From Malania oleifera (lineage: Eukaryota; Streptophyta; Magnoliopsida; Santalales; Ximeniaceae), in NCBI RefSeq assembly GCF_029873635.1, contig NC_080422.1:2460001-2524000 (forward strand): 64,000 bases of DNA, given 5' to 3'. The notes below the pieces were generated by a model. It was given only the letters and a program-made list of their open reading frames with translations, was not told where the DNA came from and made no database searches. The stretch's first letter is position 1. Every line of letters begins with the position of its first letter. Position numbers and translations under genes: made by a program. Of this stretch, positions 1-64,000 are shown in pieces.

Positions 1-665
1 AGACATATTTGACTCAGCAGTGGTCGGCCAGCCATTGTCGGGTCCCGCCTTCGGGCTGGACAACTCGTCATGGGGGGTAATACATGACACCAGCTGGCTA
101 TTCATCCTGGGTATATTTTCAGTATTACAGTTATAACAGATGTTTTATGTATGTTATGAATTATTAACAAATAAGAAATTATATAATTATCCAGTATGAT
201 GTGATGAATGTTTACAGAGTTATGAAATGTACTTTATACGTATAAGTGCCTTAAATATTCATGTTGCCACATAACTGTATTTAGTTTATTTTCCCTTACT
301 GAGAAGTGTCTCACCCCCGAATATTAAATGATTTTTAGGAAACCCAGAGGGACCGGCGGGTCAGGGCCATCGTTAAGTGGGTTTAGCTTCCCTACTAGAA
401 GGGTAAGCGTTGAACGAGGATCATGAGATTTTTGTTGTACGATCCTAATGTTATTTTGACTTTTTAGAAAATTGTAAATAAATACAGTATTTTGGGAATG
501 TAAATAATTCTGGTATTATGTTTCATGATTGAATGATTGAGATTTTATTTTACTGCTGCTTAGGTTTCTACTGTGATTGACAAGTGTCCCCGTTACCTAC
601 GGGTTCAGGTTGACCATTTTATCTATTATGTGACATTTTATATTAAGAAATTTAGGGTCGTTACA
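1..665 (+). repeat. 5' LTR of gypsy element, 3' part only
   Basis: Near-identical to 7146-7809. It ends in GTTACA at 665 and is followed at once by the primer binding site. It carries the TTACTGAGAAGTGTCTCACC box at 296-318 that recurs in the other gypsy LTRs of the window. Confidence 0.93.
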
Positions 666-667
666 TT

Positions 668-680
668 TGGTATCAGAACC
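668..680 (+). promoter_or_regulatory. Primer binding site, initiator tRNA-Met type
   Basis: TGGTATCAGAACC lies two bases after the 5' LTR end. It differs at one position from the TGGTATCAGAGCC typical of plant LTR elements primed by initiator tRNA-Met. Confidence 0.85.
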
Positions 681-972
681 TAGGATACTAGGTTCTGTAG
701 ACTTTAGAGTGTAGCAGTAATAATACCAGAATATAGAATAAGGGAATTTGAGGTCTGATTTTGTAGTCTAGATACAGGATTTTCGTGGTGGTTTGTGTGA
801 TTTTCATGGGGTGACGATTTCAAGAAAGTCATTGTAAACTATTGTCGGGTTGGGTATCTAGGTTGTAGGATTGAACCTTGAGTTAGGATTAGGAGAGATG
901 AATTAATTAGGAGAATATATTATATGAGTTGGATGATATGTATAGAGAAGAAGAGGTTTTTAGCTACGTTAC

Positions 973-2040
973 ATGTTTTTCAGGATGGACCTTGGTGGCA
1001 ATAGTGCCCACGCCAGTGGGAGTGAGGGTGTTGGACCCTCAAGCGCTGCGGGTAGTGATTCAGATACTGTTTTACGCAGCGTAGCACAAAAAATGATGGC
1101 AGAGATTGCCAGAAGTTTGAAGGAACAAGGTGGTCCATCTGCAGGCCACAGTAGTACAATCAAGAAATTCATAAAGATGAGTCCTCCAGCCTTTTCAGGA
1201 GGGACAGATCCTGCAGTTGCTGAAAACTGGGTGCAAGAGATGGAGAAGATATTTGTAGTGCTGCAGTGTTCTGAGGAACAGATGGTACTATTTGCCACAT
1301 ATAAATTAACTGGAGAGGTCGAGAGATGGTGGTTGACGGTGAGATTATTAGAGCAGCAGAGGATTGTACCTGTGGAGATGACGTGGGAGCGGTTTAAAGA
1401 AATATTCTTCGACAGGTATTTTCCAACCTCTTCCAAGGAGGCTAAGATTGTGGAGTTCTTGAATCTGAAGTAGGGACAACTGTCAGTACAGTAATATGCA
1501 GCGAGGTTCATTGAATTATCTCGCTTCATCCTGTACATCATTCTAGATGAGGTGAAGAAGGTACGGTAGTTTGAAAGAGGCCTGAAGAGAGAAATATACA
1601 AGCAAGTATCGATATTGAAGTTGCAGGACTTCGCTGAGCTGGTGGACTGAGCCACTATAGCGGAGATGGGTGATCGATTGGAGGCTGAGGAACAGAGACA
1701 GAAGAAGAGATTCGCTCCTTTCGGTTCCTAGTAGGGAGTCAGCCGTGCTGCATGGAAGATAGGTGGCCATTATAGAGACCAGAGACAGGAGATCGGGAAT
1801 CGTGGTTTCCAGGGTGTGCAGCCATCTCCAGCTTGTCCATCTTGTGGGAAGAGGCACCTAGGAGAGTGTCGTGCCAGGTGAGGTGTCTGCTACAGGTGCG
1901 GGGAGTTAGGACATATGATGAGGGAGTGTTCGACACAGACTGGTACTGCTCCTGCTCCTAGACCTGCACGAGGAGGTTACTAGCCGCCACGAGGAGGCCA
2001 GTAGAGGAATACGACCCCAGCCAGAGTTTTCTCTTTGATG
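973..2040 (+). pseudogene. gag: Gypsy gag remnant (capsid and zinc knuckle)
   Basis: The reading frame starts at ATG 973 and stays open to a TAG at 1471. It encodes the retrotransposon gag (capsid-like) region, with FSGGTDPAVAENWVQEMEKI and WERFKEIFFDRYFP. Past the stop, homology continues in the same frame: YAARFIELSRF, FERGLKREI, and a CCHC zinc knuckle CYRCGELGHMMREC at about 1889-1930, the nucleic-acid-binding part of nucleocapsid. In-frame stops occur at 1471, 1567, 1729, 1732 and 1981; several are TAG where a Gln codon is plausible. The product would form the virus-like particle; this copy cannot make it. Confidence 0.85.
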
Positions 2041-2087
2041 CCAGGAGACGCTGAGGCGGCCGGCGACGTGGTGACAGAACTGTTAGT

Positions 2088-4196
2088 ATGCTTTCATTTA
2101 AAGTTATTGCACTTTTTGATTCTGGTGCCACACATCCATTTGTGTCCTTGGAGTGTGTTAAATTATGTGGGGCAGAAACGCAACCATTAGATGTCAAACT
2201 ATTAGTGGCTACACCGACCGGGTCAGTGGTGAGATGTAGTAGGGTACTCTGTGGTTGTCCAGTTGATGTTCAGGGGAAGATTTTATCTGCTGATTTGGTG
2301 GTATTAAATATGCACGAGTTTGACATTATTTTCGGCATGGATTGGCTAGCGGCTAATTCTGCTATTATAGACTGTTGTGCTAGAGAAGTGATATTCAGAC
2401 CTCCAGGGAAATCAGAATTTAGATTTATAGGGTCACAGGTGCAATCCTTACCTCAGATGGTCTCAGCTGTTCAGGTGAGGAGACTGCTTCAGAATGGTTG
2501 TCTGGGATTCGTGGCTTTTGTGAAGGAAATGTCAGAAAATGAATTAAAGCTTATCAATACGTCTGTAATGAAAGAATTTATAGACGTGTTCCTAGATGAA
2601 TTACCGAGTTTGCCGCCTGATCGTGAAGTAGATTTTTTCATTGATCTACTGCCAGGTACGACACCGATTTCTAAAGCACCGTATCGAATGGCGCCAGCAG
2701 AGTTGGCAGAATTGAAAGACTAGTTGCAGGATTTGCTAGATAAGGGCTTCATACGACCTAGTGTATCATCATGGGGAGCTCCAGTGCTGTTTGTGAAGAA
2801 GAAGGACGGGACTATGAGGATGTGCATAGGTTACGAAGAGATTAATAAAGTTACCATCAAGAACAAGTATCCTCTACCCCGTATCAATGATTTGTTTGAC
2901 CAGCTTCAGCGTACATGGGTGTATTCCAAGATCCATCTCAGATCAGGTTACCATTAGGTAAAAGTGAGAGCAAAAGATGTATCAAAGACGACTTTCAGGA
3001 CCAGGTATGGGCATTGCAAGTTTCTTGTTATGCCATTTGGTCTGACGAATGCTCCTGCGGTATTTATGGACTTGATGAACAGAGTCTTCCACCAATACCT
3101 AGACCAGTTTGTTGTTGTTTTTATTGATGATGTACTGGTCTATTCGATTAGCTATGAGGAGTATGAGATACATTTGAGGTGGGTTTTACATTTGCTCAGG
3201 GAAAGGAAGTTATATGCTAAGTTCAACAAATGTGACTTCTGGCTTGAGAAAGTTGTGTTTTTGGGGCATGTTATCTCAGGAGACGAAATTTCTGTAGATC
3301 CCAGTAAGATTGAGGTAGTGGTGAATTGGGCTAGACTGAGAAATGTCTAGGAGTTTCTTGGGTTAGCTGGTTATTATAGCCGTTTTGTCGAGGGGTTCTC
3401 AGATTTGTTAGGACCTTTGACACGATTGACGAAGAAGAATGCTAGATTTGAATGGGATGACAGCTGTGAGCAAAGTTTTCAGGAGCTGAAGCAGAGGTTA
3501 GCCACAACGCCGGTATTGATCATCCCATCCGGGGGTGAGGGTTATACTATCTACAGTGATGCGTCCTTAAAAGGACTTAGTTGTGTGTTGATGCAGCATG
3601 ACAGGGTAGTGGCATATGCATCCAGACAATTAAAAGAATACTAAAAGAACTACCCTACCCATGATCTTAAGTTGGCTGCAGTGGTGCATGCATTGACAAT
3701 TTGGAGGTATTACCTGTACGGTGAGCCGTGTAAGATTTTCTTTGATCATAAGAGCTTAAAGTATTTTTTCACGCAAAAAGAACTGAATATGAGGCAGAGA
3801 AGGTGGTTGGAACTGATAAAGGATTTTGATTGTACTATCAGTTACCACCCAGGGAAAGCAAACGTGGTAGCTGATGCACAGAGTAGAAAATCTGGAATAT
3901 CAGCGTTGATAGCTATAGAGATCCAGCATCCGATCATTATGGATCTGGAGAGACTTGGCATAGAGTTGGTAGAGAGTGATCTTCCAGTGTGTATTGCCAG
4001 CCTAGTAGTGCATCCTACTCTGCAAGAAAGAATTAAAGTCGCTCAGAAAGAAGATCAAGAATTAGTAGAGGTGATGAACAAAGTGCAGAGTGGTCAGGGA
4101 AAGGAATTCTGCATTTTAGATGACGGAGGTTTGTGGTTCCATTCCAGACTGTGTGTTCCTGCTGATGCTGACGTTAGGAGGACTATTTTAGATTAG
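2088..4196 (+). pseudogene. pol: Gypsy pol remnant: protease, reverse transcriptase, RNase H
   Basis: Domains in order: aspartic protease with ALFDSGATHPFVS (active-site DSG) and a flap/dimer region FDIIFGMDWL; then reverse transcriptase with [50 protein letters not shown] and the catalytic block [12 protein letters not shown] at about 3109-3144; then RNase H with YTIYSDASLKGLSCVLMQ and [11 protein letters not shown]. This is the gypsy order, with integrase after RNase H. TAG stops at 2721, 2955 and 3348 and a TAA near 3642 break the frame, although flanking homology is continuous in the same frame. The FIDD box is intact. Non-functional. Confidence 0.92.
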
Positions 4197-5430
4197 GCTC
4201 ACAGATCCTTGTATACAGTTCATCTTGGCAGTACGAAAATATACAGGGATCTGCGAGAGTTTTACTAGTGGAGTGGTATGAAGAGGGAGATTGCCGAGTA
4301 TGTAACCCAGTGCTTGATGTTCCAGCAGGTAAAAGCTGAGCACCAGAGGCTGGAATCAGTTGCAGCCGCTATTTATCCCAGAGTGGAAGTAGGATCATAT
4401 TTCCATGGATTTCATTTTAGGGCTGCCATCATCATCGCATGGTCAGAATGCGATTTAGGTGATAGTAGATCGGTTGACTAAGTATGCCCATTTTCTCCCT
4501 ATCAAGATCAGTTATTCCTTCAGCCGATTGGCAGAGATTTACGTCCAAAAGATAGTTCATGCTCATGGGGTGCCTGTATCTATTGTGTCGGATTGAGACC
4601 CGCGATTCACGTCACGATTTTGGAGGAGCTTGTAGGAGGCTTTGGGGTCTCAGTTATTGTTTAGTATGACATTCCATCCTCAGTCAGATGGACAAATTGA
4701 GAGGATATTAGAAGATATGCTCCGAGCATGTGTTTTAGATTTTGGGGGTAGCTGGACTCAGTTTATGCCACTGGTGGAGTTCGCGTATAATAACAGCTAC
4801 CAGTCCAATATTGGCATGGCACCGTTTGAGGCCTTGTACGGTAGGAGATGTCGATCTCCTTTGTATTGGGATGAGATGGGTGAGCGGAAAGTTGTGGGAC
4901 CAAAGTTGGTACAACAGGCATATGATAAGTTCGGCTTATCAGGGAAAGAATTAGTGCATCTCAGAGCCGACATAAGAGTTGCCGACAATCATCGCAGGAA
5001 TTTAGAGTTTGATGTGGGTGATCATGTATTTTTGAAGATAACTCCATTTAAAGGAGTTATGAGATTTGGTAGAAAGGGTAAACTTAGCTCTAGGTTCATC
5101 GGTTCGTTTGAGATTTTAGAGAAAGTGGGACCGGTGGCCTACAGGTTAGCTTTACCACCTTCATTATCCAGAATTCACGACGTATTCCACATATCGATGT
5201 TGAGGAAATACGTCCCAGATCCCTATCATATCATCAGTTATGATGAGTTGGAGCTTAGTGATACTGGGGTATGAGGAGGTACCAGTACGGATTCTGGATA
5301 GGAAAGTAAAGGAGCTACGTAATAAGAAGATTCCTCAGGTAAAAGTTTTGGGGAAGAATCATACAATTGAAGAGGCTTCATGGGAATCTGAGGAACAGAT
5401 GAAATAGAAATATCCACAACTATTCCAATA
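4197..5430 (+). pseudogene. pol: Gypsy pol remnant: integrase and chromodomain-like tail
   Basis: After an in-frame TAG at 4194 comes the integrase zinc-binding region (VTQCLMFQQVKAEHQ). The catalytic core is scrambled by a frame change and a TGA near 4594. It becomes clear again from 4662: MTFHPQSDGQIERILEDMLR, then VEFAYNNSYQSNIGMAPFEA and ALYGRRCRSPLYW. The C-terminal part has DVGDHVFLKITPFKGVMRF and LPPSLSRIHDVFHISMLRKY. A one-base shift near 5270 leads into a region read as NHTIEEASWESEEQM, resembling the chromodomain tail of chromoviral integrases, thought to guide insertion into heterochromatin. Confidence 0.88.
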
Positions 5431-5679
5431 AGTTTAAATGTAATTAGAAAATGTAAGTAAATATGTAGTTTTCTTTTGCAGGTACATGTAATACTTTAGT
5501 AGTAAGAGGTATTTTAGTCTGGGGAAAATTTTCTTTTGGTATATGTAATCTCCCAAGACTTGAGTTGTAATCGCGGTATTCCTCCGCCTTAAGTGAGGGT
5601 AAGTAATAAAACGAGTAGACCATTTCACCTAAAAGATGATAAAGTATGTGAATAGTAAATTTCGAGGACGAAATTTTAT

Positions 5680-5692
5680 AAGTAGGGGAGAA
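5680..5692 (+). promoter_or_regulatory. Polypurine tract of gypsy element
   Basis: The purine-rich AAGTAGGGGAGAA-type stretch abuts the start of the 3' LTR. This is the expected priming site for plus-strand DNA. Confidence 0.8.
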
Positions 5693-5776
5693 TGTGACAA
5701 CTCGAATAATGATGGGATTTAAATAATAAGAGGAGGGGAATTGAAAACGGTAATTGAAGGAGGAAGTCGGCTTCGC

Positions 5777-5994
5777 GTTCATCGACGACATTGCATTTTG
5801 GAAAGAAAAACCAAAAAGGAAGCATCAGGGCTTCGTCAACGAATATAGGGGATTCGTCGACGAGGACTGAATTTCATCGACGAAGAAATATTGAGAGGCG
5901 TTTTTGGGCCGACTGAATTTCGTCGATGAAATTAATGAAGGATTCGTCGACGAATGACGTGGCCCGTCGACGAATCCAGTTGTATATATATATG
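5777..5994 (+). promoter_or_regulatory. U3 motif array (TCGTCGACGA type) followed by TATA box
   Basis: Seven variants of the palindrome TCGTCGACGA occur in direct orientation at about 5778, 5832, 5853, 5873, 5918, 5943 and 5964. Most deviations are CG-to-TG or CG-to-CA changes. A TATATATATA promoter box follows at 5981-5994. The position upstream of TATA suggests an enhancer-like array; that role is inference. Confidence 0.7.
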
Positions 5995-6740
5995 TAAAAA
6001 TCCGATTTTTAACTTCATTGTTAAGCTATCTTCATTCCCTCTCTCTCCTCTTCGGTGCTCTCTCTCTCTCTCTCTCTCATCATTTTTGGGCCATATTTAC
6101 GCCAGATCGACAATTCGAGGTCACCACGACACTCCTGGCGAAGTTCTCTATGAGTTTTCCGGAGCGGATCGTTGGGGAAACGAAGTTGGAAATCATCCCT
6201 GAGTTGAGGTACGGCTTTTTAAGCCAATTTTGGTCTTGTGATAGTTATAGGAAATGATGTACGCATGAAAATACTAAAGTTTAATACTGGGAATTTTCAG
6301 TTTCAAGGTATTGATCAGGAAATCCTACGGGAGTTAGGCTAGGATAATTTAGGGGCTTTCTCAATAGCCAGGTAAGGGAATAAACTAAAACAGTTATTTT
6401 CCGTTCAAATTATTATTAATTATGAGTAAATTTATTTTCAGAAAAGCATATGTTATATTTGTTTATTATGAATGAAATGTACGATTTGGAAAATACTGTT
6501 ATGATGATTAAAATGTATATGTATGTATGAGATACCAGAAAACCACGATTTTAGAATATGAAGTATGACTTTTAACAGCACATGTGTGGTATGAATATTA
6601 TTTTACGTGAAATGTATCATGATATGAAAGATTTTACGAGCAAAATATATTTTCAGGTATTAGGAAAAGATGAGTTATGTTGTGATGATTTTGATGAATA
6701 TATGATAAATGATTTATTTTTAGAATGTATATACCTGAAA

Positions 6741-6925
6741 CGATTTTGTCGCGAGGCCATGTATTTATGTTATCGGCACGAAACCGCATTTATGTTATCG
6801 GCACAAGGCTGCATTTATGATATCGGCGTGAGGCCGTATTTATGTATGATTTCGGCACTAGGCCGTATTTATGATTTCGGCGCAAGGCCATATTTATGAA
6901 AATGATTGGCACGAGGCCGCTATTA
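6741..6925 (+). repeat. Tandem repeat of about 25 bp inside gypsy LTR
   Basis: About seven imperfect units of the form TTATCGGCACGAGGCCGCATT plus ATG. The array is transcribed if the TATA at 5981 is used. The companion stretch of the 5' LTR is outside the window. Confidence 0.88.
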
Positions 6926-7809
6926 TATCATGTATTATATGTTATCAGAACCCGGATATTAGTTTAGTTTAGTTCAGTTTTAGGAGCTCGGTACCGTAGC
7001 TATATGTAGATCAGATATCTACATTCAGATTAGTGCTAACCATCCCACGAGGGGATGAGAGATGGATAGTCGATGTGGCTTTCAGTAGAGTGTGGACGTC
7101 CACCTGGCAGTCCAAATCAGGGTGTAGCGGGCCCATCGTACTTACAGACATATTTGACTCGGCAGTGGTCGGCCAGCCATTGTTGGGTCCCGCCTTCGGG
7201 CTGCACAACCCGTCATAAGGGTAATACATGACACCAGCTAGCTATTCATCCTGGGTATATTTTCAGTATTACAGTTATAACAGATGTTTTATGTATGTTA
7301 TGAATTATTAACAAATAAGAAATTATATGATTATCCAGTATGATGTGATGAATGTTTACATAGTTATGAAATGTACTTTATACATATAAGTGCCTTAAAT
7401 ATTCATGTTGCCACACAACTGTATTTAGTTTATTTTCTCTTACTGAGAAGTGTCTCACCCCCGAATATTAAATGATTTTCAAGAAACCCAGAGGGACTGG
7501 CGGGTCAGTGCCGCCGTTAAGTGGGTTTAGCTTCCCTACTAGAAGGGTAAGCGTTGAACTAGGATCAGGAGATTTTTGTTGTACGATCCTAGTGTTATTT
7601 TGACTTTTTGGAAAATTATAAATAAATACATTATTTTGGGAATATAAATAACTCTTATATTATGTTTCATGGTTGAATGATTGAGATTTTATTTTACTGC
7701 TGCTTAGGTTTTTGCTGTGATTAACAGGTGTCCTTGTTACCCACGGGTTCAGGTTGACCATTTTATCTATTATGTGACATTTTATATTAAGAAATTTAGG
7801 GTCGTTGCA

Positions 7810-9757
7810 TAAGCTTGACCCTAAGTCTCGTCGTTGCATCTTCTTGGGATATCCAGAGGGTATGAAGGTGTATAAGTAGTGGGACCCAGTGGCAAAGTGG
7901 TGATCAATAGAGATGTAGTCTTTGATGAGAAGGCTATGGCGAAGTGTACTTAAGAGTTTGATGAACAAAAACAGGAGCCAGAAAGCTGGGGCGGTGATGA
8001 ACATATCGTGCAGGTGGAGTTGGAAGCTCAAGGCAACGAAAATGATCGTGGTCCCGTGGTTGTAGGGAACTCTAGCTTGGAAAGCTAGCAAGTCGACGAT
8101 ATTTCATTAAGAAGATCTAGACACACTATTTGGCCTCCGCCAAGGTATGGTTTTGAAGAGTTAGTGTCTTATGTTTTTCTTACTAGTTGCAACGATCCAA
8201 CTACATTTCAAGAGACAATGCATGACCAGGAGAAAGATAGATGGATGGGAGCAATGATTGAGGAAATGGAGTCACTACGAAAAAATCAAACTTGGGAGTT
8301 GGTGGAGCTTCCATATGGAAAGAGACCGATTGGGTGCAAATGGGTGTACAGGAAGAAGGAGGCAATATCATAAAAGGAAGGTGAGAAGTTCAAGGCACGG
8401 TTGTTGGCAAAAGGATACTCATAAGAAGAAGGGGATAGATTATGATGATATCTTTTCTCTAGTGGTCTAACATACTTTTATTAGAGTTGTGTTGGGGTTC
8501 GTAGCTTATTTCGATCTTTATTTGGAACAAATGGATGTAAGATAACATTTCTTCACGGTGACTTGGAGGAACAAATTTACATGGTTAGCCAGAGGGATTC
8601 ATTGAACCAGGAAAAGAAAATTTTGTTTACAGGTTGAAGAAATCTCTTTTTGGGTTGAAACAGTCTCCAAGGCAATGGTATAAATGGTTTGATTCGTGCA
8701 TGATGAAGATTGGCTACAAACGGTGTGAGTATGACTGCTGTATATATGTGAGCAAAATTGATGATGACTCACTTATTTTCTTGTTATTGTATGTCGATGA
8801 TATGCTGATAGCTGCAAGAGATTTAACTGAGGTGAATCAGTTAAAGGACCTGTTGTATAAGGAATTTGACATGAAAGATCTTGGTTCAGTCAAGAAAATA
8901 CTTGGGATGGAGATTCACCAAGACAGGACTGCAGGGAGATTATGACTATCTCAAAGCGGTTATGTGCAGAAGGTGTTGAAGAGGTTTAGTATGGTTGATG
9001 CAAGACCAAAGTGTACACATCTAATGAATCATTTCAAATTGTCTACTACAGATTGCCCAAGTTTGGATGAGGAAATTCGGGACATGTCAAAAGTCCCTTA
9101 TGCTAGTGCTATGGAGAGTTTAATTTATGCCATGGTATGTACGAGACTAGATTTAGCTCATGCAGTAAGCGTGGTGAGCAAGTTCCTTTCCAATCCAAGA
9201 AGGCAGCTTTGGGAAGCTGTAAAATGGATACTCAGATACTTGTGGGGTACATCGGGATATGGTATCATGTTCGGCAAGCAACAGGGTTGTCCTTCAGTTA
9301 TTGGGTTTGTTGATGCAGATCATGCTGGAGATATGGATGAAAGAAGGTCTACAACAGGATATGTGTTTACCTTTGTAGGAGGACCAATATGTTGGAGATC
9401 CATGGTACAGTCTCTGGTAGCATTGTCCACGATTGAGGCGGAATATATGGCAGTTGTCAAAGCTGCAAAGGAGGCCTTATGGCTTACTAGTTTAGTCAGA
9501 GAGCTAGGGTTACATCATGATGGTGTGGTGCTGCATTATGATAGTCAGAGTGCCATTTACTTGGTGAAGAATCAGATAAACCATGCTAGGATCAAGCACA
9601 TTGATGTGAGGTTCCACAGGGTTCGGGAATTGATTGCTTCGAGTGAACTTGTATTGGAGAAAATTCACACATCTGATAATGCAGCAAATATTCTGACCAA
9701 ATCAGTTACTTCAGATAAGTTCAAGCATTTCTTGGACTTACTTCATGTCTCCAAGTG
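7810..9757 (+). pseudogene. pol: Ty1-copia pol remnant: integrase C-end, reverse transcriptase, RNase H
   Basis: Translation opens with LDPKSRRCIFLGYPEGMKVY, the copia integrase C-terminal motif. Reverse transcriptase begins near 8190 (WMGAMIEEMESLRKNQTWEL, KRPIGCKWVY) and has the catalytic block FLLLYVDDMLIAA at about 8783-8818. RNase H follows: GFVDADHAGDMDERRSTTGY, VALSTIEAEYMAVVKAAKEA and HIDVRFHRVRELI, ending at TGA 9755-9757. Stops at 7877, 8371 and 8943 and frame changes between 8400 and 8640 disable it. The last open segment (8964-9757) is 264 residues long. Integrase before RT places it in copia rather than gypsy. Confidence 0.92.
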
Positions 9758-9863
9758 ATAGAAGGGATACATACCCAACCAAGCGTTTTTTAAGTTCAAA
9801 GTGAAGCAGTTCATGTTTTTGAGATTTTCCTAATTAAGGGTCGTATAATCGCAAGGTGGAGAT

Positions 9864-10451
9864 TGTTATTTGTGGCTCTTATACTTCTACTTTGATAAGC
9901 AAAGAAGGAAGGAGGGAAAACATGAAGGGGGTAGCACAGCAGGACTCGTCGACAAAGGGCCTATGCTCGTCGATGAGGGAACAACAGAGGTTCATTGACG
10001 AAGGCTCTGAAGCTCGTCGATGAATAATTACCAAGAGCAGGAAATTTCAGACTTCTGGCATCATCGACGAGAACCTTGTATTCGTCAACAAAGGTTCATC
10101 TTGGTCTCGTCAACGAAGCCCTTGTGTTCGTCGACAAGGGGCACCTAGGCTGCGGCAGTTTTATGAAATTTTGAATTTTTGAACGTTGGGTGGTTGGGCA
10201 AACGGGGGGAAACCTCTGAGAAAATTCTATATATGTCATCTGGGCATATTTTGAGATTGAGAGTGATTATTATTGAAGTGTATTGTGTACATTGTGATTT
10301 CCATAGTGAAATTTGTGTGTCTTTTGCTTCCGTGGATGTAGGCTTTGCCGAACCACGTAAATCTTTGTGTTGTTGTTCTTATTCGTTATGTTATTTATTT
10401 CTTGTTGTTTATTCCACTGTGCAATTTCATTATACAATCCATATCACAACA
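9864..10451 (+). repeat. 3' LTR of the Ty1-copia element
   Basis: Begins TGTTATTTGTGGC directly after the polypurine tract. Contains a motif array (9944-10139), a TATA-like TCTATATATG at 10226-10235, and the copia module GGATGTAGGCTTTGCCGAAC at 10335. The right end is placed at CACAACA (10451) with low certainty because the partner LTR is outside the window. An open frame at 10179-10544 lies across it and has no recognisable protein. Confidence 0.7.
9944..10139 (+). promoter_or_regulatory. U3 motif array (TCGTCGACGA type) in a copia LTR
   Basis: Eight variants such as CTCGTCGACAAAG, CTCGTCGATGAG, TCATCGACGAGA and TCGTCAACGAAG occur about 20-45 bp apart and end about 90 bp before the TATA-like box at 10226. 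The same motif occurs in two gypsy LTRs (5777 and 16350), although these LTRs are otherwise unrelated. Confidence 0.7.
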
Positions 10452-10604
10452 ACTCATTTTATCCATACAAATGAGATAAGAGAAAAGAAAATATTTCATT
10501 GTCACATTCATGCAATATTGCCATTGATTATTTCCACAGTCTAGAACCTTGAAGCATGATTTTTAAAGCATATTAATGGATTAATATGTGTGTTGGGTGT
10601 GGGA

Positions 10605-10617
10605 GGGGGGGGGGGGG

Positions 10618-10686
<69 letters not shown>
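10605..10686 (+). repeat. Compound microsatellite G16 then (AG)33
   Basis: A pure G run at 10605-10620 joins a perfect AG repeat at 10621-10686. Length may be unreliable in assembly. Confidence 0.95.
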
Positions 10687-10689
<3 letters not shown>

Positions 10690-10709
10690 GAGCGAGTGAG
10701 TGAGCATGG

Positions 10710-12496
10710 TGAAATTTAGGATAGCAACCAAAAGGGGGGTGAATTGGTTTATTTAGATTGAACTTATTATTTTTCTTTTTATTCTTACTTGTTGTAATTC
10801 AAGACTCTAAAAGTGAATTAATCAATTTTCAATTTAAACCAAATCACACCACAAAAACAAAATACAATCCAATCAAATATAAAACTCAACCAAACATTCA
10901 AGAATAATTTTTCCCTTTGATAGAAGTCCTGCAGCTGTTTTGCAAAACCTATTTTGAATGAATTTTTATTACTTTATCTCTTAACCAAGATTTTTGTAAA
11001 TTAACCAACGTACTCCCTTTTTTGTGTTTCCGCAAACGGTTAATAAAAATATACTTTCTTAAATCAAGAGACTTCCTTGAATATGATGTATAAACCCTGC
11101 AACCTGCGCTTGATATACACAGTATATAATGCGGAAAGTAAAGAGAGTAAGGAGAAGAAGAACACTGAGATTTATGAGGTTCGGCTTATTCCCAGCCTAC
11201 ATCATCGCCTTTGGTCAATTCCACCAAAGGATTCCACTAAGTATGCTCTTTACTGGGCAGAGCAAGCCTTTACAAAAATCCCTCTTTTGGATAGAGAAAC
11301 CTCTCCAAGTGAACAATCCTTACTCGGTACAATGATCCAAACAAGCCTTGAACCGTCAATAATACAAAAAGATTGCTATAATGATCTGTATACAAAATAG
11401 ACACTCGAAATAGAGTAGGGTTGTACAAGTTAGAGCACAATCAATACTTTAATCAAATAAACAATAAAGAAACTATGAACCTCAAGTGTTTAAAGATCAC
11501 CAAGAGTTTGTTTTGAATAATCAAACTCAGAGTATGTATCTTGGCTTTGATGTTTCAGCAGAGTTTTAGAACTTTTCTCTCGGATGGAGTGTGAGCAATA
11601 GATTGCTTTGAGAGATTGAATGCTTTAATTTCAAGAGAGCTGAGTAATTGCTTGGATGATCAGATTCTTGAGTTTAAAGGAGTATTTATAGGCATTGTTG
11701 GCTTAGTTTCCTTGTTCCCCAAAAGTCTTTAAGTAGTTTCCAAGTTTTCATAACGTTCATATTTTGGAAAGCCAAATTTTGAAATTTTCCCGTTGGAATT
11801 TACAAAAATAAAATCCGTGGAGTCAGTTGGCTGGGCAAGCGACTAGGTAGTTTAAAAATCACAGGGTCAGTCGGCTGGACAGGTGACTGGCACCATTCTA
11901 TCTCCCAAAAATTATTTCAAGAAATTTTCATTCAGGCTGGCAAAACACAGTTCATTTTGAGTCAGTTGGCTGGGTAATTTTGCCTTGGTTAAGTTAGTCG
12001 GCTGGACAGATAAAAGACTGGTTTTTGTTTTTGATTTTTCCATTTCAGTTTTACACTTATGATTTGATTTTTCATAAAATATTTTAGGGATTTAAAAATG
12101 AGTTTCTTAAGTTCATATTGGTCTTTTAAAGAGCTTCATATTTTTTAAATTGTCACTTGATACAAAGTGCTTACAACAAGCTTTTCTTTAAACATGATGC
12201 TTCAAGTCTTCGATAAGCCTCTTGACTTCAAGTCCCCCTTTTATCTTTAAGCTTTTAAGTACTGAGGCTTCAAGTCTTTTTCTTTACTGCTTTAGTTGAA
12301 GCTTTCTCTTGATATTCATAACTTGTTCTCTTGACATAATGAAAATGCACAACTTTTTCTTGATGATGCTTTAATTCATAGCTTCTTTCTCTTGTGTTGA
12401 GATATAATTCCTGAAACAAAAACACTCAACAAGCAAGTTATACCAGCATCATTTATTATCATCAAAATAAGATTGAAAAGCCTCGTTTGGCCAACA
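10710..12496 (-). mobile_element. Solo LTR, long-LTR copia family (copy A), TSD CATGG
   Basis: Flanked by perfect 5-bp duplications CATGG at 10705-10709 and 12497-12501. The plus-strand left end is TGAAATTTAGG leading into AAAAGGGGGGTGAATTGG; the right end is GGCCAACA. On its own (minus) strand it has a motif array (about 12022-11819), then TATAAATA (11690-11683), then the module containing GAGGTTCGGC on the opposite strand (11171-11205). Copia identity comes from related copy D at 52836, which is followed by a primer site and a copia-type gag. No internal sequence remains. Confidence 0.88.
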
Positions 12497-12501
12497 CATG
12501 G

Positions 12502-13390
12502 TTTAAATGAAATTTAAGGGAGCTACATGACAGCTACTAGAGTGTTGATGGTGATGTGCCAGTCATGACAAAGCTTCTAGTGACCAATTTAACTTGTCTA
12601 GCAATTAATAACATACGAGTCAAGATTATAAGGAGTTTAAGCAATGTTTAATGTAAGGCCAGAAGTGATAGTCAATTACCACCAAAAAGAAGGAAAAAGT
12701 AACCCCTTCTCTTTGAAAATTATAGAATGAGAGGAGGCAAGAGATCGAGTAAAAATTAGTGATAGTTTAAAAATCTTTTTGAATTCCCAATACCCTAAGC
12801 CTTTGTTTGCCACTCGAAAAATATTAGTGAAAGGAAAATAAAATATCAGGAAATTCATATTTTCATGTTTGATTATCACGAAAAGTGAAAAAAAAAATAA
12901 AAATAAAAAAATTAACAAATTTTATAAACAAAATTTTGATTTTACATACTATTGATATGTAGTTTTTCTTAATTTTTAGTCATATTAAAGTAAATTTTTA
13001 TTTTGAATAGAATTTAATAGAGAAAGAAAATATAAGGGAAATGAGTTTCTCTCTTATTTTCTTTTCCTTTCCTTTACTTAAGAAAAATTCTTGATTCAAA
13101 TGGATAGTGACTATGACTAACATTTTTTTAGTGAGCACCAGAATTATGAGTATTTTTTTTTTTAAATATATAAGGAAACAATAACGAAAGTTGGCTTTAC
13201 ATGTAGATATTGAAGTTGATATATACTCGTAACCATTGCTATCATCAAGCATACACTACTCTTCACTGGAAACAATTTAACGAGTCCCACTTGACATGCA
13301 ACTACACACATGAACTGAAAAAAAAAAAAAAAAAAACTATATACCATTTAGGAATAATAATTTCAATCCTTTAGTAGTTTGGTTTGAAAG
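12502..13390. other. AT-rich interval with one MITE-like repeat
   Basis: No gene seen. 12793-13103 is the reverse-orientation copy of a dispersed repeat also found at 25876-26157 and 46889-47194. It ends in GGATCAAAAATTTT-like and CCAAACTGG-like sequences and resembles a small non-autonomous DNA element; superfamily not determined. Confidence 0.6.
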
Positions 13391-13806
13391 TTTTGACGCG
13401 CAGCGATTTTAATCTTCCGATCAACAAAATAAATAGCACAAAGAACATTTACAGAAAAAAGTGTAGACAAGAGATTTTACGTGGTTCAGCAAGATTGCCT
13501 ACGTCCACGGAGTGTGCACCTGGAGAAAAATCCACTATGAAACGATGGTAGTACAAGATCTGATCAGACTCTCCCCGATCCCAGATCCCCTATACACCCC
13601 TTCAACTGTCAAACCAGTGAAGAAAAAATCTTCCTAGAGAGAAAGCCCCCTCTATCTCTCCTTGCACAAAATGACAATAAATACACTTTTTTTCCCATGG
13701 CTTACAACATATATATGACACCACACAACCATTGGATTTAGAGACGATCCAATGGCTGTGATAAAAGCCACAATAAAGAAATAAATAAAAACATATTTTT
13801 TTAACA
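13391..13806 (-). repeat. 3' LTR of nested-host copia element
   Basis: Matches 22495-22909 over its whole length. The terminal TG has decayed to TT at 13391-13392; the other end is TTAACA at 13806. The reverse complement of a polypurine tract (ATCTCCACCTTGGC) abuts it at 13807. Confidence 0.93.
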
Positions 13807-13987
13807 ATCTCCACCTTGGCTTTTAATCACAGCAAAGCACAACATTTCATCCCCACGCTCTGGGATGCTCTGTCAATAATCAACAAGAGACTACATTAAT
13901 TAATTCCAGACGACACTTGAACTTAGCTAATGTAATAGGCTTCGTGAGAATATCTGCAGCATTTCCATCTGTGTGGATCTTCAATAA

Positions 13988-16280
13988 CTAGAACTTAGCA
14001 CTTTCAACCCAACCTCTAACTACATGGTTCCACACATCAATATGCTTCGTGTGAGAGTGGTAGACCTGATTCCTTGCCAAGTGGATCGCACTTTGACTAT
14101 CCCAAAATACGTGTAACCTATCTTGCATAACACCAAGTTCCTGAATCAGTCTAGTTAACCACAAAGCCTTACCTACCTTTGCCAAAGCTATGTATTCAAC
14201 TTCTGTAGTAGACAAAGCTGTAGTAGGTTGCAACATAGTCTTCCAACTAATGAACACCAACCATGGTAAAAATGAAGCCATAAGTAGACCTCCTCTTATC
14301 CAAATCACCTGCATAATCGGAGTCCACATAACCCTGAAGATTACAATAGTCAGTACTTTCAAACAAGATACCATAATCAGAAGTGCCAAGCAAATATCTG
14401 GAAATCCATTTCACCGTATTCCAATGCATTCTACCTAGATTAGCCATATATTTGCTTACCAAACTGACTGCATATGACAAGTCTGGTCTACTACATACCA
14501 TAACATACATTAGACTCCCTACTGCACTAGAATAAGGCACACTAGCCATATCCAACTTATCCTCATCAGTAGAAGGACACAATTTAGCAGACAACTGAAA
14601 ATGAGCAGCTAGAGGTGTACTTATCGGTTTAGCCTTATCCATATTAAACCTTTACAACACCTTTTCAATATACTTACCATGTGATAACCACAACTTTTTC
14701 TGTTGTCCCTCTTGTTTTCCATGCCAAGGATCTTTTTAGCTGCACCAAGATCCTTCATCTCAAACTCATCCTGTAACCTGGCTTTCAACACATTCAACTC
14801 ATCAGTACTGCTAGAGGCAATCAACATGTCATCCACATATAGCATAAGGATCACATATACACCACTGTTAAGCAATCTGAAGTGAACACAACTGTTATAA
14901 CTGCTTTTAACATACCCAATCCTCAACATATAAGAATCAAAGCTCTTATACCATTGCCTAGGGGATTGGTTTAAACCATAAAGAGACCTATTCAACTTAC
15001 ATACCAGGTGTTCTTTACCTTGTTCCACAAATCCCTCCGATTGCTCCATAAAGATATCTTCCTCCAACTCACCATGAAGGAAAGCTGTCTTTACATCCAT
15101 CTGTTCCAGATCTAAATCATGCATGACAACCAACGCTAATAATGATCTAATAGAAGCATGCTTAACAACAGGAGAAAAGATTTCATTATAATTTATACCT
15201 TATTCCTGTTTGTATCCTTTTACTACTAACCTAGCCTTATATTTTATCCCTTCTGATTCTAAAGTAGGTTCTTTCTTTCTGAAACCCCACTTACAACCAA
15301 TCAACTTCCTGTCCTTGGGCTTCTGAACCAACACCCAAGTGTTATTCTTATGAATAGACTCCATCTCTTCAACCATGATTCCAAGCCAACTATCTCATTC
15401 AGAACTCTGAACTACTTCCTAAAAATTAGAAGGATCTCCACCACTAGTAATCAGAGCAAATGCAACTAAGTCCTCAAACCCATCCCTAACTGGAGGCTTA
15501 ACATTCCTCCTTTCTCTGCCTGTGGTTAGCCCTATAGGCTCATGTCTATCACCTGTCGGATAAATTTCCTAAGGAACTATAGCCTATCTCATTGTATCCT
15601 GTGCAACAAAATCAACAACAGTAGTCTGAGTATTACCCATACCTGAATTCTAAATACTGTCCAGCTCCACTTGAATAGGTACTCCCGCTGAATTAGACTC
15701 CACCTTCTTATCAACATTCTTCTTCAACATGGCTTCCTCATCGAAGACCACATCCCTGCTAATGACCACCTTCCTTGCCATAGGGTCCCACAACCGGTAT
15801 CCCTTCACTCCTTCTAGGAAACCAATAAATACGCACGGTTTGGACTTAGAGTCCAACTTTGATCTTTCCTATTCTTGCACATACACATATGATGGACAAC
15901 AACTATTCTCAACACAGAGTAATCTACTGGCTTACCTGTCCATACCTCCTTAGGAATCTTTGCGTCAATAGCTGTAGAAGGAGACCTGTTTACCAGGTAG
16001 CATGTCATACTCACTGCTTCTGCCCAGAATGACTTAGGCAGATTAGCTTGAATCCTTATACATCTTGCCCTCTTTAGTAATGTTTTGTTCATCTTTTCAG
16101 CCACCCCATTCTGCTGTGGCCCATGTGGAACTATATAGTGCCTAGTGATCCCCTCTTCCTTACAGAAGTTAATTAACTGGCTATTATTGTACTCTAGTCC
16201 ATTGTTAGATCTTAGAAACTTCACTTGTTTCCCTGTTTATTTCTCTACCTGAGCTTTCCATTCCTTGAACTTACTGAATA
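13988..16280 (-). pseudogene. pol: Ty1-copia pol remnant: integrase C-half, reverse transcriptase, RNase H
   Basis: Read right to left: FKEWKAQVEK then VKFLRSNNGLEYNN (integrase core), EEGITRHYIVPHGPQQNGVAEKMNK, FWAEAVSMTCYLVNRSP, then KPCVFIGFLEGVKGYRLWDP. Reverse transcriptase includes DLEQMDVKTAFLHGELEEDI and the catalytic VILMLYVDDMLIASS near 14822-14866. RNase H has GYVDSDYAGDLDKRRSTYGF and ALSTTEVEYIALAKVGKALW. Several stops and frame changes make it non-functional. The integrase was cut at FSKFKEW by the gypsy LTR at 16281; its front half resumes at 20297. Confidence 0.93.
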
Positions 16281-16349
16281 TGTAAGAACCTGAATCGTGA
16301 TATATGAAATAAATTAATACGAGAAGGGTAGAATTGTAAATTGGGCAGG

Positions 16350-16569
16350 CTTCGCCAACGTAGCAAGAGTTCGTCGACGAAGGCCCTATAAGGTTCAGCG
16401 ACGAATTTCAAAGGCTCGTCAATGAGGAGAAGCCGAGAGGTTTCGGGAAACCGGGAATCTCAAGCTCGCCGATGAGCCCACCGTCTCATCGACAAACTGT
16501 CTTTAGTGACTCGTCGATGAAGACGCCATCTCGTCAACGAGGTTGGCTGAGTCAAAGGGCTATAAATAT
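16350..16569 (+). promoter_or_regulatory. U3 motif array (TCGTCGACGA type) and TATA box in gypsy solo LTR
   Basis: Eight variants at about 16350, 16370, 16395, 16415, 16464, 16485, 16511 and 16530, including one exact TCGTCGACGA at 16371. TATAAATAT follows at 16561-16569, then a CT tract. Confidence 0.72.
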
Positions 16570-17944
16570 CCATTTGGGTTGCTCAATCAATAAGAAATCA
16601 AAATATCCTCTTTCTTTCTCTCTCTCTCTCTAAGAACTTGAAAGACACACTCTCTCTCTAGATTTCTTCGTCGTACGTTGCTGGAATCGTAGATCTGACG
16701 TTACCACAAGGATTAGGGAAGGATTCTCTACAAGATTTGCGGATCGAATCTTCGTTCTGGGCATTTTCGAGTTTTGGCTCGAAATCGAGGTAAGGATTGG
16801 TTTTCAATTATGATATGGTAGTTATGTAGAGAGTAGAATTGTGAGTATACTTTGCACTGTGTTTTATAGTTTTTGAGAACTCGGTTCGCTGTTTAGGAAC
16901 CGTAGAATTCGAGATTGGATTTTTTGGGAAAGGTAAGGGAATTCTATTTATGTCGGTTATTTTCGAAATCGAACTCATTAGAACTGTGGTTCACGGTCCT
17001 GTGTGTGTTTTAGTTACTCATTTAAGGAAATCTAACAGGTCAAATTATGGATTTTTCATGTTACAGTTTTGGGAAAAAGGGGCATTGGGTGGCATCTCTG
17101 GTTTTGTTGGAAAACCATAAATATATTGTGATATATATTATGTTATAGGGATGGTTGTGCCTTGACTTGTTTAAATTGTATATGTTTGGAAAATCATAAT
17201 TTTAGATTACCAAATGGGTGTGGTTTGTGTGGTTATATAAGCATGCATAGTTGCGTTTTGTTGAAATACAATAGAAACGGGGTTCCGAATTGTTTCATGT
17301 ACTGAAAGAGTGTCTAGCTCTATATTCGAGGATGTGAAATATCACCTGCCATGTTTGGCAAGAGTGTTCGGCTCTATATCCGAGGGCGTGAGCCTTATCG
17401 GCTGATCATTGAAGGGTATGGACCCACCAGTTGTATCGGTATGATGCCATGGGAGCCTGGGGCTACGACATGTGCCGAGGACGCCGTGTAATGCGGGCCA
17501 GCTTTGGGCCGAAGGGTGTGACGATACCGGGTTATTTGATCATGTGTGTGTGTGTGAATGCACTGTACTCGAACTGTTTTGTGAGAATACTGGAATTGCA
17601 TTGAACTATGCATGTTTTATGTCATGATAACACTCATATGCGACACACCGATATAACCTGGATCTGCCTTACTGAGAAGTGTCTCACCCCTATCGTATGT
17701 ACATATTTTTCAGTTCCTTCAAGTAACTGGAACTAACGTCCTTGTGTTGGGAGCATAGTGGTCGGTGTACTGCTAGAAGTACTTGGGTAAGTACTAGAAC
17801 TGTATCGGGTTGTCTTTTGTGGTTTTGGCTGACACCCGGGTTTATGTTTTGTGTTATGGAACCTGGATTTCCTTTTGTATAGACTCTGGTATGGTACATA
17901 ATATGTATAGAAAGACCTTTCCGCTGTGTATTTGTAATGTATAT

Positions 17945-20145
17945 TGAAAAGTAAGGTGTACTCCCAAGAGGGGGGGTGAATTGGGTTTTAAAATTTTTCT
18001 TTTAAATCTTTTTAGGAATTCTTAACTTATTGTTGATTCTTCAAACTTTCAGCAAAAACTTATTTCTTTATTCAATCCACAACCACACAAACATTCAATC
18101 ATTCAAGTAATCAATCAACCAAACCAATCAACCACAATTTGAAAGCAAAGAACCAAACCAAGATTAAAATATACAGCACTTTGGGTAATGTAAGAACTTA
18201 AGATGGTTGTTTGTTTATATAAGCCCTATGGATATAAATTTGAACCAAGCCTTGTAGTTAATGATAATTTTTGCTTGCTGATATAAAGCCCTATATTAAT
18301 GGATTTGCTTCTTCAATATGATGTGCAATATAAAATCCAACACTCTTTCCAAAAGCCTAAACTTTAAATAAACTTTTAGTTAAAGAGCCTTTGGGGTGTT
18401 GACCAAACAACGTACTCCCTTATGGTTTCTGCAAAGTATTGATCAACCAACGTACTCCCTTTCGGTTTCTACAAGCCCAAAAACAATTTATACTTCAGTT
18501 TACTAAATTTCCAAACTTCGTAGTATAAATGATTAAGAATTTAAATCATCCACATAATTTATATGTGCTGAAAATAAAGAGTAAGGGAAAGAGAGAGTGA
18601 GACCGGAATTTTTACGAGGTTCGGCTTATACCCAGCCTACGTCCTTGCCTTTGGCAAACCACCAAAGGATTACTAAATTCAGTTCCTTTTCTGGACGGAA
18701 CAATACTGTTTACACTCCTTCAGTAGGCTAGAGCCCACCTCTCCAAACTATGTACCCTCGTTCGGTCACTCCTTTAATTAGGTTAGAGCCTGCTTCTCTA
18801 AGAAGTATCCCCTTACTTAGCCAACGATTCAAACAATCTTTGGAATCGTCAATCTATAAGAAACAAATCAAATATTTGTGTACAAAGAATTGCTCACACA
18901 AAGAGCTGATTAGTACAACAATTCAACACTATAATATACTTCAAAGTAAATAAACATATGGAAATTATCTTGAAGCTCAAGGGAGTATATTACCGATTAA
19001 TTCTTTCAATGATTGAAAGATTTAGAATTTGTGGCACAAGATTGGTGAATAGAATCAGCAAGAACTCAGTAAGCTTCGTGCAAGTTGAGAGCAAGAGAGA
19101 GCTTTGAGAATTTGAGAGCAATTGAGAGAGATGCTGAATTTAATTCTTGGTTTATTGATTCAATGATCTTTGAGGCTTATTTATAGACTTGAAAAGGTAT
19201 GTAACTTGATCCCCAAGTGACTTAGAGTATTCCCCAAGTTTTCACAAAGTTTGAGCCCCAAGCAATCTCATTTAAAAAATTTATCTGTTAGAGAAATTTT
19301 AAAACAGCCGCGTGATAGTTGACTGTCAGGTCTTTGGCAATCGATTGTCTAGTTAATTTAAAGGGATAGCAAGGTGGCAGTCACCTGACGAAACATGGAC
19401 AAGCATCTGACAGTGCAAAGTCAGGCTTTTATACAAACATGGATAGTCCGCTATCAGGCTGTTAGCTTCGAGCACTCTTCAATCTTTTGGTCATAACTTT
19501 TTCTATGTAACTCAAAATTTGACGTTCTTGGTGTCAAACAAAAGCTAAGAGAACTTTCATGTTAAACACTTTTTAAAAATATAGAACTTTTGATAGAGAA
19601 AAATGCACCTCAATGCGGATGTAGAAAAAACGACAGCAATTGGGAAATCCTCTTTTTGGTGCTTTTCATTCCAAAAATGATTCTTACCTTTTTGAAGCAA
19701 TTTTTGACCTTATAAAAATATTTTTCAAGTATTTTAAAAGGTATTTAGGTACAATAAATTAACCTAAGAGTTTCATGCATCCATATTGAAATTATTTGAA
19801 GTACTTACATGAAATTTCCTATAGACTCTTTCAAATTTTCAATTCTTGAATTCCTTGAGGTCTTTATGCTTGCTTCATCTCTCTTTGAGCTTTCATCAAG
19901 TTCTTTTTAATCCTCATGCTCTCATGATATTCAAGCTTTATCTTTGAATCCATTTTTGAATTCATGCTTTAAGCTTCATATAATCATCCTTATTTGAAAT
20001 ATAAGCTTTCATGAATCCTTCTGAACGCTTGACCTTGCATTTGCATTCATCATTGAATCCTAAAATGATATCACTTAACCAAATATGTTAAGTTCTACTT
20101 GTTTGTTAGCATCAAAACAAGATGCTAGGTCTTGTAAGGCCAACA
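17945..20145 (-). mobile_element. Solo LTR, long-LTR copia family (copy B), TSD TATAT
   Basis: TATAT flanks it at 17940-17944 and 20146-20150. The left end TGAAAAGTAAGGTGTACTCC aligns in length with the family start, followed by CCAAGAGGGGGGGTGAATTGG; the right end is AAGGCCAACA. The array lies at about 19465-19308, TATAAATAA at 19186-19178 on the minus strand, and the conserved module at 18609-18643. It sits inside the gypsy solo LTR, making the third nesting level. The AT-only duplication is weak alone but agrees with the ends. Confidence 0.86.
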
Positions 20146-20296
20146 TATATGAATTTGTATAGGGTGTACGGGTACCCCATGTGGTCGGACCCTCATTTAT
20201 TGTGTTGTGTCATAGATGATTTGTATGATACAGGGACATGTTAGATTACTTATTCACTCCTGGGTCCCATTATCGGGTTCGGTGCGTAAGAGAATA

Positions 20297-21199
20297 CCTC
20301 ACTCCCGTGCTTTAGAAAATACACCCAGACTTTCTTGGAAAAGTCATCAATAAATAAGACAAAATAAATAGCACCACTGTGAGACTGTACCTGTACTGGA
20401 CCCCATACATCTGAATGAATGTACTCTAGCACCTCCTTGCTCGTATGCTTTCCTGTTCAGAAACTCATCATGCACTATTTGCCAAAAAAATAGTATTTAC
20501 AGAACTTAAGCTTACAACAAGAATTACCTCCCAGTAAGTTCCGCATGTGCAACTCCTACAAACCATGCTCACTCATGTGACCCAACCTCATATGTTACAA
20601 AGTAGTATCATCTGTATTTGTATCTGAAGAGGTACTAGCTGCAGCTCCACCTGTCACTGTGCTACCAACCAGAGTGTACAAATTGTTCCTTAGATGACCC
20701 TTCATTACTACCAGTGAACCTTTAGTCACTTTCAACACACCATCCCTAACTGAAAAAGAGAAACCACTACTGTCCGAAGAGCCCAAGGAAATCAGATTCT
20801 TTTTCAAATCTAAAACATGCCTCGCATCCCTGATGGTTCTAACCACACCATCAAACATCCTGATTCTGACCGTTCCAATACCAAGAATACCACAGGAAGC
20901 ATCATTACCCATCAACACCGTCCCTCTAGAGATTGGTTCATAAGAGTCAAATCAGTCCCTGTATGGACACATATGATATAAGCACGCCGAATCCAAGGTC
21001 CAGGTATTGGCTAAGTAACTGGAACCTGTAGTAACAGCCAAAAGATCCTCATAAAAAACTGATGAATTGCTCTCCACTACAGTAGCCTACTCAGTCTTCT
21101 TCCTGTTCTTTTCCTCTAAATCTCTTTTCCTCCTTAGACAGTCCTTCTTCATATGCCATTCTTTCCCATAATAAAAACAAACACTCCTCTAGTTCCCAT
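20297..21199 (-). pseudogene. pol: Ty1-copia pol remnant: zinc knuckle, protease, integrase N-half
   Basis: Read right to left: a zinc-knuckle remnant (CFYYGKEWHMKKDC, with one Cys replaced by Tyr), a protease-like TWTLDSACLYHMCP (DSA where active copia proteases have D-S/T-G), then MGNDASCGILGIGTVRIRMF and HVLDLKKNLISLG. A GAG-pre-integrase piece MRLGHMSEHGL follows, then integrase LEYIHSDVWGPVQVQSHSGA and FVLFIDDFSKKVWVYFLKH, stopping at the gypsy insertion site. The DSA change and several stops argue against activity. Confidence 0.88.
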
Positions 21200-21894
21200 T
21201 CTTACCCCTGGACTTAGATCAAGATTTCCATCGATTCAAATTACCCCTGCTACAACTCCTGCCCGGCTATTGACAAGACTCACCCTTAGCCACAAACCCT
21301 TCTCCATGTCCTGGATAATCTGGTTTGTGAAAATTCTCACTCTCCAGAATGGCAGTAGTCACTTCATCAACTGTAGGAGTCTCCTTACCTAGCAGTAGTG
21401 TGGTTTTTAAAATATCAAATGAACTGGGAAGCGAATACAACAAAATCAGTGTTTTATCTTCCTCCTCAATTTTTACCTCAATACTCAGCAACTGCGTGAT
21501 TATTTTATTGAAATAATTGAGGTGGTCTCTAACTTCTGTGCCCTCAGTCATCCTCAACTGATACAACTGTTTCTTTAAATACAGTCTATTAACTAAGGAC
21601 TTGAACATATAAATATTCTCCATTTTTTTTCCAAAGCTCAGCTGGTGATGTTTCATTCAACACACTGTATTTAATTTCTGGAGCTAAACTTAAGCGAATG
21701 GTACTTACTGCTTTCATTTCCAGCTCCTCCCACTGATCATCTGACATGGTTTCTGACTTCTTGTCTTTCCCATACAATGCTTTAATCAATCCCTGTTGGA
21801 CCAACACATCCTTCACAATGCTCTGTCCCAAACTGAAATTATTTTTTCCATTAAAAGGCTCCACCTCGAACTTGGTCGTTGAAGTACTCGCCAT
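21200..21894 (-). pseudogene. gag: Ty1-copia gag remnant
   Basis: The likely start is ATG 21894 (MASTSTTKFEVEPFNGKNNF). The capsid-like region continues through IRLSLAPEIKYSVLNETSPAELW, then shifts frame near 21630 and continues as LVNRLYLKKQLYQLRM, TEVRDHLNYFNKIITQLLS and LLYSLPSSFDILKTTLL. This is the usual plant copia gag pattern. The frame break and later stops disable it. It lies directly downstream of the 5' LTR and primer site, as expected. Confidence 0.88.
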
Positions 21895-22477
21895 CTTAAA
21901 AAAAATAAATTCTTTCTTTCTTTTTTTCTCTCTCCTCTGATGTCAACACCTGTCAAGATGATGTCAGCGTGACGTTAGCACTCCACGGGGAGGATCTGCG
22001 CCTCGTCCCACCTCATACCACTCAATCCAGATCCCTGATCCACTACACGTGCGATCCGCACGTGGTCTAGATGACCCGGATGCTGACCCGCACCTTGACC
22101 CGGCGGGTTCCCCTTGGATCTGACCTACAACCCAACCTCTTGACTCGCGTGTCAACCCGTTGCATTCCATACTCGAACTGATTATGAATCCGGGTCTGTC
22201 ACCCAATTTTGGTACTGTTTATCATGTTTTTCATCCGCGAAAAAAAAAAATCTTCTTTTATACTGAATTTTTTTTTTTCACACCTTCAATTGAAAAAATG
22301 ATCCTCCTTCAATTGAAAAAATTCCGGAATAATTTTCCGGCACCTAATCTGAATTCGCGTACCTCATTTCGATCTGAATGAACCACTTTGATCTTGAGCA
22401 CTCCCGCGGAAAAACTACAGATCCAAAAAATTTCATTCAGTCTGATCTGATCTATCAGATCTGCATCCAATCGAAAC

Positions 22478-22493
22478 CGTGCGTTGATACCAC
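22478..22493 (-). promoter_or_regulatory. Primer binding site of copia element
   Basis: The minus strand reads AGTGGTATCAACGCACG, adjacent to the 5' LTR end: a TGGTATCA core as used with initiator tRNA-Met. Confidence 0.75.
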
Positions 22494-22494
22494 T

Positions 22495-22909
22495 TGTTGA
22501 CGTGCAACGATTTTAATCTTCCGCTCAACAAAATAAATAGTACAAAAAACATTCACAGAAAAAATGTAGACGAGAGATTTTACGTGGTTTGGCAAGATTG
22601 CCTACATCCACGAAGCGTGCACTTGGAAAAAAATCTACTATGAAACGATGGCAGTACAAGATATGATCAGACTCTCCCCTATCCCAGATCCCTTATACAC
22701 CCCTTCACCTGTCAAACCAGTGAAGAAAAAATCTTCCTAGAGAGAAAGCCTCCTCTAGCTCTCCTTGCACAAAATGATAAGCAATACACTCTTTTTCCCA
22801 TGGCTTATAAACATATATATGACACCACACAACCATTGGATTTAGAGACGATCCAACGACTGTGATAAAAGTCACAATAAATAAATAAATAAAAATATAT
22901 TTTCTAACA
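22495..22909 (-). repeat. 5' LTR of nested-host copia element
   Basis: Starts TGTTGACGTGC and ends TTCTAACA on the plus strand. Contains the copia module (TTACGTGGTTTGGC to CCTACATCC) at 22577-22613. Confidence 0.94.
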
Positions 22910-22914
22910 AAAAG

Positions 22915-24390
22915 GATTTGCAAATCATCACACACTTTTACGTGGGTCAATGGAGGAGGATTTATAGGAATTCACAATATGGTCCGTCCTCTATCTAAGG
23001 GTAATGATATGGTGCAATCGTCTCCCTTTTGTTGCATTAAGAGCCATCATTTTTTTGATAGTGAAGGCATTGTGTCAAGTCCAAATCAATATCTATGCTT
23101 GTGTGTGTGTGTGTGTGTCTATATATATATATGTATGAATGTATATATATATGCATGCATGTATATATATATGCATGCATGTATGTATAAAGTCCAATAA
23201 TCAATCAAAAAAATCTTTAGTATATTTAGTTGTCAATATATGTAAATTTTTATTAATTTGTTGATAAAAAATCACTATTGTAAGATTTTTTCATAAATGA
23301 TGTGACATCTAACTAGAGATTGATTTTAGAAATTCATATAGACACAAAAGGGTTTGACCAGAAAGTCGTTTCGGTCTAATACATTCTTGGGGTCAAATAA
23401 AGACAAAAGATATGTCACTCATGCGAACTACTACAAAATGGTGAAATCATTAGTGAAATAAGGATCAACGATGATTCTATCCTAAAGGAGAAGGATTTGT
23501 TGGTGCCGTACTAGGAGATCCGAAGGGTTTGTTGGTAGTTGAAGTTCCTACATAATTAAAAATAAAAATAAAAGAGAAAGAGGAGTCGGAAGAGTCAGCT
23601 TTCTTTGACGATTGAAGAGGAAATCAAGCAATTATACCATTCAGAATCAATTATCCTAAAGGATGAGGTGGAGTAGAAAGAGTCAGTTTTCTTTGACGAT
23701 CGAGGAGGAAATCGGGCAATTATACCATTTGGAATCAGCCTTCCATAGAGGGAAAGTCCGTTGCATGTAAAAGTAAAGAGGAAAGATCCCGGAGACTCTT
23801 ATCTCTTTCTATCAATGCACAAATGTCACATTATTAATTTCTAAAAACAAATTGTAATGTTTTTTTTTTTAAGGAATAGAATTTTTCTCATGCAAAATCA
23901 TTATCGAGGGTGGGCTTATCATGGGATGAGGAAGCATTTAATACTCCGAAACGTCCCATTTTCACACGCTGTCTGAGATTTATGATTGGCTTTTCATGAG
24001 CTGTAATGTTTAGACGACACCTAATAAATCAGGAGCATAGGATCCATGATGTTCTTATTATTTTCGAAACATCGATGTTGTCCAAATGGAATGGACACAT
24101 ATGGCCCTGGATGTCTCTAGACAGGCCTTGCACCAAATCTTAATAGAGATTCTCTTTGGATGATATACATACACCTGTTGTACTTGTGATATACAAAATA
24201 TTTAATGCTGAATATGACCTATGGTACGTCCTACATATGCACCTGCTTTGTACGTATATACAACCTCCCCTATATATATACTTACTAGCATGAAAGTTGC
24301 ATGCCAAATTTTATTATTATTATTATTATAACAAGCCGAATGGACTTTTAGACCATACTTCTTTACCCTCGAGATAAATTAAATGTGTCT
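22915..24390. other. Interval without gene; 88-bp tandem pair and GT repeat
   Basis: A (GT)n/(TATG)n microsatellite lies at 23099-23190. Two tandem units of 88 bp start at 23583 and 23671, each with GAGTCAG, TTCTTTGACGAT and CAATTATACCATT. Nothing else recognised. Confidence 0.7.
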
Positions 24391-24402
24391 CGGAATGAGT
24401 AA

Positions 24403-24621
24403 CTTTTTTTTTTTTTTTTGATAATTCAGAGACACTTGTCATTATCGTGTCATTTTGGATATTATGGTACGGTGCTAAATTCGAAATGTGAAAGCCGTTT
24501 GCCTATTGACACACTTCTCGTAATTCATCGGCATAATGCCTCAAGGGGGAATCGAACATGTAATCTTGAGGTCACCAAAGTCACAAGTCGTCCTTACTAC
24601 TTGAACTGATCCAACTGGACA
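24403..24621 (-). mobile_element. tRNA-derived SINE, minus strand, with target duplication
   Basis: The minus strand begins with a tRNA-like head (GTTGGATCAGTTCAAGTAGT, A-box-like) and a B-box-like GTTCGATTCCC, and ends in a poly-A tail (T run at 24404-24419 on plus). Flanks CGGAATGAGTAA (24391-24402) and CGAAATGAGTAA (24622-24633) form a 12-bp duplication with one mismatch. Related copies lie at 25446 and 50870. Confidence 0.85.
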
Positions 24622-24633
24622 CGAAATGAGTAA

Positions 24634-25445
24634 ATTTGAAAAATAAATGAGTGCAATTCATGTAACTCTTTTTGAATTTAGGGTAGTCGATATTAAATGC
24701 TAAATGGGTTTTTGTTACTATAAAAGAAGACTTTAAAGAGAAGGTATGCAAGACATCTCATCATAATTACACAATTTTAATGCTACTGTCATCGTCTCTA
24801 AGTTAAGCATTGAATAGATTCCTCTCATCCATGATCTCTTTGTTCTATTTTTAGGAAATCGAAATCGTGATTACACTCACCCAATGTTTGGACAGGTCTT
24901 GAATTTGGATAAGATCTAATATAAAATTATATTAGAATTTATTTAAATTCACCCAAATTTAAATTCAAAATCCTAAACTCATGCTCCCAAATGCAACGTT
25001 AATATCTCAAGATTTTTCAAGGAAAATCAAACTGAAATCTCTTATAGTTCTTCACCCACATCCTTAAATTTGGACTAAGAACTATTATCATTATTATTAT
25101 TTTTATTTTTATTATATAGGGTTTGGTAAGATCTCCGATAATTTGTACCATCTGGCTTATGGTGCATATATATATATATATATGAATTAAAAATGGTTGG
25201 ATAAATTTGTACCCAATTGGGTTGAGTGCATATGGGCATGTGGATGTACATATGAAAAGGTGACAGGCATTGTCACCTGATATTTTAGCCCGTCATTTTC
25301 TCACCGTATCTGAGCATTATATATTCTGCTTCTACATGAGATCCACCACCCACTAACACACACACACACACACATTTAAATGAAGTAATAACAATACAAA
25401 ATTAAGTGAGAATTCGATTTCATTCTTTCCCTTGTTTCATTTGGT
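24634..25445. other. AT-rich interval; possible small inverted-repeat element
   Basis: 24884-25002 has ends ATGTTTGGACAGG and CTCCCAAATGCAAC that are imperfect inverted copies, resembling a small MITE; no clear duplication. (AT)n at 25166-25184 and (CA)n at 25359-25373. No gene seen. Confidence 0.45.
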
Positions 25446-25655
25446 TTTTTTTTTTTTTTATAACTTGAGAACTCCAATCATCATCGCATTATTTTGGACA
25501 CTATGTTGCGGTACCAAATCTGAGGGATGAAAGTTATCCACCTATTGATGTACCCCTGATAATTCATCGAGGTAAACTCTTAAAGGAGAATTGAACCTGT
25601 GACCTTAGGATTACCAAAGTTACAAGTCGCTCCTACCACTTGAGCCTGGTTAGGC
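25446..25655 (-). mobile_element. tRNA-derived SINE, second copy
   Basis: Same organisation as the copy at 24403: poly-T at 25446-25459 (a tail on minus), a B-box-like GTTCAATTCTCC and the head complement ACCACTTGAGCCTGGTTAGG. No convincing target duplication found. Confidence 0.8.
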
Positions 25656-25875
25656 TTTCACTTAATTTATTATATTACTTTTAAAAGCACAAAGTCTTTT
25701 TCTTGGTAATCTATTGTGATAAGATCTGTAATGCGTATTTTACCTTTATTTTACCTTAATATTTAAGAGGTTTTCAATTTTAATTACAAATACATCCATC
25801 CTTTATTTCCCTTTCCTCTTCTTCGAACGATTGTTTTCCCAACCTTTTAATTTCTTATCATTTCCTTTTCTTTAT

Positions 25876-26157
25876 GGGTTTGTTTGGATCAAAAATTTTA
25901 TTTGGGAAAAGGAAAAGAAAGGGAAAAAAAAGGAGAAAAATCATTTTATATTATGTTTTCCTTCAATATGAAATACAACTAAAAATGACAATTTGAAAAT
26001 TTTAAAAATATTAAGTAAAATCAAAATTTCGTTCATGGAGATGATATATTTTTTCATTTTTTCTTTCTCAGTTTCATTGATAACCAAACATGAAAATATA
26101 AATTCCTTGATATTTCCTCTCCTTTTACTAATATTTTCCAAGTTCCAAACTGGACCT
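25876..26157 (+). repeat. MITE-like dispersed repeat
   Basis: Aligns with 46889-47194 (same strand) and 12793-13103 (opposite strand). Ends GGGTTTGTTTGGATC and GTTCCAAACTGGACC are imperfect inverted repeats. Interior AT-rich, non-coding. Confidence 0.65.
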
Positions 26158-26599
26158 AAATTCTTCTCTCAACCTTTGCATCTCTTCACATCTCATTTTT
26201 TTTGCCTTCTCCCTCCATTATATATACATGCCTAAATAATAGTCTAAGAAAAGGGTCTAATGCTCGCCATGAAAGCAGAACCCGAATATTTGAAGAGACA
26301 AAATTGGGCACTGCTATAAGTGGATTGTTGAAGAAAGGAGGTCGTGATGATAATTTCATCTACTTCAGTGACTATCACTCTCAAAAGGAAGTGGGTTCAA
26401 GAATAGGTCTCTTAGCATGTAGGATCTTAATTTTGAAGACTTATAAGAACCTATTAGTACCACTAACACTTAAACTTCAATAAGATGATCGTCATGCATA
26501 TGATGATGATGGTCATGATGCTTTAAAAAAGTACATGTTTTTAATTAGATGATAATGCAGAATGAGGATTTTAAGATATTTGAAGTCTCTCTCCCTTTC

Positions 26600-26641
<42 letters not shown>

Positions 26642-26869
26642 ATTTATGCCATGACACAATCTCAAACTTCAATAGAATTTATGTTCTCAAAACACGAAGT
26701 AACTATCTAAACACCATTATTTAACTAAATATTAGAAAATACTAATTTTTTCGAATGGTTCGTAACCATTCTCCTCTCGATCAAATGTAAAAACTTTCTT
26801 TAAGCCTATACAATCTCTTCTTTTGATCCCACTTAATGTGCAGTTGGAACTCACAAGTGAGAGGGAGAT
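26158..26869. other. Interval without supported gene
   Basis: A 93-codon open frame at 26202-26483 has no domain I recognise and no splice or neighbour support. (TA)n(TG)n microsatellite at 26601-26641. Confidence 0.5.
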
Positions 26870-27038
26870 TATTGAAAATTTTACTTATGAGTTTATTCCA
26901 CAATATTGAAAATTTTGAGTAAATGATGGGTGCTTATATACATGGTTGGCCGAAAATCTAATAGACTAAAACTTTTGGGTCAAGTTGGTGTTCACTAATG
27001 TGTATCAAGCCTACCAATGGACTCCTCCAGTGCTAACA
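26870..27038 (+). repeat. TRIM-like LTR, isolated copy
   Basis: 169 bp, from TATTGAAAATTTTAC (a decayed TGTTGAGAATTTCAC) to GTGCTAACA, preceded by a purine tract GAGAGGGAGAT. The same sequence forms the LTR at 50119-50284 and the partial one at 47858. Confidence 0.7.
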
Positions 27039-29857
27039 AAAATTACATTGCGTCCTGATTTATACCATATCGTGGGGTTGAACCCCCCCCCCCCCCTCTC
27101 TCACCTTTTTTCTCCAACACACCCCTTCTTAATTTAAGTATATAGAGAGGTCTCGCTTACAAAGAACCCAAGGACCCATTTATAATAGCGCTCATAACGT
27201 GAATAATATTTACCATGGTAAAATTATGAGATGAAGAAGGTAGGGAATGAAAAAAATAAAATAAAAAAATACAAGCAATGAGATGTTATCCTCATTTCTA
27301 ATTAAAATTGTATTTTTGTTAATTATGGCAAACATCTTGATGGTTCATGGAAATTAGAAATTAAAGCTGAGAGAGATAGATAGGGACGTGATTTAACGTC
27401 TTTTAAGGTGAAGGCAATGATTAATTAATTAATTAATTAATTATCGCATTTTCTTAAGGAATCTTATCAGAATTTAATGGTCCCAAGGGGAAATTTTAAT
27501 TTAAAAAAGCTTAGCACCCAATGAAGGAAAGCCAAGTGTGACCCAAACCAGAGAACCAAATTAAATATTTAACAGTTGCAAAAGCTAATGGCAGGGTCGA
27601 ACAAATGGAGTTAATAATTGATGTTATCAATTCTTGATTATTAGAAGATTTGCCCACAATACACTTAATCATTTTTTTATTAATTATAAATGATGCCCAC
27701 TTAAGCATATTCTGTCAAAAAGAAATTGGAATGGGGAGGGAAAAAAACCAATCCCGCGAACTTTGGGATTTTTCTTTAATTTTTTAAACTTAAAATGGCT
27801 AATGATCGAATTTCTTTCTATGGGCATATGTGAGTAGTCATGATTTTGGTAGGCACCAAAATGGAAAATAGGAATAGTGTTGGATATGATTTCTTTCCCA
27901 AATCAACATGGCTTTCATCTCCTTTATCTTTTTAAAATTAAATTTTGCTAATGATGATTCTTATTTGCTTCGTGTTGAGGCTGTCTTTTTCCTCCTCGCA
28001 AGTGATTATAGTCTCCAATAAAAATATACGCAGGTAAAAAAACGAGGGGTGAATAGACTCAACGGTGCTCAGCGAAAGCAAAGTTATGTTGTTAGTGGCA
28101 TTCTTAAAACTATGAAAGTGATTTCTTATCGTGTTTTCTATTGGTAAAATTAGGGTTGATGAGTTTTTATCTGGGTGTTTTAAATTGATTTCTATTTTGG
28201 TTGTGGTGGGTTGTGACGTGGAGAACTTTTTTATTATTAATAATTTATGTAGATTTGATACAATTTCAATGGGGTATCGTTCACTTTAACTTTTCTTAGA
28301 TTTTATAATTTTGTCCAGTAAAATGCATATTAAAAAGTTAAAATTGGTACTATTCTTCTAAGAATAATAAGAGATGTTTTTCTTACTTATGTCACCAGGT
28401 GTTAGCTAACCGACCAAGAGTGTTTCCATAAGCAAGGGGACAAGTCAGTTAGCCAGGAATGTCATGTGTTAAGTACATGAGAAGGCATGCCTCTTTAAGA
28501 GAGAAAGAAAGTTTGATTTGGTAGGTGTTGACAGTAAAAAACTTGTAAGGAACAATTTCGTAACATGGGATTTGGAACACATTAGTTATAGGATATCATT
28601 GGATCCATACAATTGAGAGATATGATATAGTGTGAGTCCCAAGAATGTTAGTCTCGTAGCATTTTGGTGAGTTCAAATATTAGTATAATATCTTTTAATT
28701 GATTTGTTCCAAATTCTATATACAAAAATTATTCTTTACGAGTCTTTCTCACTGTTGACCATGTGACATCATTGCTTATCCCTCTAACCTCTTCATCATT
28801 GCTTATCGCCTTTTAACTTTATCATCATCGTATCTCTTTAGATCAACCAGACCCCTTTTCTCCATGTGCCCTTTCCATCCTCATACGCATATACATACAC
28901 ATATTTCCTTCATCTTACTTTCTTAACCATCTCCAAAACAGAACTTGAGACGAATTAAGGAGATCCGGAGTCTTAGATATGAACATTTTCTTTCAATTTC
29001 AACGATGTATTCATGTTCTCTCTTGAGTATGTAATTATTTAATAGTTGTGGATATGATTTCTTTCCCAAATCATTGTGGTTTTCAACTACTTTGTTTTTA
29101 AAAATAAACTTGCTAATGATGATTTCTTATTTTCTTGGTATTGGGGCTGCCTTCTTCCTCCTCTTCCTTCTCTTCTTATTGGACAAGTGATGACATCTCC
29201 AATAAAATATATATAGGTGAAAGAAGAGGGGGAAAAGTATCAATGGTGCTCTATGAAAGTAAAGTTCTACTATTAATGATATTCTTATAACTATGCAAGT
29301 GATTTCTTGTCGTGTTTGTTGTTGGTAAAGTTAGGATTGGTGAGTTTTTGTGCGTGTTTTAAATTAAATTGTATTTTGTTTATGCTGAACTGGAAGAAGA
29401 GGAGAATTTTTTTTATTAATATTTGTGTAGATTTGATACAATTTGGATGAGGCATTACTCACTTAAACTTTTCTTAGATTTTTTAAAAGGTTAAAATGAT
29501 ATCGTTTAAGTGACCAATTAAGTGTGTTTCCATAAGTGAGGAGACAAGGTAGAGAGTTGGGCATTTCATGTGTTGAGCATATGACAAGGTGTGCCTTTTT
29601 AGGAGAGTGAACAAGTTAGGTTTGGTGGATGCTAACAGGGAAACACTTGCCGAAAACAATTCCTTCACGTAAAATTTGTAATACCCCAATTATAGTATAG
29701 AAACCCAATTTTTTTTTTAGGTCATTATTTAGAGAAATTATCTTTGTCAATTATTTTACTTTTATTTTACCAAAAAATTGAGTTTCGGGTCTTAGGGGGG
29801 GTCAATGACTATTCCTACTCTCTATCGTTTCCAGTGTCATCTAAGATCTTTCCTAGC
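27039..29857. repeat. Gene-free interval with a local direct duplication of about 0.65 kb
   Basis: Segment 27877-28560 is repeated with divergence at 29044-29690; both contain GGATATGATTTCTTTCCCAA, GATTTGATACAATTT and GTGTTTCCATAAG. The spacer 28750-29040 is partly repeated at about 34230-34500 (shared GCGAATTAAGGAGAT-like and ATTCAATGATGTATTCATG). A C run lies at about 27079-27096. No open frame of note. Confidence 0.75.
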
Positions 29858-29865
29858 GTCTTAGG

Positions 29866-30251
29866 TAGGGGTGAGTATAATTCGGTTAAAATTGAATTAA
29901 ATAAGTAAATTCGGTTGGTTCGATTCAGTTAAAAATTTATTCGGTTTGATTTTTATTTTTGTTGAATTTCAATTTTCAATTTTCGATTTGGTTTTTGGGT
30001 TCGGTTAATTCGATTAATTAAATTAAAGTATAAATTAATAATAAATAATTATATATATATTATATATACTAAAATTTTATTTATTTTTAATATATTATTT
30101 ATATTTATATATGTTAAAAATTTCGATTCGGTCGGTTTTAAGTTCGGTTAAATATGGAATTTCGATTCGTTCGGTTAATGATATTTTTTAACTAAAATTT
30201 TTCGATTTATTTGGTTAATTAATCAAATTCACTGACGAAATGCTCACCCTA
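29866..30251. mobile_element. hAT-type MITE with 8-bp duplication GTCTTAGG
   Basis: 386 bp, from TAGGGGTGAGTATAATTCGG to GCTCACCCTA. Terminal sequences are inverted repeats, and GTCTTAGG occurs exactly at both flanks (29858-29865, 30252-30259). The 8-bp duplication and GGGTGAG terminus fit hAT. The interior is AT-rich with repeated TTCGGTT words and no transposase. Confidence 0.9.
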
Positions 30252-30524
30252 GTCTTAGGGGTCTTAGATGGGTGGCCCCCTCTCTACCTCATCCTCCCCT
30301 CACATCAGTAAAAGAAATAATAAAAAAGAACTTCAATAAGTAGTTTCTTACATTCATGCGCACACGCATGGTAAAAATTACAAAAAAAAAAAAGAAGAAG
30401 CAAAATACATAAAATTCATGAAATCTCATGTCTTTATCCTCATGCTATCATCACCTACACATAGAATGCTATCATCGCCTACACATAGAAGGGAGAGTAA
30501 CGTTATAGATTGGATCATGATCAA

Positions 30525-30762
30525 AACCCAATTTTGGGACCTGTGCTCTAATTAAGGCCCAATATAAGTCTATGCTTTGATTGAAGCCCAAAATTTTGGG
30601 GCCTAGTTGAGGCCCAATATGAGCCTATGCTTTAATTAAAGCCCAATTGAGACCTAATATGGGCCTATGCTTGGATTGAAACCCAAAATTTTGGAACCTG
30701 TGTCCTAATTGAGGCCCAATATGGGTCTATTCTTTGATTAAAACCCAATTTTGGGGCTTATG
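30525..30762 (+). repeat. Minisatellite-like array, about four units of 55-70 bp
   Basis: Imperfect units built from GGCCCAATATGGGCCTATGC, TTTGATTGAAGCCCAA and AATTTTGGGRCCT. Non-coding. Confidence 0.75.
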
Positions 30763-30985
30763 TGGTGACCAGAGGCCCGTTTGGGCTCATTTTTAGTTTA
30801 TTAAGCCTTCAAAACCTGTCCAAGTCCAACCCATTAATTTTCTCACATACATCGCCCATCACACGTAGGCTCGTTCCTACATTCACTGCAGCCTCTCTTT
30901 ATTTGGGCAAGAACAAAAGGGGCAAAGGGGCCCCAAAAAAAATATTCCAAAGAATTTGCCACTTGGCAACATGGTCTTAAATCAT

Positions 30986-32682
30986 GAGTTTTTTCCCCCA
31001 TTTGTCCTTTTTTAAAAATATATATTTAATAATACCTCTCGGGAAAATAATTCCCGGCATAACCCTAACATAATCTCGCTACTTGGAGTAACGAGATTTA
31101 AACAAATCTCGCTATTTGAACTAGCGAGATTTAAGTCACGTGTCATTTTGGGAATTTTTTTTTCAAAAAATATTTTTTAATATATATATATTTTAAAAAA
31201 ATGATAAATCAGAAAATAAATTCTCCTGCATAATAAATAGGGAAATAAATTCTTTTAATATATATATTTTTAAAAAATGATAAATCAGGAAATGAATCTT
31301 CTGCGTAATAAATCGGAAAATAATACAATATTTAATTTTTTCTCTTATTACTTTTGAAACAATAAATTTTTGAAAAAAAAAATTCCTATTTAATTATATC
31401 TATTTTTTCTATTTAATATATTATTGAAATTTTTTTTTTTACTTAAAAGTATTGTTTTGTTCACTAGATTTAAATATAGAAAATGTATACAAGATACCCA
31501 TTTCTCTATTTGGTTCATAACAAAAATAAAATTTCTACGTAAGATTTTCATGAGTTGCATGAAATTAAAATTTTCATATTTTGTAATCATTGTCACATGT
31601 GAGCATAAAGATAAGAGTGTCACATTTTTTTAAATTTTATATTCCTCAAAATATAAAAATTGTCATCATATATGACTTTCTAATCACCAGTTAGATGTAA
31701 AAATAAATATCATGAAGACTTTAAAAAAAATTAATGGTCTATTTAGTTATGGAAAATATTTTTAATATTTATTTTTAGTTTAAAAAAATATTTAAAAAAT
31801 AGCTAATTTTTCATTTTTTAGAAATTTTTTCTAAAATAAATTAACAGTATAAAAAATTTGACACTATTTTCTTGTAGAAATAGTTCTTTTTTATTTTTTT
31901 ATTTTTTAAATAATTAAAAATGACATTCTTTATTTTTTTAAATTCATATAGAAAAGGTAACAAATATTTTTTACCATTTTTAAAATTTCTAACTCTTATT
32001 TTGTTAAAATTCCCCGATTTATCATTTTTTTAAAAAATATATTAAAAGAATTTATTGCATAATAAATTTAAAAATTGAATTTTATTTAAATTATCAATTT
32101 TAATTGTACCTGAAATTAATATATATATATATGTATATATATTGACACAACAAAAAAAATTACTTTAATATTTACTTCAATACCATATTTTTTTGTGATT
32201 AACTGCTTCTTCATTGTGCAAAAATGAATATAAAAAAAATAAATATGATACCATACTTTAAATTTTACTTATTGAGATTAATTAGGTGGTATGGCATCAC
32301 TTGAGATGTTCCAAAAGACCCATACATATTAAAATTATGAGTAAGAAAAAATAAAAAAATAAAAAAATTAGGGGATATTTTAATTCAATTAAATTATCAA
32401 TTTTTGGGATTTTTAAAAAAAAAAAAATTAAAGAACCAAAGCAATGCATACAAGGTAAGAATTACAAATAATTATATGAATATTTTAGAAAATTTTAAAA
32501 TAGTGTAATATATATATATATATATATATAGTACATAATAATTTTATAAATGATTTTGTATTTTAAAATTTGAATAAATCTTCATAACTTTTTATTATTA
32601 TTTCTTAAAATAATAAATATAAAAAGGGGAGAGACGCAAATGTTTTCTTAAAATAAATATTAAAGTATTTTTTTTGTTGTGT

Positions 32683-32726
<44 letters not shown>

Positions 32727-33144
32727 TTAAGCTACAATTAAAATTGGTAATTTACATAAAGTTCAAATTTCAAATTTATTATGCAATAAATTCTTTTAAT
32801 ATATATATTTTTAAAATGATAAATCGGGAAATAAATTTATCATTTATTATTATTATAATAATAAATTGATTTATTACGTATAAGAATTTATTTCCCTATT
32901 TATCATTTAAAAAAAAAATATATTAAGAGAATTTATTTCCCAATTTATTACGCAGAATAATTTATTTTTCGATTTATCATTTTTTTTAAATATATTAACT
33001 AATATTTTTTTATGGAAATGCACGTGGCAAATCTCGCTATTTCAAGTAGCGAGATTACGTCAAAATTATTACGGAAAATATTTTTTCAGAAAAGGTATTC
33101 TTTAATATATTTTTAAGAAAAAGGGATAAAACCGGAAAAAACTC
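30986..33144. mobile_element. Non-autonomous foldback element, Mutator-like, 10-bp duplication
   Basis: Terminal inverted repeats start GAGTTTTTTCC / GGAAAAAACTC and continue about 150 bp each side. CTTAAATCAT is duplicated exactly at 30976-30985 and 33145-33154. Further in, 32019-32165 is the inverted copy of 32650-32830, so arms of several hundred bp face each other around a loop of about 0.5 kb. The left arm looks longer because of extra sequence at about 31330-32000. Long inverted ends with a 9-11 bp duplication fit a TIR Mutator-like element; no transposase frame is present. Confidence 0.87.
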
Positions 33145-33154
33145 CTTAAATCAT

Positions 33155-34010
33155 GGTAGCCGGTGTAACAGGAAACGGGAGTAGCAGATGTTACATAACG
33201 GGAAGCAAGTTTACTAGTCGTGAATTTTGTCCAAGTAGGCCTTCTTAGAAAGAGTTTTAGTGTATTTTGAATCCTTTAACTCAACTAAGTTCTTTGGTAA
33301 GGAGCAAGAAATTTACATTTGTTCTAAAACTATCATTGACAAAAAATTTATGTGTGTGCGTATTTGTGCTTTCTCATTATTCTTATGCGTGATAAATTTT
33401 TGTATGTGATAAATTAATTAATAAAACAAAATAATGAATCTATTAGAATAAAATATTTTCCTAACAAGTTAGTATTTTGTATTAATTAATGCATCTCATG
33501 AGAGTATTTTAAAATATATATAAATAAAATTTTGCATTGTTATCATCCTCAATTATAATCTTTTCCCCCCTCTCGTCACATGGTATATTGAGAATGATTT
33601 ATGAAAAGGAGGGGGAAACAAAAGCGAAACGAAAAAAGTAAAAAATAAAATAATTTCTTTTAGTATAACAATCATGTAGCAGTTATGTAACAGCCATAAC
33701 GGTTTTTACGTAATGGTCTTTTTCTTCCGTCACATATTTGATATGTATGATAAGGGGTAATGGTCATTCCTCTCAAAGCTTTATTGTCATTTAAAATTTA
33801 TTTGTTTATTACTATTATGTATTTGGGTTGTGGACAAGTTATCATCATAAAATATTTCAAAAATGAAATGTGCGTTAATTAAATATATCAAATTGAGGAA
33901 AAAAAAATCTATCTTTACACTAAAATTTAATTTTTTTTAAACAAAAATTTAAGATAATTATGAATACATAAAAAATATTTTTTCATGTGCAACGCACATG
34001 CACCAACTAG
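33155..34010 (+). mobile_element. Helitron 3' terminus (left end not located)
   Basis: The stem CATGTGC (33984-33990) and GCACATG (33994-34000) with loop AAC is followed by CACCAA and CTAG at 34007-34010, with T next. This is the Helitron 3' signature: a hairpin about 6-12 bp before CTRR, inserted at A/T. I could not find the TC 5' end, so the start given is only the end of the preceding element. No gene seen in the interval. Confidence 0.65.
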
Positions 34011-35844
34011 TAACCTCGAAGTACAAAAAAATTTATTGACATCATATTTCCCCCAAAGAGAGGTATATAATCAATTTTCAAATAAATTATTTTCAAATGC
34101 ATTTCAAAATTGAAAATTAAGGTTTCTAATCAATTTTCTAATTTTATTCACAAAAATAAAACATATTTGGCCTTTTCTCGAACAAATTTTAAAATTTTCT
34201 TTAATCTAGATTTTCTTTAAAAAAAAAATGAGCATGAATTTCTCTCGAACTTCATTGTCATCCCTCTACCCTTCTTATAATTATGTATCATTCCTTGCAG
34301 CATTTATACATAGACAACCCTCCATCTCTTTAGATCATCCAAAGACCCCTTCTTCACTTCCTTTATCTTACTTTCTTAATCATCATCAAGGGAGAACTTA
34401 AGGCGAATTAAGGAGATTCGGACTTTGAGATATGATCCTTTTCTTTCAAATTCAATGATGTATTCATGTGCACCCTCCAGTATGTAACCATTCATCCAAG
34501 TTCTTCATGATCATGAATTTTAATTTTCTCATCACTTTCTTGTTCATACTCCCATATTATGATCTGAAGTGAGGGAAGCTAAGCACTCTTGTTTTCCTTC
34601 AAGTGAGAAAGCCATTCTCAGTTTATAATATAAAGTTGAAACTTAAGTATAATTTTAATGAATAATCCAAAATGGTAAAAGTATAGTCGCATCACTTTGC
34701 TCGTTCAAACCCTACTTATAAAGTGCAATTTAGTATCAACCTCTCATTTTGGATGCAAATATTTTAAGTCCCTTCACTTGCAATTGGGCCATTTACCAAA
34801 ATTGCAATTGGGCTCATGTGGGAGGGAGACATACTTCACATGGGCTTCAACTCCTCAGCCCAACAAGGTTGAAATATTCTTTGCTAGGATGGCTTGTGAT
34901 TGCTGTGAGGCTACTAAAAACCCAATGGACCTCAAATTGTAATTCATTTGTATGCATGCATGGGCCTGAAAAATGTTCATTTGCTAGGCTATATCTGGTT
35001 AAAGCCCTTTCCCCTTTCTCTAATAATATACAAAGGGGCAAATGAGTTTTAGAAGGTAACTGTTATTACGGAACCAAACGTTATTTCATAATGACTAATT
35101 ATTATAAATTAGAAAATAAAATTTAGACCAAACTTTGATATTTATTGGTGAAATTTCTTGATTTTGGGAGAGCGAGGGTAAATGTTGCATACTTAATGTA
35201 GTTCTCATGTTCTACTCTAAAATAAATTAGAAATTCTTCGATTCAAAGATGAGTGATGAATCACCAATCTTGACACACGAGCAGCCCTAAAATCATCACT
35301 TCTCTCAATAAATTAATTAGCAGTGACATCCTTTAAAGTTATTTACGTAATGTAGAGAGAGAGAGAGAGAGAAATCCACCTTCTAATTAGAGAGAGAGAG
35401 AGAGAGAGAGATTCTGAAAGACTTTTTAGAATAATTCAGGTGTAGCTTTAAATTTTTAATTTTTTTCTTAAAATTTTTCTTTTCACTCCAAAAAAAATAT
35501 TATTATACAGACAATTTTAAACTCATTACTAATTAAATTTTATATTAATATTGAACATCTACCTCGACCTATCACATGTATGATTTAAATATTAACGTAT
35601 CATTCTATAATTGATAGATTATAAATCCTATATAAAGAACTGTTTTTTTTTGGTTTGGACCACCAAGCCAGATTCCTTGCGATGTAAAACTTCGAATATT
35701 TCCTTATTAAAATAACATTCCAGAAAAGAACATCCATTCCATTACCATTTTATACAAGACCCACGACCCGATCATCCATCGACCCGAACCCAAACGACAA
35801 TTTGGGCCGTAAAACCCACCCACTACCCAGTACCCACTTTCACT
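34011..35844. other. Interval downstream of the lyase gene, no gene seen
   Basis: Contains the third partial copy of the 28750-29040 repeat (about 34230-34500), (GA)n tracts at 35352-35371 and 35391-35410, and AT-rich sequence. The minus-strand AATAAG at 35708-35703 could serve as a polyadenylation signal for the lyase, with weak support. Confidence 0.6.
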
Positions 35845-36710
35845 TCAGTTTTTCTTATTAAACAAACCCGAATCCTGCATCCTAGAGAGCGCCTTCTCGA
35901 ACTGGCTCCACCTCTGCTCCAGCGTCCCAGTGTACCCGATCGACATCCTCACCAGCCCCGGCGAGATTCCTGCCAACCTCTGCTCTTCGGCGTTCAGTTC
36001 GCTGCTGGTGCTGCTGCCGGAGCAGGACATCAGGGTCTCGTGGTAGCCCAGGCTGACCGCCATGAACCCGAACTGGGTGCAGTTCTGGAGATGGTTCATC
36101 AGCCGGTTCGCCCGGTCCTCCGTCTCCATGTCCACGCACAGTATGCCACCGAACCCGTATTCCTTGTTGGCTATGGCCTTCAGGATCTGGTGCTGCGGGT
36201 GGGCCTCCAGGCCCGGGTATATGACCTTCAGGCCCAGTTTCTGCATCCTTTGGGCGAAGACCAGGGCCCGGTGGCAGTGCTCCTTCATTCTCAGGCCGAG
36301 GTGGGGGATTCTCTCTGAGAGCTCGAAGGCCACCTTGGCGTTCATTGTTGGGCCCAACAGCATCAGGGCCCCCTGCTGCAAGTCCATCATTGAGTTCACC
36401 AGGCTGGCAGGCCCACAGACAGCGCCTGCATGACCAGCAGTGTTAGTGCGATCGATAAAGCATGGGCCCAAACAGAGCCCAGCCCATGAAGGAGAAGCTG
36501 TCATTGTGTACAGTGATAAATGTGGGGGTGGAGGTGACTTTCCATCACATAATTATTTTTAATGCAATAAATTCCAAGTTAATTAATATTTAATTGCTTT
36601 CGAAAATTAAAAAAGAATCATAAATACGATTACGTTACGTATAAATGTTTTTTTTCTTAAAATATGAAATTCACATTTTAAAATTATTTATCCCATTGGA
36701 GAAGGAGGCG

Positions 36711-36749
<39 letters not shown>

Positions 36750-37713
36750 GGGGTGAGCAACTTTATCATGACCCTTAGCCTTTATGTGTCACATGCAGAC
36801 AAAAAACTTTACCTTCGTGATTTTCATCACATTTTAAAAATTGAAAAGTAAAGATGTACGTACGTCCAACTGTTCAGGACCTCAATGTCATAACACGTGG
36901 ACGGTCCACAAGCGTTCACAAAGACTAACCTGCGATAATGTCCGCCCCACCGCTAATATATTTGGATATGCTGTGCACCACCACGTCGGCGCCCAGCCTC
37001 GCCGGCGACAGCACCATCGGCGCAAACGTGTTATCCACCACCACCTTCACCCCCTTATCGTGCGCTATCCTGCACAGCTCAGGCACGTCGGCCACCGTCA
37101 GCGACGGGTTCGCCATCGTCTCGAAGTACAGCACCTGCGTCTTCCCCTCCACGATAGCCGCCCGCACGGCTTCCAGGTTCGTCACGTTCACGAACGACGT
37201 CGTTATGCCGCACGCCCGAGGCAGGAAGTGGGTCAGCAGCGCGTGGGTCCCGCCGTAAAGCGCCTGCGACGCCACCACGTGGCCGCCGGCGCTGCAGAGC
37301 TGCAGGAGAACCGACGAGATCGCCGACATGCCGCTGGCCGTGCAGTAGGCGGCCTCGGTGCCCTCCATGGCGGCCATGAGGCGGCCGAGGTTTAAGACCG
37401 TCGGGTTGAAGTGGCGGCTGTAGATGAAGAAGTCGCGGTCCGCGCCGAGCTCGCCGGAGAACATGCGGCGCATGGTCTCCGGCTCCATGACGGTGAAGGT
37501 AGCAGAGGCCTCGATCGACATGTTCACGCCGCCGTGTTCGCCGAATTCGTGACGGGCGTTCGCCAGAGCCGCCGCCGGGTCCTCCCACAGAGGCGGGGGC
37601 GGGGCTGATTTCTTTGTCAGAATCATCGGCGGGTCGTCGTGCTTGGCGTCGAGGTCCGACGTGGTTCGCTTCCTGCCTTTAATAACGCCGCCGCCGAGTT
37701 CCGCTCCGGCCAT
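35845..37713 (-). CDS. MGL: Methionine gamma-lyase, two exons
   Basis: Exons 37713-36930 and 36425-35845 join in phase to give 454 residues, close to the plant family length. The enzyme uses PLP in the cytosol to split methionine into methanethiol, 2-oxobutyrate and ammonia, linking Met breakdown to isoleucine synthesis. Cys/Met-metabolism PLP fold: YSR at 98-100 and SGM at 127-129 (phosphate contacts), LYGGT at 152-156 (Tyr153 stacks on PLP; Gly replaces the Cys of bacterial lyases), Asp227 in VVVDNTF (ring nitrogen) and Lys251 in HSISKYISGG (Schiff base). No transit peptide is evident. An in-frame ATG at 37800 would add 29 Ser-rich residues, but TATATAA lies only about 9-15 bp before it, so ATG 37713 (context AATATGGCC) is preferred. 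No disabling change seen. Exon 1 is strikingly GC-rich. Confidence 0.95.
36426..36929 (-). other. Intron of methionine gamma-lyase (504 bp) with a long homopolymer
   Basis: Donor G|GTTAGT at 36930/36929 and acceptor TGCAG|GC at 36426/36425 restore Gly-Ala-Val-Cys-Gly in phase 1. The intron is AT-rich except for a G run of about 35 at 36714-36748 (a C run in the transcript). Confidence 0.92.
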
Positions 37714-37808
37714 ATTAGCTTGTTGGGATTGGGAGTTGGGAGAGTAAGAAGAAGAGGGAGAGGAAGAGGAGTGGACAGACGATGAAACGGAGACCGACAT
37801 TTGGTGGT

Positions 37809-37815
37809 TTATATA
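37809..37815 (-). promoter_or_regulatory. TATA box of methionine gamma-lyase
   Basis: The minus strand reads CTATATAAACC. A start about 30 nt downstream would fall near 37783, giving a CT-rich leader of about 70 nt before ATG 37713 (CTCCTCTTCCTCTCCC is visible). Confidence 0.65.
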
Positions 37816-39492
37816 GCAAAAGGGGGAGTGGCAAAATGGAGTCGGCGAGAGTGGCTGTTGGGATTTTTTGGGTGGCCTAGGTGGAATTAAGTACATTGAA
37901 CCTGGTCGTTTTCGTAAATAAAGGAAGAGGGTAGGCTCTGTTAAGTCTGAACAACGCCACGTTGGTCGCATTGTCACAAGCAGGACACACCGAAAATTAG
38001 GCGTATGAAAATACTTGTTTTCTTTTTCTACGAAGAAACTATTTTTACTATTTATTTTTTATTTATTGAATTATAAATTTATTTTTTGATTTTCAGAAAA
38101 TGAAAATTCAAAAATAAAGGTGGACCAAGACTTATTTTAGTTTGATCGTTTATATACATGTTCGAATGCAACTTTTGGGAATTTTTTTCAAATTTAATTC
38201 ATTTTAATTAAAAAATATTTAAGAAAAATTGGGGTGAAACTTTATTTCTGCAATTGATCCATCCATTAAAACGCTGAATCATTCGGACTGCGAATATCTT
38301 CTACCTCAGTAAGAACGTCTCGATCCTCCGCACCTCATCTATCTGAGTACCTAATATGACCCTTTAACTAAAGATGTCTTCCAAGAATAATGAATAATTA
38401 ATTAATGTGTATTCTTGATTAATTAGATTGATTAAATCTTGAACAAGCTCAACTTTAATAAATTTATTGATAATTAAAACTTGGGTCCTTTTTGAACTTG
38501 ACATATAACATATTTACTTAGGTCCTATGTAATAAAAAAAAAATGAAATGTCACGTCAAACCATTTTATTTTTTTATATTTCCTAAAATAACATATATTA
38601 ATTTTGTTCCAAATGTAAACACTCCAATTTTAATTAGGCCGTTTTGGAAAGAATCGGCATATTAAAAGTTGACTTTAAATCTCAAAAATTGGAGGATCAT
38701 TTTTGAAAAGTCTGACCGAATCTTGGTATTTCTAAATTGAACCCTGACATTTTTTAAAATTGAGTCCCGATTACATTTTAATCAAGTCCCTTTCAAAATA
38801 AGTAATTAAATTTCTAAAAAGAGTCCGGATATTTGTTTTAAGGTAGCTCCGGTAATTTAGTTTGAGTTTTGGCATTTTTTTAATTGAACCTTTTTAATTT
38901 TGTTTAGAGTGCGTCTTTTAAAGTGGTTCTTTTAAACTTTAAAATTGAGTTTGATGATTTCCAAAAATGGAGGCATTTTAATTAAGTATCTTGTCTTTAA
39001 AAAAATCAAGTCCCTCGTTCTCGAGCTCCTTTTATTTTCATGTCTTTTTGTTTAAATTGAGTCCAAGTTCGCTTATTTTTGGGAACTTAAGGTCATATTT
39101 TAATACTTGTTATTTCTTGCACGAGACTGGTCAACCTTGGTATGATATTTTAGCCAAAATTGGAATGCATGCATGAAATCACATATTTTATTAAAAGGGA
39201 GGGGCATGTGCCAAAGGTGTTGAGGTGCAGAGGGGTGTGGCAAAATGCATTGCAAATACATATGGTTAAAAATACAAAAAAAAAAAAAATATTGTACACA
39301 TACAAGAAATTACAACTGAAAGAATATAGGGAAATGCAAAAGAATACAAAAAAAAAAAAAAATACAAAGCAAAGTACAGTGTAAATACATACAGGGAAAT
39401 ACAAAGGAAAATATAGGAAAATCCAAAGAAAAAAGCTAAATACAAAGGAAAATTCCCTGAACTCGAGCTACATCTTACTCTCGAGGTCGTGT
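37816..39492. other. Lyase upstream region and degenerate array, no gene seen
   Basis: About 38640-39080 repeats words like AAATTGAGTCC and ATCAAGTCCC separated by T/A-rich spacers every 40-70 bp. About 39240-39440 repeats AAATACAAAGGAAAATA-like units. Both look like decayed LTR-internal arrays. Confidence 0.55.
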
Positions 39493-39861
39493 TGTAGGAA
39501 CCCAAACCAAGAAAAAGGAAAAGGAAATGAACAAAAGAAAAGAAAAGAAAAGGGAAAGGAAAAGAGGGGAAAAGGTTTGGCCAGGACCAAACCATCGACG
39601 ATTTCATAGAGCTCAGAAAAATCGTTGATGGTTTCAAACAACCAAGAGTTTTTATATAAGAACACAAAAAAAATTGGTTTGGTAAGTGACCAAACTATCA
39701 ACTATTGAAGGTTTCCTACGAGCCAAGGGCTTAGAAGTTAAGATTTTATATTTATTTTTCATTCTAACTTTCTCTCTCTCTCTCTCTCTCTCTCCCCCCC
39801 CCTAAACCGAGTCTCTCACTCTCTCTCTAGCCCAGGATCTCTCTGCACGTACTCTCCGATC

Positions 39862-39943
<82 letters not shown>

Positions 39944-41915
39944 CTCCCGGCTTGCTGGTCCTCACTCCTCGGCTAGTTAAGAGGCTAGGGTTTTGTTCTC
40001 CAAAGCTGCAGGCAGTTTTTCAAGAACATGTAAGGGAATTAGATTATATTAGTTTTTTTTTTTTTAAATGTGAACCGATTAAACTGAAGTATAAGGATGC
40101 AACTATATGTATGATTTTAGAATGAATCAGGCGTATGAAAATGAGGGTTTGGTATTATATACGTATTTGGGGAAAACTAAAGTGAATAGTGTAACGCCTC
40201 GACCCTTTACATGGGCTTGAAGTGCTACTAAAACATAACACACACGTCTCTCTGATACCATACATATACAACCCACCAAAATAAAGGGGAAACATTAGTT
40301 CTATACTAATCATCATATACATACACAATAGAAATTATATACTAATACATAAAACACTTACCAGAGCTTCTAACTGTTTCCTATATATATACATAACTAA
40401 TTCCATATCCTGTTATTACAAACCCCAAAAGCATAAAAAAACTGCTATCTATATCTCACCAGATCTAACAATATCTAACAACTGTCTATCACCAACCCGA
40501 CAATACGCTAGACTCGATCCTTTAAAGGACTTGAAACATGATTTGTATGATAGGGCGAGACACCTCTCAGTAAGACGGGTTATTATTAGTGTGTGGCTTA
40601 CATGAGATTTCGTGTAAACATATTACTGATAACATTTAAATACATTTAACTAGCATTTTAAAACTATACCGAACTGATTATTTGAAAATTCATAATTTCT
40701 TAGTAATATACAGCTGGCTCAAGATAACCCATTCAATAGTAAATATGCCCATATATGCCTAGAAGATACAATCTGTACTGCTGAATTAGCGTCGTCATGC
40801 GTTCACATAATACTACGACATGCTTCTTCCCATGACAGGTTGTGCGGCCCATAGGATGGACCTAGCATATAACCGGCCGACTATAGCTAAGTCAAACTAA
40901 GTAGTAAGTATGATTGAGCCTACCCTATACTCAGAATTCTGCATCAGAGGGTCACCCAAAATTCTATATCGCATGAGGCCCCAAAATTCTACATCAGGGA
41001 GTACTCCCCAAGACTCCAATCGACTATCCAATACCAACACTTTCTCTAAGACGTGTGGTTGCACTATCTCCCAACATATAGCTACGGTACCGTGCTCATA
41101 ACATAACATCATATTCACAAGATTCTAAAATCATATATGACAATTTACATTATAAAACTAAAATCATAATTCATCTTCATAAAACTGTATAAAACATAAA
41201 CTATTCGTAATTCTATGGAATATCTGTCATATACTTTTTACTAACATCGGCCTCCGATAGTCAATCATAACCCGGCCCCCGACCATCATATCTAATCTTG
41301 GCTCATAGTCGTTACAATTCAGTATTACACAAAATATGTTCATTTATGCCAATTAAAACAATACTCTTGTCACACAACTTTTCACCTGGTAAATCATAAA
41401 TAAAATAACTGCTTGAGAAAATAGACACGATGCTGAAAATAGGGGTATGAAAATCTCCAAGTTTTTATTTTACTAAAATATAGACACGTAATTAAGTACA
41501 GGAAAAACAGAGATAATCAACCCTACTGCCTTTGGTTCGTATTAAAACACACCTACGTTTTGAAACCCCAAATTTTCAATAGGTGAAAACGTTCAAAAAG
41601 TCCAGTACTTTAATCCAAAAATATCATATTTGAATTTAATCGGTTGGTTTCAAAAATAAAGTATTTTACCCAAACCCTAGGCTCGAAAACCTAGGAAAAG
41701 TTGTAACTATATATATATATATATATGTATATATATAAACATATCCGGTATTTCAATCAGTTAAAACTTGCAAAAGCAACTGACATAATATAATCCCGTT
41801 ACCTAATTCTCAAAAAATGACCTATAACTCCCAAAAAACAAAACCCTAACTTTTGGAGTGGGGCCTGAAAACAAGATCCCATGAGCTAGGAGGAGGGAGA
41901 GAGAATCGAGGAGCG

Positions 41916-41974
<59 letters not shown>

Positions 41975-43020
41975 AAATGAGAGTTATATAATAAAAACAT
42001 AACTTAGCCCTTAAGTAACTTAAAATATCTCCTACAAGATATTTATATATAAATATCTAAAAATATCTCCTCCAAGATATTTATTATTTTATTTATTTAT
42101 TTATTTTATTTTTTCCTATTCGGGTTACTACAAGTAGGGTAATAATCTCCTTTTTTCTATAAATCATATATTTTGAGTTAAATTAAACCCTAAGGATGAT
42201 TATACTTTTATTTTCAGAAAAATGCATTTTCCCTAGGCAGTTTATTATATTATGATATATCACTCAAACTGTGTGGCATGAGAATGTTATCGCATAATTA
42301 AACCTGACGGTTTTTATACCGAGTTATGATATGACAAGTTCTATACAGAATTATGAAATGACGATTTTGATGCTGAGTTATGATATAACAGGTTTTATAT
42401 AGAATTCTAAAATGACAATTTTTATACCGAGTTATAATATGATAGGTTTTATACAAATTTATGAACATGACAGTTATACTGATTTATGAAATTGAGATCA
42501 TGTTACTGTTTTACTATGTAAGTTATATATATGGTTTATGAACCCTAAGGGACTAGCTCTTATGGAAGTTCGGTACCGCAACTAGTGAAAGTGTTAGTGT
42601 AGCCACACTGTAGTGGAAGTGTAGGCCATGAGATAGTCGATTTGGCCGCAAAGAGTTGTTGTACCACCTTGGAGTCCGGACCAGACTGGGTCGGCAAATT
42701 GGACTTACAAACAAACATGTTTGACTTAGCCTAGTGGTAGGCCAGCCATGGCTAAGTTCAATTTTCGGATCGCACAACCCGATCATAGGGTTTATTCATG
42801 ATGTTTATGATGGCCCAATAAGGAAGGTTCTTTATTTATATATGTAATTTATGAAAAATAGGCTATATTGAGCTGAAAGTATGTTATCAAGGAAAATGTA
42901 TGTATTTTCAGTTATATAGGTGTGAGTACAGTTTTCAAATGTCATATCATTTACAGTTAAATATATGAATGTATTTTTGTTCACAATAAAACTCATGTTA
43001 GCTACACACTGATGATAATC
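39493..43020 (+). repeat. Gypsy LTR fragment, split by a second gypsy LTR
   Basis: Starts TGTAGGAACCC, like the other gypsy LTRs. It shows ACCATCGACGATTT and AATCGTTGATGGTTT near 39590-39640, a TATA-like TTTATATAAG at 39650, and a long CT tract (39772-39942). After the inner LTR it resumes at 42138 with a tandem array (42300-42480), the GTTCGGTACCGCA box (42567-42580) and the segment around 42650-42790 that resembles 7080-7216. The right end is lost near 43020. Confidence 0.75.
40190..42132 (-). mobile_element. Gypsy solo LTR nested in a gypsy LTR, minus strand
   Basis: On the minus strand it starts TGTAGTAACCCGAATAGG (42132) and ends GGGTCGAGGCGTTACA (40190). Flanks AATAG (40185-40189) and AGTAG (42133-42137) match at 4 of 5. 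It has two near-palindromes AAATATCTCC-N-AAGATATTT at 42023-42084, a TATATAA (41986-41992), a (GA)n tract (41918-41975), the CGGTACCGT box (41080-41098) and the GAGACACCTCTCAGTAAG box (40555-40574). Confidence 0.88.
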
Positions 43021-45815
43021 TAATATGTATTACTAATCGCGAGAATAGGGGGAAGGGGAATTCTATTAGAATAAAATTCTGTTGGAGGGGATTCCCGCTA
43101 AAAAGAATATGAGCACCAAAACCCTATCGAGACTCCTTATATAGACCTGAGATAGAGGTGGGGAGCATTAGAGAGAGCTTTGGAAAAAAAAAAGATTTGA
43201 AAAATAGAAGGAGGGTTGATTCAGAGGTAACCCACAGAGCCGTAGTACCCTCTAATCCAGAACCCGGAGGCCAGTTCAGAAACTCCTAGAAAGACACCCT
43301 AGCAAACACACTCGACAGACTCAGAGGCAGGAAAAGAAGACCGGAGAAGTGGAAGGTTGCAAGTAAATTTGATTTTCCTTCCCTAAGTCTAATTTAGTAA
43401 TATTGAATTGTGGATGCAATTGAAAGCAGGCACTCAAAGCTCTAACTGAACCAAACCCAACCTAGCACTGAAGCTAGCTCACCACAGAGCCGGACTGTTT
43501 GAACCCAAACTTGAACCGGGCCCCTTTGAACCAAACACCACTAAACCCAATCTTGAACTAAACCAAACCCCAAGCCCATGAGGAACCCAACCCAAAGGGC
43601 CCAACCTGTTTTTAAAACCTGAGCCCACCATCTTTTTAAACTCCCAGACCCCTTATGTTTTAAAAACTCAAGCCCATTTTGTTTAAGACTTGAGCCTATG
43701 TTTTTTTTTTTTTTTAAATAAAACCCGAGGTTAGACCCCTTCTGTTTTATAAACTCAAGCCCATTTTTTTTTAAGACCTGAGCCCATGTTTTTTTTAAAA
43801 AATAAAACCTGATGCCTATTTATTTTTATAAGAAAACCCCAAGCCCACCAAAGTTTTTTTAAAACCCAGATCCAACTCTCTTTTGAACCCGAGGCCCAAC
43901 CTTCTTTTAAAGCCCAAAGCCCAAATTCATTTTTAAACAACCCGAGGCCCATCATTTTAAAACAAAACCCAAAACCCTTTAAAAAAAAAAACCACAACCC
44001 ACTCTTGGTTATTTTAAAATAGGGGCCCAAATTTCATTTTAAACAAAACTGAGCCCATTTTTTAATTAAACCAAACCTAAGCCCATTTGTATGTTTTTTT
44101 TTAAAAAAAACCAAGCCCAATTCAAACACTAAATAAAAAAGGGGTGTGGAAAGAAGACTTAGCTTTCTATTTTGTCTTCAACAACCCGATCAGACTTCGG
44201 ATTGAACCCGCACCTAGGCCTTGCACTAGGCTGTACCCCCTGCGAACCTCCTCGTATGTTTAGATTGTATCCCAATTTGCGAACTTCAACTTCATAGTGA
44301 GAGAGAGAAACCATGAAACATGAATCAGGGTCTTTTTAGTGGTTTGTGAGACTAGAAAAAGAACAGAGGAAGAGAGGAAGGAGAAGAGAGGAAGAGAGTG
44401 AAAGAAAAGGGATTGTAGAGAGCTTTTAAGAGGGTGAGGCATTAGAGAAGGAGAGAGATGAGGCTAGGATTGCAGAGATGGAAGGTTAGGGAGTTGCAGA
44501 GAGGGAAGAGAGGCTAGGGTTTTCGGATCCCAGAGAAAGGAGGAAGAGAGAAGAGAAAGAGTGCTTCGAGAAGGGGAAGGGAAAAATGAGCAAAAAAAAA
44601 AAAAAAAAAAAAAATTGGTTTAAATATCTCCGACTCCAGAGCCGCCGGAAGCTGACATGTGGCGCAATCCTTTCCATTCGTTAAAGGGGCTACGCAGTCA
44701 AATCCTGGTCGTCCGTATCGTGTTTTCTTGGGACAATGTAGATCTCGCTACGACACAGATCCGAGCAAGCCAACTCCTATCCACACGATCTATGTTTTTT
44801 GGAGACGTCTTGGATTGAGCCACGTCATCAATCCACACCCGAATGCGCTTACCCATCCTTCCACCGACACGTAACGCCTCACCCTTCTTTCATTCAAAGC
44901 GCTTCACGTGGTCTCTTCTCAGTTGTCCGATCATTATTTCCCATTGACGACCACCATTCGGTCACGTCAGTGATCCAGGTCCATCCTCATCACCCCTCCT
45001 GCTACAAGACATGTGGCCTGGCCCCTTAACCAGTTGACCCCTTTGACCCAAACCAGTTCCCACGAACCAATTGACCTTTTGAGCCGTTCCTGAATCGGTC
45101 TCCTTTTAGTTTCTTTATTTATTATTTGTACTATATGTTTATGAATTAAGGAAAATTTAGAAAAATTATAAAAATTCAGAAAAATCTGAGGAAAATTATA
45201 AAGATATTCTTGACTTGGTTCTCATCATTTTCCTTAATTAATTTTTTATATTTTATTATTTAATTGTTTAAAAATTTGGGAAAATATAGAAAAATTACAA
45301 AAAAATAGAAAATTAGAGAAAATTAGAAAAAAATATTTTTAAGGTCGAGAAAATTGTTTTGCAAACCTTTCATCCCGAATGAGTTCAAAAACCTCTCAGG
45401 AATTTCCAAAAATATGTATCATTTAATACTTAGAAAAATATCATGAATTTCAAAAAAAAATTGGGAGTTTATTTTTCTTTAATTATTTTCTCGATTTTAT
45501 TTCCCTATGATTTCAAAAAAGTAAAATGAAAGGCTATTGAATTAAATTTGGGATAATCTTCAATTAATTAGGTACCGTTCGTAGAACGAGCATGTAGAGG
45601 GTGCTAATACCTTCCCCTCGCATAACTGAACTCTCAATTCTTATTTTGGTATACGCAGATCGATTCTACCCTTAATTGGGTAGTAATCACGTATTCTAAC
45701 CACATTTCAAAAGGTTAATGACGACTCCATCACATCCAAATTTTCATGAAAATATTAAAATCAATTTTCATTTCGCACACCCCGAGGCACCCTCGCTTTG
45801 CAGGGACGTCGCAAC
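43021..45815 (+). repeat. Long LTR-like region with repeated AAGCCCA words (Tat/Ogre-like, tentative)
   Basis: A TATA-like CTTATATAGACC at 43136, then a run of degenerate units (43560-44110) built from AACCCAAGCCCA and TTTTTAAA, a purine-rich stretch (44280-44570) and an AT-rich stretch with GAAAAATTATAAAAATTCAG words (45140-45330). The last part (45590-45815), ending GGGACGTCGCAACA, is repeated in inverted orientation at 52620-52835. No coding sequence. Boundaries and family are uncertain. Confidence 0.5.
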
Positions 45816-47778
45816 ACCAAATGTGATAAATTTTATTAGCATATATTTTATAATAAAGAATTTACTTTTATTTGGTTTCTATATATGCATTCCTATTATG
45901 AAAGAGAGGTTCGAGAAAAAGAGAAATAACTTTATTAGTCCAAAATTAGTGAAGTTGTTGAATGACTATCTCTTTTTTGGATAAAAAACTAAACCAGTAA
46001 GATAATCCCTTCAACAACTTCATTAATTTATTTCAAATACAACTCTATTTCATTCCAAAATTTTCAAATTATTTGTGGGTCAAAAAAATAATTAAAATAT
46101 ATTTGAAAAATGGAGTTAAATATTTTTTTAAATATATATATTTGAGTACAATTGTGTCTAGAGCTCCTTAAACACTTGAACCTTTCACTTTTTTACCATA
46201 TTCATATACCCGAACCCATGATAATCCCGATCCAAAACCAAAAATTTCGAATTGCTTGCAGTTGTGAGTTGCAAAGAAAAATTAAAACATCTTAGAAGAA
46301 AGGGTAAAAATATATACTATTTTAATTTGTCATAATAATTTTAATTAATATAATTAAAGACTTGTACTTATTAGTTTCATATAGTTATATATGTCGTCCT
46401 AATTAATGAAATTGAGACATATATAAATGCATAAAAGGTTGAGCTAGCATCATATGTCATAATTAATTCTTAGGAGTGTAATATTTTTTCAAACAAAATA
46501 AAAAAACATTATTTTATCCTAAAAATAATGATGAGTTCTCATTACGGCTTCAAGATTTAAAATGATATGATGAATAGTTAGTATAAAATAGTTTTTGAAA
46601 ATTATGTATATTTTTCTCGAAACCAGTCGCCATCATGCCCCCTTGGATTGAATCGTCTCAAATAGCATTAATTTTGATCAAATAAAACTAATAAGTACAA
46701 GTACTCCTTATATCAATTAAGACTAAAAAGAAGTTGAGCTTTTTAAATATTCCTAAAAGGTAAATTAAAATGGTACAGGTGTAGTTTGATTCACATTAAT
46801 GTTAATTTTCATTTTTTCATCTCACATATTTATCAAATATCTGAATTCTTATGATTTTAAATCTAATTTTCAAAATCCTAAATTATAAGGGTTAGTTTGG
46901 ATCAAGGATTTTATTTGAGAAATCAAAAGAAAGGGAAAATATGAAAAAAAAAAAATCATTTTCTACTATATTTTTTCTTTATATCAAATATCATTTAAAA
47001 TGAAAACTTGTTCTAGTATAACTAAAAATTAAGAAAAATCAAATATTTAGAATGTGTAAAATTAAAATTTTGTTCATTGATTTGATATATTTTTTTATTT
47101 TCCTTCTCACTTTTCTTGATAACCAAACATAAAAATGTAAAATTCTTCCTATTTTTCTTCCCTTTCTCTAAAATTTTATCATGTTCCAAATGGGTAGCAA
47201 GTGAAAAGTTCAAAGAAGAAAATATATACAGATGTAAAGGGAGGGGAGATTGAAAATGACATTTAACTTCTTGCATATTGCTGAAAGATAAAAATGATAA
47301 TAGCTTATTAGATATACAAAAAAAGTAAAAAATAAAATTGACATTCATAATTTTACATAATAAAATTAATTTTTATAATTCTACATATATTCGTCATATG
47401 ATATCTCAATTTATTACAACACTCTAAATATCGACTATCGGTTAAAATTACATAAGATCGCATCGACCTCGATTAATTGTTGGTTTCGATCTTTTCTTTC
47501 TCCACATATTTAAATTCTCAAATCCTTAGTTTCCAAATGGCGGGGAACTTCAGCAGAGACTTTAGAACAAGAGGATGAAAAGAAACAAAAGGGAGAAAGA
47601 GAGACGACAATACCAAGTTGGCCTCTCTCTATATATATACATATACATAGCCACCTAGAGAAGAACTTGGCCTAAATATGGAGCACATACATTTTCCCAA
47701 TCCATACATGGTCCAACCTATGACGGCCAAGGTCATTACCCCAAAGCCTCCACAAATCATAAATGAATATTAAATACT
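45816..47778. other. AT-rich interval with one MITE-like repeat, no gene seen
   Basis: 46889-47194 is the third copy of the dispersed repeat at 25876. Nothing else recognised. Confidence 0.6.
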
Positions 47779-50473
47779 CGTTAGATTACCACTTTACCTA
47801 AAAACTTAAACTATTGAGTTATGGGTCAATAATATATATCAAGTTTTAACACTTCCATGTTGAGAATTTCACTTGTGAGTTTATATATATGGTTGGGGTC
47901 AAGACCCAATAGACTTAAGCTTTTGGGTCAAATTGGTATTCACCCATGTGTATCAAGCCCGGATTGGTTTGGAGGCACGTGAAATGCAATCCGACGCACA
48001 TAAAATACAAGTGGTAAGACTAACTTGATCAGCTGTTAGAGAATTAGGCTTACTCCCAGAAGGGAGACGGTTTCCGTTCTATTAGCTTTGGTGCAACCCC
48101 AAGAAGGGGAGGTGAATTGGATATTTAAAAATTATCGCCTATGTCAATTGGTTTAATAACAGTATTATACAACCTATGGTCAGTCTATGTAATCAATAAA
48201 TAAACATACACGTGCAGTAAAGTAAAGTGCGGAAAAAGTCAACGATACACGCGATATGTTATTGAGGTTCGGCCAAAGTGCTTACGTCCCCACCTTGGCT
48301 ACACCAGCACAAGGATTCCACTAATGCTCACTTGACGGGTGGAGTGGCACGGTTTACAACCAGAACAATTAACGGGGCTGATATCAACTGACACCTTATC
48401 AGGATAGTGCACTTAACTTTCCTAACCGGGTCTAAGCCAATCCGAGACTATTCCATATGGCTTGTGTCCCTCTTCAGGCTCACACCTGGAATACAACCAG
48501 TGATATAAAATTTATGTACAAACAAATGCTTCTTACACAGGCTGACATATACCACTACGCACAATATAATCAATACACCTCAAGAATGTACGAACTCTAA
48601 GCTCGGTGTTCTACGTGTGCAATCAACACTCAAGGTTATGTCTATAGTCTATCAAGCACAAGAGTGTTTTACAAGCTAATCTTTGAAAGCAAAGTATATC
48701 AAATCTCAATATTAGATTAGTATTTCAAAGATGCTAACAACAATATTCAAATCAACTCAAAAAATATTTTCCTCAATGAAATATGGCATAAGAGTTGTTT
48801 GAAAAATATTATAGCTTGTGAAAATATTTGCACAACAAAAATATAACTATAGGAATCTTGCAATGACAATGCAAAGATCCTCAAGCTACTTAGTTTATCC
48901 CAACACAAGATTTATTAAATTTAAATCTGTGGGATAAACTTAGCTTAACTCCCCAAAATAAATATCAACCAATCAAGCAAACAATGGGAGTACTAGCCAA
49001 TTAATAATATAACAATAACACACTAAATCCTCTCACAATGTTGGGATTTATCAAAGGAATGAAGGAATGAGAGTATTTGGAAGTAGAATGGGCAAAATAA
49101 GATTATGGATTTTCAGAGAATTTTTACCCTAATCTTTTTGCTAATCCCCCCTAATTTTGATAAATGATTGGGTATATATAGAAATAGGGGAAAAATAACC
49201 GTTGGGGGACATGCTGGGAATTTTTCAAAATGTTTTAATTGTGTTTAGAAAAATTAACCCTGTTTAACCAACTTAATTACAGTAAAAAAATAAGCAACTC
49301 GAGAGGTTTCGGGTGGCTGAACCTTAGTTTGGTCGCCCAAATAGACTCAACTCAAAAAGTTATTTTTAAAATGTTCGAGTGCCTGAATCTAGGTTTGGTT
49401 GGCTGAACCAAGGCATGCAATTTTCCTATTGTCCGCGGTTCGGGTGCTCGGTCCAACATTCAACTAACCAAACCCACAAGTTCGGTTGCTCGAGGTCATA
49501 TTAAACTATAAAGTTTGATCGCTCGAGTTGGTGAAAAGTAATCTAACATAGGTTCGGTCGCCCGAGGGTAGTATGTTCATTACTGGTTCGATCGCTCGAA
49601 ACTAGGTCAACCCGCTGACTTCCCAACGATTTTGGCCCCCGAGGTGTTTTGAACACCAAGGGTTCGTTCACCCGAAACCTCATGATTTTGATCCTTTAAG
49701 TCCAATTTTAAACCAATTGATTCCCCTAATTATGTAAGTGATATGGGGATTGTTTGTGCATTTGTTTAAGGACCTAAGGTCTTTCCATCGTACCGAAAAA
49801 ATTCAGCGTCATTCGATCCTTAAGGTCTCTCTAAGGTCTTAAGCTTATAGTCTTACATGCATAATATGCAGATTATTATAGACCTTGGATGATTATTATT
49901 ATAAACCCAACGAAATGAAATATAGATTACAACAATTAAAAACATTTCAAGTCTTCATTTTCCTCAAGTTGCCATGTGTTATCAATATGATCTTCCTAAT
50001 ATGGTCCTGCACACAAACTTGGAAAACGTTAAATACTGGCGTATTTGTCATAATCAAAACAGGGTATAACCCATGGGATCAACACGTTCAAAGGGGAGCG
50101 GTTGGTTGAAGGGGAGATTGTTGAGAATTTCACTTGTAAGTTTGTCCTACATTGGAAAAATTGAGTGGATGATGTGTGCTTATATACATGGTTGAGCCCA
50201 AGACCCAATAGGCTTAAGCTTTTTGGTCAAGTTAGTGTTCACCCAATGTATCAAGCCCACCCATGGGCTCCTCCGGTTTTAACATCCCCCGCACGTGCAA
50301 CTCGGTAGCGCATGAAAAGATAAACACAAGATATAATCACAGAATAAATGTAGGCGATAAGACTAGAATGAAGGATCTCCTAGAAACCGACTCTGAAACT
50401 ATATTAGATTACCACTTATCTAAAAGTTTAAGTTGTTAGGTTGTGGGTTAACAATGTATATCAAGTTTTAACA
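47779..50473. mobile_element. TRIM-like complex, split by a solo LTR
   Basis: Two pairs of short direct repeats are nested. Outer: 47779-47851 and 50402-50473 (about 72 bp, TTAGATTACCACTT to AAGTTTTAACA); left of the second, GACTCTGAAACTATA resembles the complement of a tRNA-Met primer site, suggesting minus orientation. Inner: 47858-47957 and 50119-50284 (TGTTGAGAATTTCACTTG to TTTTAACA), the second preceded by a purine tract GAAGGGGAGAT. Without the solo LTR the whole is only about 0.7 kb and non-coding. Confidence 0.6.
48080..50084 (-). mobile_element. Solo LTR, long-LTR copia family (copy C), TSD CGTTC
   Basis: CGTTC at 48075-48079 and 50085-50089 is an exact duplication. The left end TATTAGCTTTGGTG (TG decayed to TA) leads into CCAAGAAGGGGAGGTGAATTGG; the right end is GGGATCAACA. 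The array with TTCGGTCGCCCGAG-like words is at about 49290-49680, TATATATA at 49172-49180, and the copia module at 48260-48289. Confidence 0.92.
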
Positions 50474-52619
50474 ATACTAATATCAAGGAGTATTTCAAAG
50501 TTAATACTTTTAAATTGAGATAATTAAAATTTAATTTTTAAGTAGAGAATGATATGAATACGAATAACTTGTCATTTCGAGAATTGTACTAGTAGCAAGA
50601 ATTCACAGGGCATCTTGAATATATGTTAATAATGAAAATACCTGTTGTGAAATCACGCCCTAAGGTTATGCCCACACACACAATAATTCTGAAAAATAAA
50701 AATAAATCAAGAAAGGGAAGAAGAACAATGAATTTATGCGATTTGACAATGCGTCTACATCCAAAGAGCTTCTACGCAATTTTTATTATCATTAAACAAA
50801 AACTATTTTTGAGTTTTAACACTCACTACAATATGTACATACATATACTCTACAATAATATATATATAAACTATGAAGAGAGAATTGAACATGTAATTTT
50901 AGAGTTACCAAAGTTACAAATCATTCTTACCACTTAAATCAATTCAACTATATTTTATAGGATAATATAATTATATTACACCCTAACTCAAACATACTGT
51001 TTATTTTACATAAAGCTGCAAAAGTATTTCTTTTAGCCTTTTCATTTATAACAAAATTGAAGTGACTCATAACTTTAAATGTAAGTCATAACTCAATCTA
51101 GCTTTAATGCCATGGTTTAATTGGGGTCTTTGCTTTTTTTTTTTTTTTTTTTCTGGGGTTGGAATTAAGATTAAAGTAGATTGGGGGTTACAGTCAAACG
51201 TTGATGTCGTGGGTTGTCCTTATCTCCTCAGCCAGCTGCATGCATTGCTTTATAAAATTAATTTCTTATAATTTTATCTCGTAAGAGATAACATGGGAGG
51301 ACACGTCATGCATGCGACATGCATAGCCTCACACGTCCCTCCTTACGGTGCGATAAGCCAAATGGACTCATCTCTTACAGGTTCTCTTTCGCTTTCTCTT
51401 TATCACAGCCGCCTAATTACTTTCTTTATTCAATTTATTTAGGGGCTCAAGGCAATCCACGTAAAATGATTAGGGTTAGGGTTTTGGGAGTTATAGTGTT
51501 TTATTTAAAATAATATATTTGAATTTAAATGAAGAATCGTAGAAGAACAAACTTATTATTTCAGTATATGAGACAAGTATTTTAAGAGTCCCTAACATTA
51601 TTATTTAAAAAAAATTAAAAAAAATTATATGTATTTTTTTTTAGTGTACGGTAGATTACTTTTTCATTTCTGGTCATTTAAAGATTAAAATGATCTCATG
51701 ACTTAGATTTAATAAAAACTTAATTTAATTTTATATTATATATATTTTAAAATTCACAGCGCCATTTCAAATCCAAATAAAATTTAAAATTAATGTTCCT
51801 AAACATAAGATAGGAAGAGGGTTTTAGTTAGCTTTTTTCACATTCCAAAGTTACTCAAAAACTAATCCAATATCTATTAATTAGCATGCAAGAATGATAT
51901 AAATGAAAAATTATATGTCAAAAATAAAAATTATGAAGATAGATCTGTATTTTAGTCTTTAAATTAATGATTAGTTGGTTTGCAATTTACTAACGATAAT
52001 TCTTATATGAAATGGGATAAATATTATATATAGTTATTCCAATATAATCTTGCAAACCTTAAACACAAAAGCAAACGCACCCTTAATTAATACATATTAA
52101 AATATACTCAAAAAAATAAAAACCATAGTAAAAGTATGCCTCTTAATGTTGAATGGATGTACAAAATCAATTTAACTCCTGCTTATAAACCTTTATATGT
52201 TTGCATATTTAAGTCTTCCTCTATATAGGATTTGGTTTTTCTGAATAATTTTTTTATTAATTATTAATTATTTTATTTTCCATTCAATTTTAATTTTCAT
52301 CACATTTTCAATTAAAAGAAAGGGAAAAGTTAAAGAAAAATTGTGCAAAATCAAGAAAAATATTTTGAAAGGTAGATAAATAAGAAAAATATTTTTGAAC
52401 TATTTTGAGTTGATATAAATTAAAAAAAAAAAGTCCTTAAAAATCCTTAAAAATTCTAGAAAATTTTTGAAAAATCTTATAAATTTTTAAAAATTTTGGA
52501 ATGCTTCTAAAGACTCTTTGCTTCCAAAATTCCTGAATTTTTTTTTTCCAATTTTTTGCTTGGGTGTATCCCTATGATTTTAAAAAGGGTAATGGTATAT
52601 TTTAGACCTCACATGTATT
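50474..52619. other. AT-rich interval with a partial SINE, no gene seen
   Basis: 50870-50952 is a third SINE copy (minus): GAGAATTGAACATGTAATTTT and ACCACTTAAATCAATTCAAC match the B-box and head of the copies at 24403 and 25446. A T run lies at 51134-51152. An open frame at 50623-50937 overlaps the SINE and is not supported as a gene. Confidence 0.65.
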
Positions 52620-52835
52620 AGTTCTGTCGCGACGTTCTCACGGAGCGAGAGTGCCCTGGAGCGGGAGAATGAAAAAATGTGTTTTTGATTTTTGTGAAAA
52701 AATGAAATGTGATGGAGTCGCCACAAACCTTTTGGAGTGTGATTAGAACACATAATTACTACTCAGTTAAGGGTAGAATCAGTCCGCGTTACCAAAGTAG
52801 GGATCGAGAGTTCGGTTACGTGAGGGGAAGGTATT
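52620..52835 (-). repeat. Inverted copy of the LTR-like end at 45590-45815
   Basis: The minus strand reads AATACCTTCCCCTC, CTCTCGATCCCTACTTTGG, GATTCTACCCTTAACTG and GACTCCATCACATTT in the same order as 45605-45740. It is cut at 52835 by the LTR of copy D. Confidence 0.75.
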
Positions 52836-54988
52836 TGTTGACTCTATGAGTCTAATCCTGTTTTGATAATGATAAATCACTTGATATTTGATCTGTGCAT
52901 TGAGAATGTGAGCAGGAACATTACTTAGCATGCACAGAAGGTGACGAAGACATGGAAGCCACGAAAATTAAAGCATATATATAACCCAACACAATCTATG
53001 GAACTAAAAGAGTAGAAGAATGAAGATGCAAGTGTCAAGTTCAAGATCGTCATGAGAATGAGTATTTAGAATTGATGTATGTGCATACTTTATATGATAT
53101 AACTAGAAGCTCAAAATAAACCATACAGATGCATATCATGAAAGCTTTCTAGGGTTAAATATGGATTTAGAGAACTTATTTTTAAACACTGGAAAATGTT
53201 TTACAAGAGGTTAAAGTAAGAGAGCTCAAATGATTTTGAAAAACTAAACTGAAAATTCTGGAGTGAGTCTGCCCAGACGACTAAGGATTACCCTCATAAG
53301 TATGAAAATTCAACTTCAGACGACTGAAGTTTTTTCTTTAGATGTCTGAAGAATTTCCTTAGAAGACTGAAGAATTAATTCAGTCATCTGAAGATTTAAT
53401 TACTGAAACACAGAACATGCAGAACACCCTCAGACGTCTGAACCTTCAGTTTAGTCATCTAAACTAGGGACTTCATAAGACTGAACCCTCAGTTCTGTCG
53501 TCTAACCTTGTGTCCAGACTATAACTTTCAGTGCTTTAAGGAAAATCAGACGTCTAAACCTGAATCTTTAGTCATATGAACTTGCGAAAAGTTTAAAAAT
53601 CTAATATTTAGTGAGAGAACACACAGATTATACACTTGATCAAATTGATCCAATAGTCAAAACTTATCTTAAGGCCGAGATTACCTATATAATCAACCTC
53701 TAAACCCTAGTGTCTCAAACTTTTGTAATAGGATTGGGAACCTTGAACGTATACACATCTCTTAACATTGTTGAACTTATTGCTAAGCTCTTGTCTATGA
53801 TTTCAAAGCGTTTACATCATATTAAAGATTGGGCTACGTTGATTTTCAAAAGGGGTTCTAGCAACTATTGTGCAAACAACTTTGGTATTAAGGTTTGGTG
53901 ATCAAACTAAGTGTTTGCTTGTTCTCAAAGAGTTTTTCATCTTACAAACTTATCATTGAATATTCATTTTAAGAAGTTGATCGTGAGTTATTATCTATAT
54001 ATATATATTGTGGAAGATCACTACTTAAGAAAAGCTTTTGTTTAAAACTAAAATCTTGAAGAAAGTTTTAAATATATCTTCATTCAAAGGGTTGCTTTTT
54101 TATTAGTGTAAGAAGTATTTGATACAAATCCTAAGAACCTCTAAATACATATTATTGAGGGATATTATTTTTCAAACATAGAGTTTAAATCTTTGCTATA
54201 TTCAAAGCTGTTTATTTATTCAAAGATCCAACGTTACAAATTATTGATAGTAAGAATATAGATCTGCGCATTATCAAAGATTATTTTTGAAAGGATCTTG
54301 TTTTCTAATCTTGCTTAAAGTATTCTGAAATCGAACCTTATTTTTTCTCCAAAGCATTTATTTATAAAATTATATTTGGGAGATATTGATTTAAAGGATT
54401 GATTTGTAAAGCATATCATTCATATAACGATATCATCGTTACATACATACTTCAAGTTTTATCATATGAATATGTGTTAGGTTTTCCATTGTTCTCACTA
54501 GCTTTGTTAGGAGCAATATTGAGTTTTTGCAGATTTGAAATTTTATATTATAATCACGGTTCGGGTTGTAAATCAGGTGAGGAGAAAGTTGTGCCTCTTG
54601 TAAGCAGCGGATTGTAAGGGAAACTCTGTCCCAGTTAAAGGAGCATAGATTTAGTGGAATCCTTGAGTGGGTTGCTCAAGGCGAGGACATAGGTCGGGTT
54701 GGCTGAACCTCGTAAAATCGTGTTTGCCTTCTCTCTCTTCCCTTATCTTTTAAATTTCCGCTTGCATTTCATTATCAACTTTTACATGTGTGTATGTTGA
54801 TTTATATTATACGAACTTGATAATTAATTAGGTAAACTAGAATTTATTGAGATAATAATTTGAATTAACTCCAACCCCTTGCAATTAATTTGTTAAATAT
54901 TGAAATAGGGACTAAGTGGTAGAATAAACTTAAAGATATTTAAAATACCCAATTCACCCTCCCTCTTGGGATTACACTTGAATTAACA
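52836..54988 (+). repeat. 5' LTR of a long-LTR copia element (copy D)
   Basis: Starts TGTTGACTC and ends AATTAACA, followed at once by the primer site, which fixes the orientation of the whole family. Motif array at 53266-53585 (CAGACGACTGAAG-type), TATA-like CTATATAAT at 53685, copia module at 54683-54716, and CCTCTTGGGATTACAC near the end. 2153 bp. Confidence 0.9.
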
Positions 54989-55002
54989 TTTGGTATTAGA
55001 GC
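54989..55002 (+). promoter_or_regulatory. Primer binding site of copy D, initiator tRNA-Met type
   Basis: TTTGGTATTAGAGC directly follows the LTR; one base from TGGTATCAGAGC. Confidence 0.85.
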
Positions 55003-55067
55003 GAGTTTACATAGACTTAACTGTTCATTTTGTAAAAGGATCACATAGCATACATTGGTGTAACTCC

Positions 55068-55335
55068 ATTCGGCGAGGGACACTCGTCCACTAGACCACC
55101 AATTTTTTGTGGTGTAAATTACACCTATTGGAAAAGAAGAATGAGTATATATCTTAAAATTATGGATTGAAAAGTGTGGAAAAATTTTTTTTTCAAGGGA
55201 AACCATGTCCCTATGAAAGTAGTTGATAAGGTAAATGTACCCAAAACTGAAAATGAGTATAATGAAGAAGATTGGAAATCTGTGCAAATAAATGCTACTG
55301 CAATGAACTTGTTATTTGACTCACTCAAAAAATGA
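55068..55335 (+). pseudogene. gag: Copia gag N-terminal remnant of copy D
   Basis: One frame reads EGHSSTRPPIFCGVNYTYWK, RRMSIYLKIMD, a TGA, then KVWKNFFFKGN, EEDWKSVQINATAMNLLFDS and a second TGA. This is the N-terminal pattern (RPP-F-G-NY-YWK-RM) of plant copia gag of the UBN2/SIRE-like type. Homology ends abruptly near 55335, where Athila/Tat-like sequence begins, so the rest of the element is deleted. Expressed gag would bind element RNA; this copy is dead. SIRE-like assignment is tentative. Confidence 0.8.
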
Positions 55336-56190
55336 GCTGCTCGGAAACTATCCCAAGTATAGGAGTTCTGTTGTGTAATATTCAGCCCAAAAGATAGATC
55401 GTCTCCTCAGTGAATGCGGTTTAATTTCAAATTTTACGTATTTCCAATCGAAAATAAAAAGTCACTGAACTCAGTTCAAATTCAGGTTTTTTGAATTGTT
55501 TGAGATTTCTTTTGACAAATTAAATGAACATGCAAATTAAACCCTAATCTTAGCATGCACTGAATTAAATAACGAGAAACAGAAATCCTATGTCTAATCA
55601 AGCAAGAATTTAAACACGCGTTGAACTTCAGAATGAAACTAAATATGGTAACTTTAACACGTAATTAAAACAAGCAATAATAAAACTCACTCAAATACAA
55701 ATGCGAATGATAAAAACAGAACATTTAACAATATTAAGAACTTGAATCAAAATCAAACTTAAACGCAAAAAAGAACTCAACAAATTTTAATGTTTTAACA
55801 ACTTAAATGATAACCGAACGTGATACAAATAAGAACTTTAATAAGACTAACCCTAAACTAAATCGAGCTTCAACAAAACTTAAGTCTTAAAGAGAGCAAC
55901 TAATTCAAATTCTAAAAACAAAAACAATTTTTTTTTGTATTTTATTCTTTATATATATAAGAACTAAATCAGACTTCAATCAGAAAAATAATAATAATAA
56001 TAACTCAAGTAATATTTAAATCTAAGGCCAAATTTAACCAAGAGAAAAACAAATAAACTCTAATAATGATATCACTCAAACAAAAGTTCACAAAATAAAA
56101 AATTATTATTTTAACTGAACTCAATTTAAAACTCAACATTCAACTAACTATTCAAAACAAGAATAAAACCACAACTTAAGGAAAAAAGGA

Positions 56191-56232
<42 letters not shown>

Positions 56233-56720
56233 GTGGCAGCAAGACTGCAGGTGGGAGGTCTCGAGTGGCTGGTATGGCTTCGGGTTTGCTGGAGCATGTT
56301 CTCAGGTGTGGCTATACTTCTTGGGTAGATCACTGCAGCAGAGCAGCAGCATCAGCACGGCAATGGAGTTCTAGGGATGGTCACTATAGCAGAGCAGCAA
56401 CTGGGATGTCTGGGGAAGAGAAAGCTAGAGGAAGAAGAAAGGAAGAAGAGGGAGAGGAGAGAGGGAAGGAGAGAGTAAGGGAGAGTAGGGAAGGAGAAGG
56501 AGAAGGAGGGAAGAAGGAGAAGAGAGAAGAGGAAGGACAAGGAAGGGAGAGAGGTTGTGAGAAAATAGGGAGAGAAAGGGAGGAAGGAGTTGTGCGGGGG
56601 CTGTGTGAAAAGAGGGAGAGCAAGGGAGAATATATAGGGGAGGGGTGAATACCCTACACACGCCAAGGTACCCAGAAAAAGTGGATCCGACCCGGCTGCA
56701 TGGCCGAATCACATCTATAT

Positions 56721-56762
<42 letters not shown>

Positions 56763-59530
56763 TTCTTTTCCTTCTTTTTGTTTCTTGGCGAACAAGGGTG
56801 ATTTTGACCCTTCTAGAGCCCGTTTCGGTCGAAGTTCAAAACATGAAAATTGTAGATAATCTTCTCATATTTTTCTAAAATTTTGAATCATCTCGATCGA
56901 ATCTCAGATGTAAAATGTATGCGCGAATTACGAATTAATGCCGGTTTTAGCTCCCGATAATTTTTTCTGCGATAAAAAATGTCAAAAATTCATAAATTGC
57001 TCAATAAAACCCAAATATTATAAATTGGACACTGTGTTAGAATATTGAGAGTAATTAGGTATTTAATTAAAAATATAAGCTCTAATACACGAATTAAAAT
57101 GCCTAATTACGCAGTTTAAGCGCGTAATCACCCCCCCAAACTAACGTTTTTTTAGTCTCTAGTAAATAATGTGAATGAATTTTAGGGCGGTATCCACAAT
57201 TACTAACTCCAAAAAACATGAAATTAATGCCCATGCAACACAATCATACCGTTTCAGATACAGGAATATAACTGAATTTCACACAAGTTCGTTCATATTC
57301 AATGCACACAACCCTGAAACACGTCACTCATGCAAGTTTCATTATTATATAGCATTTAAGAATAGTATACTCACATGAAGTTAACCAGCGGTACAATTCA
57401 GAGTTAATGCGATCATATAAGTTCGAGTATAAATAGGTGAAATCTCGAGGAATGTGTGATGTGTGTGACTCATTACACCTAAGATACTAGTAGATACCTA
57501 CAAAACGGTCGTGTTGACTCAGATTACTGGTATACCCTCAAAAAAATTCAAAAAGAATGGGTTCACTCGTCATATGTGAGGAGGAGTGTTGCGATCAAAC
57601 CTCCCACACAATGCAATGAACAAACGCTAAGTATATGCAGTGGACTAGTTTAAGAAGGATCTAGCCTATCTATGAGGTGTCGGGTCCTTCACCCTAGCAT
57701 CTTCTCACCTACTCGCCATGTCCAACCGAGACCACCTTAGATCAACTTATTTATAAACTTGATGTGAATACATCTGACGCATTAAACGGTTGAAGAATCT
57801 TCATATGTGGAAAACATGTGTCGCGCCCTTGATTTTTTGTGGTATTTCTATGGAGCAGACATTAGCATTTCATTTCATGTGCATTTCTATTTCTTATTCT
57901 TTCTTCTACTCATTCTTCATTTTCTGTCTTTTCTTGGTCAATTAGGACAATCATTACACTTCTTTTGTTGTCTTCATATCATCAATGAGAATTAAGCTTG
58001 AACAATAGTCCATGAACTAAGTCTATTTATAGGGGTGGCTCACTCTTCACATCTTGAATAGGCTACAAGACCTAGGTTTTTATCTCCCCACTAGATGTCA
58101 CCTCTAGGCTAGCAAGTTAAAAACAAAGACTAGTGTACAAAGAATCATCCAGAAGAATAGAGAATCGAGTTTCATGAACTCTGATTTTATGTTAACACTC
58201 AAAAGGGCGATAAATAGCTTAAGGATATCTCACAAGGTGTCATAGTCGTCACGGGTGTTCTCTCAGCACTCACGAACCCTAAGTGCAATTAATCACGTGA
58301 ATGTGTCTATTCAGCCTCATGAGATGCAGTGTAAATACAAGATTTTATGCAGCCAAATTAACACGAGTGTACTACCAATCAATTCTTCATGGAGTTACAA
58401 AGTCATATAAAGTAAAACTACACATAAATGGCTCGAGTGTGTAATTCTTAGGTTCTATGCAAGTATGTGAAGGGTATATGTCAATGTTAATCATGGCATA
58501 ATTGTTTATCCTCAATACTCTTTCTTTCTTTCTTTCTTTCTTCTTTCTTTTTATTAATATAAAACCCAGCAAGTATACGTGCACAGTGTCATATGCAAAT
58601 GTTCACCCCCCCCCCAACTAAAGTGGAACATTGTCCTCAATGTGAAAGCATAGGGGAAATAGAAAAACTGTGCACGGGAGAAGTAGGGTGTACCTGGGTA
58701 GAGAAGTAATGGAAAAGAAAAAATGAACTACAAGAAAATGTACCTGAAAATTAACTAAAACTAAAATAAGGTAAAACAAAATGAAAAGAAGGGAAAGAAA
58801 AACATCATAGTTGTCTAGCGGAGGCTCTGGAGGAATTTTGTCTAGTGGGTGCAGGTTTATAAATTGAACTAGTGGGTCTCCAAATTTGAGCCACCACAAT
58901 GAATCAGTCTGCATACTTGCACGAAAGTCAGCCCCAAATGCATTAATACTCTTCAAAATACTAGACAATACATGTGCAAATTGACTTTCTCGTTTTAACA
59001 AGAAAGGTTCTTTATTCAACATATTTTCTAGGGAATTTACTTCTTTATAAATTAGTTTTTGAGGAAAAGTTGTTGGAACAGTTACCTTTAGTTCTTCTGA
59101 AGCATTAGCATTAAAAGTTTTACCTAATTCCTTGAAAGTTAAACATTCACCATTCTGCTCACCCTCTTTATTGGGTGTACCAATCATCTTACCACTATGA
59201 GGATTTGCTTCAACTTTGGACTCCTTAACATTTATTCCAATCCGGAGTGACAGTTCCACGACTGCCAAGCTCTAAGGATAAGGTACCACAGGTTGGTACT
59301 CCTTATTAGTATTGGCCTCCTTATTAATTGACTACTTCACTTCTAGGCTCGTTTCCTCTGGTTTTTCTTTGACTTCATCTGTCTCAGCCATAACTTCCGG
59401 TGTCAGGACAACCGGTTGTCTGTCGATGAGCCCCTCAGGTTGGGAAACTTCTTTCCCGCTTCTCAAAGTAATGACGGTCTCCACTGTCTCAAAAGAAACT
59501 TTATGTATTTTTTGTTATTGCTGCTAGTAT
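55336..59530 (-). mobile_element. Decayed Athila/Tat-type gypsy fragment, minus strand
   Basis: Mostly non-coding. The left part (about 55336-57140) has LTR-like character with (GA)n (56190-56227) and (TA)n (56722-56758). The right part has CCCCCCCAACTAAAGTGGAAC at 58611, then a weak open frame and a gag-end-like segment. Pol is missing, so this is an internally deleted remnant. Family call rests on the TLRSGKEV-type gag end and general composition; moderate to low certainty. The open frame at 56265-56648 is low-complexity Gly/Glu/Arg from a GA-rich tract. Confidence 0.5.
58618..59268 (-). pseudogene. Unidentified retroelement-associated open frame (216 codons)
   Basis: Open from ATG 59268. 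Residues 1-150 look protein-like (SLRIGINVKESKVEANPHSG, CLTFKELGKTFNANASEELK, LHPLDKIPPEPPLDNYD). The last 60 residues are hydrophobic, Phe/Leu-rich low complexity and probably not coding. I do not recognise a family. Just upstream in the same direction (about 59527-59290) another frame reads ETVETVITLRSGKEVSQPEG, like the gag-pol boundary of Athila/Tat gypsy elements, then stops. Probably decayed retroelement coding sequence rather than a host gene. Confidence 0.4.
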
Positions 59531-62500
59531 TCTGGGTTTCTTGAAATGTTTAAATTCTGGATGAGACACCTCTTGTTGACCTTATAGGTCACACCTGATT
59601 TTGATAATGACAAATACTTAGGTATTTGATGGTTTTCAAGTTTATGTGCAGGTTTATATTAGCAAATCAGTTGATGGCACACAAAGTAAAGCCTGAAGAC
59701 CCTGAAAACTATTTATTGTTGTAATTTATATTATTTGGGTCTGTAATAATTTATTTTTGTCTGTAATCATCTCTGTCTGTATGCATGTAGGTAATTGTAA
59801 GCTCAACAAGACCGAATTTTTTCAGTGTCCTCATAGACCCTAGAAAGGCCTTAGGTCCCTACACAAATGCACAAAATAGTCCTCATAATCACTTATAATA
59901 TCAAGAGAATTAGTTGAAGTGAAAAAGGACTAAATAGGCCAAATTTGTGAGAGATCGAGCGATCGAACCCTAGGAGTTCAAAACTCCTCAGGTGCCTGAA
60001 CTGTTGAGAAGTCAATAGTTTGACCAGGCTTCAAGCGACCGAACCTATTTTGACCCTATCTCCCAATGGTGCCCGAACCCTTTGAAAAAGACATTTTACC
60101 AACTCGGGCTGCCAAGCATTTTAGTTCAAATAGGCCCTAGGTGACCAAACACGTGTGTGTAGGCTACCAAACCTAGGATCGGGCACCCGAACCTACGAAC
60201 AAATATTTTTGACTTTTGTTCGGGTTACCGAACCTACACTTAGGCTGCCGAACCATTTCTAAGGCCTTTTAAAAATGTGTCTATTTGGGCGACTGAACCT
60301 CGGTTCAGCCACCCGAACCTTGTTGGGTTAAATTTATTTTAACTGAGGTAAAATTGAGTTAATTTGGGTTAATAGTGCTTAAGCATTTTGGAACTTTTCT
60401 AATAATACCTAATGGGTCCCAAACGGTTATATTTTTAGCCTTGTCTATAAATATGGGTTCATTTGTGAAGATTAACAAGAGATTAGCAAAAAATCATTAG
60501 TGGAAAATCCTCTCTTTTTCAAAAACTCATATTGCCCAAAATACTCTCAAATACTTATTCCCTTAATACATTTTAGTATTGTGAGAGCATATTGGTTGTG
60601 CTAGTGTATATTAGGTATTGCTAAAACTCCCATTTGCTTGATTGATTTTTGATATTATTTTTGGAGAATTTGGCTAATGTTATCTCACAGATTTCAATAT
60701 TATATATCTAGGGTTAGGATAAACTAACAAGCTTAGGGATCTTTGCATTGTCATTGCAAGATTCCCTTAGCTTTGATTTTATTGTGCAAAAATATTTTCT
60801 ACAAGCTATAATATTTTTCAAACTACTCTTGAGCTCATTACATTGAACGAAAATATTTTGAAGTTTGAATATTTGATTAAGCATATTTGAAACTCTAATT
60901 CATTATTGAGATTTGATATGACTTGTTTCAAAGAAATAGATTGGTTAGAACACTCTTGAGCATTCTTGTGATTATATCTTGTTGAGTGTGGCTTGCACAA
61001 AAATACACATCACTGAGCTTACATTTACCTATATAGTTTATGTGCATTTTATTGATCTATATTGGTACATATCTGCTTATCAGAGAAGCATTATATTGTA
61101 CACAGTTTGTATTGTAATTCGGTTGCATTCCAGGCGTGGCCTGAGGGGGCGGTAATCTAGACTGTAAGGATTGTTAGGGCCTTCTTCGCCCCGCAAGGAG
61201 ATTGTGTAAAGGTTGAGGTTAGCCCTGTGCTAATTGACCTGATTGTATTAGGTGCCGCTCCACTCATTAAGTGAGCATTAGTGGAATGATCGGGCTTGCG
61301 AGCTAGAGGCAGGGACGTAGGCACAGTTGGCCGAACCCCAATAACATTTCTTGTACATGTTTTTAATTTTCGCATTTTAAATTTTAGCACATAAATGCTT
61401 GTATTTGTGAATGATTGGGTTTATAATTGCATAGACAGACCCTAGGTTAAGTAATACTGTTGTTAGATTAGTTGAACCTAGGAGAAAATTTTTAAATACC
61501 CAATTCACCCCCCCTCTTGGGAATACACCAAAGCTAACACCTCTCAATAAGGCAGAATAAATTATTGACAGTTTGTGGCACATGAGTTTAGTTATATCAC
61601 AATACACTCATTTAAATGATTATATCATCTGAGAAAAATATACACATATGTACTCATAATCATATAGATATAAAATATGGTTTCATAAGTTTTGATATTA
61701 TTTCTCATATTCATATTCATAGGATATCATTTCTCATAACCATATACATATACTTTCATTTTTCATCTTTATATTCATACTCTATCATTTCTCTTATCAT
61801 ATACATACTCTTTCATTTCTCTTATCATATGCATACTCTTTCATTTCTCATATTCATATTCATTCTCTAGCCCATGAGTATCCTCCGGCATAAAGCACCA
61901 CTCATCTATAACTCATGGCTGTTCATTTCATTTTTCACTTTTCATAAACATTTTCTAACTCATGAGCATCCATCAGTATATAATACACGCCACATCTGTA
62001 GCTCATGGCTGCATATTATCGCGTCTGTAATGAGAAACCAACCTATGGATATTCACTTCGTCATGTATTCACCCAACATAACCGAGTTGTACGGCCTAAA
62101 GGTTAGACCTAACCACAATTGACCTACCCGGTTAAATCAAAACGGGGAACACATATGTAGTACAATTGGCCTACCCAATCCTGGTTCGGACCCAAGGGAG
62201 TAACACAACCCTTCATAGGCCCAATTGACTGTCTTGTCACACTCTGTACCAGCCACGTGGTTGCACTAAAACAATGCTAGCAACGGTACCGTGCTCTTAA
62301 AATAACTTTGGTCCATCAAGGTTCTCATTTCCACATTTTAGTATTCATATTTCATTATGTATGTATAATTATCATCACATCTATATATATATATATCAAA
62401 ATTTCTGTATAATTCTCTGTTCAACATTTCTGTACAAAACATCTTTAAGTATTTCACATATCATTATTTCAGTATAAAACACATGTGTATTTCTCATTTC

Positions 62501-63260
62501 ATCATTTCTTTAATTCTCATTATTTCTGTATAATTCTCATCTCATTTCATCATTTTTGTGTAAAACATATCTATATATTTCATATATCATCAATTCTCAA
62601 TAAAAAGATATTTGTATATCGCATTTCATCATTTCTATATAAAATATAACTGGGTTTCTCGTATTTTCATATATGCATAAAATATAACAGTATATCAACA
62701 TGTCTTAGTACAAATCATATATTTCAGTATCATTCACATTCCCAATATAAAGTTGTTATTTCATATTCCTCATGCCACACAATTTTAAACGGTTATTCAT
62801 AATATAATAATCATAAGGAAAATCTTCATATCATAAATTTTCAATACTATATACCATATTCTCATTTTCACATACTTTAATCAATCAATTAATTTTCCAA
62901 AAATATCTGTTATAATTTATTCCTCTTACCTACTTATTGAGAGAATTCTTGCAAAGATCCTAAAACCTAAGCCTGCGACATTTTGGAGCTCAAAACCCTA
63001 AAATCACATTTTCCCAGTTCAATCAACTCCACCCCAAAATAACAATTATTTTAATATTTCTTAAGCTCACACACTCCCAATAACTAATTAAACTTTAAAA
63101 ATAATTAACGGATATAATTTCATTTTCCTTACCCTAACCTTGTAGTGGTGCTTAGGAAACCCAAATTAAAAATTTGCTCTGATTAAAATGACGAGAATCG
63201 AAGCTAGGACCCCATGGTGGTGTCCAATCATCGATTTGGCTAAACATTTGAGGAATAATT

Positions 63261-63296
<36 letters not shown>

Positions 63297-63430
63297 CGAG
63301 AATTCCTTCCTAAAGCCTCTGGCTTATATATACTAATATTATAATATTATATTGTATTATATTATATTATATTATATTATTTAATCTAATATTTATTTAT
63401 TTATTTGTTTAATTTTTTAAAATCACTACA
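59531..63430 (-). repeat. Gypsy LTR, minus strand, split by a solo LTR
   Basis: The right end on minus is TGTAGTGATTTTAAAAAATT (63430), like the LTR start at 42132. (GA)n lies at 63264-63294, the CAACGGTACCGTGCTC box at 62281-62295, and tandem CAT/TTTCTCAT-type repeats at 61690-61870 and 62380-62760. The box GAGACACCTCT/CTCAATAAG is split between 59564-59573 and 61545-61553 by copy E. The left end near 59531 is not exact; GGGTTTCTTGAAATG at 59534 matches the part after the box in the LTR at 1. Confidence 0.75.
59574..61539 (+). mobile_element. Solo LTR, long-LTR copia family (copy E), TSD CCTCT
   Basis: CCTCT at 59569-59573 and 61540-61544 is an exact duplication. Starts TGTTGACCTTATAGG and ends AAAGCTAACA. 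Motif array at about 59945-60322 (GCGACCGAACCT-type words), TATAAATAT at 60445-60453, copia module GGGACGTAGGCACAGTTGGC at 61311 with CGAACCCC, and CACCCCCCCTCTTGGG near the end. 1966 bp, no internal sequence. Confidence 0.95.
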
Positions 63431-64000
63431 GTTCAATCTCCATTCCTAGTTCCACTTTAAATAAAGTTGCTAGTGTTTCTAGTGCATCACGGATTAAATT
63501 GTTTTCTTTTGTTAGATGGGAAAAACTAATATGGTCAAATCCTTTAATCATTTTCGGGATGTACTCCTGATAATGTAGCAGCTTAGAATCTTGGGTCTCC
63601 CACTCTCCAGTCAACTAATGGATAACCAAGGCTGAGTCCCCTTTTACGGCCAATTCTTTAATGCCCCGGTTCATGGTAGTCTGCAAACCCAAAACGCATG
63701 CTTCATACTCAACTACATTATTGGTACAAGGGAAGGTAAGTTTGGCCATGACCGGGTAATGTTTATCTTCTGGTGATATAAGCATGGTCCTTATTCCGTG
63801 TCCTTATACATTAGCTACCCCATCGAATAACATCAGTCATCTTGCCCGATCCCCTTCCACTTGACTTATTGAATTGATATCCTTATCCGGGAAATCAAAC
63901 TCCATGGGTTGGTAGTCTTCAATAGCTCTATCTGTCAAATATTCTGCTATAGCGCTTCCCTTAATGGCCTTTCTTGTCACATAGGTGATGTCGTATTCAG
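63431..64000 (-). pseudogene. pol: Tat/Athila-type gypsy RNase H fragment, continues past the window
   Basis: The minus strand, entering from the right edge, reads EYLTDRAIEDYQPMEFDFPD, then WLMLFDGVANV, a TAA, GHGIRTMLISPED, FPCTNNVVEYEACVLGLQTT, GDSALVIH, a TAG, LTGEWETQDSKLLHYQEYIP and DHISFSHLTKENNLIRDALE. This matches the second (archaeal-type) RNase H domain typical of Tat-lineage plant gypsy elements: DG, E-Y-EA, GDS and the final N-D. The frame ends at TAG 63426, created where the gypsy LTR joins (TGAAC then TGTAG). Dead copy. Confidence 0.82.

Follow-up and report, generated by a model that had tools for sequence, protein, structure and literature searches.

Arrays of short dyad words were found at a constant place upstream of the TATA box in LTRs of several retrotransposon families of Malania oleifera, and one palindrome, YTCGTCGACGAR, occupied this slot in Ty3/gypsy as well as Ty1/copia LTRs. 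The arrays are probably promoter-proximal cis-regulatory platforms of LTR retrotransposons, which would be bound by a dimeric host protein and one word of which would have been exchanged. The presence of the YTCGTCGACGAR array in both gypsy and copia LTRs seems to be the new point, whereas palindrome arrays of Sireviruses were already known. The window, which is the whole stretch of DNA analysed, contained 64,000 nt of the forward strand (GCF_029873635.1, NC_080422.1, positions 2,460,001 to 2,524,000).

Long LTRs of the window

Five long LTRs were located in the window. LTR A (10710..12496, minus strand, Sirevirus family A), LTR B (17945..20145, minus strand, inside the gypsy-like LTR G3), LTR C (48080..50084, minus strand), and LTR E (59574..61539, plus strand) were assigned as solo LTRs because the 5-bp flanks of each were identical, with the TSDs CATGG, TATAT, CGTTC, and CCTCT, respectively. 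Identical 5-bp flanks were absent from LTR D (52836..54988, plus strand), a 5′ LTR directly followed by a primer-binding-site-like stretch, TTTGGTATTAGAGC. The 64 kb contained exactly five sites of a 19-base C-rich signal (≤3 mismatches), and each of the five LTRs had one of them at its 3′ end; 0.14 sites were expected, and five sites were reached in 0 of 100 shuffles. A TATA box was present in all five LTRs, 100–128 bp downstream of the array end given by an earlier, sequence-only reading, which had stated a distance of 70–220 bp. The LTRs proposed by that reading were all real, but they were not five copies of one family; A, B, C/E, and D failed to align beyond short modules. LTRs C and E formed one family with 68% identity end to end, and A, B, and D belonged to other families.

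Family A carried the Sirevirus PBS and PPT signatures in its genomic copies. The PBS junction, CA/ATTGGTATCAGAGC, was exact in three of the eight family A loci with flanks (L004, L008, and L009), and the remaining five, which were solo LTRs, 3′ LTRs, or cut, had no PBS at that end. The PPT test for a Sirevirus was AGGGGGAG located 10 bp before the 3′ LTR and followed by AT/TG, together with further PPT copies. In one of the eight loci (family A locus L005), AGGGGGAG octamers were located at −10, −63, and −251, and AT preceded TG; in family A locus L003, the terminal PPT was changed and one octamer was located at −304. The integrase signal of family A had 3 mismatches in the window copy, and AATTCACC was found within the last 120 bp in 24 of 28 copies. 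LTRs B and C/E had the Sirevirus traits of a C-rich integrase signal (3 mismatches in C) and a length of more than 1 kb. The junction of LTR D, CA/TTTGGTATTAGAGC, had two differences from the Sirevirus CA/ATTGGTATCAGAGC, and the integrase signal was present. The C-rich signal gave 0 matches in viral contigs and one in genome contigs, a chance match in bacterial genes of a Burkholderiales bin, and thus the two contig collections gave no plant relatives. A Pfam search of the ORF at 8964–9758 and of the stretch 58621–59271 detected nothing.

Word arrays of the long LTRs

The array of LTR D (53266..53585, plus strand) was composed of 10 units of TTCAGACGWCTGAA (≤3 mismatches). The arrays of LTR C (49290..49680, minus strand) and LTR E (59945..60322, plus strand) contained 7 and 6 units, respectively, of one word, GTTCGGGCGACCGAAC (≤4 mismatches). 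The array of LTR A (11819..12022, minus strand) contained four copies of TGYCCAGCCRACTGAC, one of which lay within a longer imperfect dyad, CAGTCACCTGTCCAGCCGACTG; unit numbers ranged from 4 to 7 among 28 family A copies. The stretch claimed as the array of LTR B (19308..19465, minus strand) held three short inverted repeats, and its repeated word was unsupported. Support for a word array, formerly proposed for each LTR, was therefore good in D and E, present in C and A, and absent in B.

The most frequent 12-mer had nine copies in D and six in E (each matched in 0/60 shuffles), five in C (8/60), and five in A, one of them beyond the array (19/60), while that of B had six copies and fell outside the array. 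The clustering of 10-mers and 8-mers within 400 bp was reached, per 100 shuffles, by 0 and 1 in D, 1 and 0 in E, and 3 and 0 in C; the best word of A, like that of B, lay outside the array. A 16-mer of A had four copies, all within the array (0/100 shuffles). In the 64 kb, the C/E word occurred at 13 sites, 7 in C, 6 in E, and 0 elsewhere (simulated mean 0.3, maximum 2), and the D word at 21 sites, 10 of them in D (simulated mean 9.4, maximum 16). The word claimed for B occurred at 86 sites, four of them in B, with a simulated mean of 129.8, and the best 16-mer of B had two copies, as did 98 of 100 shuffles; a word array in B was rejected by these counts.

Short inverted repeats numbered six in the array of D (reached by 0 of 200 shuffles), seven in E (1), three in B (3), four in C (19), and none in A (200). 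When the whole window was scanned for such repeats, D and E ranked at the top. A gene-like, CpG-rich stretch at 37181–37480 also ranked, so this measure alone cannot single out LTR slots. Neighbouring units of D were 21–22 bp apart in seven of nine cases, and Tandem Repeats Finder detected a 21-bp period at 53318–53376 of this array. A spacing of 20 bp was found in one neighbouring pair each of C and E, and the units of A were not spaced 21 bp. CpG enrichment was found in the arrays of C, E, and B, with observed/expected ratios in the array versus the rest of 1.10/0.52, 0.81/0.31, and 0.64/0.37, respectively, but not in those of D (0.44/0.51) and A (0.31/0.40).

The words differed between families A, C/E, and D. 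The former claim of a different motif in every copy did not hold for C and E, which shared a single word and a single array; their arrays could be aligned across 386 columns, 5 of them gap columns, and the same word was present in a third C/E-type LTR at locus L006. Five private motifs within one family were rejected, since C and E share an array and the others are not of the same family.

A common array in gypsy and copia LTRs

In four gypsy or gypsy-like LTRs (G1, G3, L005, and L039) and in one Ty1/copia family (G2), the slot held the palindrome YTCGTCGACGAR. G1 (5695..7809, plus strand), a 3′ LTR with ends read by eye, was assigned to Ty3/gypsy by RVT_1 and a Ty3-type gag; gag, protease, and RVT_1 pieces were located in the internal region (964–3347). 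Its array (5832..5974, plus strand) contained six units, with TATA at about 5983. The gypsy-like LTR G3 (16281..17944, plus strand, start read by eye) was interrupted by solo LTR B and resumed from 20151. Its array (16370..16541, plus strand) contained seven units spaced 24, 21, 50, 20, 25, and 20 bp, with TATA at about 16561. The LTR of L039 was followed by a PBS and by a stretch of 195 bp matching the window's gypsy gag region at 67% (E 5e-10), and no RT was seen beside this LTR. Judging from LTR design, G1, G3, L005, and L039 may be Del members. G2 (9864..10451, plus strand), a 3′ LTR with an RVT_2 piece at 8589–8942, was Ty1/copia and not Sirevirus, as tested by its short LTR (588 bp) and a single PPT of the non-Sirevirus type (GGTGGAGAT, preceding the LTR of the window copy). 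Its array (9945..10138, plus strand) contained eight units spaced 21, 25, 22, 47, 21, 25, and 21 bp.

The spacing of YTCGTCGACGAR units was near-identical in several of these LTRs. In G1, G2, G3, and D, 17 of 27 neighbouring units were spaced 20–22 bp, a bin picked after the window was seen (random mean 3.1; 17 reached in 0/20000), and in the later-found L039 and L005 the same held for 7 of 13 spacings (random mean 1.4; 0/5000). The spacers of G1 and G3 were no more alike than in shuffles (217/300 and 86/300, respectively). Those of G2 were alike (0/300) and those of D somewhat so (18/300), and duplication thus explains part of the even spacing in these two arrays. As a search word for unit pairs up to 60 bp apart, TCGTCGACGA is proposed.

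The first 270 bp of the copia LTR G2 matched one gypsy LTR, L039, even with the words masked. The score was 136 with the words (maximum of 100 shuffles, 63) and 62 with the words masked (maximum of 300 shuffles, 44). For the other four stretches against G2, the masked scores were reached by 11, 31, 54, and 202 of 300 shuffles. In its central spacer, G2 matched L039 (9/2000 shuffles) and did not match L005, G1, or G3 (485, 361, and 1160 of 2000 shuffles, respectively). Downstream of the array, G2 and L039 had no comparable match (13/200 shuffles reached the score). This gypsy–copia similarity was probably caused by exchange, and if the arrays are linked in this way, they are not independent cases.

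Divergence of the arrays

The constancy of the arrays was examined in genome copies of A and G2, for which the closest 40 of 8861 and the closest 40 of 3950 candidates were scored, respectively; within-family divergence was compared in 28 A copies and 30 G2 copies. Since only the closest candidates were scored, this sample favours array-keeping copies. Among them, the array kept its slot upstream of TATA in 28/28 A copies and 30/30 G2 copies, and word matches fell inside the slot in 158/159 and 215/215 cases, respectively.

The divergence at all sites was 0.136 in the array of A, compared with 0.076–0.119 elsewhere, and 0.162 in the array of G2, compared with 0.094–0.167 elsewhere. At columns that were neither CpG nor CHG, it was 0.073 in the array of A (0.059–0.105 elsewhere) and 0.071 in that of G2 (0.064–0.097 elsewhere), and for transversions it was 0.027 (0.022–0.041) and 0.030 (0.020–0.053), respectively. 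The fastest stretch in both families was not the array but the interval between array and TATA. The identity of C and E was 65% in the array, 67% in the upstream flank, 69% in the downstream flank, and 59% in the array-to-TATA stretch. Among 21 units from G1, G2, and G3, 25 deviations were counted, and 21 of these were CpG transitions. An array evolving faster than its flanks was thus rejected by the CpG/CHG-masked divergence in A and in G2, a family that the earlier reading did not name, and the C/E array was similar to its flanks. Rapid turnover, where it could be tested (A and G2), was unsupported, the excess divergence vanishing outside CpG/CHG sites. Promoter words that appear fast-evolving in silenced elements can represent methylation decay.

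Proposed function and alternative explanations

The unit of the arrays is a short dyad that would be suited to a dimeric DNA-binding protein, and we infer that such a protein binds the units. Regulator-binding sites are the best reading of the fixed slot upstream of TATA, so this part of the earlier proposal may stand apart from its fast-turnover part. An array has 4–10 units ahead of TATA, and its near edge is located about 100–130 bp from TATA in Sirevirus-type LTRs and closer to it in gypsy LTRs. Each Sirevirus-type family would have a private word inherited by its copies, and the apparent fast change would reflect silenced copies losing their methylated cytosines at CpG and CHG. The units of YTCGTCGACGAR have a set geometry, in which the members of a pair are about two turns of the helix apart. 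The binding protein is probably host-encoded, because elements without a common regulatory gene share its word, and its effect when bound may be activating. The YTCGTCGACGAR block and the distal U3 probably passed as one unit between Ty3/gypsy LTRs and the Ty1/copia family.

A more specific model, to which we give slightly less than an even chance, is that eight YTCGTCGACGAR dyads (~21-25-21-46-21-25-21 bp) form a self-contained enhancer module that serves LTR retrotransposons of one plant that are unrelated to each other. The block would have moved from Ty3/gypsy LTRs to the U3 of a Ty1/copia family, which later amplified while carrying it, and both superfamilies would use one host dimer in same-face pairs. 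In the Sirevirus families, the slot would be the same and the words different, and D would also have the two-turn spacing. If one word and one spacing are common to gypsy and copia LTRs, the binder is likely a host protein and could be sought with a single bait, and LTR promoters would be seen to trade regulatory blocks across superfamilies.

Anti-silencing by proteins of the elements themselves, in which the protein of each family binds its own tandem word, lifts silencing, and co-evolves in a VANC-like manner, would account for word arrays in non-coding DNA and for a private word in each Sirevirus-type family, and the VANC targets were described as short, quickly diverging tandem words (PMC5735166, PMC10398659). 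This explanation is nevertheless improbable, because gypsy and copia elements have no such gene in common and yet carry the same word, the array does not outpace its flanks once CpG/CHG sites are set aside, and the units here are dyads while the VANC21 words are described as non-palindromic and of one orientation. The fast turnover of the sequence-only reading, either as an escape from a sequence-specific silencer or as tracking of a changing regulator, is very unlikely. Words differ among A, C/E, and D and all-site divergence is raised in the arrays of A and G2, but this excess is limited to CpG/CHG, the C/E array has flank-like identity, and word and place were kept in all of the compared closest candidates of A and G2.

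The arrays may also be read as silencing targets, where hairpins of read-through RNA feed small RNAs and the host recognises the element, as Bousios et al. 2016 (via PMC5311732, PMC10760457) proposed for the Sireviruses of maize, whose palindromes were reported there as small-RNA hotspots. CpG/CHG decay implies methylation, and the array RNAs of C, D, and E folded more stably than shuffled ones (z −3.87, −4.72, and −4.27, respectively). However, the folding of A and B was ordinary (z −0.39 and −1.54), 0/290 windows of 110 nt from the five arrays reached −40 kcal/mol, the miRNA-like cut-off, and a mere liability would vanish rather than keep a fixed geometry; as the main explanation it has a low probability, and it is compatible with the regulatory platform as a side effect. 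An origin without function, in which slippage and unequal exchange build short tandem arrays in U3 that then decay, fits the alike spacers of G2 and, somewhat, of D, and the 21-bp period of the latter. It is unlikely for the arrays as a group, since the units of G1 and G3 repeat while their spacers do not, and the place relative to TATA recurs across unrelated LTRs.

Comparison with known systems

The regulatory platforms proposed here resemble the repeated motif (RM) boxes of Sireviruses (Bousios et al. 2010, PMC2829016), which had been published upstream of TATA although the sequence-only reading knew of no description of the pattern. As described there, the RM boxes are short palindromic units in the upper half of a 1–2 kb copia LTR, just upstream of a conserved TATA, the word differs in nearly every element, and the C-rich integrase signal is located at the 3′ end of the LTR. 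Among the published RMs, that of Vitis, CGGTCGACCG, resembles the word of C and E closely. The core CGG-CCG signature was reported in 12 of 13 published RMs, with Tnd-1 lacking the full signature; by eye, the C/E word has it, the A word has half of it, and the D word lacks it. The published boxes contain at least eight copies of a palindromic unit, and the RM-type units here, at the mismatch limits used, numbered 10 in D, 7 in C, 6 in E, 4 in the window copy of A, and none in B. Unlike the RM boxes, the arrays of A and D do not form CpG islands. According to that paper, RMs are specific to Sireviruses and missing from classic copia; the classic-type copia G2, in contrast, has an array. The Results of that paper give no unit spacing, which was measured here.

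The palindrome-rich cis region of maize Sireviruses (Bousios et al. 2016, via PMC5311732, PMC10760457) was described as highly variable in sequence, a small-RNA hotspot, and strongly folding back. In the present arrays, within-family variability represents CpG/CHG mutation, and folding is below the miRNA-like cut-off. The 5′ CpG islands of Del (gypsy) elements (Cruz et al. 2014, PMC4029996) are likewise variable CpG-rich stretches in the 5′ half of the LTR, and their authors suggest that they aid escape from host control; unlike here, the passages on these islands describe no palindromic unit, and eudicot Del elements are reported without islands. The VANC/VANDAL system of Arabidopsis (PMC5735166, PMC10398659) is similar in its family-specific arrays of short words in non-coding transposon DNA, but VANDALs are described as DNA transposons with non-dyad words and element-encoded recognising proteins.

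When four literal array words were searched in published text, 44 papers contained at least one of them, and the 20 that were listed were unrelated by title. For LTR exchange between superfamilies, one parallel case was met in the literature, QuinCent of einkorn (PMC11302176). QuinCent is described as a 162-bp nucleosome-placing segment and not a palindrome array; like the YTCGTCGACGAR block, it is an LTR segment upstream of the promoter that is common to a gypsy element, Quinta, and a copia element, Gisela, and gene conversion was proposed for this sharing.

Palindrome array in gypsy and copia LTRs

The palindrome YTCGTCGACGAR, different from the words of the other arrays (clusters of short words upstream of the TATA box), had 24 matches in 64 kb (≤2 mismatches). 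Of these, 21 fell in three LTR slots totalling 598 bp, each with a YTCGTCGACGAR array: G1 (5695–7809, ends read by eye), a Ty3/gypsy 3′ LTR; G2 (9864–10451), a Ty1/copia 3′ LTR; and G3 (16281–17944 up to the inserted LTR B, start read by eye), a gypsy-like LTR with a 23-bp U5 piece in common with G1. Two further YTCGTCGACGAR LTRs, L039 and L005, were located in the flanks of genomic loci. Both had a TATA box ~10–20 bp past the last unit. Downstream of the L039 LTR lay a PBS and DNA resembling gypsy gag.

The units were spaced by 21, 25, 22, 47, 21, 25, and 21 bp in copia G2; 21, 25, 21, 46, 20, 25, and 21 bp in gypsy L039; 22, 46, 46, 21, 25, and 21 bp in L005; 24, 21, 50, 20, 25, and 20 bp in G3; and 21, 20, 46, 24, and 20 bp in G1. 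In D (52836–54988, plus strand), of the Sirevirus-type set, the spacing was 22, 21, 21, 50, 21, 22, 21, 52, and 22 bp. In the window set (G1, G2, G3, and D), 17 of the 27 distances measured 20–22 bp (3.1 at random); in the later L039 and L005, 7 of 13 did (1.4 at random). Two helical turns of DNA span ~21 bp, so that paired units would sit on one face of the DNA.

The Ty3/gypsy element of G1 (5′ LTR tail 1–665, 3′ LTR to ~7809) was nested in the Ty1/copia element of G2 (pol 7810–9758, 3′ LTR 9864–10451), together occupying 1–10451. The 5′ LTR of the enclosing copia may be represented by a match at locus L026, which lies on this contig ~14 kb further upstream. G1 also contained a 25/54-bp tandem repeat of the TTATGTTATCGGCACGAGGCCG type (6763–6924), 3′ of TATA. 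At 13393–22910, three layers were nested: a second copia element (LTRs 13393–13807 and 22497–22910, 91% alike), the gypsy-like LTR G3, and the solo LTR B. No palindrome array was visible in the second copia's LTR at 13393. An ORF with a Cys/Met metabolism PLP-dependent enzyme domain (36925–37977, minus strand), located where CpG density in the window is highest, is probably part of an ordinary gene.

Five long LTRs in four families

The 64-kb window was rich in LTR retrotransposons; it belongs to contig C6, one of the 510 contigs that make up a 1.49-Gb genome. All five long LTRs named in the sequence-only reading were present: A (10710–12496), B (17945–20145), and C (48080–50084) on the minus strand, and D and E (59574–61539) on the plus strand. 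Perfect 5-bp target duplications flanked four of the five, identifying solo LTRs; D was a 5′ LTR adjoined by a primer-binding-site-like stretch. TG ends and a TATA box were common to all five, and a C-rich signal of 19 bases near their 3′ ends was found five times in the whole window, once per LTR (0.14 expected). Downstream of TATA, A, B, and D had a common module, GGACGTAGGC...GCCGAACC(t/a)CGTAAAA, at 11130–11240, 18566–18676, and 54624–54761, respectively. A similar module was seen by eye in copia G2 (~10333–10361) and in the 13393 LTR of the second copia element.

The proposal of one family with five motifs gave way to four families, since C and E aligned over their full length (68%, array included), whereas A, B, C/E, and D were otherwise mutually alignable only in pieces of ~40–170 bp. 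Nearly all of U3, not the array alone, differed between families. At locus L006, a copy of LTR A had C/E-type LTR sequence on both sides, as if it had landed in an LTR of that type; the array of this surrounding LTR contained seven units of the C/E word (≤4 mismatches).

Word arrays, claimed for all five LTRs, were supported in D and E by every test run and in C and A by some tests; the claimed array of B lacked a repeated word and contained three inverted repeats only (3 of 200 shuffles). The C array was supported by word clustering and by homology to E, and was weaker by two tests (12-mer reached in 8 of 60 shuffles, inverted repeats in 19 of 200). In the A array, a 16-mer occurred four times (reached in 0 of 100 shuffles); inverted-repeat and shorter-word tests did not single this array out. 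RNA foldability was unusually high for the C, D, and E arrays (z of about −4 to −5) and not unusual for A and B; CpG was enriched in the arrays of C, E, and B and not in those of A and D. On visual inspection, the words of C/E and D were dyads centred on CG, and that of A lay within a longer imperfect dyad.

Divergence within families

Family A was aligned with 28 copies, the window copy and 27 of the 39 other places listed (42-row table; 20 sequences and 7 loci), and copia family G2 with 30, the window copy and 29 of the 39 others listed. Over all sites, the arrays diverged more than most of the LTR. Once CpG and CHG columns were excluded, this excess disappeared; transversions were not elevated in the arrays of either family. 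The proposed rapid turnover of the array relative to its flanks is not supported in these two families. In G1–G3, 21 of the 25 departures from the word were CpG transitions; in D, only 4 of 24 were. The fastest-diverging stretch in both families was the array-to-TATA interval, which also exceeded array and flanks in transversions (0.041 and 0.053 in A and G2, versus 0.020–0.030).

Word matches fell inside the slot in 158 of 159 cases in A (4–7 units per copy, ≤4 mismatches, 28 copies) and 215 of 215 in G2 (5–8 units, ≤2 mismatches, 30 copies); as the search scores the closest copies, array loss in remote copies would escape notice. A TATA box was recognised in 24 of the 28 copies of A, at a distance of 127–142 bp from the final unit, and in 24 of the 30 copies of G2, at 79–100 bp.

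Exchange or convergence

With words unmasked, positions 16–272 of G2 matched the L039 LTR with a score of 136 (shuffle maximum 63); scores against G1, G3, and L005 were 73, 86, and 79 (maxima of 100 shuffles 62, 54, and 56). With words masked, L039 alone stood out against G2, at 62 versus a maximum of 44 in 300 shuffles; the excess was unclear for a second LTR in locus L060, L005, G1, and G3 (reached by 11, 31, 54, and 202 of 300 shuffles, respectively). In this masked comparison, no control (Sirevirus-type LTRs, the window's other copia LTR) exceeded its own shuffles against G2. Downstream of the array, G2 had no match to the L039 LTR, so the similarity broke at the promoter side of the array, as if the distal U3 and array had been replaced in G2. 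Exchange between gypsy and copia is the favoured origin of the common YTCGTCGACGAR block; the alternative is that word and spacing converged on one host factor.

Exchange and convergence would both lead to a host factor. Such a protein could bind the dyads as a dimer, in pairs two turns apart, and activate the LTR promoter. The plant would methylate the arrays, and deamination would erode those of silent copies. In the Sirevirus-type families, the corresponding slot holds different words, which may be matched to further members of a protein family.

Comparison with Sireviruses

The sequence-only reading knew of no description of such a pattern. One exists for Sireviruses: Bousios et al. 2010 (PMC2829016) describe palindromic repeated LTR motifs, different in each element, just upstream of a conserved TATA box, and a C-rich integrase signal. 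Among genomic copies of family A, the published Sirevirus junction CA/ATTGGTATCAGAGC was found in 3 of 8 loci; the other published junction, AGGGGGAG-AT/TG, was present in 1 of 8, accompanied by additional octamers. By LTR end and design, B, C/E, and D are Sirevirus-like and may belong to this group.
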